Source of the DNA: a bacterium
Lineage (GTDB): Bacteria > Oederibacteriota > CAKKQC01
NCBI GenBank assembly: GCA_919901855.1
Contig: CAKKQC010000002.1
Span: 1 to 40,295 of the forward strand
Reading direction: 5' to 3'
DNA: 40,295 nt
How positions within the stretch are numbered: position 1 is the first letter of the stretch; every line of letters starts with the position of its first letter. The position numbers and the translations under genes are program-made. The notes under the pieces are model-generated. The model did no database searches. It had not been told where the DNA came from and worked only from the letters and a program-made list of their open reading frames with translations. This document shows, piece by piece, positions 1-40,295 of this stretch.

Positions 1-2
1 GG

Positions 3-1028
3 AAGGTGTGGGAGACCGTGCTGGCGGGGACGCCGAACGCGGTGTCGGGCGCCGGCGACGTCGTGTACGTGGGCACCAGGCAGGGGACGGTCGTGGGGCT
101 GCGGCTCTCCGACGGCGCGAAGTTGTGGAGCGCGGCGCCGGGACACGGCGTGATCGACGGGGTGGGAGTGTCGGGCGGGCGGGTGCTGGTTACGGCGGGG
201 ACGTGGGTCGGATCGCTCCTGCCGGCGCCTGACGCGCCGGACCAGCTTGCGCTGGGCAAGGACGGGAAGAACAGCCGTCTTACGTGGGCGGCCACCTCTC
301 CCAACGGGTCGCCGATCAGCGCGTACCGGGTGTGGCGTCGCCGGGGTCAGAGCGTGGCGATGTTGGGCACGGTGGGGACGCCGGGATTCGGCGAGCCGCT
401 CGTCGCGGGCGAGGTCGGGTACCAGGTGACCGCGATCTCGGCGAACGGGGCGGAGAGCGGGCGGAGCGTGGAAGTGACGCTGGCGAAGGGCGAGCCGCTG
501 CTGCGCAAGGTGGCGGTGGGACCGTTGCCGCTCGACTCGCGGCAGGGCACGCTGACGGTCACGTTCGACCTGCGGGAGACGGCGCGGGTGACGTGGGTGG
601 TCGTGGACGCCGAGGGCCGGGCGGTCACGGACGACAGGGTGGTTTCGGCGGCGGCGGGCGCGGGGACCCTGATCTGGGACGGCCGGAACCGGACAGGCGC
701 GCCGGCGGAGCCGGGCGTGTACCGGGTGACGCTGAAGGCGACGGCGGCGTCCGAGACGGACGCGCAGGCGCGCGCGGTGCCCGTGCTCTGGGGCGCGGGC
801 GCGGGGCCGACGACCGGTCCGCTGGCGGGCCCGGCGAGCGGCGGCGGGGCATCCGCGGCCGGAACGGGCGGCAGTGCGGCGTCCGGCGGCACGAGCGCCG
901 GAGGCGGGGGAGCCGCGTCCACCTCGGATGGCACGGGCAACAATGGAGTCCGCGACCATGGGCAGGGCGAGGGCCGCGACGGGGCGGGACAGGGTAATGG
1001 CCAGGGCGCGGGGCACGGCAACAACTAA
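3..1028 (+). CDS. Secreted PQQ-propeller / FN3 / FlgD-like protein, 5' truncated
   Basis: The reading frame is already open at the window edge: the GTG at 6 sits inside a typical propeller-blade phrase (K-V-W-E-T), so the real start lies upstream. The visible part begins with the last PQQ-type beta-propeller blade(s) (VVYVGTRQGTVVGL and DGAKLW, about residues 18-45), followed by a fibronectin type III-like domain (about 75-160; SRLTWAATSPNGSPISAYRVWRR read as two strands). A FlgD-type Ig-like domain follows (about 170-255; LIWDGRNRTGAPAEPGVYRV in its last strands). The final 75 residues are Gly/Ser/Ala-rich, then Gly/Gln/Asn-rich, an unfolded tail without a sorting motif that I recognise. Such proteins are extracellular or periplasmic; no enzyme motif is visible. 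A strong hairpin follows 23 nt after the stop. Confidence 0.75.
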   Translation, partial: KVWETVLAGTPNAVSGAGDVVYVGTRQGTVVGLRLSDGAKLWSAAPGHGVIDGVGVSGGRVLVTAGTWVGSLLPAPDAPDQLALGKDGKNSRLTWAATSPNGSPISAYRVWRRRGQSVAMLGTVGTPGFGEPLVAGEVGYQVTAISANGAESGRSVEVTLAKGEPLLRKVAVGPLPLDSRQGTLTVTFDLRETARVTWVVVDAEGRAVTDDRVVSAAAGAGTLIWDGRNRTGAPAEPGVYRVTLKATAASETDAQARAVPVLWGAGAGPTTGPLAGPASGGGASAAGTGGSAASGGTSAGGGGAASTSDGTGNNGVRDHGQGEGRDGAGQGNGQGAGHGNN

Positions 1029-1051
1029 CCCAAGCGTTCCTGCCGGTTCGA

Positions 1052-1081
1052 CCGAGGGCCCGCCATCCGGCGGGCCCTCGG
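1052..1081 (+). terminator. Terminator-like hairpin after the propeller gene
   Basis: A perfect 13-bp stem, CCGAGGGCCCGCC at 1052-1064 and its complement at 1069-1081, closes a 4-nt ATCC loop 23 nt after the stop at 1028. Only a short T run (TTT, 1084-1086) follows, so it may work as an intrinsic terminator with a weak U-tract or as a 3'-end stabilising hairpin. Confidence 0.75.
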
Positions 1082-1186
1082 CATTTCGGCGGGCCGGGCG
1101 CGGGTCCTGTCGGGGGCCTCGCCACCGTTCGCTCGCCATTGCGGCTGAGGCCCAAGCGACCGGCATCCCTTACTAACTGCTGGTGA

Positions 1187-1218
1187 GCGACTGCCTGCAC
1201 AGGAGTGCGAGCAGTCGC
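1187..1218 (+). other. Two-step hairpin with AGGA loop
   Basis: GCGACTGC (1187-1194) pairs with GCAGTCGC (1211-1218). Inside it, after a CT/GA internal loop, GCAC (1197-1200) pairs with GTGC (1205-1208) around an AGGA loop. The symmetric internal loop and short loop look like folded RNA rather than a chance palindrome. Direction of transcription is unknown. Confidence 0.45.
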
Positions 1219-1331
1219 AGCCAGACCTGCTGGTCGCCTCACCGCTGTCGCCGCCTGTCGGCTCGCGAAGCTGGCTTCGGCCCCCTCCTCCCGCGCCCGG
1301 CAAGAGAGCGCTGACGCCGTCGGGGGCCTGA

Positions 1332-1596
1332 GGGACGGGTGCCAGCGGCCGAGCGGAGGTCTCTGAGGCGCTGGCCGGCCGATGCGGAGTGGCAAGCGTT
1401 GCGGTCGCGGACGGCCGACATGGGCCACAGGGCAAGCAGGGACCGCCCATCGGCGGCCGGACGCGACTGTCCGCGCAACGCGCCCGCCACGGAGCACGCA
1501 GCGGTTCAGGCGAGGCCGGCCCGCAGCGAGGTGACTCGCCCCGACCACCGAGCGTGCCGAAGAGACCTCCGCTCGGCCAATGGCAGGACCCGTCCC
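1332..1596. repeat. 265-bp block with long terminal inverted repeats
   Basis: The left arm is 1332-1364 and the right arm 1561-1596. The inner 18 bp are perfectly complementary (GGCCGAGCGGAGGTCTCT at 1347-1364 against AGAGACCTCCGCTCGGCC at 1561-1578). The outer part (GGGACGGG and CCCGTCCC) matches again after a small mismatch/indel. No transposase frame lies inside and no convincing target-site duplication flanks it. It could be a MITE-like non-autonomous element or the closing helix of a large structured RNA. Confidence 0.55.
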
Positions 1597-1645
1597 GAAG
1601 CGCGGTCCGTGGAGACCCCGCGCCCGGCGTCCCCGGCCGACCAGC

Positions 1646-3625
1646 CTATTCGCGGATGTAGAAGATGAGGGGGTCGAGAACGCGCAGCGGGCGGTAGGTC
1701 GAGCGCAGATACGCCCAGAGCTCGGGATTCGCCACGGGCAGGGGTACGTCGAGTTGGGCGAACGTCACGACCGCGAGCGGCGGCCGGAGCCGGTCGAGCT
1801 CGGAGACCAGGAGCCGGCGGTCGGCGGCCGGGACGGCGCGCAGGGTCAGGGGGAACGGCGGAGCGCCGGCGCGGCCGGCGAGGAACGCGAGGCCGAGGTA
1901 TGAAGGCGCCGCGAGCACGATGCGTCCGTCCGGCGGGCAGAGCCGACGGATGAGCGGGACGGCCTTTCCCAGCAACCGGGCCTGGTCGGGCGGGAGCATG
2001 ATCCCGCCGAGCCGCCAGTCTGCAGGTGCGGATACCAGCCCGGCCGACGGCGCGCAGGTCCAGCGCGCGAGGAGGGCCCGCGCGCCCGCGTCGGGGGCGA
2101 GCAGGCCCCAGGCCGCCAGCCCCACCACGACCGCGGTCGCGGCGATCCGGCGGCGGCCCCGGAGCAGGGCGTCGAGCCAGATCGCGGCGAGCAGGATCCA
2201 CGCCGGGGCCGCCATTGCCTGGTGGCCCAGCGGCCGCGCGATCGCGGGGATCATGGCCAGGGCGGCGTAGACGGCGATGGAGCCGACGACGCGCGTGGCG
2301 ACCGCGGAGCCCACGAGCAGGACCGGACCCCACACGGACAGGGACCGCCAGAGCGGCTCGAGGCCCGCGGCGTCGGCCGGCCACCGGAACGTGTGCAGGG
2401 GGTACGAGACGTCTCCGCCGAGCCGGGCCGCTGGATAGTCGTTTCCCAGCAGGTCCGTCGCGGCACGCCAGGATCCGGCGCCGTACATGGCGCTCCAGAA
2501 CCCGAGCAGGACCGCGCCGCCCGCGGGCCCCCAAGCCGCCGCAACGGCCGAACGGTCCCGGCCGCGGCCGAGGATCGCGACGACCGAGGCGGCGATCCCG
2601 GCGAGCCCGAACTCGGGGCTGTAGAGCAGACCCAATGCGGCGAGAACGCCGGCGACGCCCGCGCGCGCACGGACGCGCGTGGCCGGCGGGATCCGGCCGT
2701 CCGTTCTGCCGGCGCCGCTCCGGCCGGCGGTCGAGATCAGGACGACGGAGGCGAGGGGGAGGGTCACGCGGAGGATATTCGCCCACCCGTACGGCCCCGT
2801 GCAGGCCGCGGTCAGGAGCAGCCACGTCCCGGCCGCGAGGGCGGTCCGCGTCGAACAGACGGCGCGCAGGCAGAGCAGGGCGGTCGCCATCCCAGCCGCC
2901 TGTGCGGCGAGAAAGTACCAGCGCAGCGAGAGCGCGGTCATATCGAACGCGCTCATCCACCAGGCCATGGACCGGGTGTAGAGCGGTCCGTACATGGTAT
3001 GGACGAGCCCGGACCCCAGATCGCCCGCGAGCCAGCTCTGCACCAGGAGCAGGTGCACGCCCTCGTGCAGGAGGTCCAGGTCCCGGGAACGCAGGCAAGG
3101 GTCGACGATCCAGCACAGCGCGAGCGCGACGGCCATGCCCGCCCACGCGATGGGGGAGACGGGGCGCGGTATGCGGGCGGACGTCGTGGGTTCACGCCCG
3201 TCATCCGCCGGTCGTGCGTACCATCGGCGGGAGAGCCACGGCCAGCCGACCCCCGCGACGGCGAGGAGGAGCGCCAGCGGGAAGAACCTCCGGTCGCGCG
3301 CAAAGAGGAGGATGGTCGCGCCCGCGACCGAGACCGCGGCCGGCCAGACGGGTAGGTTCGGGAGCCGCCGGAACGAGCCAGAGCGCTTGACCGCCGCGTG
3401 CAGCCGGGATGCGCCCCAGGCCCCCCCGATTCCGGCCAGGGGCCAGGCCGCGATCCAGAACCAGTCGGCCGCCTTGGCGTAGCCGTGGAGCGTGCACCAG
3501 CTCGGGATTCCGGCGCCCGGCGCGGGGGGGGCGAACGAGATCGCGCCGAACCGGTCGAGGAGAAGGCAGCAGAGCCATCCCGACACTAGTCCGAGCCACC
3601 CGACCGCGCGCGGCACGATCGTCAC
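1646..3625 (-). CDS. Polytopic membrane protein, putative GT-C glycosyltransferase
   Basis: A 659-aa integral membrane protein with many hydrophobic segments from the N-terminus to about residue 500, followed by a soluble C-terminal domain (about 525-659). An acidic stretch after the N-terminal helices, RDLDLLHEG at 181-189 followed by a GDL and an MYGPLY segment, is the kind of loop that carries the catalytic acid in polyprenyl-phosphate-sugar-dependent GT-C enzymes. It lacks the motifs of the six paralogs described below, so it is a more distant member. The start is GTG at 3625, set by a TACCAT element 6 nt upstream; there is no in-frame ATG nearby. It is divergent from the GT-C gene at 3676 with only about 50 bp between them. 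Donor and acceptor are unknown. Confidence 0.7.
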   Translation of the reverse strand: MTIVPRAVGWLGLVSGWLCCLLLDRFGAISFAPPAPGAGIPSWCTLHGYAKAADWFWIAAWPLAGIGGAWGASRLHAAVKRSGSFRRLPNLPVWPAAVSVAGATILLFARDRRFFPLALLLAVAGVGWPWLSRRWYARPADDGREPTTSARIPRPVSPIAWAGMAVALALCWIVDPCLRSRDLDLLHEGVHLLLVQSWLAGDLGSGLVHTMYGPLYTRSMAWWMSAFDMTALSLRWYFLAAQAAGMATALLCLRAVCSTRTALAAGTWLLLTAACTGPYGWANILRVTLPLASVVLISTAGRSGAGRTDGRIPPATRVRARAGVAGVLAALGLLYSPEFGLAGIAASVVAILGRGRDRSAVAAAWGPAGGAVLLGFWSAMYGAGSWRAATDLLGNDYPAARLGGDVSYPLHTFRWPADAAGLEPLWRSLSVWGPVLLVGSAVATRVVGSIAVYAALAMIPAIARPLGHQAMAAPAWILLAAIWLDALLRGRRRIAATAVVVGLAAWGLLAPDAGARALLARWTCAPSAGLVSAPADWRLGGIMLPPDQARLLGKAVPLIRRLCPPDGRIVLAAPSYLGLAFLAGRAGAPPFPLTLRAVPAADRRLLVSELDRLRPPLAVVTFAQLDVPLPVANPELWAYLRSTYRPLRVLDPLIFYIRE

Positions 3626-3631
3626 GTCCCC

Positions 3632-3637
3632 ATGGTA
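3632..3637 (-). promoter_or_regulatory. -10-like TACCAT before the 1646-3625 gene
   Basis: TACCAT reads on the minus strand 6 nt before the GTG start at 3625. At that distance transcription would begin at or next to the start codon. Confidence 0.45.
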
Positions 3638-3662
3638 CCGCGACTCCCGGGACGGGGCCGCG

Positions 3663-3668
3663 TATGCT
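3663..3668 (+). promoter_or_regulatory. -10-like TATGCT before the GT-C gene at 3676
   Basis: TATGCT lies 7 nt before GTG 3676. It overlaps the alternative ATG at 3664, which argues that GTG 3676 is the real start. Confidence 0.45.
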
Positions 3669-3675
3669 GGAAGCC

Positions 3676-5934
3676 GTGGGCACGCCGCTCCTCGTCCTCG
3701 GCTGGACCGCGCTCGTCCTCGCGAACTACCTCGCCGGACATCCCTGGGTCTGGAACGCCGACTGGCTCGCCAAGGCCGTCATCCCGCCCTGCGTGCCGTG
3801 GCGCGCTCCGCTGGGCGCCGAGCGCGCGCTCGCCCTCGCGCGGGCCGCGGCCCTGGTCGCGGTCTGGGCCGCCGGCGTCTTCGCCGCGGGCCACCGCTTG
3901 GGGGCGCTGGTCCGGTGTCCCGCCGAGGAGGGACCGATCCGGCTCCTGCTGGGGCTCGGCCTCGCGGCCCTCGGCTGGCTCGGGCTCGGGCTCGCGGGGC
4001 TCTGGTTCCCGCGCGTGGGCTGGGCGGGCGTGGCCGCGGGGGCGGCCGTCTGGATCGTCATCCACGGCCGGCGGGCGCTCGCGGGAGCGGTCCGGGTTCG
4101 GCCGGGGTGGTGGATGCTCCTCCTGCTGCCCATGATCTGGGTCACGCTCGCGGGGGCGACCAGCCCCGAAACCGAGCTGGACCCCGTCCGCTACCACCTC
4201 GGCCTGCCCGAGCGGTTCGCCCGGGCGCACCGGATCCTCGTGCCCGAGCGCAATATCTTCGCCTCGTTTCCGCTGAACGTCTCGATGCTGTACGGCTCGC
4301 TCGAGCTGTGCGGGGGGGCGGAGGCGGCGAAGCTCTTCAACTGGTCCCTGCTCTGGGCCGGAAGCTGGTTCGCGTTCACCTTCGCGGGGGGCGGCGCGGC
4401 GGGCCGGCTCGCGGCGCTGGCGTGGACCGCGGTGCCCGTCGTCTGGGTCCACGGTGCGATGGGGTTCGCGGAGCTGGCCGTGACGGCCTTCGAGTGCGGC
4501 GCGCTCCTGCTGCTCGTGGCCGGCGTCGCGCGGGGCGGCGGGTCGAGCCGGCTCGGCGCGGTCTCGGGCATCCTGGCCGGGTTCGCGCTCGGGTGCAAGT
4601 ACCAGGCGGTACACGCGGTCGTGCCGCTGTTCGTGCTCTGGGTCGTGCTGGGCCGGCGGTGGACCGCCCCGGCGGCTTTCGCCGCCGGTGCTTCGTCCGC
4701 CGTCCTGCCGTGGCTCGTCAAGAACTGGCTCTGGATGGGCAACCCCGTGCACCCGATCTTCTCGGGGCGCTGGCCCGATCTCGAGGACGCCTCCGCGGCG
4801 CTGGCGGCCTCGCGGTTCCGGCCGGAGGAGGTGCTGGGCGGTGGAGACCTGAGCCACGCGTTCGCCTCTCCGTGGACGGTCGGGCTTGTGTCCGATCGTC
4901 TCAACACCTACCCGTTCGGTCCCATCCTCCTGCTCTCGCTGCCATGGCTCGTGGCCGGGCTTGCGGGTAGGGCGGCGTCGCTGGCCTGGTACGCGGTCGG
5001 GTTCGTGGCGGCCTGGGGCGCGACGACGGCGGGGTGGGGCCGGTACCTGATCGGGGCCCTGCCCGCGTGGTTCGCGGTCGCCGCGGTGGCCGCGCGGCGG
5101 ACCGACGCGGCTCTTCCGGCGACCGCGCGCGTCTTCGCGCGCGCGGGGGCAGCGGCCGCCATCGCGGCCGGCTGGGCGCTGGGCGCCTCCGTGATCTTCC
5201 AGCGGCAGAACCCGCTCGAGGTGGCCTGCGGGTGCGTGCCCGCCGACCGGTCGCTGGTCTGGCGGATCAGCCCGCCGCGCCACGCGCTGCCCTCGCTGCG
5301 CGCCCTCTGCGACAGGATCGCCCCGGGGCGGCGCTTCTACGCGTACGGGCGCGCGACGGTCGCGTACGTGCCGCGCGAGTGGCACTGCGACTACGAGCAC
5401 GACACGCCGCTCTTCCAGCGGCTGATCAAGGCGTCGCGCGACCCTGCGGACCTGCGCAAGCGCTTCCGCCAGCGCGGCCTCGACGCGTTCTACTACGACC
5501 TCGCCGGCGGGGTGACGTTCGCCGAGGTCGGTGGAATGCTGCCGTGGACGGCGCGCGAGATCGCGCTGTGGCAGGAGTTCCTCCGGCAGTACGGCGAGCT
5601 CGCCGTCCGCGACGAGGTCGAGGGCGAGAACGTCGCGCTCTACGGGTACGTCCTGAGGCGGGCTCCCGAGGCGGCGGCGCGGCTCCCGCGGGGGACGGTC
5701 TGGCCGCACCTGCCGGGGCTCGAGCGGGCGCTCGTCGAGGGAGACCGCATCCACGCGCGCGGCGATCTCGAGGGCGCGCGGCGGTACTACGAGGCCGCGG
5801 CGGCCGTCCTGCCCGGGTACGCGTGGGTCCACCAGCGGCTCGCCGAGGTGGCCCGGGCGCTGCGCCGTCCTGCTGATGCCGCCGGCGCCGAGGCGGCGGA
5901 GGCGGAAGCCGCCTTGCGCCGGCTCGGCGGCTGA
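3676..5934 (+). CDS. GT-C-type membrane protein with soluble domain and TPR-like tail (paralog A)
   Basis: About 750 aa. Hydrophobic segments fill roughly residues 1-520. The first big loop carries D169-x3-Y-H174 within an ETELD...YHLGLPE context, and a later segment reads PWLVKNWLWMGNPVHP; both recur in five other proteins of this window. This layout fits lipid-linked-sugar glycosyltransferases (GT39/PMT-like GT-C fold). The soluble part (about 540-690) has the family's RFRQRG element, and a C-terminal TPR-like helical pair (about 700-745) ends the protein. It lacks the K-(N/D)-D loop motif of its relatives (FAELA instead). The start is taken as GTG 3676 because of the TATGCT at 3663; ATG 3664, four codons earlier and in frame, is the alternative. 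Acceptor and sugar are not predictable. Confidence 0.75.
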   Translation: MGTPLLVLGWTALVLANYLAGHPWVWNADWLAKAVIPPCVPWRAPLGAERALALARAAALVAVWAAGVFAAGHRLGALVRCPAEEGPIRLLLGLGLAALGWLGLGLAGLWFPRVGWAGVAAGAAVWIVIHGRRALAGAVRVRPGWWMLLLLPMIWVTLAGATSPETELDPVRYHLGLPERFARAHRILVPERNIFASFPLNVSMLYGSLELCGGAEAAKLFNWSLLWAGSWFAFTFAGGGAAGRLAALAWTAVPVVWVHGAMGFAELAVTAFECGALLLLVAGVARGGGSSRLGAVSGILAGFALGCKYQAVHAVVPLFVLWVVLGRRWTAPAAFAAGASSAVLPWLVKNWLWMGNPVHPIFSGRWPDLEDASAALAASRFRPEEVLGGGDLSHAFASPWTVGLVSDRLNTYPFGPILLLSLPWLVAGLAGRAASLAWYAVGFVAAWGATTAGWGRYLIGALPAWFAVAAVAARRTDAALPATARVFARAGAAAAIAAGWALGASVIFQRQNPLEVACGCVPADRSLVWRISPPRHALPSLRALCDRIAPGRRFYAYGRATVAYVPREWHCDYEHDTPLFQRLIKASRDPADLRKRFRQRGLDAFYYDLAGGVTFAEVGGMLPWTAREIALWQEFLRQYGELAVRDEVEGENVALYGYVLRRAPEAAARLPRGTVWPHLPGLERALVEGDRIHARGDLEGARRYYEAAAAVLPGYAWVHQRLAEVARALRRPADAAGAEAAEAEAALRRLGG

Positions 5935-5971
5935 TCCCGCCCGCCGCCGGGCATGGCATACTAATGGAATC

Positions 5972-7384
5972 GTGACACCGTCCACGGCGTCTCCCGCCCC
6001 CGACCTGACCCTGGTCCTGGCCTGCTACCACGAGGAGGCGATCCTCGAGGCGTCCGTCCGCCGTATCATCGGCACGCTCGAGGCGACCAGGTGGAACTGG
6101 GAGATCGTGTTCGTGGAGGACGCGTCGCGCGACCGGACCCGGGAGTTGCTGGGGCGGATCCTGGACGAGCGGCGGGACCCGCGCCTGCGAACCATCCTGC
6201 ACGAGCGGAACATGGGCCGGGGCCGGACCGTGGCCGACGGCTTCCGGGCCGCGCGCGGCGCGGTCGTGGGTTTCATCGACGTGGATCTCGAGGTGGGACC
6301 CGAATACATCCTGCCGTGCGTGCAGGCGATCCGCGACGGCGCCGACGTCGCGGTGGGCCGGCGCGTGTACAAGTTCTCGATCCGGGGGCTGTGGCGGTAC
6401 GCGCTGTCGACCGGTTACGCGCGGCTCGTGCACTCCCTCCTCCCGTCGAGCGGCGTCTCGGACACGGAGTCCGGGTACAAGTTCTTCCGGCGGGAAACCG
6501 CCCTGATGCTGATCGATCGCGTGACGGATCCCGGGTGGTTCTGGGACACGGAGATCATGTGCCGGGCCGCCGAAGCGGCCTGCCGCGTGGCCGAGGTGCC
6601 CTGCCTTTTCCAGCGTGACTTCCGCAAGCGGTCGACCGTGCGCGGCGTCCACGACAGCCTCGTGTACCTCGGGCGCCTGGCGGCGTTCCGGCGGACGCTG
6701 GCCGCGGAGACCCGGCTGCGGGCGTCGGACTCGTTCTGGCGCGAGCGGGCGGACGCTTTCGCCGACCACTACGCCGCCCGCGGGCCTTTCGTCCGGTTCG
6801 TGCGGTCGTTCCTCGGCCGCCGGGAGGCGCTGCTCGAACGCTGGCTCCGTGCCGCCCCGGGGACCCGGGTGCTCGAGGCCGGCTGCGGCCATGGGCCGGC
6901 CCTGGTCTCCCTCGTCGCGCAGGGGGCGCAGGTCACGGGGCTCGACGTGTCGGAGGCGATGCTCGAGCGCGCCCGGCACACCCTCGAGGCGGCCGGGAGC
7001 CGGGGGCACACGCTCCTCTGCACGTCCGTCGAGACCGCGGACCTGCCGGCGGAGTCCTTCGACCTCGTCCTCGCCGTCGGCCTCCTGGACTACCTCGTCG
7101 GGTGGCGGGAGGCGTTCCGGCGGCTGGTGGGCTGGACGAAGCCCGGCGGCCAGCTCATCGTCACGATCCCGAAGCGGCCCAGCCCCTTCGGGTTTCTGCG
7201 CCGCGGGCCGGGGCTCATGCTCCGCCGCGTCCTGTTCGACCTGCCGCCGATCGTGACCGCGGTGACGCGCGAGGAACTCGAGGACGCCGCGCGGGAGGCG
7301 GGCGTGCGACTCGACGAGGTCGCGTCCTGCCAGGGGACGATGTGGGCCGTCCGGGCGACCAGGCCGGTGGCGGGGCATCCTTGA
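5972..7384 (+). CDS. Fused GT2 glycosyltransferase / SAM methyltransferase
   Basis: A 470-aa two-domain protein. Residues about 8-225 are a GT-A family 2 domain of the dolichol-phosphate-mannose-synthase type: FVEDASRDRT for the nucleotide loop, the metal-binding D103-V-D105, and SDTESGYKFFRRE near the acceptor side. Residues about 250-465 are a class I SAM-dependent methyltransferase with motif I VLEAGCGHG at 300-308, GLDVS in motif II and a PGG post-II turn (KPGGQL). There is no hydrophobic anchor. The GT2 half could load a polyprenyl phosphate for the neighbouring GT-C enzymes, and the methyltransferase could modify the same glycan (inference). The start is GTG 5972, 9 nt after a CATACT element. 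The stop overlaps the TTG start of the next gene. Confidence 0.85.
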   Translation: MTPSTASPAPDLTLVLACYHEEAILEASVRRIIGTLEATRWNWEIVFVEDASRDRTRELLGRILDERRDPRLRTILHERNMGRGRTVADGFRAARGAVVGFIDVDLEVGPEYILPCVQAIRDGADVAVGRRVYKFSIRGLWRYALSTGYARLVHSLLPSSGVSDTESGYKFFRRETALMLIDRVTDPGWFWDTEIMCRAAEAACRVAEVPCLFQRDFRKRSTVRGVHDSLVYLGRLAAFRRTLAAETRLRASDSFWRERADAFADHYAARGPFVRFVRSFLGRREALLERWLRAAPGTRVLEAGCGHGPALVSLVAQGAQVTGLDVSEAMLERARHTLEAAGSRGHTLLCTSVETADLPAESFDLVLAVGLLDYLVGWREAFRRLVGWTKPGGQLIVTIPKRPSPFGFLRRGPGLMLRRVLFDLPPIVTAVTREELEDAAREAGVRLDEVASCQGTMWAVRATRPVAGHP

Positions 7385-8583
7385 AGAAGCGCTTCATCGT
7401 CTTCGGCGCTCCGCGACTCGAGCGGGCGGAGGAGCGCGAGGTCCTGGCCACGATGCGGAGCGGCTGGATCGGGACCGGGCCGCGGGTCGCGCGGTTCGAG
7501 GCCGCCTTCGGGAGGTACGTCGGGGCCCGCCACGCGGCGGCCGTGAGCTCGGGGACGGCCGCGCTCCACCTCGCCATGCTCGCGTCCGGGGTGGGGCCGG
7601 GGGACGAGGTCGTCACGACGCCGCTCACGTTCGCGGCCACGGCGAACGCGATCCTGCACGCCGGGGCCACACCCGTCTTCGCCGACGTGGACCCCGTGAC
7701 CCAGAACCTCGATCCCGGGCGCGCGGCGGCGGCGGTCACCCGTAAGACCCGTGCCCTGCTGCCCGTGCACTTCGCGGGCCGGCCCTGCGACATGGATGCG
7801 CTCGGCGCGATCGCGCGCCGCCGCCGGCTCCTCGTTATCGAGGATGCCGCGCACGCGATCGAGGCGCGGTGGCGCGGGCGCGCCTGCGGCACGATCGGCG
7901 ACCTCGGGTGTTTCAGCTTCTACGTCACCAAAAACCTCACGACCGCCGAGGGCGGGATGGTGACCACGGCGAAGGCCTCCTACGCGGAGACGGTGAAGAC
8001 CCTCGCCCTGCACGGGATGACCAAGGACGCGTGGCGCCGGTTCAGCGACAGCGGCTACCGGCATTACCAGGTCGTCGCGCCGGGGTTCAAGTACAACCTC
8101 ATCGACCTGCACGCCGCGATCGGTCTCCGCCAGCTCCCGCGGATCGAGCGCTGGTGGCGCCGCCGGCGCGCGCTCTGGGCGTACTACACCCGGCGGTTCG
8201 CGGGGCTGCCCGTGGCGCTCCCCTCCGCCGACGTGGGTCGCGGGCGGCATGCGCTCCACCTCTTCACCGTCCACCTCGACCTCGCCCGCCTGCGGCTCGA
8301 CCGCGACGGGGTCATGATGGCCCTGTTCCGCCGGGGCGTCGGCTGCGGTGTCCACTACATCGCCCTGCATCTCCAGCCGTACTACCGGAAGCGGTTCGGA
8401 TTCCGGCCGAATGACTTCCCGGTCGCGGCGTGGATTTCCGAGCGGACGCTCTCCCTGCCCCTTTCCGCCGCGCTCACCGACGGCGAGGCCGAACGGGTGG
8501 CCGACGCCTTCGTCGCGGTTATCCGGGGCGCGGCGCGAGCGCCCTCGGGCCGAGACGGCCCGCGGCGTTTCGGCTCCGCCTAA
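7381..8583 (+). CDS. DegT/DnrJ/EryC1/StrS-family PLP aminotransferase
   Basis: A 400-aa fold-type I PLP enzyme of the sugar aminotransferase family. It has GSGWIGTGP-like N-terminal features (RSGWIGTGPRV), the SSGTAALHLA cofactor-phosphate region, VIEDAAHA with the ring-stacking Asp, and FSFYVTKNLTTAEGGM, in which K184 is the Schiff-base lysine. Family members aminate a nucleotide-activated 4- or 3-keto sugar, which suggests an amino sugar in the local glycan. The TTG start at 7381 overlaps the previous stop by 3 nt, so translation is probably coupled. The last 12 codons and the stop lie in two GC-rich palindromes (8547-8589), so the C-terminal extension may be a late addition. Confidence 0.9.
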   Translation: MKKRFIVFGAPRLERAEEREVLATMRSGWIGTGPRVARFEAAFGRYVGARHAAAVSSGTAALHLAMLASGVGPGDEVVTTPLTFAATANAILHAGATPVFADVDPVTQNLDPGRAAAAVTRKTRALLPVHFAGRPCDMDALGAIARRRRLLVIEDAAHAIEARWRGRACGTIGDLGCFSFYVTKNLTTAEGGMVTTAKASYAETVKTLALHGMTKDAWRRFSDSGYRHYQVVAPGFKYNLIDLHAAIGLRQLPRIERWWRRRRALWAYYTRRFAGLPVALPSADVGRGRHALHLFTVHLDLARLRLDRDGVMMALFRRGVGCGVHYIALHLQPYYRKRFGFRPNDFPVAAWISERTLSLPLSAALTDGEAERVADAFVAVIRGAARAPSGRDGPRRFGSA

Positions 8584-8589
8584 ACGCCG
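8547..8589. repeat. Two adjacent GC-rich palindromes over the aminotransferase 3' end
   Basis: GGGCCG-AGA-CGGCCC (8547-8561) is followed by CGGCGTTT (8563-8570) pairing with AAACGCCG (8582-8589) across the TAA stop. They resemble the short palindromes in the genes at 22140 and after 32060. They may act as a 3'-end hairpin or be REP-like insertions. Confidence 0.5.
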
Positions 8590-8649
8590 TGCCGCAGTCG
8601 GTGAGGTGGCGGACACGCTGACCGCGGCCCGGCCGGCAGGCCCCAGCCG

Positions 8650-11094
8650 GTGAATGCCGTGCCGTACCCCCTGCTCGCGGGGATCGTCTGGGTCCTGTGG
8701 GCCGCCGCGCAGGCGGCCCGGGGCGGGGCGGAATGGGGGACGGCCCTCCGGGCGTGGAGCGCGGTGCCGTGGGGGCAGGTGTTCACCCCCGGCCTCCTGG
8801 TGGCGCCCTTGCGGCATGCGGCCCTGATCGCGGCGGCCCTCGTGGCGGCGTTCGTGTTCGCGGGGGTGGGCGCGCCGCTTCGCGACTGGTTCGACCCGCC
8901 GGCGCCGCGGACCCGGGACCGCGCGCTCCAGGAGCGGGCGCTCGAGCGGCGGGCACTCGCGGTCTTGTTCGGCTTCTCGCTGGCGGGCGCCGGCCTGCTG
9001 GCGCTCGCGCTCGCGGGGCTCTGCTACTCCGGGTTCCTGGTGGCGGGCGCCGTCGCCGGGCTCCTCCTGCCGGGGACCCGAGACCTTGCGGCCTCAGCCG
9101 GCCGTGCGGCCTCAGCCGGCCGGGCGGGCGCGCTCGGGTGCGCGGCGGGCGGGGCGCGAGGGCGTCTCGCGCCGGCCGGCCGGGGCTGGTTGGCGGTCGC
9201 GCTCGGCCCCGGGGCCGTGGTCCTCCTGCTCGCGTTGGTGCCCGACATGCACGTGGACACCTACACGTACCACCTCGCGATTCCCGAACAGCTCCTCCGG
9301 GTGCACCGGTTCACGGCGGAGGGGACGAGCCTGGCGCACCAGTGTCCGCTGACGGCGGAGCTCGTCTACCTGGCGGCGGTCGCGACCGGCCGGGACGCGC
9401 TGGCCCACTGGCTCCAGCTCGTTCCATTCGCGGCCGGCGCGGCGCTGCTCGTCGCGTGGGCCGCCGCCGCCGGGGGCCGGACGGCGGGATGGCTCGCCCT
9501 CGTGCTGGTCGCGACGTACGGCGAGACGGGGCGGCAGGCATTGGTGGCCAAGAACGACCTCGCCGCGGCCGGCTACGTGCTGGCGGGCGCCGTGCTCCTG
9601 GCGCGCGGCCGCACGGCGCCGGGGCTCGTCCTGTTCGGGTGCGGCGCCGGAGTGAAGTTCAACGCCATGATCCTGGCCGCCGTCGCCGCGGTCCTCGTGA
9701 TCCCGCGGCGCGGCGTCCTCCGCGCGCTCGCCTGCGCGGCCCTGCCCGTGGCGCCGTGGCTGGTCAAGAGCTGGCTCATGGTCGGGGACCCGCTCTGGCC
9801 GGTCCTCGCGCGCTGGTGGCCGGGGGCCCTCACGGACGCGGCCTCCCAACGGGCGGTCGAGGTGATGCGGGGCGTCCCGCGTCCCAACCTCCCCGCGGAC
9901 GTCGCGACGATACTGGGCTCGTCCCACCCCCTGCTCCTCGCCCTCCTCCCGTGGGCGTTGGCGGCGGCCTGGCGCGGCGGCGCCGGACGGCGGTGGCTGG
10001 CCGCCTTCTCGGTACTCGGCGTGGCCGTGCTCGCGGCGACCGTGCCGTCCGAATGGGAACGGCTGGCGTTGCCGGCGATCCTGGCCTGGGGGGCCCTGGC
10101 GGCCGTCGCCGCCGTCCGGGCCCGGCTCTGGCCGGTCCCTTCCGGGGTCCGCCGCGCACTCCTGGCGGCCGTCGTTGTCGCCTGCTGGGTCCCTGTCGGG
10201 GCCGTCGTGGCTACGAGTACGGACGCGAGGACGGCGGCGGCGTGGCTCGCGGGGTCGCTGTCCCCGGAGGCGCACCGGGCCCTGCGGCTGACGACGTACG
10301 AGGAGACCGCGGCGGCTCTGCGCGCCCTGCCGGACGTCCGGCGTCTCCTCCTCATCGGCGAGATCCGTACGTACCGGCTCCCGGGTCGGGCCCTGTCGGA
10401 ACGGTGCTGGGGCCGGACTTGGGGCTGGGTGCTGGCGGGGGAGCGCGCCACGCCGGGGCGAATGCGCGTGGCGATGCGTCAGATGAACGTCAGGCACCTG
10501 GTCTACAACTTCGTGACCGAGGGCTTCCCGCACGCGTCCGCGGAGCCGTTCACTTGGGGAGACGCCCGGCTTGCGCGCTGGCGGACGTTCGTGGCCCGGG
10601 ACCTCGAGATCGTGATCCGGCCCCGGCACGTGGATCACGAGAACGGCGGGTTCTGCGTCTACGCGCTCCGGTTGCCGCCGCTGGCCGCCGATCCCGCGTA
10701 CCTCGAGTACCTGCCCGGCCTCGCCAGCCTCTACGGGACCGTCGTGACGCACGGGCTGACCGGGGACGCGAAGGGGTGGATCCTGGCCGCGCTCGCACTC
10801 GCCGCGCGCCTGCCGAACGTGGACTTCGTCGGCGATCTCGTCGGGGGCGGGTATGCCGCCATGCACCGCTGGCCGGAGGCGTACCGGTGGTATGCGCCGG
10901 GCATCCGGCACGGTACGGTCGACGACCAGAACTGGTGGGACACGGCGCTGGCCGCGGGGGCGCTGGGCCGGTTCGACGAATCCTACCGGTGCTTCATCCG
11001 GGCGGTCGAGATCTCGCCCTACCTGGCCCCCGCCGCCGAGCAGGCCCTGGGGGAGCTCCACCGGGCCGCCGCCCAGGACAGCCGCTATCGCTGA
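8650..11094 (+). CDS. GT-C-type membrane protein with soluble domain and TPR-like tail (paralog B)
   Basis: An 814-aa polytopic protein of the same family as 3676-5934. D203-x3-Y-H208 (VDTYTYHLAIPE) sits in the first large loop, VAKND in a later loop, and PWLVKSWLMVGDP before the final membrane helices. The soluble domain (about 550-690) carries RQMNVRHLVYNF. After YLPGL comes a helical TPR-type region (about 700-805; WPEAYRWYAPG, FDESYRCFIRAVEISP). An 18-bp perfect tandem repeat at 9087-9122 encodes the hydrophilic linker AASAGRAASAGR after the third helix. The start is GTG 8650; GTG 8659 is also possible. The gap of 66 bp from the aminotransferase suggests the same operon. Specific activity is unknown. 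Confidence 0.75.
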   Translation: MNAVPYPLLAGIVWVLWAAAQAARGGAEWGTALRAWSAVPWGQVFTPGLLVAPLRHAALIAAALVAAFVFAGVGAPLRDWFDPPAPRTRDRALQERALERRALAVLFGFSLAGAGLLALALAGLCYSGFLVAGAVAGLLLPGTRDLAASAGRAASAGRAGALGCAAGGARGRLAPAGRGWLAVALGPGAVVLLLALVPDMHVDTYTYHLAIPEQLLRVHRFTAEGTSLAHQCPLTAELVYLAAVATGRDALAHWLQLVPFAAGAALLVAWAAAAGGRTAGWLALVLVATYGETGRQALVAKNDLAAAGYVLAGAVLLARGRTAPGLVLFGCGAGVKFNAMILAAVAAVLVIPRRGVLRALACAALPVAPWLVKSWLMVGDPLWPVLARWWPGALTDAASQRAVEVMRGVPRPNLPADVATILGSSHPLLLALLPWALAAAWRGGAGRRWLAAFSVLGVAVLAATVPSEWERLALPAILAWGALAAVAAVRARLWPVPSGVRRALLAAVVVACWVPVGAVVATSTDARTAAAWLAGSLSPEAHRALRLTTYEETAAALRALPDVRRLLLIGEIRTYRLPGRALSERCWGRTWGWVLAGERATPGRMRVAMRQMNVRHLVYNFVTEGFPHASAEPFTWGDARLARWRTFVARDLEIVIRPRHVDHENGGFCVYALRLPPLAADPAYLEYLPGLASLYGTVVTHGLTGDAKGWILAALALAARLPNVDFVGDLVGGGYAAMHRWPEAYRWYAPGIRHGTVDDQNWWDTALAAGALGRFDESYRCFIRAVEISPYLAPAAEQALGELHRAAAQDSRYR
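9087..9122 (+). repeat. 18-bp perfect tandem duplication inside paralog B
   Basis: The unit TGCGGCCTCAGCCGGCCG occurs twice in direct succession (9087-9104, 9105-9122). It keeps the frame and lengthens a loop between membrane helices. Confidence 0.85.
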
Positions 11095-11139
11095 TAGTGG
11101 CGGCCACGGGGCAGGGACCTTCCCTCCCGGGTCGGGTGT

Positions 11140-11145
11140 TAGCAT
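11140..11145 (+). promoter_or_regulatory. -10-like TAGCAT before the 11155 gene
   Basis: TAGCAT is 9 nt before ATG 11155 in a 60-bp gap after paralog B, so this gene probably has its own near-leaderless promoter. No convincing -35 is seen. Confidence 0.4.
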
Positions 11146-11154
11146 ATTGGGAAC

Positions 11155-11943
11155 ATGACTACCGCGACGCTCGGACGCGTGACGCTTTCCCGGTTTCTCC
11201 TCGGGAGCAACCCCTTCAGCGGATTCTCACACCAGGGCCACGAGCGCGACTCCGCCATGGTCCGGCACTACACGACCGCCCATATCAAGGAGGTCCTGTT
11301 CGAGGCCGAGCGGCTCGGGATCACGGGGGTCGTGGCGCGGACGGATCACCACGTGATGCGGGTCCTCCGCGAGTACTGGGACGAGGGCGGCAAGCTGAAC
11401 TGGTCCGCCCAGACCTGTCCCGGCGTCGGACCGACGGAGATGTGCGTGCGCGAGGCGGTGTCGGGCGGCGCGAAATCATGCCACATTCACGGCGGGGTCA
11501 TGGACCACCTGGTCGCCACGGGACAGACGGACGAGGTGAAGCGCGGGATCGACCTCCTCCGCGAGCACGGTCTTGCGGCCGGGATCGCGGGCCACAACGT
11601 CCGCGTCTTCGAGTGGGCGGAGAAGAACCTGGACGTCGACTACTACATGTGCTGCTACTACAACCCATCGCCGCGCGAGGACGCGCCCGAGCACGTGCAT
11701 GGGGCGACCGAGCAGTACCGCGAGTCGGACCGGAAGGCGATGACCGACCTGATCCGCACCCTCAAGAAGCCCGTGATCCATTACAAGATCCTGGCGGCGG
11801 GACGGAACGACCCGGAAGAGGCGTTCGCGTTCGCGGCGAAGGTCATGCGGGCGAGCGACTTCGTCTGCGTCGGCGTTTACGCCAAGGACGACCCCGCCAT
11901 GCTCCGGAAGGACGTCGAGCTCTTCGACCGCCTCGTCAAGTAG
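11155..11943 (+). CDS. Conserved protein of unknown function, predicted alpha/beta barrel
   Basis: A 262-aa soluble protein without signal peptide or membrane segment. Alternating strand/helix phrases (FLLGSNPFSGF; GITGVVARTDHH; SCHIHGGVMD; AAGIAGHNV; VDYYMCCYYNP; PVIHYKILAAGR; DFVCVGVYAKDD) read like the successive strands of a TIM barrel, each ending in polar or His-rich loops suited to an active site, perhaps with a metal. An NPFSG-type N-terminus is familiar from uncharacterised barrel proteins resembling aldo/keto reductases, but I cannot name the family. It follows the polysaccharide genes and converges with the deacetylase gene, overlapping its 3' end by 8 bp. A role in sugar metabolism is only a guess from position. 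Confidence 0.7.
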   Translation: MTTATLGRVTLSRFLLGSNPFSGFSHQGHERDSAMVRHYTTAHIKEVLFEAERLGITGVVARTDHHVMRVLREYWDEGGKLNWSAQTCPGVGPTEMCVREAVSGGAKSCHIHGGVMDHLVATGQTDEVKRGIDLLREHGLAAGIAGHNVRVFEWAEKNLDVDYYMCCYYNPSPREDAPEHVHGATEQYRESDRKAMTDLIRTLKKPVIHYKILAAGRNDPEEAFAFAAKVMRASDFVCVGVYAKDDPAMLRKDVELFDRLVK

Positions 11944-13126
11944 GCGCCCCTGAACGTCCACGCCACCAGGCCTCGACGTCGCGCGGGAGCGCCCGCCAGG
12001 CGTCCGGGTCGGCCGCGACCGCCTCCACGAGCTTCCCGTATGCCTTCAGCGCGCCGGGGGTGACCGAGATCCACGATTCGGGATGCGTGAGCGCGAGCGC
12101 CATCCCGGCACGGGACCGGATCCAGCCGAGCTTCCCGGCCTGAACAGTGGCGATGCGTTCGGCGTCGTCGCCGTACAGGCACCGGATCGAGAGGTCGTCG
12201 GGAATCGTGACCGGCAGCTCGAGGAGCCGGCCGTGGAAGAACGGGAAGACGGTGCAGCACCCCTGGCGCCCGGGCGCGCCGAACAGCTCGGCGGCCGTGT
12301 CGCGCGCCGAGGAGTCGTACCCGAAGACGTCCTCGAGCCCCGCGAGCAGGCCGGGTGTCCTCAGGAAGTTCGGGCTCCGGAATCCGCGGGGGGCGAAGGC
12401 GCCGAGCGAGAGGGCGGCCGCGGCGGCCTCCCGCCGGATCCGCTCCGTCGGGCGGAACGCGAACCGGTAATCGTGCCGCGGCCCGTGCCAGGCGATCTCG
12501 TGGCCGCGGGCGGCGAGTGTCTCGAGCGCCCGGAAAGCGGCCGGCAGGTGCTCGGAACACACGTGCCACGAGGACCGCAGGCCGTGGGCCTCCTCGATCT
12601 CGGCGAGAGCCTTCCAGCGGTCGTGGCGGAACGCGTCGAGGCTGTCGAAGTCGTGCGACAGTACGGCCGCCCACGTGTGGCCGCCGGGCCACAGTGGCTC
12701 GGGCGATCTCCGCCGCCCGGACGCGGCTTCCGCCGCCCGGACGATCGTGCGGATGTCCTCGACGAGCGACTCCACGGGCCACCCGGGAAACCCCTCCGCC
12801 CGGAGCCGGGGGGCGACCGACGCGCGCAGGAGCGCCTCGCGAACGGCCGACGGAATCCAGCCGGACGGAACGGCAAGCCGCGAGTGCCAGGGACGTCCGG
12901 CGGGGACATAGGCTTCGGTCACGAGCCGCTGGACCGAGGCCTCGGGGTCCCAGGCGAGCCGGACGACGCCGGGCTCCGGCTGCGTGAAGGGGATCGCGAC
13001 CGTTTCCGGGGTCGCGAGCACGCCGGGCTCGATGTATACGCCGGGCCCCGCGGGGGACCCCGTCCACGGCCGAAGTGTTATCGGTTCCGCCGGGAAATGG
13101 AAACCGCGAACGAGGGACGGGGACAC
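11936..13126 (-). CDS. Polysaccharide deacetylase-family protein
   Basis: About 396 aa. The NodB-type deacetylase domain occupies roughly residues 150-350. The motif HDFDS (158-162) supplies the catalytic base D159 and metal-ligand D161, HGPRH (H214, H218) the remaining metal ligands, and RGFRSPNFLRT the third motif. The first 140 residues form an extra N-terminal domain that I do not recognise. Such enzymes remove N-acetyl groups from cell-surface glycans; no signal peptide is evident, so it may act on a cytoplasmic lipid- or nucleotide-linked substrate. The start is uncertain: GTG 13126, 11 bases after the upstream stop, is chosen; no ATG is near. It is last in the minus-strand operon. Confidence 0.8.
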   Translation of the reverse strand: MSPSLVRGFHFPAEPITLRPWTGSPAGPGVYIEPGVLATPETVAIPFTQPEPGVVRLAWDPEASVQRLVTEAYVPAGRPWHSRLAVPSGWIPSAVREALLRASVAPRLRAEGFPGWPVESLVEDIRTIVRAAEAASGRRRSPEPLWPGGHTWAAVLSHDFDSLDAFRHDRWKALAEIEEAHGLRSSWHVCSEHLPAAFRALETLAARGHEIAWHGPRHDYRFAFRPTERIRREAAAAALSLGAFAPRGFRSPNFLRTPGLLAGLEDVFGYDSSARDTAAELFGAPGRQGCCTVFPFFHGRLLELPVTIPDDLSIRCLYGDDAERIATVQAGKLGWIRSRAGMALALTHPESWISVTPGALKAYGKLVEAVAADPDAWRALPRDVEAWWRGRSGAPT

Positions 13127-13137
13127 GGTCGCGGCGC

Positions 13138-14001
13138 TCAGGGCGCCACCGCCGCGATCCCGATGCGCATCGCGCACCGGCGGACGAGCGGGATGCGGGA
13201 GAGCAGGCGGTCGGCGGGCGCCATCCAGCGGCGCACGGCGGTTTCCTCGAACCGGTGCGGGACCCAGTTGAACTCGAACGCCTCCGTGATCCGGAATCCG
13301 GCGGCGCGAATCCGCCGGTTCCACCCCCAGGGCGTGCTCTCGAGGAGCTGGCCGGTCCAGAGGCGGGCCTTGCGCCACTCCCGGAGGCCGAGCAGGAGGT
13401 AGGGGAAATGAAGCAGGTAGTTCATGTCGATCAGGAGGAGCCGCCCGCCGGGCTTGAGGACCCGCCGGGTCTCGCCCAGCGCGGCGTCCTTGTCGACGCA
13501 GTAGGACAGCGCGTTCATCGCTACGACGGCGTCAAAGACGCCGTCCCGGAAGGGGAGCCGTTCGGCGTCGGCGACGACGCCCGCCTCCAGGCGGCCGTGC
13601 TCCCGCGCCCACCGCAGCATGCCGGGTGCGATGTCGGAGGCGATCACGCGGCCCGCCATCCGGCGAAGCTCCACGGTCAGCTTCCCCGTGCCCGCCCCGA
13701 TCTCGAGGACGGTGTCCCGGGGGCCGAGGTGGCGGGCGAGAAACGGGACGTACTTCTCCCTGATCGACCAGGCGCCCCCGGGGTGGCCGATCCCGTGCGA
13801 CGCTTCGTAGCCGGGGGCGGCGGCGTCGTAGTAGGCGGCGATCCTGGTCCGGGTCGCGCCGGGCCCGGGTAGCGTCAGGACGGGGAATCCCGCGGCGACC
13901 TCGTAGGTCGCCGCGCATGCCGGACAGGCGAATGAACTCCCCTCGTCAAGATCGGCCGAGCCGCACCGCGGGCACCGGAGCAGTCCGGCGAATACGCTCA
14001 C
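13138..14001 (-). CDS. SAM methyltransferase with Trm112-like zinc ribbon
   Basis: 287 aa. The N-terminus has two CxxC pairs (C10/C13 and C26/C29) in a Trm112/YcaR-like zinc ribbon with the usual FPVL ending. A class I methyltransferase domain follows, with motif I VLEIGAGTG (98-106), an acidic SD after motif II, ADAERLPF, and KPGGRLLLID. This architecture is typical of small-molecule or glycan/lipid methyltransferases of the type-11 group. The GTG start at 14001 has AGGAG just upstream, unusually close. The gene sits between the small secreted protein and the deacetylase, with an 11-base gap to the latter, so they may modify the same surface molecule (inference). Confidence 0.85.
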   Translation of the reverse strand: MSVFAGLLRCPRCGSADLDEGSSFACPACAATYEVAAGFPVLTLPGPGATRTRIAAYYDAAAPGYEASHGIGHPGGAWSIREKYVPFLARHLGPRDTVLEIGAGTGKLTVELRRMAGRVIASDIAPGMLRWAREHGRLEAGVVADAERLPFRDGVFDAVVAMNALSYCVDKDAALGETRRVLKPGGRLLLIDMNYLLHFPYLLLGLREWRKARLWTGQLLESTPWGWNRRIRAAGFRITEAFEFNWVPHRFEETAVRRWMAPADRLLSRIPLVRRCAMRIGIAAVAP

Positions 14002-14053
14002 GCTCCTGGCCGCCGCGGACGAGCGGGACGGTTCGCGGGCCCGTCGCCGGGCC

Positions 14054-14386
14054 CTAGAGGCACTCCAGTTCCGTGACCGTGAAGTCGGGCTTGTAGGTCA
14101 CGCGGATCCGGGCCTTGGCCGCGCGGGCGCCGAGCAGCAGCGTGATGGCGGCCTGGTTCGACGTGTCCAACTTGAAGGCCGACGGCGTGCCGGTCTCCGC
14201 GGGGATGATCTCGAAATAGAGCTTGCCCGCGGTCGGTCCTTCCAGCGGCAGCGTCAACACCTTGATCGGCCCCACGGCCACGGCCAGGTCCTGGGCGGTG
14301 TCGTCGGCCTGGGGGGCGCCCGTGAACACGGCCAGCGTGCCCAGCACGAGGACGGACGCGATCGCGATCCAGACGGTACGTTTCAT
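14054..14386 (-). CDS. Small secreted protein of unknown function
   Basis: 110 aa with a clear signal peptide (K-R, a hydrophobic core IAIASVLVLGTLAVF, and an A-Q-A-type cleavage region near residue 26). The mature 85 residues alternate short beta-strand-like stretches and end in a C-terminal ECL. No family is recognised. ATG 14386 is fixed by GGAGGAGGA a few bases upstream. A perfect TATAAT lies 32 nt before the start, so this gene, unlike most here, has a leader with a strong Shine-Dalgarno site and probably high expression. A GGGCCC-N6-GGGCCC hairpin (14037-14054) overlaps its stop. Confidence 0.75.
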   Translation of the reverse strand: MKRTVWIAIASVLVLGTLAVFTGAPQADDTAQDLAVAVGPIKVLTLPLEGPTAGKLYFEIIPAETGTPSAFKLDTSNQAAITLLLGARAAKARIRVTYKPDFTVTELECL

Positions 14387-14418
14387 GGGCTCCTCCTCCA
14401 CAAGGGTCTCGAACCTCA

Positions 14419-14424
14419 ATTATA
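14419..14424 (-). promoter_or_regulatory. Consensus -10 box TATAAT for the small secreted protein gene
   Basis: TATAAT on the minus strand lies between the dapF stop and the small secreted gene, 32 nt from ATG 14386. This leaves a leader of about 25 nt carrying the strong GGAGGAGGA site. No good -35 is found at 17-18 nt; a TTGACG lies 26 nt upstream, which is too far for the usual spacing. Confidence 0.6.
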
Positions 14425-14435
14425 GGGGCTGGCCG

Positions 14436-15320
14436 TCACCGATGACGAAGCGTCAATATACCGCGGCGGGAGGCCGCGGAATCGCGGCGCAGCGCCGCGA
14501 GCAAGTCCTTGCCGAGCACGCCCGTCGCGACTTCCACCGCCGGGCCGGTCATCGTCAGCCGCCAGGCGTCGTCCAGCCCGATCGCGAGCGAGCCGCCGGG
14601 CATGGCCACCGTGACCGCGTCCCCGAGCAGGCCGAGGCGCCGGCCCGCCGCCGCCACCGCGCACGCGGACGATCCCGAGGCCTGCGTCTCGCCCGCGCCG
14701 CGTTCCCAGATGATCGCCTCGACCCGGCGCCGGGAGACGGCGTGCGCGAACTGGACGTTCGTGCGCTCGGGGAAGAGCCGGTGCCGCTCGATCAGGGGGC
14801 CCAGCCGGCGCAGGGCGCCCAAGTCGAGCCGGGGGAGGTAGAAGACCGCGTGCGGGTTGCCGACCGAGACCCCGGTGAAGATATAGGTCCGGCCGCCGAC
14901 GGCTATACGCTCCCGGACCGCCTCGCGCCGGGGCCCTCGCATCGGCAGGGCCCGGCTGTCGAACGTCGCGGTCCCCAAGTCGACCGTGAACCGGGTGCCG
15001 TTCCCGAGGACGCGCGCCCGGATCCGTCCGCCCGCGGTCTCGATCGTGTACTCGCGCCGGCCGGGCAAGCCCCACCGGTGGAGGTACCGGGCGAAGATGC
15101 GGGCGCCGTTCCCGGACTTCTGCGCCTCGCTCCCGTCGGGGTTGAAGATCCGCATCCTCGCGTCGGCGCCGCGGCCCGGCTCGTGCAGCAGGATGCCGTC
15201 GCTCCCGATCCCGAAGTGGCGGTCGCAGATGAGCCGGATTACGGGCGGGGTCAGCCGGAATCCGAGCGAACCGGCGCGCAGAACGAGGTAGTCGTTGCCG
15301 AGCCCGTGCCCCTTGAACAT
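14436..15320 (-). CDS. dapF: Diaminopimelate epimerase-like protein with Ser at both catalytic Cys sites
   Basis: 294 aa, full length for DapF, with both pseudo-symmetrical halves: FKGHGLGNDYLVL at the N-terminus, FNPDGSEAQKSGNGAR and GAGETQASGSSACA. DapF interconverts LL- and meso-diaminopimelate with two cysteines acting as acid and base. Here the codons at those places are TCC (S69, MCGNG replaced by KSGNG) and TCG (S215, ACGTG replaced by ASGSS); a Cys appears only three residues after S215. The phosphate/carboxylate-binding surroundings are otherwise kept. It may be a divergent epimerase of the same or another amino acid, or an isomerase-like relative; DAP activity should not be assumed. 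ATG 15320 is 23 bases downstream of pal in the same operon. Confidence 0.8.
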   Translation of the reverse strand: MFKGHGLGNDYLVLRAGSLGFRLTPPVIRLICDRHFGIGSDGILLHEPGRGADARMRIFNPDGSEAQKSGNGARIFARYLHRWGLPGRREYTIETAGGRIRARVLGNGTRFTVDLGTATFDSRALPMRGPRREAVRERIAVGGRTYIFTGVSVGNPHAVFYLPRLDLGALRRLGPLIERHRLFPERTNVQFAHAVSRRRVEAIIWERGAGETQASGSSACAVAAAGRRLGLLGDAVTVAMPGGSLAIGLDDAWRLTMTGPAVEVATGVLGKDLLAALRRDSAASRRGILTLRHR

Positions 15321-15343
15321 CCAATTCCGCGGCAGACGGGGGT

Positions 15344-15835
15344 TCACTTGCGCTCGACGATCTCGACCCTCCGGTTGCGGCTCCACGCGGACTCGTCGGA
15401 CCCGATGACGGCGGGACGCGCCCGGCCATACGAGATCGGGTACATCCGCTTCTCGTCGATGCCCATCCGCTTGAGGTAGTCGCGTATCGCGTAGGCCCGC
15501 TTCCAGCCGAGGTCGATGTTGTACTCGTCCGTGCCGCGCTCGTCGCAGTGGCCCTCGATATTGACCGAGGCGTCCGCGCGCTCGAGCAGGGCATCGGCCG
15601 CGCGCTTGAGCGCGTCGCGCGCCGCGTCCGGGACTTCGGCGCGGTCGTAGGTGAAATAGATCTTGTCGAACTCGAGTGGCTTCGGGGGGGGCGGCTTCGG
15701 CGCCTCCTGGACGACCGGGGCCGGCGCGGGGGCGGGCTCGGGCGCGGGTTTCACCGGGGGCGTCGCGCACCCGGCAAGCCAGACGGCCAGGCTGCCTGTG
15801 GCAAGGGCTCGGAGCACATTCCGGAGGTGTGTCAT
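15344..15835 (-). CDS. pal: Peptidoglycan-associated lipoprotein Pal (OmpA-like)
   Basis: 163 aa. The type II signal peptide ends in the lipobox LAGC (20-23), so C23 is lipidated. A Pro/Ala-rich linker (about 24-55) follows, then an OmpA-C domain: IYFTYDRAEV, GHCDERGTDEYN and SYGRARP, with the SRNRRVEI tail. Pal anchors the outer membrane to peptidoglycan through the DAP side chain and works with Tol-TolB in cell division. ATG 15835 has GGGAG upstream; a TAGGAT -10-like box at 15871-15866 leaves a leader of ordinary length. Its downstream neighbour is the DapF-like gene, which would link it to DAP supply if that enzyme is active. Confidence 0.92.
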   Translation of the reverse strand: MTHLRNVLRALATGSLAVWLAGCATPPVKPAPEPAPAPAPVVQEAPKPPPPKPLEFDKIYFTYDRAEVPDAARDALKRAADALLERADASVNIEGHCDERGTDEYNIDLGWKRAYAIRDYLKRMGIDEKRMYPISYGRARPAVIGSDESAWSRNRRVEIVERK

Positions 15836-15891
15836 CCTGTCTCCCGCCTCCCTGCGGTCACGGACATCCTAACGCCGGGGGAGGCCGGTTT

Positions 15892-16092
15892 TCAACCGCC
15901 GCCCACGGCCTCGATGACCTCGACTTCGTCTTGCTCGGCCAGCGGGCGGGCGTTGAGGCTGGCGCGCGGCACCACGGTCGCGTTGACGGCCACGGCGACC
16001 GAGCGGGGATCGATCCCCAGGTCATCGAGCAGGCGGGCCAGGGTCAGCCCGTCCGCGATCTCGCGGATTTCCCCGTTCAGCCGGATGCGCAT
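15892..16092 (-). CDS. thiS: ThiS sulfur-carrier protein
   Basis: 66 aa, a ubiquitin-like beta-grasp fold: MRIRLNGE first strand pair, LTLARLLDDLGI helix, and VAVAVNATVVPR. The C-terminus reads EVIEAVGGG; the Gly-Gly end is what ThiF adenylates and what carries the thiocarboxylate for thiazole synthesis in thiamine biosynthesis. ATG 16092 overlaps the thiO stop by one base (TGATG), so translation is coupled. thiG, thiF and thiH are not in the window. Confidence 0.9.
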   Translation of the reverse strand: MRIRLNGEIREIADGLTLARLLDDLGIDPRSVAVAVNATVVPRASLNARPLAEQDEVEVIEAVGGG

Positions 16093-17204
16093 CACGCGAA
16101 CCGGTCCGGCCGGAACGCGCCAAGCGGATGCGACGGCGGCTCGCCCGCCACCAGCTCGCCCGCGACCAGCGCGGTGCCCGGCGCGAGGAGAATGCCCTTC
16201 CGGAAATGCCCGGCGGTCCAGATCAGCCCTTCGCGGCGCGAGCGGCCGATCACGGGCAGCTCGTCGGGCGTGCCGGGCCGCAGGCCGACCCGGACCTCGA
16301 TGAACCTTGCGCCGGCCAGTGGAGGGAAGACCGGAGAGCCGTCCGCGAGCAGGGACGCGACCGCGCCCGCCGTCGGCGCCGTGTCGAATCCGGCATCCTC
16401 CATCGTGGCGCCGAGCAGGAGCCGGTGGTCCAGCGGGCGGGGGACGAGGTAGACGCCGCCGGCCAGCAGGACGCGGCGCGGGGGATCCGGCATCCCGAGG
16501 GCGAGGAGCTGGCCCTTCCGCGGGCGCACCGGCATGGGCTCGGGAGCCCCCGCCAGCCCGCCGGCCCAGGCGCCCGCGGCCACGATCGTGATCCCGGCAG
16601 GCTGGGGGCCCGCGTCGGTGGCGGCGCCCGCGATCCGGGCGCTGCCGCCAAGGAGCCCCGTCACGGTCACACCGCGCACGATCTCGACGCGCGCCCGCTC
16701 GAGGGAGACCAGCAGGGCCTCGCAGAGCCGCCGGGGGTCGACGTGGTGGTCGTCCTCGAGCCACAGGGCCCCCGCGAGCGACGCGGGGAGCCGCGGCTCG
16801 AGCTTCAGCCAGTCCCCGGGATTCGCGAGGAGCGTGGTGTCCGGGAACGCCACCGCTTGGGCGCGGAGATCGTCGAGCTCCGCGGCGTTCCCGGCGAGCG
16901 CGAGCGTCCCGCACTCGTCCCGTCCGGCGTCCACCCCGGTCTCGTCCCGGAGCGCCCGCACCCATTCCGGGTAGAGCCCGCCGCTGAACCGGCAGAACGC
17001 CGCCAGCGCGGGGGGCATCGGGAACGGATGGTGCATTTCGAGCATGCCGGCCGAGGCGGCGGACGCGCCGGCTCCGGGCGCGTCTCGCGAAAGGACTCGG
17101 ACGGCGAGCCCGCGCCGGGCGAGGTCCCGGGCGACCGCCAGACCGATGACGCCGGCGCCGATCACGAGGGCGTCCGGAATCCGGGTGGAGCCGTGCGTGT
17201 CCAT
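16092..17204 (-). CDS. thiO: Glycine oxidase ThiO
   Basis: 370 aa FAD-dependent oxidase of the DAO family. The N-terminal dinucleotide fold is ALVIGAGVIGLAVARDLARRG, interrupted here by no insertion; MLEMHHPF and GHFRKGILLAPGTA near the C-terminus are typical of ThiO, which oxidises glycine to the imine used by thiazole synthase ThiG. It is paired with thiS, which supports the role. ATG 17204 has little Shine-Dalgarno signal; a TATACT element ends 13 nt upstream, so the leader would be very short. First gene of the minus-strand operon, divergent from the TPR gene at 17291. Confidence 0.88.
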   Translation of the reverse strand: MDTHGSTRIPDALVIGAGVIGLAVARDLARRGLAVRVLSRDAPGAGASAASAGMLEMHHPFPMPPALAAFCRFSGGLYPEWVRALRDETGVDAGRDECGTLALAGNAAELDDLRAQAVAFPDTTLLANPGDWLKLEPRLPASLAGALWLEDDHHVDPRRLCEALLVSLERARVEIVRGVTVTGLLGGSARIAGAATDAGPQPAGITIVAAGAWAGGLAGAPEPMPVRPRKGQLLALGMPDPPRRVLLAGGVYLVPRPLDHRLLLGATMEDAGFDTAPTAGAVASLLADGSPVFPPLAGARFIEVRVGLRPGTPDELPVIGRSRREGLIWTAGHFRKGILLAPGTALVAGELVAGEPPSHPLGAFRPDRFA

Positions 17205-17217
17205 GGTTCAGGGCTTC

Positions 17218-17223
17218 AGTATA
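17218..17223 (-). promoter_or_regulatory. -10-like TATACT before thiO
   Basis: TATACT on the minus strand ends 13 nt before ATG 17204. The same AT-rich spot reads TATAGA on the plus strand, but the plus-strand gene has its own box nearer its start. Confidence 0.45.
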
Positions 17224-17251
17224 GATGAACCCTGTCCGCATCCCCATGCGG

Positions 17252-17281
17252 TTGCCTCTCCGTCGCGCCGCCGGGTAGAGT
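17252..17281 (+). promoter_or_regulatory. Promoter of the TPR/HD-GYP/GT-C operon
   Basis: TTGCCT (17252-17257), an 18-bp spacer, and TAGAGT (17276-17281), which ends 9 nt before ATG 17291. The hexamers are sigma-70-like, with the same 18-bp spacing as the promoters at 37439 and 38002. Confidence 0.5.
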
Positions 17282-17290
17282 GAATTGATC

Positions 17291-19837
17291 ATGCGCTACC
17301 CCTCCCTGGCGATCCTGATGGCCTGTCTGGCCGTCCCCGTGTGGGCCGTGACCGCGTCGGCCGGGCCGGTCGAGGACGGCCTCGCCCTCGAGGGGCAGGG
17401 GAAGCTCGCGGAGGCCCGCGCGCGCTACGAGGCGGCCCTGCAGGCGAGCCCGGGCGACCGGGCCGCGTCGCTGCGCCTCGTGCACGTACTCGTGAGTCTC
17501 GACGATCTGCCCGCGGCCGAGGCGAAGCTCCAGCCGTTCCTCGGCAAGGCCGCCGACGCGACGGTGTACAACGAGCTCGGCCGCATCCGGTTCCGCCAGC
17601 ACCGCCGTCCCGAAGCCCTGAAGGCGTTCAAGGCCGCGACCGAGAAGGACCCGGCGTTCCTCGACGCCGCGTACAACCTGGGGATTGTGCTCCAGGAGAG
17701 CGGGCAGGTCGACGCGGCCCGCACCACCCTCCGCGGTGTCCTGGCGGCCGACCCCGGGTTCCTGCGCGCCTACAACGCGCTGGGCGCGCTGGAGGCGCGG
17801 GCGAAGCGCTATGACGAGGCCGTGCGCATCCTGACCGACGCGCTCCGCCTGGCGCCGGACGATTTCGACACGCTCTACAACCTCGGCAACGTCGTGGGGG
17901 AGATGGACCGGCTCGAGGAGTCGGCCGGATATTTCGCGAAGGCCGTCGACCGGCGGCCCACCAGCGCGGAGGCGCGCAACAACTACGGCCGGGCGCTCGT
18001 CCGCCTGAAGAAGTACGCCGAGGCCGAGGTCCAGCTCCAGGAGGCCCTGCGGCTCAAGCCGGACCAGGCCGAGTCCCAGTTCAACCTGGGCGTCCTCCGC
18101 GAGGAGACCAAGCACGCCGCGGAGGCCGAGGCCGCGTTCCGGCGCACGCTGGAGCTGGCCCCCCGCTTCGCCGAGGCCGCCTTCCGGCTGGGCAACCTCG
18201 CGCTGGGACGGGCGCAGGACGCGTCGGCCAAGGGCGAGGCGAAGGGGGCGACGGCCGCCATGGAGGAGGCCCGGGGCTGGTACGAGAAGGCCGTCGCGGC
18301 AAACGCGGACTACACGGAGGCGCTCTACAACCTGACGCTCACGCTCATCCAGCTCAAGCAGCTCGACGCGGCGGCGGTCCGGGCCAGGGCGCTGGTCCGG
18401 CTGTCGCCCGCCTACGCGCCGCACCAGTTCCTGCTCGGGACCGTCGAGTCCCAGCGCGGCCGCGCCGCCGAGGCGGAGCGGGCGTTCCGGGCCGCCGTCA
18501 AGCTCGATCCCAAGTGCGTGGACTGCGCCCTGCGGCTCGGGAGCCTCCTCTACCAGACGGGCAAGTTCGACGAGGCCGTCCCTCCGCTTCGGCGCGTGGT
18601 GGCGGCGGACGACAAGAACGTCGAGGCGCACTACCTGCTCGGGCTCGTGCTCATGCGGCAGGGGGAACTGGCGAGCGCGCGCCGGGAGATGGAGGCCGCC
18701 GCCCGCCTCAAGCCCGACCACCTCGACGCGATCAACAACGCGGCCACGATCGCCGTGCGCATGCGGAACTTCAAGGACGGCGCCTCGTTCGTGGGGCGCA
18801 TGGTGGACCTCGACCCCGCGTACCTGCCGGCGTTCCGGACGGCCGAGATGCTCTACGCGCAGACGAACGACCTCCAGATCACGGGGTCGCCGGTCACCAT
18901 CAAGCTCCTCACGCGGTACATCGTCGGCAACCGGGTCTTCTTCAAGAGCTACAAGGACGCTCATGCGGCCTTCGCGGAAATGACGAAGCTGGAGCCGAAG
19001 TGCGCGGCGGCGCACCTCAAGCTCGGCGTTCTCGACATTCTAAACGGGAAGTACACGGAAGGCCTGGGGCACCTGGACGTGGCCGAGCGCCTCCTCCCCG
19101 GGGACGGGGAGCTGTTCTTCGCGGAGGGCTCGGCGTACTACAGCCTCGGGGAGAAGGATCCCAAGGGGCCCCGCTCCCCGCACTTCCGCGCCGCGCTTGC
19201 CGCCTACCGCAAGGCCGTCCGGGTGTCCCCCGCCTACGCGGACGCCTACTGGGGCGAGGGGAGCGTGCTCTTCCAGATGGGGCGCTACGACGAGGCGAGG
19301 GGAGCCCTCGAGATCTGCCTGAAGCTCAACCCGTTCTTCGCCGAGGCGTACAACACCCTCGGCAGCGTGGCGGAGCGGCAGGGCGAGCTGGCCACCGATC
19401 CCGTGAAACAGGCGGGTTACCGGGACGAGGCGATCCGCGCCTACCAGCAGTCCCTGCGGGCGAACCCGAACGCGGACTCCGCGCACTACAACCTCGCCGT
19501 CGTTTACCACCAGCTCAAGCGGTGGAAGGAGGCGAAGGCCGAATACGAAGCCGCGATCCGGCTGAACCCCAAGTTCGCGCGGTGCTGGTACCAGCTCGGC
19601 CGGCTCTACATCGACCGGAACGGCTGGTTCGACCGCGGGCGCGCGGAGCAGGCGCTGAAGAAGGCGCTCGAGCTCGAGCCGGCCAACTGCGATTACTGGT
19701 ACGACTACGGCGCGTTCTACTTCAACACCCGCCAGTACGGGAAGGCGAAGGAAGCCTGGCGCAAGACCCTCGAACTGTGTCCGTCCAACAAGCCCGCCCG
19801 CGAGGGCATCGAACGGCTCATCGAGCGTGGCTACTGA
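17291..19837 (+). CDS. Large secreted TPR-repeat protein
   Basis: 848 aa. A signal peptide (RYPSLAILMACLAVPVWAVTASAG) is followed by tandem tetratricopeptide repeats over almost the whole length, each with the W/Y-x-LG-x-A-Y/F-x-A...P spacing (for example YNLGIVLQESGQVDAARTTL, FNLGVLREETKHAAEAEAAF, YNLAVVYHQLKRWKEAKAEY). There is no catalytic domain, so it is likely a periplasmic or outer-membrane scaffold, as in exopolysaccharide or protein-export assemblies. The ATG at 17291 is preferred to TTG 17285 because it starts the signal peptide and is 9 nt from TAGAGT. Its stop lies inside the next gene, the GAF/HD-GYP protein (11-base overlap). Confidence 0.88.
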   Translation: MRYPSLAILMACLAVPVWAVTASAGPVEDGLALEGQGKLAEARARYEAALQASPGDRAASLRLVHVLVSLDDLPAAEAKLQPFLGKAADATVYNELGRIRFRQHRRPEALKAFKAATEKDPAFLDAAYNLGIVLQESGQVDAARTTLRGVLAADPGFLRAYNALGALEARAKRYDEAVRILTDALRLAPDDFDTLYNLGNVVGEMDRLEESAGYFAKAVDRRPTSAEARNNYGRALVRLKKYAEAEVQLQEALRLKPDQAESQFNLGVLREETKHAAEAEAAFRRTLELAPRFAEAAFRLGNLALGRAQDASAKGEAKGATAAMEEARGWYEKAVAANADYTEALYNLTLTLIQLKQLDAAAVRARALVRLSPAYAPHQFLLGTVESQRGRAAEAERAFRAAVKLDPKCVDCALRLGSLLYQTGKFDEAVPPLRRVVAADDKNVEAHYLLGLVLMRQGELASARREMEAAARLKPDHLDAINNAATIAVRMRNFKDGASFVGRMVDLDPAYLPAFRTAEMLYAQTNDLQITGSPVTIKLLTRYIVGNRVFFKSYKDAHAAFAEMTKLEPKCAAAHLKLGVLDILNGKYTEGLGHLDVAERLLPGDGELFFAEGSAYYSLGEKDPKGPRSPHFRAALAAYRKAVRVSPAYADAYWGEGSVLFQMGRYDEARGALEICLKLNPFFAEAYNTLGSVAERQGELATDPVKQAGYRDEAIRAYQQSLRANPNADSAHYNLAVVYHQLKRWKEAKAEYEAAIRLNPKFARCWYQLGRLYIDRNGWFDRGRAEQALKKALELEPANCDYWYDYGAFYFNTRQYGKAKEAWRKTLELCPSNKPAREGIERLIERGY

Positions 19838-21413
19838 CCGGAAGCCGGACGCGTCACGCCGCCGGCGCGCGGACGCCGGGGCGGGCAGCGGGCCGACGAT
19901 GACGGGCCTGACGGGTCCGGAAGCCCGCGCGCTGGGGCTGGCCCGGCGCAGCCGCTGGCCGCATGCCCTCCTCGACGGGGCCCGGGGCCTCGTCGACGCG
20001 TATCCCGATGTCGCGTCGTGGACCCGGCTTCTGCCGAAGCTCCGCCCCGGTCTCCGGAAGGGCGGCCTCGCGGTGGCGTGGCCGGCGCGGAGCCGGGGCA
20101 CGGTCCTGCCCCTCTCGGGCGGAGGCTGGCTCCTGCTTGGCCCCTTCCGCGGCCGGGGGCCGGATGCGGCGGTTCTCGAGGCCCTGACCGCCTTCCTGGG
20201 CGAGTGCCGGACGGCGCGTGCCGAGGCGACCCGGAAGGCGCTCGAGGCCGACCGGCTCCGCGACGAGGAATCGTCGGCCCAGGTGGCCCTCTCGCGCAAG
20301 GAGCGCACGCTCCAGGCGGTCATGCACCTGGGCCGCGTCCTCGCCTCGGTCAAGGATCTCCGGGAACTCGTGGGGTCCTCGATGGTCCCGGAGATGGTCC
20401 AGCTCCTGAACGCCGACCGGGGGAGCGTGTTCATCATCGACGAGGAGCGGCAGGAGCTGTATTCCATCATCGCCATGGGCGTCGAGTTCAAGGAGATCCG
20501 GATGCCGCTCACCGTCGGGCTCGCGGGCTGGGTGGCGCGCACCGGCGAGGTCCTCAACGTGCCGGACGCCCACGCGGACGCCCGGTTCAACCCGGAGTTC
20601 GATCTCCGCACGGGGTACCGGACCCGGAGCGTCCTCGCGGTGCCGCTCGTGGACCCGCAGGGCAAGCGGTTCGGCGTCGTCCAGGTCATCAACAAGAAGA
20701 CTTCTCCGCGGTTCACGCGCGAGGACGAGGAGCTGCTCCAGGCCGTCGCCGCCGAGGCCGCGGTCGCCATCCTCAACACCCGGCTCGTGGAGCAGGTCAA
20801 GGCGCTGTTCGACAGCGTGATTTCGTCGATGGCGACCGCCCTCGACGCCCGGGACAACAGCACCTCCGGCCACACGCACCGGGTGACCGACTTCGCGCTC
20901 GGGGTCGCCAAGCGGCTCGGGATGAACCGGGCCCAGCTCGACCGGGTCCGCATCGCGGGCATGCTCCATGACATCGGCAAGATCGGGACGCCGGACGCGA
21001 TCCTGAAGAAACCCGGACTGCTGACGCCCGAGGAGCGCGCAATCATGAACCAGCACGCGTCCTACTCGCGCAGCATCATCAGCACCCTCAAGCTGCCCAC
21101 CGAGCTGGCGGGGCTGGCGGACGACGCGGCGGGACATCACGAGTGGTGGAACGGGAACGGGTACCCGCTCAAGCTCAAGGGCGAGGGCATCCCGCTGGTC
21201 TCGCGCGTCCTCGCGGTTGCGGACGTCTTCGACGCGATCACGAGCAAGCGCCACTACCGGGATGCCATGCCGATCGACCAGGCCCTGGCCATCATCCGCG
21301 ACGGGACCGGCACGCACTTCGACCCGGCTTGCGTGCAGGCGTTCTTCCGTTTCTACGATGAGGACCTGCGCGAGACGTTCACCCGCGAGGGGGGGAACGG
21401 CGGCGAGGGGTGA
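19827..21413 (+). CDS. GAF-HD-GYP protein, putative c-di-GMP phosphodiesterase
   Basis: 528 aa from GTG 19827 (ATG 19899 is an alternative). After a variable N-terminal region and a charged helix (about 125-165), a GAF sensory domain spans roughly 170-325 (NADRGSVFIIDEE, VGLAGWVARTGEVLNVPDA, VLAVPLVD). An HD-GYP domain follows (about 330-505): SGHTHRV, LHDIGKIG with H381-D382, HHEWWNGNGYP with G445-Y446-P447, and DVFDAITSKRHYR. All metal-binding and GYP residues appear intact, so c-di-GMP hydrolysis is likely. No membrane helix is seen. Its TGA overlaps the GTG start of the next GT-C gene, so sensing and glycan assembly are probably co-expressed. Confidence 0.9.
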   Translation: MATDRKPDASRRRRADAGAGSGPTMTGLTGPEARALGLARRSRWPHALLDGARGLVDAYPDVASWTRLLPKLRPGLRKGGLAVAWPARSRGTVLPLSGGGWLLLGPFRGRGPDAAVLEALTAFLGECRTARAEATRKALEADRLRDEESSAQVALSRKERTLQAVMHLGRVLASVKDLRELVGSSMVPEMVQLLNADRGSVFIIDEERQELYSIIAMGVEFKEIRMPLTVGLAGWVARTGEVLNVPDAHADARFNPEFDLRTGYRTRSVLAVPLVDPQGKRFGVVQVINKKTSPRFTREDEELLQAVAAEAAVAILNTRLVEQVKALFDSVISSMATALDARDNSTSGHTHRVTDFALGVAKRLGMNRAQLDRVRIAGMLHDIGKIGTPDAILKKPGLLTPEERAIMNQHASYSRSIISTLKLPTELAGLADDAAGHHEWWNGNGYPLKLKGEGIPLVSRVLAVADVFDAITSKRHYRDAMPIDQALAIIRDGTGTHFDPACVQAFFRFYDEDLRETFTREGGNGGEG

Positions 21414-23806
21414 GCCGTCCGTCCGGCGGCTTGGCCGCCATGAATCCCGCGATCCTGGTCCTGTCGCCCCTGGTCTTCCTTATCCGGTGGCATGCCGCCC
21501 TGGCGCCGGCGCCGGCGGGGCTGTCCACCCTCGTCCCCGTCCGGGACCAGGGCGTCGGGGCGGCGCTCCTCCAGTTCGCGGGCTCGGTGGGAGTCGTCGC
21601 GGCCGTGGGGGCCGCCGTGCTCGGGCTGGCCGGGTACGGCCGGCGGCTGGTCCGGTGGACGGGGGTCCGCCCGCGGGGCGTGGACGGACCCCTCCTCGGG
21701 CTCGCGTCAGGACTGGGGGTCGCGTCCGCCGCCGCCCTCGGCGCCGGGCTCGCGGGGCTGGCGTTCCCCCCGGTCGCGGCGGTGGCGGCGGTTACGTGCG
21801 GCCTGGCGGGCGTCCGCGGGGTGCGAGGTCTCCGCGGTGCGTTCGCGTCCATCCCGCCCGGCCTCGCGCTCCTCGCCCTGGTCTCCCTCGTGGCGGCGCT
21901 CGTCCCCGAGACCGAGATCGACGCCCTCGTCTACCACCTCGGCCTGCCTGCCGGTTACGCGGCGGCCCACAAGGTCTTCCTCGCGCCGGGCTCGTTCCTC
22001 GACGGCTACTGGCAGGGGCAGGAGATGCTCGCGTGGCCCGCGCTCGCGCTCGCGTCGGAGCCGGCGGCCCGGCTCGTGAGCTGGACGGCCGCGCTCCTGC
22101 TGGCCGCCGCGGGCGCCTGCCTGGCCCGCCGGGTCACCGGGCCCGAAGCGGGCCTTAGGCCCGAAGCGGGCCTTGGGCCTGCAGCGGGCACATGGGCGGC
22201 GGCGGTGCTGCTCGCGGCTCCGCCCGTCGTGCAGGCCGCGGCCCACGCGAAGAACGACGCGCTGGCGGCCGCGCTCGTCGCGGCCGCGCTCGTCGCCCGG
22301 GCCGGAGGAGCCTCGTCCGCCCGAGCACTCCTGGCCGGGCTCCTGTGCGGGGCCGCGGCGGGAGTGCGGCCCTCGGCGGCGATCGCGGCCCCCGCGCTCC
22401 TGGCGACCTTCGTCGCGACGCCGGGGGGCCGGCGGGCCGCCGGATTCGCGGTCGCGGGGATGGCGGCGCCGGCCCTGCCCTGGCTCCTGCGCAACGGGCT
22501 CGAGCTGGGGAATCCCGTCTTTCCCCTCTTCGTGGGCACGATCCCGACGCTCGGGATGACGGGGCTCGACCGCGTGCTCGCGGATATGTACCTGCGCGAG
22601 TGGTCGAACGCCGCGCCCCGCGGAGTCTGGCAGGGCGTCGCCGCCGCGTTCTTCGTGTTCGGCGGCGCCACCCCCGCGGTCGCGGCGGGGCTCTTCGCCG
22701 CTCCGCTCGCGTTCGGGACGGCGGGCCCGGCGCGGATGCTCGCGATCTTCGCGCTCGCCTTCGGCGCGTGCTGGATGGCCGTGTTCCCGTGGCTGGGGCG
22801 GTTCGCGCTCCCGGCCGCGGTGCCGCTCGCCGTCCTCGGCGTGGCCCGGTTCGGGGCGCAGCCGCGCCGGCTGGCGATTCTGGGCTGGGGGTCGGTCGCG
22901 GGGTCCGCCGTCGTGCTCCTCGGGCTGATAGCCGGCTTCCCGGGTCCCGCCGGTTGCGCGTTCGGGTTCGAGAGCCGGGAAGGATTCGGCCGGCGGGCGT
23001 TGGGCAACTGGTGGGAGGCGAGCCGCGAACTCGACCGGCGGCTGACCCCGGCCGAGCGCGCGGTGGCCGTCGGCGAGTGGCGCTCCTACCCCTCCCATAG
23101 GGCGCTCACGCGCTGGATCGCGGACGAACCCGTCGTCCACGAGTTGGCGCGCGAGTCGGCCTCGGTGGCCCGGCTCCGGGTCCGTCTCCGCCAGCGCCGC
23201 GTCACGCACCTGCTGTACAACCTGCCCCAGGCGGCGTTCTGGGCCCGGTACGCGGCCCAGTTTCCGTGGGACCGGGCGGGGGCTCGACGCTGGCGGGACG
23301 TCTGGGACGCGTCGGCTACGCTGTGCTGGCGCTCGCGGGTCCAGGATTCCGGCCACGGGTTCTTCCTCCTGTACCGGCTGTCGCGCGGGCCGGGCGAGGG
23401 CCCAAGCCGCTCCTGGCTGCCCGGAACCGAGGGTGAGTACCAGGACCTCCGCTGGCTCGTGTCGGGTTCGATTTCGGACCCGGCCGCGGACCGCGAGCTC
23501 GACCGCGCGGCCCGGCTCCTGGGCGCGCGCGCCGATCTCCTGGCCAGGCGCGGGTGCCTGCTCGCGGTGCGCGGCCGGTACGCGGAGGCGCTCGCCGCCA
23601 TGCGGGCGGCCGCTCTCGCGGCCCCCGAGGGGCGGGACGTATGGGCAGCGCTTGGCGCGGTGCCGATGGCAGACGCGCAGGCGCTCGAACGGTTCACGCG
23701 CGCGCAGCGCGACGTCGTGAACATGGGGTTCACGATGGGAATCCCGGTGGCGCTGGACCGCGCGGCCGCCCCGGACCGACCGACCGGTTCCGGCGGGGGT
23801 CCGTGA
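21410..23806 (+). CDS. GT-C-type membrane protein with soluble domain and helical tail (paralog C)
   Basis: 798 aa from GTG 21410, which shares GTGA with the upstream stop and has GGCGAGGG before it; ATG 21440 would also put the start before the first helix. Polytopic to about residue 520, with D171-x3-Y-H176 (EIDALVYHLGLP), AKNDALAAAL and PWLLRNGLELGNPVFP. The soluble domain has RLRQRRVTHLLYNLPQA and a WDASATL...FFLLYRLSRGPGE stretch shared almost word for word with the next gene, then SWLPGTEGEY and a TPR-like tail. A loop after about residue 240 is built from 18-bp repeats (22140-22190). Closest relative in the window is the next gene. Confidence 0.78.
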   Translation: MSRPSGGLAAMNPAILVLSPLVFLIRWHAALAPAPAGLSTLVPVRDQGVGAALLQFAGSVGVVAAVGAAVLGLAGYGRRLVRWTGVRPRGVDGPLLGLASGLGVASAAALGAGLAGLAFPPVAAVAAVTCGLAGVRGVRGLRGAFASIPPGLALLALVSLVAALVPETEIDALVYHLGLPAGYAAAHKVFLAPGSFLDGYWQGQEMLAWPALALASEPAARLVSWTAALLLAAAGACLARRVTGPEAGLRPEAGLGPAAGTWAAAVLLAAPPVVQAAAHAKNDALAAALVAAALVARAGGASSARALLAGLLCGAAAGVRPSAAIAAPALLATFVATPGGRRAAGFAVAGMAAPALPWLLRNGLELGNPVFPLFVGTIPTLGMTGLDRVLADMYLREWSNAAPRGVWQGVAAAFFVFGGATPAVAAGLFAAPLAFGTAGPARMLAIFALAFGACWMAVFPWLGRFALPAAVPLAVLGVARFGAQPRRLAILGWGSVAGSAVVLLGLIAGFPGPAGCAFGFESREGFGRRALGNWWEASRELDRRLTPAERAVAVGEWRSYPSHRALTRWIADEPVVHELARESASVARLRVRLRQRRVTHLLYNLPQAAFWARYAAQFPWDRAGARRWRDVWDASATLCWRSRVQDSGHGFFLLYRLSRGPGEGPSRSWLPGTEGEYQDLRWLVSGSISDPAADRELDRAARLLGARADLLARRGCLLAVRGRYAEALAAMRAAALAAPEGRDVWAALGAVPMADAQALERFTRAQRDVVNMGFTMGIPVALDRAAAPDRPTGSGGGP
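22140..22190 (+). repeat. 18-bp palindromic tandem repeat inside paralog C
   Basis: Two near-perfect 18-bp units (22140-22157, 22158-22175) and a degenerate third encode GPEAGLRPEAGLGPAAG. Each unit contains GGCCCG-AAG-CGGGCC, so the DNA can form repeated hairpins. Confidence 0.85.
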
Positions 23807-26106
23807 ACGGGGGCTACTGGATCTGGATCGCGGTGGCCGCCGGCCTCTTCGTCGCGCGTTGGTGGCCGGCCCTCCGCACCGCCCTGCCGGACCCGGCCGG
23901 GTGGCACGGGCTCGCGGACCAGGCGGCCGGAGCCGCGGTCCGGCAGTCTCTTGCCCAGGCGGCCGCCGTCGTTCTCACCGCCGCCGCCGTCCTGGGCACG
24001 GCGGGGCCGGGCGGTCCAGTCGCGCGCTGGCTCCGGTTCCGCGGAGCCGGGCTGGTCCGCGGCCTCGCGCGGACCGGTCTCGGACTGGCCGTGGTGTCTC
24101 CCGCCGCGCTCGCGCTCGGGCTCGCGGGGCTCGCGCATCCGGTCCTCGCCGTCCCGGCCGCCGCCGCGCTCGTGATCGCGGGCTTCCGGGTGTCCCCGGC
24201 CCTCGCCCGGGGCGCGCGTCCCGCGTGGCCCCTGATCCTCGCGGCGCTCGTGCTGGTTCCCGTGGCCGTGGTTCCCGACCTCGAGGTGGACAGCCTGATC
24301 CAGCACCTCGCGTTGCCCGCCGGGTGGGTGCGGGCCCACCGGATCTTCGCGCGGCCCGATCTTTCGGTGGGAGTCCTCTGGCCGGGGCGCGAAGTCCTGG
24401 GCTGGCCCGGCCTCGCGCTCGGGTCCGAGCCCGCCGCCGTGCTCCCCAGCCTCGGGTGCGCCGGCCTGGCGGGGGCCGCCGCGTCCGCGGCGGGCTCCGG
24501 GGGCTGGTGGGTGGGCGCGGCGGTGCTCGCGTCCCCGCAGCTCGCGGTGGTCGCGTGCTCGGCCAAGAACGACTCGCTCGCGATCGCGCTCGTTTCGGCC
24601 GGCCTCGTCAGCGCTCGCGCCAATGGCGGCGCCGGGGGCGCGGCGGCCGCCGCGGTGGCGGGGGTTCTGGCGGGCGCGGCGGTCGCCGCGAAGTCCACGG
24701 CCGCCATCGCCGTGCCGGCCTTCCTCGCCGTCCTGCTCGCCGCCCGCGGTCCATCCGGCCGCCGTAGCCGGGCCGGCTGGTTCCTCGCCGCCGCCGCGGG
24801 CGTCTCCCTGCCCTGGGCCGTCCGGAACTGGCTCGACCTCGGCAACCCGGCCGCGCCGCTCCTCTCGGGGATGATTCCGACGCTCGGATGGGACCCGGTC
24901 CGCGCGGAGCTCGCGGCCCGGTATGTCCGCACGTGGAGCGATCTGGACCCTGAGTCGGTTCTCGGCGGGGTGGCGGCCCTCGTCCGGATCCTGGGCGGGT
25001 TCAACCTCCTCTGCGGGGCCGCCGTTCTCGTGCTCCCGTTCTCGGTGTCTTCGCTGTCCCGGACCGGGCGCGCCGGCCTTTTCGCGGCTGCCGGCGTCCT
25101 GCTCTGGCTCTCGTCCCTGGCCTGGGTCTCCCGGTACCTCCTGCTCTTCCTGCCCGCCCTGACCGCGGCGGCGGCGGCCCTGCTCGTGGCGCGGGCCGGC
25201 GCGGCGGTGGTCAACCGGTGGGCGGCCGCGTCGGCCGTTCTCGGGCTCGTGGTCGCGCTGGGCGCGGGAGGGGGCGCGCGGCCGGTGCCGTGCGCCTTGG
25301 GGCTGGAGAGCCGGGCGCACTTCGCCGCCCGGGCGCAGGGCGTCTTCGGGGAGATGGCCCGCGAGGTCGCGGCGCGCGTCGCTCCTGGCGCGCGCGCCCT
25401 CACGGTCGGCGAGTGGCGGGCGGATCCCGCGGGCCGGCTCCTGCCCTGCGCGCCCGTGGACCGGCCCGCCATCTGGGCGCTCGCCCGCGAGGCGGATTCC
25501 GGGGGGCGGATGCGCATCCGGTTGCGGCAGCAGCGGGTGTCGCACCTCCTCTTCAACCTGCCGCAGGCCGGGTTCTGGGCCGACTACGCGGCGCGGTCGC
25601 CGTGGACGCCGGGGGCGGTCGCGCGCTGGGGCGGGTTCTGGGATGCTTCGGCCACGCTCGTCTGGCGGTCGGCGGCCCAGGATCCCGTCCTGGGATTCTT
25701 CCTCCTCTACCGGCTCTCGCGGGGGCCGGGGGAGGAGCCGGCCCGGGGCTGGTTGCCGGGCACCGAGGGCGAGTTCCTTGAGGTTCGCCGGTTGGCGGCG
25801 CGATCGGCCGGCGATCCCGCGGTCGACCGCGAGTTCACCCGGCTGGACGCGCTCTTCGGCCCGCGCGCGGACGTGCTGGCGCGGCGCGGGTGCCTGCTGG
25901 CCGCTCAAGGCCGCTATCCCGAGGCGCTGGCCGCGTTCCGCCTTGCGACCCGGGCGGCGCCGGAGGCGCGGCCGGTCTGGTCGTCCTATGGAGCGGTCCC
26001 GATCCGGACCGCGGCGGAGCTTCTCCGGTACGCGCGCGCGCGACCGGACGTGGTGAACGCGGGCTTCATGCTGGGTATCCCGGTCGCATTGGCGGCCGTA
26101 TACTGA
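23803..26106 (+). CDS. GT-C-type membrane protein with soluble domain and helical tail (paralog D)
   Basis: 767 aa, beginning with a GTG that shares GTGA with the previous stop. Membrane helices reach about residue 500. The conserved loop is D163-S-L-I-Q-H168, so the Tyr of D-x3-Y-H is Gln here while the His is kept. Later come SAKNDSLAIAL and PWAVRNWLDLGNPAAP. The soluble part matches paralog C closely (RLRQQRVSHLLFNLPQAGFW, WDASATLVW, FFLLYRLSRGPGEEP, GWLPGTEGEF), pointing to tandem duplication of C and D. The C-terminal tail is helical and ends in a segment like that of C (DVVNAGFMLGIPVAL compared with DVVNMGFTMGIPVAL). Probably a lipid-linked-sugar glycosyltransferase. Confidence 0.78.
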   Translation: MNGGYWIWIAVAAGLFVARWWPALRTALPDPAGWHGLADQAAGAAVRQSLAQAAAVVLTAAAVLGTAGPGGPVARWLRFRGAGLVRGLARTGLGLAVVSPAALALGLAGLAHPVLAVPAAAALVIAGFRVSPALARGARPAWPLILAALVLVPVAVVPDLEVDSLIQHLALPAGWVRAHRIFARPDLSVGVLWPGREVLGWPGLALGSEPAAVLPSLGCAGLAGAAASAAGSGGWWVGAAVLASPQLAVVACSAKNDSLAIALVSAGLVSARANGGAGGAAAAAVAGVLAGAAVAAKSTAAIAVPAFLAVLLAARGPSGRRSRAGWFLAAAAGVSLPWAVRNWLDLGNPAAPLLSGMIPTLGWDPVRAELAARYVRTWSDLDPESVLGGVAALVRILGGFNLLCGAAVLVLPFSVSSLSRTGRAGLFAAAGVLLWLSSLAWVSRYLLLFLPALTAAAAALLVARAGAAVVNRWAAASAVLGLVVALGAGGGARPVPCALGLESRAHFAARAQGVFGEMAREVAARVAPGARALTVGEWRADPAGRLLPCAPVDRPAIWALAREADSGGRMRIRLRQQRVSHLLFNLPQAGFWADYAARSPWTPGAVARWGGFWDASATLVWRSAAQDPVLGFFLLYRLSRGPGEEPARGWLPGTEGEFLEVRRLAARSAGDPAVDREFTRLDALFGPRADVLARRGCLLAAQGRYPEALAAFRLATRAAPEARPVWSSYGAVPIRTAAELLRYARARPDVVNAGFMLGIPVALAAVY

Positions 26107-26113
26107 GACCGCG

Positions 26114-27082
26114 ATGAAGTGCCTCGCGCTGATGTCCGGCGGACTCGACTCGTTCCTCGCGATCAAGGTGATCCAGGAACAGGGGATCGAGGTGCTCGCG
26201 CTCAACTTCCAGACGCCGTTCTGTTCGGCCGCGGGACGTTCGGCCTCCTGCGGCGACGCGGTGGCCCTCGCGGGGGCGCAGCAGATCGACCTGCGCGTCC
26301 AGTTCCTCGGTGCTGAGTTCCTCGACCTCGTGGCCCACCCCCCGCACGGGTGGGGGCGGAACATGAATCCGTGCATCGACTGCCGCATCCTCATGCTCCG
26401 GCGGGCGAAGGCGCTCCTCGAGCCCTCGGGCGCCTCGTTCGTGATCACGGGGGAAGTGGTCGGCCAGCGTCCGATGTCCCAGCACCTGGCCGCGATGCGC
26501 ACCGTCGAGGCGGAAAGCGGGCTCGAGGGACTGCTGGTGCGGCCGCTCTCCGCGAAGCTGCTGCCACCCACGATTCCGGAAACGAAGGGGTGGGTGGACC
26601 GCGAGCGCCTGCTGGATCTCCGGGGACGGAGCCGGAAGGTCCAGCTCGCGATGGCGAAGGCGCTCGGGCTCGAGTATCCGCCGACCCCGGCCGGCGGCTG
26701 CCTGCTCACGGACCCCGCGTACGCGGCGCGGCTGCGGGACGTGCTCGGGCACGCCGGGGGCCTGACCGCGCACCTCGCGCAGGCGGTCCGGTTCGGCCGG
26801 TACGTCCGGCTCTTGCCCGCGTCGTTCCTGATGGTGGGACGCAACGAGCGCGACAACGCCGCGCTCGAGGGGCTGCAGGCCGCGGACGAGTGGATCCTGC
26901 GGCCCGTGAACTGCGTGGGGCCCGTGGTCCTCGGCGTCGGTCCGCTCGACGAGGGGTCGCGCGCGCACGCGGCTGGTCTCCTCGCCCGGTACGCGGACGC
27001 GCCCGCCGATGGCCGGGTCGAGATCGAAGCCAGGCTTGGGCCCGCGGGCGAGGCGGTCCGGCTCGAAGGCCGCAAGCCGTGA
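26114..27082 (+). CDS. ThiI-like PP-loop ATPase, putative tRNA thiolation enzyme
   Basis: 322 aa. The N-terminal PP-loop is ALMSGGLDSFLAIK. NMNPCIDCRILMLRRAK supplies a CxxC pair that may hold sulfur or a metal, and VITGEVVGQRPMSQ and RPLSAKLLPPTIPE follow; PTPAGGCLLTDP adds a third conserved Cys. This matches the ThiI/MnmA-related proteins of about 320 aa that lack the THUMP domain and are usually annotated as tRNA thiouridine synthases. The last 100 residues form a separate small domain. It sits between GT-C genes, overlapping the next one by GTGA, although its sulfur chemistry fits better with the larE-desulfurase-mnmA group 5 kb downstream. Confidence 0.8.
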   Translation: MKCLALMSGGLDSFLAIKVIQEQGIEVLALNFQTPFCSAAGRSASCGDAVALAGAQQIDLRVQFLGAEFLDLVAHPPHGWGRNMNPCIDCRILMLRRAKALLEPSGASFVITGEVVGQRPMSQHLAAMRTVEAESGLEGLLVRPLSAKLLPPTIPETKGWVDRERLLDLRGRSRKVQLAMAKALGLEYPPTPAGGCLLTDPAYAARLRDVLGHAGGLTAHLAQAVRFGRYVRLLPASFLMVGRNERDNAALEGLQAADEWILRPVNCVGPVVLGVGPLDEGSRAHAAGLLARYADAPADGRVEIEARLGPAGEAVRLEGRKP

Positions 27083-29559
27083 TTCCCGCGCCCGGGCTCT
27101 CCCGGGTCCCGGGTGCGGCGGGCTGGTTCGCGCTCGGAATCGCGGCGACGTTCCCCCTCTGGTCCACCTGGGTCGCGGCGTGGCACCTGACCCTGATGTC
27201 GCTCGGGGGCGCCATGCCGGCGGATGCCGCGGTCCTGGGGCGGGCGGCCGCCGGCCATCTCGCGGCGGCGGCGGGGCTCGCGGCCATGCTCGCGGCGGCT
27301 TTTGCCGCGGGGACGCCGGTCGTCCGCGTCATCCGTCTTCGGGGCGACGCCCTGGACCGGGCCGGCTGGGGATGGCTCCTGGGCGCCGCCCTGGCCTCGG
27401 GGCTCGGCCTCGCCCTCGGCCTCGCGGGTCTCCTGCGCCCTACCGTGCTCGCGACCGTCTCGCTCGTCGGCGCCGCCCTGGGGGCGCCCGGCCTTCTCCG
27501 CCTCGGGTGGAGCCCGGCCAGGGGATCGCGGGTCCCGGTCGCGCTCCTCGCCGCCGTACTCGCCGGGTACGCGCTCCTCACGCGGCTCCCGGGCACCCTG
27601 CAGGATCCCATGGCCTACACCTTCGCGGCGGCGGAGGAGTACCTGCGGGCCGGCCGGCTGCACGCGGAACTCGCGCACTTCCAGTGGACGATGCCGCTCG
27701 GGCTCGAGATGCTCTACCTCGTGCCGTGGTGGCTCGGAGGAATCACGGCGGCCAAGCTCGTGAACCTCGCGCTGCTCGTCGCGGGCTGCGTCGCGATCCG
27801 CGGGCTCGCCCGGGCGCTGGGTGGGCGAGGCGCCCCGGCCGCGATTCTCTTCGGGTCGGCGGGCGTCGTCGCCAACATCGTCTGGCAGGGGAAGGACGAT
27901 CTGGCGGCCGCCGTCTTCGCCGCCGGCGCCGGCTGGGGCGTCGCGCTCGGGCTGGGCGGATCGTCCGCGGCCTGGCTGGCCGGCGGAGCGTGCGCGGGGG
28001 CCGCGGTCGCGTGCCGGCTGACGGCCGGGCTCGCGGTCGTCCCGCTGGCCCTGGCCGCGCTCGCCGTGGCCCCGCGCCGGTCCCGGGTCGCGGGGGCCGT
28101 CGCGGCGGGGCTCTTCGTATGCGGACCGTGGCTCGTCCGGAGCTGGCTCGAGTGCGGTAATCCCTGCACGCCGTTCGCCACGCGCCTGTTCCCGGACCTC
28201 GGTTGGTCGCCGGCCCTGCAGGAGTCCCTGCGGGGGTTCGCCCTCGGGCTGTCGTCTTCCGGCCCGTGGCGCCCCTCCGAGGTCATGGCCGGCGTCTGGC
28301 GCGTCCTCGGCGACCCCGAGGTGGGATCGGCGGCCCTCGTCATCCTGGTCCCACTCGGCTGGATCCTGTCGCGCGGCGCGGCGCCGGGCGCACTCAGGCT
28401 CGCGGCGGTCGCCGCGTACGCGTGCTGGCTGTCGACGGAGCGCAACCCCCGGTTCCTGCTGCCCGTGGTGCCCTGGCTCGCGGCCCTGGCGTCGGTCGTT
28501 TCGACCGCAGGGGCGGGCGGCGCCTCGCCCCTCCGGCCCCGGCTGGCTCGAGTCGCCTCGTCCGCGCTTGGGCCGATGACGGCCACGGCGGCGCTGGCGG
28601 CCCTGCTGGCGGCGGGCCGGATCGCCTCGCCCGACGGCCCCGCGGTCTGGCTGGGCTCGGCCGGCCGCGACGAGGTCTGGAAGCGCCGGTTCACGACGTA
28701 CGAGACGACCCGGCGGTGGGCCTGCCGCGCCCTGCCCGCGGACGCCCGGATCCTGCTCACGGGCGGGGACCGGCGCCTCGGGTTCGGTCGCCGGGTGTTC
28801 AGCACGGCGCTCATCTTTACGCCGCCCTTCTGGGCGCTGACCCGGGACGCGTCGACGCCCGGGGAGGTTCGCAAGCGCCTCCGTCAGCGCGGGATCACGC
28901 ACTGGCTGAACAACTTCGTCGAGGGCGAGTACCGGGGGCTGGGCTGGTACCAGGGGCCCGCGTGGGACGACCGCCAGCTTGCGCTCGGCGTGACGTTGAT
29001 GCGCCGGTACGCGCGGCCGGTCCGGGGGCCCGACACCGTGGACCACGAGGGCGGCGGATACTGGGCGTTCGAGCTGACGCGCGCGCCCGGCGATTTCCCC
29101 GCGATGTTCCTCCCCGGGACCGAGGGCCGGCTAAAAGACGCGTTCGGCCGGTACCTGACCGGCGATGCGACGGGCGCCTTCGCCGACGCCCGGCGGCTGG
29201 CGGGGCCGGCCGCGGAGCTGCTCGAGGTGCAGGCCCTGCTGGCCTTCCTCGCGCTCGAGGCGGGCGAGCCGGAGACGGCGTCCCGGTGGCTGAAGGCGGC
29301 CCGGCGGGCCGGGTACGTCGGGGACGGCACGCTCATCCACGAAGCGATGGCCGACCTCGCGACGGGGCGCACCGACGAGGCGGTTCGGGCTGCCGCCCGC
29401 GCCGCCCTCATGCACGGCCCCGATCACCGCCTGCTGGGGTCGGTGCTTTCGGCGCGCGCCCGCGTGCGCGCCGCGCGCGGCGACCGCTCGGGGGCGGCCC
29501 GGGACCTGGCCGAGGCCGCGTGGTGGCGAACGGGCACCCGGCGCGGGGGGAAGCCGTGA
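27079..29559 (+). CDS. GT-C-type membrane protein with TPR-like tail (paralog E), loop His replaced
   Basis: 826 aa, starting with GTG at the overlapping GTGA. Membrane helices reach about residue 530. The first-loop motif reads D176-P-M-A-Y-T181: the His present in the five relatives is Thr (codon ACC) and the following Pro is Ala (TFAAAEE instead of HFAAPEE). WQGKDDLAAAVF and PWLVRSWLECGNP are kept. The soluble part has KRLRQRGITHWLNNFVEGEYRGLGWY and FLPGTEGRLKDAF, then a helical tail. It is about as similar to paralog F as C is to D. The lost His suggests changed or absent catalysis. Hydrophobic core and frame are intact, so it is not a simple pseudogene. Confidence 0.78.
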   Translation: MIPAPGLSRVPGAAGWFALGIAATFPLWSTWVAAWHLTLMSLGGAMPADAAVLGRAAAGHLAAAAGLAAMLAAAFAAGTPVVRVIRLRGDALDRAGWGWLLGAALASGLGLALGLAGLLRPTVLATVSLVGAALGAPGLLRLGWSPARGSRVPVALLAAVLAGYALLTRLPGTLQDPMAYTFAAAEEYLRAGRLHAELAHFQWTMPLGLEMLYLVPWWLGGITAAKLVNLALLVAGCVAIRGLARALGGRGAPAAILFGSAGVVANIVWQGKDDLAAAVFAAGAGWGVALGLGGSSAAWLAGGACAGAAVACRLTAGLAVVPLALAALAVAPRRSRVAGAVAAGLFVCGPWLVRSWLECGNPCTPFATRLFPDLGWSPALQESLRGFALGLSSSGPWRPSEVMAGVWRVLGDPEVGSAALVILVPLGWILSRGAAPGALRLAAVAAYACWLSTERNPRFLLPVVPWLAALASVVSTAGAGGASPLRPRLARVASSALGPMTATAALAALLAAGRIASPDGPAVWLGSAGRDEVWKRRFTTYETTRRWACRALPADARILLTGGDRRLGFGRRVFSTALIFTPPFWALTRDASTPGEVRKRLRQRGITHWLNNFVEGEYRGLGWYQGPAWDDRQLALGVTLMRRYARPVRGPDTVDHEGGGYWAFELTRAPGDFPAMFLPGTEGRLKDAFGRYLTGDATGAFADARRLAGPAAELLEVQALLAFLALEAGEPETASRWLKAARRAGYVGDGTLIHEAMADLATGRTDEAVRAAARAALMHGPDHRLLGSVLSARARVRAARGDRSGAARDLAEAAWWRTGTRRGGKP

Positions 29560-32060
29560 CGGCGGCGCGGCGCGGCGCGGTCTTCCTCGCGTGGCTGGCG
29601 GCCGGCGCCTGGGCGACCCGCGACGTCTGGGCCCGGTGGCAGGCCGCGTTCCGGGGCCTGCTGGCGGGGCTCGCGGACTCTCCGCCGGAGAGCGCCGGCA
29701 TACTGGGTCACGCGCTCGCGGGCCACGCGGCCGCCGCCGGCGGGCTGGTGGCGCTCCTCGCCGCGGCGGTCGCCGCCGGGGGGCTCCCGGCCCGGTGGGC
29801 GGGGATGTACCGCGGCGGCCCTTCGGGCGGCGGCGCCCCGGGCGGCGGGGCCGCGGACCGGCTCGCGTGGCAATGGCTGGCGGGGTGGGGCGTGCTGTCG
29901 CTCGCCGGGTTCGCCTTGGGGCTGACGGGCCTCCTGCGCGGCCCCGTGCTGGCCGCGGCCGCCATCGCGGTCCCCGCGGCGGGACTGCGCGGCCTGTGCC
30001 GGGGAGCTCGTGCCGTCGGCCGGCCCTCCCCCGGACTCCCCGTGATCCTCCTCGGTCTGGTCCTCCTCGCGGGCTTCCTCCTCACCCGGCTGCCGAGCAC
30101 GCACGAGGACCCCATGGTCTACCATTTCGCGGCGCCGGAGGAGTACCTGCGCGCGGGACGGATCCACGCGGAAGTCACGCACATCCAGTGGACGATGCCG
30201 CTCGGACTCGAGATGCTCTACCTCGTGCCGTGGTGGGTCGCCGGGATCACGGCGGCCAAGCTCGTGAACCTCGGGATGATCCTGACCGCGTGTCTCGCGA
30301 TCCGCGGGATCGCGGCGGCGCTTGGCGGTCCGGGCGTCTGGGCAGCCTTCCTCTTCGCCTCGGCGGGGCTCGTCGGGAACCTGCTCTGGCAGGGCAAGAA
30401 CGACCTCGCCTGCGCCGCGTTCGCGGCCGGAGCGGGGCTGGGCGTCGCCCGGGCGCTCGCCGGCCGGTCCGGGGGATGGCTGGCGGCAGGCTGGTGCGCG
30501 GGTTGTGCGGTCGCGTGCCGGCTGACCGCGGGCGTGACCATGGTCCCGCTCGCCGTGGCGGCCCTCGTCGTCGCCGGTCACCGGGTACGCCCGATCGCCG
30601 CCGTGTCCGGCGTCATTGCGGGTCTCGCGGCATGCGGGCCATGGCTCGTCCGGAGCTGGCTCGATGCCGGGAACCCGTTCACGCTCTTCGCCTCCGGGAT
30701 CTTCCCGGATCTCGCGTGGTCGCCGTTCCTCCAGGCCGCGCTGCGCCACTACACGCTCCTGCTCTCGAGCGCGGGTCCGTTCCATCCGTCCGACCTGGTC
30801 ATGGGCGCCTGGCATGTCCTGGGGGTGGCCGAGATCGGGTCCCTGGCGCTCCTCGTGCTGGGCGGCCTGGGGCTGGTGGCGGTCCGGGGAACCACGGGTA
30901 CGGCTCTCCGGATCGCGATGGCGTCCGCCTACGTGATCTGGCTGCCGACCGAGCGCAACCCGCGGTTCCTCCTGCCGCTCGTCCCGTGGGTCGCGGCGTT
31001 CGCGGCCTGCGCCGCGTTCGCCGGCGGGGACGCGCGGTCCAGGACCGGCAGGATCGCGGCTGCCGCCCTCGTGCCCCTGGGCGTCGCCGCCGCGGGAGCC
31101 GCGCTCGTGCACGCCGGCGCGCTCGCCTCGCCGGACGGCCCCGCCGTCTGGACCGGCATGGCCGGTCCCGACGCGGTGCGCCGGCGGCAGAACACGACGG
31201 CCGAGACGACGCGCCGGTGGGTGAACGCCGCGCTGCCGGGGGACGCCCGCCTGCTGCTCACGGGCGGGGCGAAGCGCCTCGGGTTCGCGCGCCGGGTGAT
31301 GAGCACCGGCCCGATCGGGATGCCGCCGTTCTGGGTCCTGACGCACGAGACCTCGACCCCTGCGGAGATGCGCAAGCGGCTCCGACAGCGCGGCGCGACC
31401 CACTGGATGCACAACTTCATCGAGGGGGAGTTCCGGGGGCTCGGCTGGTACCCCGGCCCCAAGTGGGACGAGCGCCAGCTCGCGCTCGGCGTCGAGTTCA
31501 TGCGGCGGTATGCCCGGCCGGTCCGGGCGCCCGAAGCCGTCGACCACGAGGGCGGGGGCTACTGGGTGTTCGAGCTAACGAGAGCGCCGGGCGGGTTCCC
31601 GCCGATGTTCCTGCCCGGGACCGAGGGGCGGCTCAAGGCCGCGTTCGACCTCCGGGATGCCGGCGACGCCGGGGGCGCGTTCGGGGAGGCGGGACGGCTG
31701 GCGGGGCCGGCCGTCGAACTGCTCGAGGTGCAGGCGATCATGGCCACCTTCGCCCTGCAGGCGCGGCAGGCGGCGACCTCCTACAAGTGGTTCGCGCCCG
31801 GCGTGCGCGCGGGCTACATCGGCGACGGGAACCTGGACTACTTCGCCGCGACCGAGGTCATGCTGGGGCGGCCCGATGCGGCGGTGCGCGACGCCGCCCG
31901 GGCCGCGCGGGTCTTGGGGCCGGATCGCCGGCTACTGGCCCGCGCGCTCCAGGACCGCGCCCGGGCCCGCGCCGGCCGCGGGGACCGCGCGGGGGCGGCT
32001 CGCGACTCGGCGGAGGCCGCCCGGTGGTGGCGCGGGGCACGCCTGGCGGGCGGCGGCTGA
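29556..32060 (+). CDS. GT-C-type membrane protein with TPR-like tail (paralog F)
   Basis: 834 aa; GTG start sharing GTGA with the previous stop. D185-P-M-V-Y-H190 gives the complete loop motif, followed by WQGKNDLACAAF and PWLVRSWLDAGNPFT. The soluble domain reads KRLRQRGATHWMHNFIEGEFRGLGWY, then VDHEGGGYWVFELTRAPG, FLPGTEGRLKAAF and a helical tail (about 700-834). It ends the overlapping gene run; two strong hairpins follow. Together with E it is the clearest recent duplicate in the window, and it is the copy with intact motifs. Confidence 0.8.
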   Translation: MTAARRGAVFLAWLAAGAWATRDVWARWQAAFRGLLAGLADSPPESAGILGHALAGHAAAAGGLVALLAAAVAAGGLPARWAGMYRGGPSGGGAPGGGAADRLAWQWLAGWGVLSLAGFALGLTGLLRGPVLAAAAIAVPAAGLRGLCRGARAVGRPSPGLPVILLGLVLLAGFLLTRLPSTHEDPMVYHFAAPEEYLRAGRIHAEVTHIQWTMPLGLEMLYLVPWWVAGITAAKLVNLGMILTACLAIRGIAAALGGPGVWAAFLFASAGLVGNLLWQGKNDLACAAFAAGAGLGVARALAGRSGGWLAAGWCAGCAVACRLTAGVTMVPLAVAALVVAGHRVRPIAAVSGVIAGLAACGPWLVRSWLDAGNPFTLFASGIFPDLAWSPFLQAALRHYTLLLSSAGPFHPSDLVMGAWHVLGVAEIGSLALLVLGGLGLVAVRGTTGTALRIAMASAYVIWLPTERNPRFLLPLVPWVAAFAACAAFAGGDARSRTGRIAAAALVPLGVAAAGAALVHAGALASPDGPAVWTGMAGPDAVRRRQNTTAETTRRWVNAALPGDARLLLTGGAKRLGFARRVMSTGPIGMPPFWVLTHETSTPAEMRKRLRQRGATHWMHNFIEGEFRGLGWYPGPKWDERQLALGVEFMRRYARPVRAPEAVDHEGGGYWVFELTRAPGGFPPMFLPGTEGRLKAAFDLRDAGDAGGAFGEAGRLAGPAVELLEVQAIMATFALQARQAATSYKWFAPGVRAGYIGDGNLDYFAATEVMLGRPDAAVRDAARAARVLGPDRRLLARALQDRARARAGRGDRAGAARDSAEAARWWRGARLAGGG

Positions 32061-32061
32061 A

Positions 32062-32124
32062 GCCGCCGCGCACCGCGTCTGCGGTGCGAAGGCGGCGAAG
32101 CCGCCCAAGGCCGCTCCTGCGGCC
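32062..32124 (+). terminator. Hairpin pair after paralog F
   Basis: The first hairpin is CGCACCGC-GTCT-GCGGTGCG (32069-32088) inside an outer GCCGCC/GGCGGC stem (32062-32067, 32091-32096). The second is GGCCGC-TCCT-GCGGCC (32109-32124). There is no U-tract, so termination would be weak or factor-assisted; they may instead be REP-like repeats. Confidence 0.5.
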
Positions 32125-32151
32125 CGGGCACCAGTGGCCCCTGACGGTTGT

Positions 32152-32157
32152 TATAGT
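32152..32157 (+). promoter_or_regulatory. -10-like TATAGT before larE
   Basis: TATAGT ends 12 nt before ATG 32170 and only 3 nt before GTG 32161. An RNA from this box would start around 32163-32165, so ATG 32170 is the better start. Confidence 0.45.
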
Positions 32158-32169
32158 GGCGTGAGCCCC

Positions 32170-32979
32170 ATGACGCCCCGTTCCGATACACCCCACGACC
32201 GCCTTCGCGCCATCCTCCGGGAGATGGGCAGCGTCCTCGTCGCCTACTCCGGCGGCGTCGACTCCGCCCTGCTCCTCAAGGTGGCCACGGACGTGCTCGG
32301 GGACCGCTCACTCGGGGCGCTCGGGGTCTCGCCGAGCCTTTCGGCCGAGGAACTCGCGTGCGCGCGCCGGGTTGCGGCTTCGATTGGCGCGCGTATGCGC
32401 GAGATCCCGACGCGCGAGTACGAGGACGAACGGTACGCGGCCAACCCCCCCGAGCGGTGCTACTTCTGCCGCGGCGGCCTCTACGACCTGCTCGCCCCGA
32501 TCGCGAAGGCCGAAGGATTCGCGGGGATAGCGAACGGGTTCCAGCTCGACGACGAGGGCGACTTCCGGCCGGGCCAGCGCGCGGGCCGCGAGCGCGGGGT
32601 GAGGTCGCCGCTCGCCGAGGCGGGGTTCCACAAGACGGACGTCCGCGTGCTCGCCCGCGAGCTCGGGGTCCCGGTATGGGACAAGCCCGCGGCCCCGTGC
32701 CTGGCGTCGCGCGTCGCGTACGGCGTCCGCGTGACCCCGGAGGTCGTCGAACGGGTGGCCGAGGCCGAGCGCCGGGTTCGGGCGCTGGTCCCGGGGCTCC
32801 AGGATCTCCGGGTCCGGCACCTGGGCGGCGGCGAGGCCCGCGTCGAGGTGGAGCCCGGCCGGCTCGCTGCGGTCGAGGCCGCGCGCCCGGGCGTCGAGGC
32901 CGCGCTCCGCGATCTCGGGTATGCGACCGTCTCGGTCGCCGGCTACCGGCGGGGCGCCCTGCTCCCCGCCCGGGAGTAG
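32170..32979 (+). CDS. larE: LarE-type ATP-dependent sulfur transferase
   Basis: 269 aa. The PP-loop S27-GGVDS-32 is in VAYSGGVDSALLLKVA. ANPPERC97YFCRGGLYDLL holds the Cys that, in the lactate-racemase system, is sacrificed as sulfur donor to the nickel-pincer cofactor precursor. DKPAAPCLASRVAYG is also a LarE signature. larB and larC are not nearby; instead a cysteine desulfurase follows after 3 bases, so this copy may receive sulfur from that enzyme instead of sacrificing its own (inference). GTG 32161 in the same frame is an alternative start. Confidence 0.88.
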   Translation: MTPRSDTPHDRLRAILREMGSVLVAYSGGVDSALLLKVATDVLGDRSLGALGVSPSLSAEELACARRVAASIGARMREIPTREYEDERYAANPPERCYFCRGGLYDLLAPIAKAEGFAGIANGFQLDDEGDFRPGQRAGRERGVRSPLAEAGFHKTDVRVLARELGVPVWDKPAAPCLASRVAYGVRVTPEVVERVAEAERRVRALVPGLQDLRVRHLGGGEARVEVEPGRLAAVEAARPGVEAALRDLGYATVSVAGYRRGALLPARE

Positions 32980-32982
32980 CGG

Positions 32983-34152
32983 ATGGCCGGCACCCCCCGC
33001 ATCTACCTCGACTCCGCCGCGACCACGCCGCCCGCCCCCGCAGTGGTCGAGGCTGTCCGCGAGGCGCTCACCGACTCCTGGGGCAACGCGTCGAGCGCGC
33101 ACGCGGCCGGGTCGCGCGCCCGCCGGATCGTGGAGGAGGCCCGCGTCAAGGTGGCGGCCCTGCTCGGGGGCCGGCCCGACGAGATCGTCTTCACCTCCGG
33201 CGCGACCGAGGCGAACAACACCGTGTTCGTGGGCCTCGCGGGGCCGCGAGGCCGCCCCGGCCGGATTGTGATCTCGGCGATCGAGCATCCGTGCGTCATC
33301 GAGTCGGCCGCCGCGTTGGAGCGCTCGGGCTGGACCGTGGTCCGCGCCGGCGTGGACGAAACGGGGATCGTGGATCCCGACGCGGTGGGTGCTGCGCTGG
33401 GGAAGCGGACGGCCCTGGTTTCGGTCATGCTCGCGAACAACGAGGTCGGGACGATCGAGCCCGTGGCGGAGATCGCGAAGATCGCGAAGGCGGCCGGCGC
33501 CTTCGTCCACACGGACGCGACGCAGGCGGTGGGGCGGATCCCCGTGGACGTCGGCGCCCTCGGCGTCGACTACCTCTCGCTCTCGGCCCACAAGTTCAAC
33601 GGTCCCAAGGGCGTCGGCGCGCTCTGGGTGCGCCGGGGCGCCGCCATCGCGCCGCTCTTCCGCGGGGGAAGCCAGGAGGGCGGCCGGCGGGCGGGCACGT
33701 TGAACGTCCCCGGGATCGCGGGGCTCGGGGTCGCGGCGGAACTCGCGAAGAAGAACCTGGCGGAGACCGCGGACCTGGTCCGCGGGCTCCGGGACCGGCT
33801 GGAAGCCGGGATCCGGTCCGGCGTCCAGGGTCTGCGGCTCAACGGCCATCCGGTTCTGCGCCTGCCCAGCCACCTGAACATGTCTTTCGATCTCATCGAG
33901 GGCGAGGCGCTCATGATGCGGCTCGACCTCGCCGGGATCGCGGTCTCGACGGGATCGGCGTGCAGTTCGGGGTCGCGCGAGCCGTCGTACGTCCTGACGG
34001 CGATGGGCTGTGACGCCGTCCGGGCCGCGGGGGCGGTCCGGTTCTCGGTGGGGTCGACGACGACCGAGGCCGAGATCGACCGCGTGATCGGCGTCCTCCC
34101 CGGGATCGTGGCCGACCTGCGCAAGGCGCCCCCCGCCTTCCTGAAGGGTTAG
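32983..34152 (+). CDS. Cysteine desulfurase (NifS/IscS family)
   Basis: 389 aa PLP enzyme of class V fold. [11 protein letters not shown] opens the protein; EANNTVFVG and SAIEHPCV surround the cofactor; [14 protein letters not shown] carries K204, the PLP lysine; [18 protein letters not shown] carries C327, the persulfide-forming cysteine, with the short loop insertion of NifS/IscS-type enzymes. It takes sulfur from L-cysteine for transfer. GGGAG lies 7 nt before ATG 32983, and only 3 bases separate it from larE; mnmA follows after 5 bases. It is therefore the natural sulfur source for both. Confidence 0.93.
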
Positions 34153-34157
34153 GAACC

Positions 34158-35246
34158 GTGGGAGACCGGGTCGTCGCCGCGATGTCCGGCGGCGTCGACT
34201 CCTCCGTCGCCGCCGCCCTCCTCGTCGAGGCCGGCCACGAGGTCGTCGGGATCACGATGCGGGTCCTGGCCTGCGAGGCGGACGGAAGCCGCGCTCCGGA
34301 GGCCCTCCAGAGCCAGCCGTGCTGCACGGCGGCCGACGTCGAGGATGCGCGCGCGGTGGCCGCGCGACTCGGCATCAAGCACTACGTCATGGACCTCCGG
34401 GACGAGTTCCGCCATGCCGTGCTCGAGCCGTTCCTGGCCGCGTACGCGGCGGGCCGGACGCCCCTGCCCTGCGCGGCCTGCAACCACGTGCTCAAGTTCG
34501 GGGCGCTCGTGCGGAGGGCGGACGAACTGGGCGCCGCCGCCGTCGCCACCGGCCACTATGCCCGGATCGAGCCGGGCGAGAGCGGCCGGTTCCGGCTCCT
34601 GCGAGCGCACGAGTGCGCCAGGGACCAGAGCTACTTCCTCTACGGGCTGACGCAGCCACAACTGGCGCAGACGCGGTTTCCGTTGGGGGACATGACCAAG
34701 GACGCCGTCCGCGGGAAAGCCCGGTCGCTCGGCCTTTCCGTCGCCGACAAGCCGGACAGCCAGGAAATATGCTTCATCCCCGGCGGCGACACCGCGGGAT
34801 ACCTCAAGGCCAACCTCGGGGAGAAGCCTGGCCCCATCGTGGATACGGCCGGGCACCGGCTGGGGGAGCACCTGGGCGTGCACTTCTACACCATTGGCCA
34901 GCGGCGGGGGCTCGGGCTCTCCGGCGAGGGGCCGTGGCACGTGGTCTCGCTCGACGCCGCGGCAAAGACGGTCGTCGTGGGACGGGCCCCCGACCTCCTC
35001 TCGGCCGGATGCGAGGTCGAGGCCGTGACGTGGACGGGGGAGCCGGCGACGGGCGAGATCGGGGTCAAGATCCGGTCCCGGCATGGGCCCGTCCCCGCGA
35101 CCGTCGCGGCCACTTCCTGTGGCCCGGTCACGATCCGGTTCGCCGAGCCCCAGCGGTCGGTGACCCCGGGCCAGGCCGCCGTCTGCTACCGCGCCGACGA
35201 GTGCCTCGGCGGGGGGACGATTGCGGGTAAGATGGGGCAGGTATGA
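34158..35246 (+). CDS. mnmA: tRNA-specific 2-thiouridylase MnmA
   Basis: 362 aa. The PP-loop is S10-GGVDS-15. C108 ([10 protein letters not shown]) and C205 ([10 protein letters not shown]) correspond to the two catalytic cysteines. [15 protein letters not shown] and [11 protein letters not shown] are all typical. The enzyme puts sulfur on C2 of U34 in Lys, Glu and Gln tRNAs. GTG 34158 is preceded by AGGAACC. Its 3' end from 35113 on has a second, 96% identical copy at 37487-37614 (see the 75-bp comparison in findings), so the present C-terminus may have been brought in with the island that starts at the stop codon. Confidence 0.95.
35228..35233 (+). promoter_or_regulatory. -10-like TAAGAT before the 35243 gene
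   Basis: TAAGAT lies inside the last codons of mnmA, 9 nt before ATG 35243. This tail is where the two mnmA 3' copies diverge, so the box could have arrived with the island. Confidence 0.35.
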
Positions 35247-35488
35247 ACACGCCGATGTCCCGGGACCTTCTCGCCGATCCGAAGCCCCGGTTGAACCGTA
35301 GAATCCAGACCGAGGTTCTGGCCCGGATGGCGCCTGGCGAGCGCCTTCGTCAGGCCCTCGAGCTGTCCGAGTTCACCCGCGGGCTCTTCCGTCACGGCCT
35401 GCGCGCCCGGTTCCCGGCCCTCCCGGAGGCCGACCTCCACCGGCTCTACCTCGACCGGCTCGCGAAGTGTCACAACAGGAACTACTGA
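35243..35488 (+). CDS. Small helical protein of unknown function
   Basis: 81 aa, charged and mainly helical ([28 protein letters not shown], then [17 protein letters not shown]). Short proteins with an ARMxPxERLRxALELSxF layout are often found just upstream of nucleotidyltransferase-like genes in many genomes, which is the arrangement here. No activity is known to me. ATG 35243 overlaps the mnmA stop (ATGA); the 3' end overlaps the next fragment by 22 bases. Confidence 0.65.
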
Positions 35489-35655
35489 CCGCGCTGGCGG
35501 CCTTCCTCGAATCGGAGGGCATTCCACACTTCGTCACCGGATCCATCGCTTCGAGCCTGCAGGGGGAACCACGCGCGACCCATGACATCGATCTCGTCGT
35601 CGCGTTGCCGGAAGCGGCCATCGCGAAGATGGCGGCTGCCTTTGACCCGGATTGA
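35467..35655 (+). pseudogene. Truncated nucleotidyltransferase-fold protein
   Basis: 62 codons from GTG 35467. HFVTGSIASSLQGEPRATHDIDLVV is the start of a minimal nucleotidyltransferase domain (G-S and D-x-D motifs), usually followed by 100 or more residues. Here a TGA ends it at 35655, only 5 bases from the end of the convergent hicA-like gene. I read it as the stump of a gene cut when the toxin-antitoxin segment joined, though a short functional protein cannot be excluded. Confidence 0.6.
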
Positions 35656-35660
35656 CCTCA

Positions 35661-35885
35661 TCAGATCAGCTCGAGGAATTGCTCGCGGGTAATCCCGGCT
35701 TGCCGGAGGATTTCGCCGAATGTGCCGGGCGGAACAGGCCGGTTCCCCTTGTGACTGAGGCGAACCTGGAGGATCGCCCCGTTCGGGGCAATGCGTTCCC
35801 AGGTCTCGTGTTTGCGGCTGCGGATCAGGCGGAATTCCAGGCGCCGAAGCGCCCGGCGAACCTGGTCATACGTGTACGCGGCCAA
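35661..35885 (-). CDS. hicA: HicA-type toxin
   Basis: 74 aa with the double-stranded-RNA-binding-like HicA fold: helix TYDQVRRALRRLEF, then SRKHETWERI with the catalytic-type H26, RLSHKGNRPVPPGTF, and a C-terminal helix ILRQAGITREQFLELI. HicA toxins cleave mRNA and are held by HicB. No ATG is in frame; TTG 35885 preceded by GAGGTG is taken as start, overlapping the 3' end of hicB by 20 bases. This antitoxin-first order is the reverse of the commonest hicAB order. Confidence 0.8.
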   Translation of the reverse strand: MAAYTYDQVRRALRRLEFRLIRSRKHETWERIAPNGAILQVRLSHKGNRPVPPGTFGEILRQAGITREQFLELI

Positions 35886-36192
35886 ACCGCACCTCGATCA
35901 GCTCGCGCACGGCCCACTCGTTTTCGCATGCCGCGATCCGGTCGACGTACGGACGGTGGTGGGCGCGGTTGGGGCTCGTCGCGAACTCCTTGATCCTGCG
36001 GGTGTAATCCTCGGCGTATTCCCGGATCATCTCGATCATGGCCTGGATCGTCTCTTCCTGACGGTCCATCTCGGTCACGAGGTCCAGCTCGGGGCACCGG
36101 GCCATGAATCGGCCGTTGTCCTTCGCCACGAGGAGCGTGAGCAGGGGGACCTTGGTCTGGATGAGGGGCGGGGAAGCCGTGCGGGACTTCAC
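35866..36192 (-). CDS. hicB: HicB-like antitoxin
   Basis: 108 aa. LTLLVAKDNGRFMARCPELDLVTEMDRQEETIQAMIEMI is the partial RNase H-like HicB fold (strand-GRFMARCPEL-strand-helix), followed by a basic C-terminal extension instead of a clear helix-turn-helix or ribbon DNA-binding domain. It should neutralise the downstream HicA. The GTG start at 36192 lies 6 nt after a perfect TATAAT, which predicts leaderless mRNA. Confidence 0.75.
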   Translation of the reverse strand: MKSRTASPPLIQTKVPLLTLLVAKDNGRFMARCPELDLVTEMDRQEETIQAMIEMIREYAEDYTRRIKEFATSPNRAHHRPYVDRIAACENEWAVRELIEVRFGRVHV

Positions 36193-36198
36193 CCCGTG

Positions 36199-36204
36199 AT
36201 TATA
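36199..36204 (-). promoter_or_regulatory. Consensus -10 box TATAAT before hicB
   Basis: TATAAT on the minus strand, then CACGGG, then GTG 36192. The transcript would start at or within a base or two of the start codon. No clear -35 is seen. Confidence 0.6.
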
Positions 36205-36265
36205 CCCCGGTGAGACGGATCGGGAATGCGGGTGAAGGAGCGACCGGATGCCTCGGAGCGTCGCA

Positions 36266-36700
36266 TCAGCACCAGAGCCAGTGTCTGGCGTCGATCAGCC
36301 GCCTGAGCATCCGGTCCTCGCGGCGGGCGAAGGCGCGCTCCAGCCGGTTCAGCATCTGCCAGGCTTTCCGGTCCGTCCGTAGGACCTCGAGTCGGCTCCC
36401 GGTCCCGTCCGGCAGGGGGACCAGCCTGGTCTTGTGGCGGGCCGACCACCGGCGCAGGGCGCGATCGATCGCCTGCTCATCCCGGGGGCGCTCGATCTTC
36501 CAGTAGCGATAGAGGGCCCGGAGTTCCCGCCATTGGCGCCGCTGTGTCGCATCGTGTTCGTAGTCGACGATGGTCTGGGGCTTCTCCTGCTCCATGAAGT
36601 CCACGAGGAGCTGGAAGCAGGCGTAGACGAGCACCCGGTCCTTGTCGCACCACCGGCTTCCCGGCTTCAGCCCGCGGATGACGAGGACGTTCCCCTTCAC
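36266..36700 (-). CDS. Uncharacterised basic protein downstream of higA
   Basis: 144 aa, rich in Arg, Trp and Leu. KPGSRWCDKDRVLVYACFQLLVDFMEQEKP resembles small proteins of phage or genomic-island origin, but I cannot name a family. No membrane segment. GTG 36700 has AGGAG 12 bases upstream, and the gene starts 15 bases after higA, so it is probably transcribed with higBA. Base composition is visibly less GC-rich than in the flanking operons. Confidence 0.65.
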   Translation of the reverse strand: MKGNVLVIRGLKPGSRWCDKDRVLVYACFQLLVDFMEQEKPQTIVDYEHDATQRRQWRELRALYRYWKIERPRDEQAIDRALRRWSARHKTRLVPLPDGTGSRLEVLRTDRKAWQMLNRLERAFARREDRMLRRLIDARHWLWC

Positions 36701-36715
36701 GGAAGCGACGCGCTC

Positions 36716-37120
36716 CTATCCGACGAACACCGCGGGCGACACGCCGAACCGCCGGGCCAGCGCCCTGATCTGTCTCACGTTCAGCTCGCGCTTGCCGGCC
36801 AGAATCTCCGACACGATGCCCTGCGATCCGACCTCCTCCAGTTCCGCCTGCTTCAGGCCGTGCTCCTCCATGAGGAAGGCCAGGACATGGCGCGGCGCGG
36901 CCGCAGGAACCGGATGATGCCGCTCCTCCCATGCATGTACAAGCGTCGCCAGCGTATCCAGGAGCGCCGCCCGGGGATGACCCTCGTCGGAACCGACCTC
37001 GTCCACGAGCGCCTCCAGGATGCCCCTGGCACGCCGGTAGTCCGTCTCGGAGTCGATGGCCAGTAGACCCTCGAGTCGCTGCCACGCCATGTCCGTGCTG
37101 CGATCCAGGACCGGATTCAT
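36716..37120 (-). CDS. higA: HigA-type antitoxin with C-terminal helix-turn-helix
   Basis: 134 aa. The N-terminal half has helices (DYRRARGILEALVDEV, AALLDTLATLVHAWEE); the C-terminal half is an XRE helix-turn-helix: HVLAFLMEEHGLKQAELEEVGSQGIVSEILAGKRELNVRQI, split as helices around GSQGIVSEIL. It binds the HigB toxin and represses its own operon, probably at the palindrome 37420-37434. ATG 37120 overlaps the higB stop (ATGA) and has a GGGAGG/GGAAG site upstream. Confidence 0.88.
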   Translation of the reverse strand: MNPVLDRSTDMAWQRLEGLLAIDSETDYRRARGILEALVDEVGSDEGHPRAALLDTLATLVHAWEERHHPVPAAAPRHVLAFLMEEHGLKQAELEEVGSQGIVSEILAGKRELNVRQIRALARRFGVSPAVFVG

Positions 37121-37404
37121 CGCTTCCAACCTCCCCGGTCGTATTCCGCGTGTGTCAGGATCTCGCGGATGTAGACCTTCTCCCGGTTGAAGTGAACGGC
37201 CGCGATCAACCGGTACTTGTTGCCCCCGATGTTGAACACCACCTTGTTCCCCACCTGATCGGCGCTCGGGAACGTCCGTCGCACCTCGGCGAACGATCCG
37301 AACCTCGTCCTGCTCACGATGGCATACCACGCCACGAGGGCGCTCCTCGCGTCGCCATGCACCGCCACGAACTCGTTGATCCGCTTGCGCGAGATGACGT
37401 GCAT
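37117..37404 (-). CDS. higB: HigB-type mRNA interferase toxin
   Basis: 95 aa from ATG 37404. MHVISRKRINEF, SFAEVRRTFPSADQV, VVFNIGGNKYRLIAAVHF and the final ILTHAEYDRGGW are characteristic of the ribosome-dependent HigB family of RelE-fold endonucleases. A second in-frame ATG two codons earlier (37410) is possible, but family members usually begin at MHVISRK, and 37404 lies 10 nt after the -10 box like other genes here. The toxin gene comes first, overlapping higA by ATGA, which is normal for higBA. Confidence 0.9.
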   Translation of the reverse strand: MHVISRKRINEFVAVHGDARSALVAWYAIVSRTRFGSFAEVRRTFPSADQVGNKVVFNIGGNKYRLIAAVHFNREKVYIREILTHAEYDRGGWKR

Positions 37405-37414
37405 CGCCATTGCC

Positions 37415-37444
37415 AGCGTATCTCACGGTGAGATGTCTTGTCAA
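37415..37444 (-). promoter_or_regulatory. higBA promoter
   Basis: On the minus strand a perfect TTGACA (37444-37439), an 18-bp spacer, and TACGCT (37420-37415), 10 nt before ATG 37404. The spacer is filled by the operator palindrome. Confidence 0.7.
37420..37434. promoter_or_regulatory. Probable HigA operator
   Basis: ATCTCAC-G-GTGAGAT is a perfect 7+1+7 palindrome between the -35 and -10 boxes of higBA, touching the first base of the -10. Binding there would block RNA polymerase, the expected autoregulation. Confidence 0.65.
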
Positions 37445-37486
37445 CCACGTGTCCGGGACCCTGGAGGAGATGTGGGCGTGACCCCA

Positions 37487-37614
37487 CGTCCCGTGGCCGG
37501 GTGACGATCCGGTTCGCCGAGCCCCGGCGGTCGGTCACCCCGGGCCAGGCCGCCGTCTGCTACCGCGCCGACGAGCTCCCCGGCGGCGGCATGATCACTC
37601 GCACGTTGCGGTAG
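37487..37614 (+). pseudogene. Duplicate of the mnmA 3' end
   Basis: This stretch matches mnmA from 35113 onward. Over the 75 bases starting at the V-T-I-R-F codons only three differ, two of them silent and one changing Gln to Arg. The frame stays open from 37501 through [19 protein letters not shown] and CYRADEL to a TAG at 37612-37614, with a different last dozen residues. It has no start and no upstream part. It is either the displaced end of the resident mnmA or an attachment-site-like duplication. Confidence 0.85.
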
Positions 37615-37638
37615 GAGGCTTTAGTCGGCGAGCTCCGG

Positions 37639-37980
37639 TCAAGCCTGCCTTGGAGTACGCCTGCGCTGGGCGAGGGTTCTGACCATCTGCCGGACCGTAT
37701 CCCGCTCCGCGACGGACAGGTGTCCCACGGGGATCACGTACTGGGCGTGCTTGGATGTGGGACCCCCGGTCACGTCCTGAAACAGGACGGATAACGGGAT
37801 GCCAAGGGCGTCCGCGAGCCGGCCATAGGTCTCCAGCGAGCCCTTCCTGCGTGCGATTTCGAGAAACGAGAGGAACGATGCCGAGATACCCGCCCGTTCC
37901 GCCAATTCGCCCTGCGTGAGCCCTCGGCGATCCCGGAGCTCGCGCAGTCGTTTCGCGACTCTCGCGTACACGTCTTCCAT
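37639..37980 (-). CDS. XRE-family transcriptional regulator
   Basis: 113 aa. The N-terminal helix-turn-helix is VAKRLRELRDRRGLTQGEL followed by AERAGISASFLSFLEIARR and GSLETYGRLADALGIPLSVLF, the lambda-repressor-like five-helix fold. The C-terminal 40 residues are a short charged extension. Likely a dimeric repressor. ATG 37980 follows a TATGGT by 9 nt. It is divergent from the CsgG-like gene, and CCATA/TATGG repeats lie in the shared 61-bp promoter region. Confidence 0.88.
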   Translation of the reverse strand: MEDVYARVAKRLRELRDRRGLTQGELAERAGISASFLSFLEIARRKGSLETYGRLADALGIPLSVLFQDVTGGPTSKHAQYVIPVGHLSVAERDTVRQMVRTLAQRRRTPRQA

Positions 37981-37989
37981 CGGTCAATC

Positions 37990-38031
37990 ACCATAGGGGG
38001 CTTGACTTATGGATGGAACGGACCATAGGAT
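37990..38031. promoter_or_regulatory. Overlapping divergent promoters with CCATA/TATGG repeats
   Basis: Plus strand: TTGACT (38002-38007), 18-bp spacer, TAGGAT (38026-38031), then 10 nt to ATG 38042. Minus strand: TATGGT (37995-37990), 9 nt to ATG 37980. CCATA at 37991-37995 and 38023-38027 and TATGG at 38008-38012 form inverted and direct repeats over both promoters, good candidate sites for the XRE protein. Confidence 0.6.
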
Positions 38032-38041
38032 GTGCTTGGCC

Positions 38042-39283
38042 ATGACGTATGGATATGCCTTCGGCCCGGCCTCGCCGCTCTTGACAGGCCGTGTACGTCC
38101 CAACCGTCGATGCGCGTGTCTGGCCCTGATGTTCTTCGTCCCGTTCTTGGCGCTCATTCCAGCATGGCCCGCAGGGGCCGAGGAACAGGTCACGATCGCG
38201 GTTCTCGATTTCCAGGCCACCAACGCTCCGGCTTCGGATGCCGCGGCGATCACGCAGTTTGTCCGTGCCGCAGTCGTCCGCGCGCATCGATACCTGGTCG
38301 TAGACAAGTCCAACATGGACAAGATCCTCGGTGAGCAGGCGTTTCAGCAGACCGGATGCACTAGCCAGGAGTGTGCGGTCAAGCTCGGTAAGATCCTAAA
38401 CGTGCGGAAGATGGTCGTGGGCGACTACACCATTGTCGGGGGCATCAGGTACCTGACGGCTTCGCTGGTCGATGTTGAGACGGGCCAGATTGAGAACGCG
38501 GCCAAGGAGAAGGGTTTCAGCGTATCCAAGATCGACGAGACTGTCGACCGGCTCGTTTCAAGTCTGATCGCGGCCCGGCGGGTGGGAGAGGACGAGGCGC
38601 GCGCGCGGGCGGGCGGCGGGCGGACGGCTCGGGGCCGGGTCGGGTTGGGGCTCAACATCCCCGGGCTGGGCATTCGGTACTTCGTGATCGACAATCTGGC
38701 GCTGGAAGCCCGGGGGCAGATGGAGAAGGACGCGCGGGCCGAGGGACTCCGGGTCTACGGGTACATTGGCATGGCGCCGTCCGTGCTCGTCTATCTCGGC
38801 GGAGAAGGAGATCTCATTCAATTCAGCGGGGACGCGGGCAAGTACTCGGGCCTCGCGGCGGGAGGGTTCGCGGGAGTCGAGGTCTTCGTGTGGCGTAAGC
38901 TCTCCGTGCAGTGCGACTTTGGGCCGGCATACCTGAGGCTTACTGACAAGAACGGCATGGTGGGGCAGGACGGGCTGTCCTACATCGTCAACTTCGGGAT
39001 CAACCTCTACTTCGGCGGGGGCGGGGCGGGCCAGGAAATCGAGAAGTTGTACCAGGAGGCGGCCGAGCTCTACAAGGCCAAGGACTATGACGGGGCCCAG
39101 ACGAAGGTGGAGGGGATCTTGAGGCAGGATCCCGAGAACTGGAAAGCGTGGGCCTTGCTCGGCAACTGCCAGTACGCGAAGGGGGATCGGACGGGTGCGC
39201 TCGCGTCTTTCGACAGATCCCTGCAAATCAATCCGGACAATCCGCGGCTCAAGGCGTGGGTCGACAACCTCCGGAAGCGATGA
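38042..39283 (+). CDS. CsgG/FlgO-like protein with membrane-domain middle and TPR tail
   Basis: 413 aa. A signal sequence with a long basic n-region (core LALMFFVPFLALIPAWPAGA) precedes a CsgG-like alpha/beta domain (about residues 50-170): VTIAVLDFQATNA, YLVVDKSNMDKILGEQAFQQTGC, MVVGDYTIVGG. The middle (about 185-335) has alternating amphipathic strands (RVGLGLNIPGLGIRYFV, LSYIVNFGINLYFGGG) like a small outer-membrane barrel. Two TPR-type hairpins end the protein (AELYKAKDYDGAQTKVEGIL, CQYAKGDRTGALASFDRSL). No lipobox Cys follows the signal. Likely a periplasmic or outer-membrane protein of unknown role. ATG 38042 is chosen from the promoter; ATG 38129 at the signal core is an alternative. 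Confidence 0.75.
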   Translation: MTYGYAFGPASPLLTGRVRPNRRCACLALMFFVPFLALIPAWPAGAEEQVTIAVLDFQATNAPASDAAAITQFVRAAVVRAHRYLVVDKSNMDKILGEQAFQQTGCTSQECAVKLGKILNVRKMVVGDYTIVGGIRYLTASLVDVETGQIENAAKEKGFSVSKIDETVDRLVSSLIAARRVGEDEARARAGGGRTARGRVGLGLNIPGLGIRYFVIDNLALEARGQMEKDARAEGLRVYGYIGMAPSVLVYLGGEGDLIQFSGDAGKYSGLAAGGFAGVEVFVWRKLSVQCDFGPAYLRLTDKNGMVGQDGLSYIVNFGINLYFGGGGAGQEIEKLYQEAAELYKAKDYDGAQTKVEGILRQDPENWKAWALLGNCQYAKGDRTGALASFDRSLQINPDNPRLKAWVDNLRKR

Positions 39284-39293
39284 GAGGCCGTAC

Positions 39294-40295
39294 GTGATCG
39301 AGGTCAACCGGACGAGGTGGGGACTGGGCGCGGTCGCGGTGGCCGGCATGGTGGCCGGCGCGGTCTGGGCGGCCGGGATCTATGTCGGCGTGACGGGGGC
39401 CGTCCGGCCGGTAAAGCCCAAGGGGCCGGGGTCCGGCGCGGCCGAGACCGTGAGTGCGGCGTCCGCGCCGGCCGGCCCGGCAAGCGGACTCTCGGGACAG
39501 ACGTACGTCTACAGCACGGGCGGGGCGACCAGCAGTTTCGGGCATACGGTCGAGTACCGGTTCAACTGGGGCGACGGCACGTATTCGCCATGGTCCGTTT
39601 CGACGAGCGCGTCGCACGCGTGGGCGGCCGACGGGGCCTACACGGTGACCGCGGAGGCCCGCTGCCAGGCGGACACGGCTGTCGTGGCGCCGGCGTCGGG
39701 AGGGTTGGCTGTCGGCATGGCCACCGAGACGATCGGCGCCCCGACGGCGCCGACGGGTACGATCACGGGAGGAGCCAACAGCACCTACGCCTACAGCACC
39801 GGCGGTGCGACGAGCAACCTCGGTCACGCCGTCGAGTACCGGTTCAACTGGGGCGACGGCACGTACTCGTCGTGGTCGGCGGCCGGGAGCGATTCCTACG
39901 CCTGGACTTCGACGGGATCCTACACGGTGACGGCGGAGGCCCGGTGTCAGGAGCACACCTGGGTCACCTCCGCCGCGTCGAGCGGCCTGGCGGTGTCGAT
40001 CATCACCGAGTCCGTGAGCGCGCCGGACACGCCGACGGGGACGAAGTCCGGCGTACCGGGGACGAGCTACCTGTACACCACGGGCAACGCGACCAGCAAC
40101 CTAGGCCACACGGTCGAGTACCGATTATACTGGGGAGACAGCCAGTACTCGACCTGGTCCGCGGGCACGAGCGCGTCTCATGCGTGGAGTTCAGGGGGTA
40201 GCTACTCGGTGATGGCGGAAGCCCGGTGTCAGGCGGACACGGGGGTGACCTCGGCGTCCGCGGGTTCGATGGCCGTGAGCATGGAGACGGTGACG
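39294..40295 (+). CDS. PKD-repeat surface protein, 3' truncated
   Basis: 334 codons are open to the window edge, no stop reached. GTG 39294 has GAGAGG about 6 bases upstream and lies 10 bases after the preceding gene. A basic start and one hydrophobic segment (WGLGAVAVAGMVAGAVWAAG) form a signal anchor, then a Pro/Gly/Ala linker. Three PKD-like beta-sandwich repeats of about 85 residues follow, each with YSTGGATS-type first strand, EYRFNWGDG and YTVTAEARCQ. Each repeat keeps one Cys in the EARCQ strand, which is unusual for PKD domains. The third has drifted (LYWGDSQ). Probably an extracellular adhesive or structural protein. Confidence 0.8.
   Translation, partial: MIEVNRTRWGLGAVAVAGMVAGAVWAAGIYVGVTGAVRPVKPKGPGSGAAETVSAASAPAGPASGLSGQTYVYSTGGATSSFGHTVEYRFNWGDGTYSPWSVSTSASHAWAADGAYTVTAEARCQADTAVVAPASGGLAVGMATETIGAPTAPTGTITGGANSTYAYSTGGATSNLGHAVEYRFNWGDGTYSSWSAAGSDSYAWTSTGSYTVTAEARCQEHTWVTSAASSGLAVSIITESVSAPDTPTGTKSGVPGTSYLYTTGNATSNLGHTVEYRLYWGDSQYSTWSAGTSASHAWSSGGSYSVMAEARCQADTGVTSASAGSMAVSMETVT

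Follow-up and report, generated by a model that had tools for sequence, protein, structure and literature searches.

Predicted leaderless and near-leaderless transcripts from ordinary sigma-70 promoters in a high-GC candidate bacterial lineage

In Deinococcus-Thermus, TA-led genes, which make up roughly a third of genes, carry a TANNNT -10 element 6-7 nt from the open reading frame (PMC3160421; PMC12340547), with boxes at 6-7 nt in D. radiodurans in particular (PMC12340547). In Mycobacterium smegmatis, of 866 mRNAs with short leaders, 759 have their 5' end exactly at the start codon (PMC5741613). The draft genome of an uncultured bacterium considered here (G000; 4.68 Mb in 91 contigs) resembles Deinococcus-Thermus in having TANNNT boxes at 6-7 nt, a second class of genes led by a Shine-Dalgarno (SD) sequence, and an optional -35 element at 17 bp (PMC3160421; PMC12340547), but it belongs to a separate lineage, in a GTDB phylum to which Firestonebacteria and FCPU426 genomes are also assigned, and differs in that it has a distinct class of boxes at a gap of 9 nt (0 seen in a small sample from D. 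deserti and D. gobiensis) and in that close divergent gene pairs share one box. The phylum was recognized from three of its members, whose RpoB is identical to that of named Firestonebacteria and FCPU426 records; for the RpoB of the genome itself, the genome contigs searched gave matches of only about 55%. With Mycobacterium it has in common TANNNT boxes, some of them with a TGn extension, tolerance of GTG starts, and closely set divergent promoters (PMC3898074; PMC5741613); toxin-antitoxin genes, often leaderless in Mycobacterium and typically so in M. tuberculosis (PMC3898074), are likewise boxed here. Unlike in M. smegmatis, where short-leader mRNAs mostly have a leader of 0 nt (PMC5741613), about a quarter of the boxes predict a 3-nt leader, a class which looks unusual against both M. 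smegmatis and D. radiodurans, and a weak -35 element is detectable, whereas none was found in M. tuberculosis (PMC3898074). This is a known phenomenon in an apparently new lineage, with variant features, and we consider it very probable that the genes adjoining these boxes give leaderless or near-leaderless transcripts from ordinary sigma-70 promoters, beside a class led by SD sequences.

The window, by which we mean the whole stretch of 40,295 nt that was analyzed, is contig C2 of this genome and has a GC content of 73.3%. All 12 boxes named in a preliminary description of the window were found with the gaps given there (11 TANNNT hexamers, and CATACT at 5972, in which the first base is off), and one box not on that list, before ATG 26114, is added here. 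The boxes, and two leadered genes for contrast, are as follows, with the gap counted in nt from the box to the start codon and -10 assignments being predictions:

3632..3637, minus strand: -10 box TACCAT, gap 6 to GTG 3625(-); main gap class
3663..3668, plus strand: -10 box TATGCT, gap 7 to GTG 3676; overlaps the rival ATG 3664
5957..5962, plus strand: CATACT, one off consensus, gap 9 to GTG 5972 (glycosyltransferase/methyltransferase)
11140..11145, plus strand: -10 box TAGCAT, gap 9 to ATG 11155
17218..17223, minus strand: TATACT, gap 13 to ATG 17204(-) (FAD oxidoreductase); not in the main gap classes
17276..17281, plus strand: -10 box TAGAGT, gap 9 to ATG 17291 (TPR protein)
26099..26104, plus strand: -10 box TATACT, gap 9 to ATG 26114; absent from the earlier list
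32152..32157, plus strand: TATAGT, gap 12 to ATG 32170; not in the main gap classes
35228..35233, plus strand: -10 box TAAGAT, gap 9 to ATG 35243 (Rv0078B-like antitoxin)
36199..36204, minus strand: -10 box TATAAT, gap 6 to GTG 36192(-) (PHD-like antitoxin)
37415..37420, minus strand: TACGCT, gap 10 to ATG 37404(-) (HigB toxin); a gap without genome-wide enrichment
37990..37995, minus strand: -10 box TATGGT, gap 9 to ATG 37980(-) (HTH regulator)
38026..38031, plus strand: TAGGAT, gap 10 to ATG 38042 (secreted TPR protein); a gap without genome-wide enrichment
14419..14424, minus strand: -10 box TATAAT, set 32 nt ahead of ATG 14386(-), with GGAGGAGG; contrasting gene with a leader and an SD
15866..15871, minus strand: -10 box TAGGAT, set 30 nt ahead of ATG 15835(-) (OmpA/Pal-like), with a G-rich sequence resembling an SD; contrasting gene with a leader

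Four of the 12 boxes listed previously, those of 17204 (gap 13), 32170 (gap 12), and 37404 and 38042 (both gap 10), lie outside the main gap class and are weaker. The start at 26114 falls 7 nt past the end of the preceding gene and is probably a suboperonic leaderless start, and the TAAGAT box of 35243 sits within the 3' end of the upstream tRNA-thiouridylase-like gene. The contrasting class that the preliminary description had pointed out is also present, in that 14386(-) and 15835(-) have boxes 32 and 30 nt upstream together with G-rich SD-like sequence.

For the genome-wide comparison, 2.03 Mb of the 4.68 Mb (43%) were sampled, and starts were called blind to motifs by a simple codon-context model, rather than by Prodigal or from proteomics, with some small genes neither called nor scored. 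Starts were divided into divergent leaders, same-strand leaders with at least 120 nt of upstream space, intermediate same-strand starts, and operon-internal starts. We note that one contig of the genome, C8, yielded only 51 called genes in 159 kb, far below the density elsewhere, reflecting either unusual composition or a failure of the caller. A TANNNT at a gap of 5-13 nt precedes 110 of the 261 divergent leaders (42%; dinucleotide shuffles gave a mean of 14.8 and a maximum of 30), 23 of the 157 same-strand leaders (shuffle mean 5.0), and 58 of the 264 intermediate starts (shuffle mean 9.6), compared to 32 of the 576 operon-internal starts (5.6%; shuffle mean 10.6) and 2 of 828 decoy ATG/GTG codons inside genes, and 9-nt control windows farther upstream of divergent leaders contain it in about 4-5% of cases. 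The recurrence of the box, which had been argued for the window from a background of about 0.3% of positions, is thus not due to chance on motif-blind starts across 2.03 Mb, where 110 boxed divergent leaders compare with at most 30 in the shuffles. The background before leaders is slightly higher, at about 0.5% of positions (upstream A and T at 17% each). The excess before leaders over internal genes, the comparison named beforehand as a possible refutation, holds over the 43% of the genome sampled. Among the control replicons put through the same pipeline, Azospirillum plasmid DNA (67% GC) showed no box peak and a commoner SD; the intended positive controls, Rhodococcus pRHL1 and Deinococcus plasmids, were weak, with few genes and poor gene calls, and too small for a good comparison of gap classes, although D. 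deserti gave a small box peak at gaps 6-8.

A mixture model, seeded with the generic textbook TGNTATAAT and a flat position prior, places a box at a gap of 5-10 nt in about 44% of divergent leaders (114 sites, versus 4.8 on shuffled input), and learned the motif TGgTAtaAT. In non-divergent leaders, where the fits are poorer, it places boxes in 21-28%. Because on operon-internal genes and with each of the three control plasmid sets the model moved away to other motifs, only the fit to the divergent class is used with confidence. Roughly half of the divergent leaders have no adjoining box, and the earlier wording that boxes precede "most" operon-leading starts was too strong.

Across all starts, the TANNNT counts at gaps 5-13 are 13, 57, 46, 22, 50, 8, 10, 12, and 11, with sharp peaks at gaps 6, 7, and 9, a low value at 8, and values near background at 10-13; the range of 6-13 proposed earlier therefore holds for 6-7 and 9 but not for 10-13. 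GTG starts account for 14 of the 57 sites at gap 6 and 6 of the 50 at gap 9. At gap 6 the initiator reads C(-1)/A(+1), and gap 7 fits a transcription start at nt 8 past the box. Gap-9 sites show the same pattern past the box as gap 6, with a purine at nt 1 in 86%, C at nt 6 in 58%, and a purine at nt 7 in 78%; a YR step falls at nt 6/7 in 26 of the 50 (p = 8e-10), that is, as an initiator 3 nt before the ATG. The most serious competing explanation is that at gap-9 sites the -10 to +1 spacing is longer and transcription starts at the AUG itself, or that the excess of these sites is in part sampling noise, as might be suspected from the YR step also found at the AUG (62%) and from the comparison of gap 9 with gap 8, which gives 39 versus 15 in the first 1.24 Mb and a modest 11 versus 7 in the later 0.8 Mb. 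With the match to gap 6 at nt 1, 6, and 7 set against these points, we regard this explanation as unlikely, though well short of negligible. Misplacement of what are really gap-6 starts was also considered for the gap-9 class and rejected, as a start codon is hardly ever present at gap 6 of these sites. We thus favor, with moderate confidence on account of the weaker excess in the second data split, a discrete class with a 3-nt leader rather than a leader of zero, and we infer that leaders of 0 and 3 nt are used, with those of 1-2 and of 4 or more nt disfavored.

The boxes also have the anatomy of a sigma-70 promoter. At positions outside the selection criterion, box position 5 is A in 65% and the center reads tAA; the extended -10 positions are T and G in 34% and 61%, respectively, with TGn in 27% versus 6% expected; and a faint TTGaC-like -35 lies upstream, with 10 TTGACA-like matches at a spacer of 17 and 12 at 18 (22/147) compared to 1-4 at most other spacers, and a further 12, unexplained, at a spacer of 12. 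This combination of a TATAAT-like -10, TGn, and a weak TTGACA-like -35 at 17 ± 1 bp indicates that the boxes behave as sigma-70 -10 elements.

Boxed and unboxed leaders further differ in their translation signals, with an SD in 10% of the former (7% in the control window) versus 24% of the latter (Fisher p = 7e-5), and unboxed leaders with an SD have a box 20-50 nt upstream in 34% of cases, versus 11% at 70-100 nt. The two translation-start classes suggested for the window, one with the box adjoining the start and no SD and the other with a box 20-50 nt upstream and an SD, are therefore recovered across the sampled part of the genome. As the 16S rRNA 3' end carries the canonical anti-SD CCTCC and a six-domain S1 protein is encoded, SD translation coexists with the boxed class. 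In the mechanism that we propose, RNA polymerase would start about 7 nt past the -10 box of an ordinary sigma-70 promoter abutting the gene, such that at gap 6, and at gap 7 via the eighth nt past the box, the mRNA would begin at the start codon, while at gap 9 it would begin exactly 3 nt ahead of it. These leaderless or near-leaderless mRNAs without an SD would be translated by recognition of the start codon at the 5' end, and the second class, comprising operon-internal genes and some leaders, would have leaders of about 20 nt or longer with an SD.

In a genome of the same family but another genus (G001; 70% GC), 8 of the 17 divergent leaders are boxed. Orthologues of boxed genes keep a box at 5-10 nt in 8 of the 11 testable cases (0-4 for control motifs), despite changed surrounding sequence, whereas a box occurs in 3 of the 35 cases where the orthologue in the first genome has none. 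The orthologue of the 17291 gene, for example, has TACGAT at a gap of 7 from its ATG, two codons from the orthologous start (TAGAGT at gap 9 in the window). In five genomes from other families of the phylum (GC 41-60%, 60-120 kb each), a box at a gap of 5-9 was found in 10% of 167 leaders versus 8% of control windows, compared to 23% versus 2.5% by the same measure here. Provisionally, given the small samples, the trait seems to be family-specific and to accompany high GC, as it does in Actinobacteria and Deinococcus. The absence of the signal from the sampled lower-GC families suggests an independent origin and fits the view that leaderless genes are associated with high GC.

These data bear on the remaining explanations of the boxes. 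They could be real -10 elements whose true start codons lie farther downstream, with ordinary leaders and a coincidental adjoining ATG, and the starts from our caller are indeed uncertain: for a few genes a candidate start also exists farther downstream (3664/3676 and 32170/32224), and in the window the caller picked ATG 3664, which falls within the TATGCT box, for the 3676 gene, and another start for the 32170 gene. Against this, the gaps cluster at 6, 7, and 9 without spread, decoy ATG/GTG codons inside genes lack boxes, boxed genes lack an SD, orthologous proteins start at equivalent residues while the box has shifted together with the start, and Pfam domains begin 3-12 residues past the box-adjoining starts (Obg at residue 3, QueC at residue 9), and we consider such misplacement very unlikely. 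More improbable still is that the AT-rich motif is a translation signal, either an enhancer or an unstructured ribosome site: although it occupies the usual place of the SD and is anti-correlated with it, TGn and a -35 at sigma-70 spacing accompany it, and it is seldom found ahead of operon-internal genes, which have to be translated but require no promoter. Finally, that starts were picked beside chance boxes in AT-richer intergenic DNA, a concern insofar as the window list was chosen by eye and AT content is higher between genes than inside them, is refuted by the shuffle comparison and the Azospirillum control, and retains practically no probability. The preferred reading of leaderless transcription, as first predicted for the window, is thus supported by the class contrast, the -10/-35 anatomy, the lack of SD sequences, and the conserved box beside orthologous starts, all features of the DNA from which the 5' ends are predicted.

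In E. coli, bidirectional promoters are described in PMC12825309 with start sites 10-23 bp apart and, where the -10 is symmetric, a common or overlapping -10 element, as is also predicted here. The median spacing of divergent genes is 85 nt, with 28% at 15-60 nt. Several pairs 18-20 nt apart enclose a single 7-mer TANNNTA, which can be read as a box from either strand; others, 23-28 nt apart, have ANNNTANNNT between them. Examples of the TANNNTA arrangement are:

C38:94297, both strands: TANNNTA between QueC-like and SDR genes
C10:22827, both strands: TANNNTA between a divergent pair
C12:63073, both strands: TANNNTA between lyase (fumarase-like) and Obg genes

If the starts may be shifted, 6 close pairs contain TANNNTA and 5 contain ANNNTANNNT, compared to 0-2 for rearranged motifs in each case, with C6:118929 counted under both. 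The C8:53905/53933 pair has overlapping boxes in the same-family genus as well. The starts of several shared-box genes are supported by Pfam domains that begin at residues 3-12. These close pairs thus share a symmetric -10, as expected of a bidirectional promoter, and the predicted start-site spacing of 18 bp (TANNNTA) or 23 bp (ANNNTANNNT) is inside the 10-23 bp reported in PMC12825309. Unlike the bidirectional promoters as characterized in that source, both products are predicted to be leaderless and the start codons are only 18-28 bp apart, so that any -35 must fall within the neighboring gene. Some close divergent pairs seem to share one tiny promoter that would fire both ways. A stronger combined proposal, that the lineage uses leaders either of 0 nt or of exactly one codon (3 nt), avoiding 1-2 and 4 or more, and also drives divergent housekeeping pairs (fumarase-like/Obg, QueC-like/SDR) from one shared 7-bp symmetric -10 in a space of 18-20 bp, is put forward tentatively, as we judge it rather more likely to fail in some part than to hold entire.

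If true, the 0-or-3 rule would suggest a mode of initiation in which a single codon ahead of the AUG is counted off, for instance with the 5' end located in the E site of the ribosome. The class with 3-nt leaders and the boxes shared between two directions together bear on how ribosomes choose start codons at 5' ends and on the minimal size of a working promoter. More broadly, the data point to large-scale leaderless expression in a candidate lineage beyond Actinobacteria and Deinococcus-Thermus, with consequences for start-codon annotation, as SD-seeking gene finders misplace starts in such genomes.

Several further features of the window are worth recording. Positions 35243-38322 form a toxin-antitoxin-like cluster (an Rv0078B-like antitoxin, a PHD-like antitoxin, a HigB toxin with its HTH partner, and an HTH regulator), and all of its toxin-antitoxin-like genes have boxes near the start. 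By eye, 37500-37590, past the HigB promoter region, resembles 35130-35215, where the tRNA-thiouridylase-like gene (34158-35246) has its 3' end, an apparent partial duplication. The gene at 32170 gives a weak NAD_synthase-like match and appears LarE-like by eye; divergent from it, ARAGORN places a 94-nt tRNA-Glu(ttc) on the minus strand at 32041-32134, overlapping the end of a plus-strand gene. About 1 kb within positions 1-1600 also occurs on contigs C34 and C57 at 92-93% identity, and positions ~1090-1600 belong to a dispersed repeat family, with pieces of 100-270 bp on many contigs at 69-97% identity. At 39317-40295, a gene for a secreted protein with near-identical PKD-like repeats continues beyond the end of the window.

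Follow-up and report, generated by a model that had tools for sequence, protein, structure and literature searches.

The 40,295-nucleotide stretch of DNA analysed here, which we call the window throughout, carries within 28 kb six genes for large membrane proteins that resemble one another, two pairs of them in tandem, and the question that it raises is what a bacterium would do with so many related proteins in one place. A first-pass annotation had read them as GT-C glycosyltransferases fused to soluble and TPR modules, and had proposed that they were expanded in place as a multi-enzyme machine for glycan synthesis or protein glycosylation, possibly with each paralogue adding one residue. We find that the six are very probably GT-C enzymes and that they belong to a family of 77 copies scattered over the genome, with consequences for how the locus itself is to be understood.

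The six window paralogues and their predicted fold

Paralogues A (3676-5934, 752 aa), B (8650-11094, 814 aa), C (21410-23806, 798 aa, with its start at 21410 or 21440), D (23803-26106, 767 aa), E (27079-29559, 826 aa) and F (29556-32060, 834 aa) were all confirmed as open reading frames on the forward strand, with translations free of internal stops. C and D form one tandem pair, in which the GTG start of D overlaps the stop of C by 4 bases (GTGA), and E and F form the other. Homology of the six is borne out by significant blastp E-values in nearly all pairs, and the tandem pairs, at 59-61% identity for E/F and 44-46% for C/D, are far closer than the rest, which mostly share 26-36% over their aligned parts. 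The dN/dS ratios (NG86) are ~0.46 for E/F and ~0.59 for C/D, at a divergence too high for such values to be reliable. The motifs described earlier are present in the alignment, namely the first-loop D (mostly with YH), K-(N/D)-D, PW..GNP, RQ(R/Q/M) and LPG-x-E; K-(N/D)-D is, as had been noted, absent from A, which reads F-A-E there, but the acidic position is still filled by Glu. ARAGORN placed a tRNA-Glu of 94 bases on the reverse strand at window positions 32041-32134, overlapping the 3' end of F; Rfam finds no tRNA there, and the call is probably false.

When the six are searched as whole proteins, Pfam and NCBIfam assign them to no GT-C family. AlphaFold2 models of F (with 73 paralogues as the alignment; pLDDT 91.9, pTM 0.93) and of A, the shortest-tailed of the six and the one lacking K-(N/D)-D (62 paralogues; pLDDT 88.6, pTM 0.92), both show a GT-C fold followed by a soluble domain and a helical, TPR-type tail, the architecture first read from the sequence. 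F is modelled with a GT-C core at residues ~155-530, an alpha/beta soluble domain at ~560-680 and TPRs at 690-831, and A with the same order of domains and a short tail of 70 aa. Comparison of F with the PDB gives AglB (Z 20.7), ArnT (20.1), Pmt4 (19.2), STT3 (19.0) and ALG12 (18.6), the matches spanning ~155-680 except that of Pmt4, which is limited to the membrane part; residues 690-834 match TPR proteins with Z of ~15, and Foldseek places F against ArnT with an E-value of 5.5e-6. For A the top match is again ArnT (5f15, Z 22.6), and Emb/Aft enzymes also match both models structurally. Comparison of A with the PDB by sequence only gave no match, and hhalign of the family profile with only E. 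coli ArnT was not strong enough to bring the first loops into alignment.

The lipid A aminoarabinose transferase ArnT (PDB 5ezm/5f15) is thus the best or tied-best fold match, covering core and soluble domain over ~430-440 residues of F and A at Z of 20-23, with an equivalent catalytic-type Asp in the first loop by offset count. Identity to it is 13-14%, and, unlike ArnT, the family has four to five additional helices at the N terminus, a TPR tail and ~77 copies; no partner family, of arn type or other, recurs among its 163 neighbouring genes. The oligosaccharyltransferases STT3, AglB and PglB, whose donors are lipid-diphosphate oligosaccharides, match at Z 15-21 with the soluble part included, but the 62 members scanned give no match to STT3 (PF02516) at E<=0.001. 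Likeness to the PMT_2, GT39-like bacterial transferases (PF13231) is partial: 23 of the 77 copies overlap a match at E<=1e-3 and 12 exceed the curated cut-off, F reaches 25.4 where the cut-off is 26.1, and 12 of the 62 members scanned against Pfam match the model, but the majority of members, five of the six window proteins among them, have no listed match, and the soluble and TPR parts are left uncovered.

A family of 77 copies and its age

A profile built from the six gave 78 matches, representing 77 distinct copies, in the host genome (4.68 Mb in 91 contigs, 93.5% complete, 0.72% contamination), and a broader profile added 2 or 3 more. The matches total 165.6 kb, or 3.5% of the genome, and the 77 copies are spread over 59 loci on 30 contigs; 48 of these loci are single copies and the remainder are arrays of 2-4. 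Given 77 copies genome-wide, six in 28 kb is only mild clustering (P ~0.01 if copies are placed uniformly), and a cluster of the same size, six further copies in 26 kb, occurs on contig C1. Also on C1, two adjacent YfhO-like membrane proteins (L055:6214-8472 and L055:8480-10744, reverse strand), ~50% identical, sit between family members as another local membrane-protein duplication. In the tree the six are divided among four distinct branches of the 77-member family: C and D adjoin a copy on contig C51, E and F adjoin copies on C12 and C10, the nearest relatives of B are two copies on C27, and A groups with a copy on C40, where both branches are long and the placement is uncertain. The phylogeny therefore recovers C/D and E/F as local duplicates, for which expansion in place is an apt description, but A and B have their nearest relatives on other contigs, and the family extends far beyond the six. 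There are in addition 24 PMT_2 matches outside the 77 copies, and counting these the genome may hold ~100 GT-C proteins in total.

So large a number could be a binning artefact, the copies of many organisms having been merged into one genome, and the assembly is indeed a draft of many contigs. We consider this extremely unlikely, given the low contamination, the position of the copies on large contigs amid metabolic genes, and the ~50 pieces with orthologous pairing in an independent genome from the same taxonomic family.

Seventy-three copies are intact and four have in-frame stops or frame breaks. Among the intact copies (in the numbering of F) the first-loop D185 is present in 73 of 73, position 283 is acidic in every one (63 D, 10 E), position 322 is always K or R, P374 is likewise invariant, R470 is found in 71 and R/K610 in 72. 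D185 of F and D169 of A, its catalytic-type Asp, fall within ~1 residue of CmArnT D55, a correspondence obtained as an offset count from the first aligned residues and not by superposition; D55 is a known active-site acid and part of the first-loop acidic motif that has been described as the active site in several GT-C enzymes (PMC7801869). Because both acids are kept in all 73, the intact copies look like enzymes and not like relics, so far as sequence can indicate. The superfamily does contain inactive relatives of the PIG-U type (PMC7801869), and most copies might by analogy have put the GT-C fold to use as scaffolds or sensors without catalysis, a reading that the complete retention of both acids makes very unlikely.

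The profile search across genomes sets the 77 copies against 0-7 in the relatives sampled outside the taxonomic family. There are 0-7 copies in each of 43 other genomes of the phylum; outside the phylum there are 0-7 in each of 100 genomes drawn from Elusimicrobiota, and 1-7 in each of 36 genomes, mostly Elusimicrobiota, that were selected by way of named loci. A second genus of the same taxonomic family yields ~50 matching pieces from a fragmented draft (83% complete), some of which belong to the same gene, while a few are chance matches to TPRs only. The expansion is thus specific to the taxonomic family in the genomes sampled, ~130 of them outside the phylum and two from the family itself. 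An expansion of this kind is not described in the literature that we searched, although this does not prove that no description exists.

In a FastTree tree of 111 rows, in which deep branches are unsure, ~20 copies pair with one orthologue each in the second genus, often with high support, and the copies from the phylum's other families group together. Most of the expansion is therefore older than the split of the two genera. Several clades, those of the window pairs included, have no sampled orthologue in the sister genus, and the four broken copies may point to gene birth and death, or else to assembly errors; both would suit a set of partly redundant GT-C enzymes that share one surface glycan or lipid as their target and whose diversity itself is selected, as a defence against phage, predators or hosts. 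A family with ~20 conserved orthologues and with its acids in place in every intact copy appears too stable for such envelope variation, which we regard as quite improbable.

Gene neighbourhood and possible donor supply

Genes around the six were predicted with a codon-usage script. In the window, genes of glycan type are flanked by A and B only, and are a GT2-methyltransferase fusion (5972-7384) and a DegT/DnrJ/EryC1-type sugar aminotransferase (7381-8583), both on the forward strand. The run that holds C, D, E and F also contains a gene for a TPR protein, a GAF-HD-GYP gene and, between the two pairs, a gene with a ThiI-like HUP domain and NFACT-R (26114-27082, forward strand) that is not glycan-related by annotation; several neighbours in this run overlap by 4 bases. 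An 848-aa protein consisting almost entirely of TPRs (17291-19837) lies immediately upstream of the HD-GYP gene and of C. A NAD-synthase-like gene, a class-V aminotransferase of cysteine desulfurase type and mnmA occupy 32224-35246, and together with the gene at 26114-27082 these constitute a tRNA-thiolation-type group adjoining and lying between the GT-C pairs. At the other end of the window (1646-3625, reverse strand) is a 659-aa membrane protein with no Pfam match, whose RDLDLLHEG stretch and C-terminal part resemble a divergent GT-C protein by eye; hhalign of this protein to the family was not significant.

The genes among and around the six, such as dapF, mnmA, the cysteine desulfurase and HD-GYP, are ordinary ones, and family neighbours elsewhere in the genome include tRNA synthetases, arginine biosynthesis, aconitase and G6PD. 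No recurring partner was found among the 163 neighbouring genes genome-wide, and no Pfam family occurs more than three times in either half-set. A dedicated glycan island can thus be rejected as a general rule, the neighbours being ordinary metabolic genes with no enrichment. Nor do the data support the 28-kb stretch as a dedicated multi-enzyme machine, since its six members come from four branches and have ordinary neighbours; with 48 of the 59 loci single, the distribution comes close to what the first-pass annotation had itself named as a refutation, single homologues in unrelated contexts, which tells against a local machine and leaves the GT-C identity of the proteins unaffected.

The GT2 transferases have not grown in number with the family. 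This genome has 21 of them and its relatives have 10-27, so that no co-expansion is seen, and they are outnumbered by the family almost 4:1 in this genome; several of them resemble polyprenyl-phosphate-sugar synthases, all under curated cut-offs. Surface proteins with FlgD_ig domains, a candidate class of acceptors, do not increase along with the family either: there are 52 in the 4.68 Mb of this genome and 41 in the 2.9 Mb of a relative that has two family copies, and co-expansion is again not seen. PKD domains form repeats in long open frames from window position 39294 to ~43341 of contig C2, and PKD_4 has 12 matches here and 0-3 in ten relatives; these are few and mostly in one gene region.

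Emb/Aft enzymes, which match A and F, build mycobacterial arabinan sequentially, and members of the same superfamily might here build one or a few large periplasmic glycans in sequence, each paralogue contributing a single residue and the whole set drawing on a few lipid-phosphate sugars. Few donors would be needed for this, so the flat number of GT2 genes is compatible with it, and the two glycan-type genes between A and B would fit. It is harder to reconcile with 77 genes in 59 loci amid metabolic genes, with no recurring glycan-assembly partner, and with the dispersal of the six over four family branches; we consider sequential building possible, if doubtful.

A proposed division of acceptors among paralogues

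Eukaryotes offer a broad parallel in the O-mannosyltransferases TMTC1-4 (GT105) and TMEM260 (GT117), in which a GT-C module is likewise followed by TPRs, these lying in the lumen, the equivalent of the periplasmic side. The human enzymes serve different protein domains, their paralogues acting on different acceptor proteins, and recruitment of the acceptor by the TPRs is so far a proposal (PMC11292533); full-length prokaryotic TMTC homologues have already been reported (PMC7801869). The present family differs in having an alpha/beta soluble domain between the GT-C and TPR parts, in the lack of a match to the TMTC loop domain DUF1736 (PF08409) at E<=0.001 among the 62 members scanned, and in having ~77 copies where these systems have 4 or 1.

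Divergence by domain bears on how the copies may differ from one another. Between orthologues of the two genera conservation is similar throughout (soluble domain 0.54, TPR 0.47, core 0.51), whereas among paralogues divergence is greatest outside the core (soluble domain 0.23, TPR 0.20, core 0.245). This contrast is modest; soluble and TPR parts that are kept in orthologues and are most diverged among paralogues would fit a separate partner for each lineage. In the tandem pairs C/D and E/F there is a trend for the core to diverge and the soluble domain not to, which is not significant over 13 local pairs (p 0.18). The tail after LPGxE exceeds 80 aa in 58 of the 73 intact copies and is 40 aa or less in eight, and with these eight almost tail-less, any choice of acceptor through TPRs could not be universal.

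The best explanation, and on the present analysis an even call, is that the copies are parallel, acceptor-specific periplasmic GT-C transferases broadly like TMTC and TMEM260. Each would be an inner-membrane GT-C enzyme that takes its sugar from a polyprenyl-phosphate-sugar and uses the invariant first-loop Asp and the second acid on the periplasmic side, with the acceptor held by the periplasmic alpha/beta domain and the TPR tail of that same copy. The donors would be few, common to all copies and made by the GT2 set of normal size, and the acceptors would be many and split among the paralogues, being probably exported proteins or envelope glycans. In its full form, with tens of GT-C/TPR enzymes each glycosylating its own exported protein or envelope acceptor, the proposal is a bold one that we think rather unlikely to hold.

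If it were true, however, a poorly known candidate phylum would possess a system of acceptor-coded surface glycosylation that by far exceeds in size the PMT, TMTC and TMEM260 sets of eukaryotes. Independently of this, the more than 70 diverged, apparently active copies make a natural set from whose sequences the choice of acceptor and donor might be read, and they make the idea proposed for TMTC enzymes, that the TPRs pick the acceptor, testable in bacteria.
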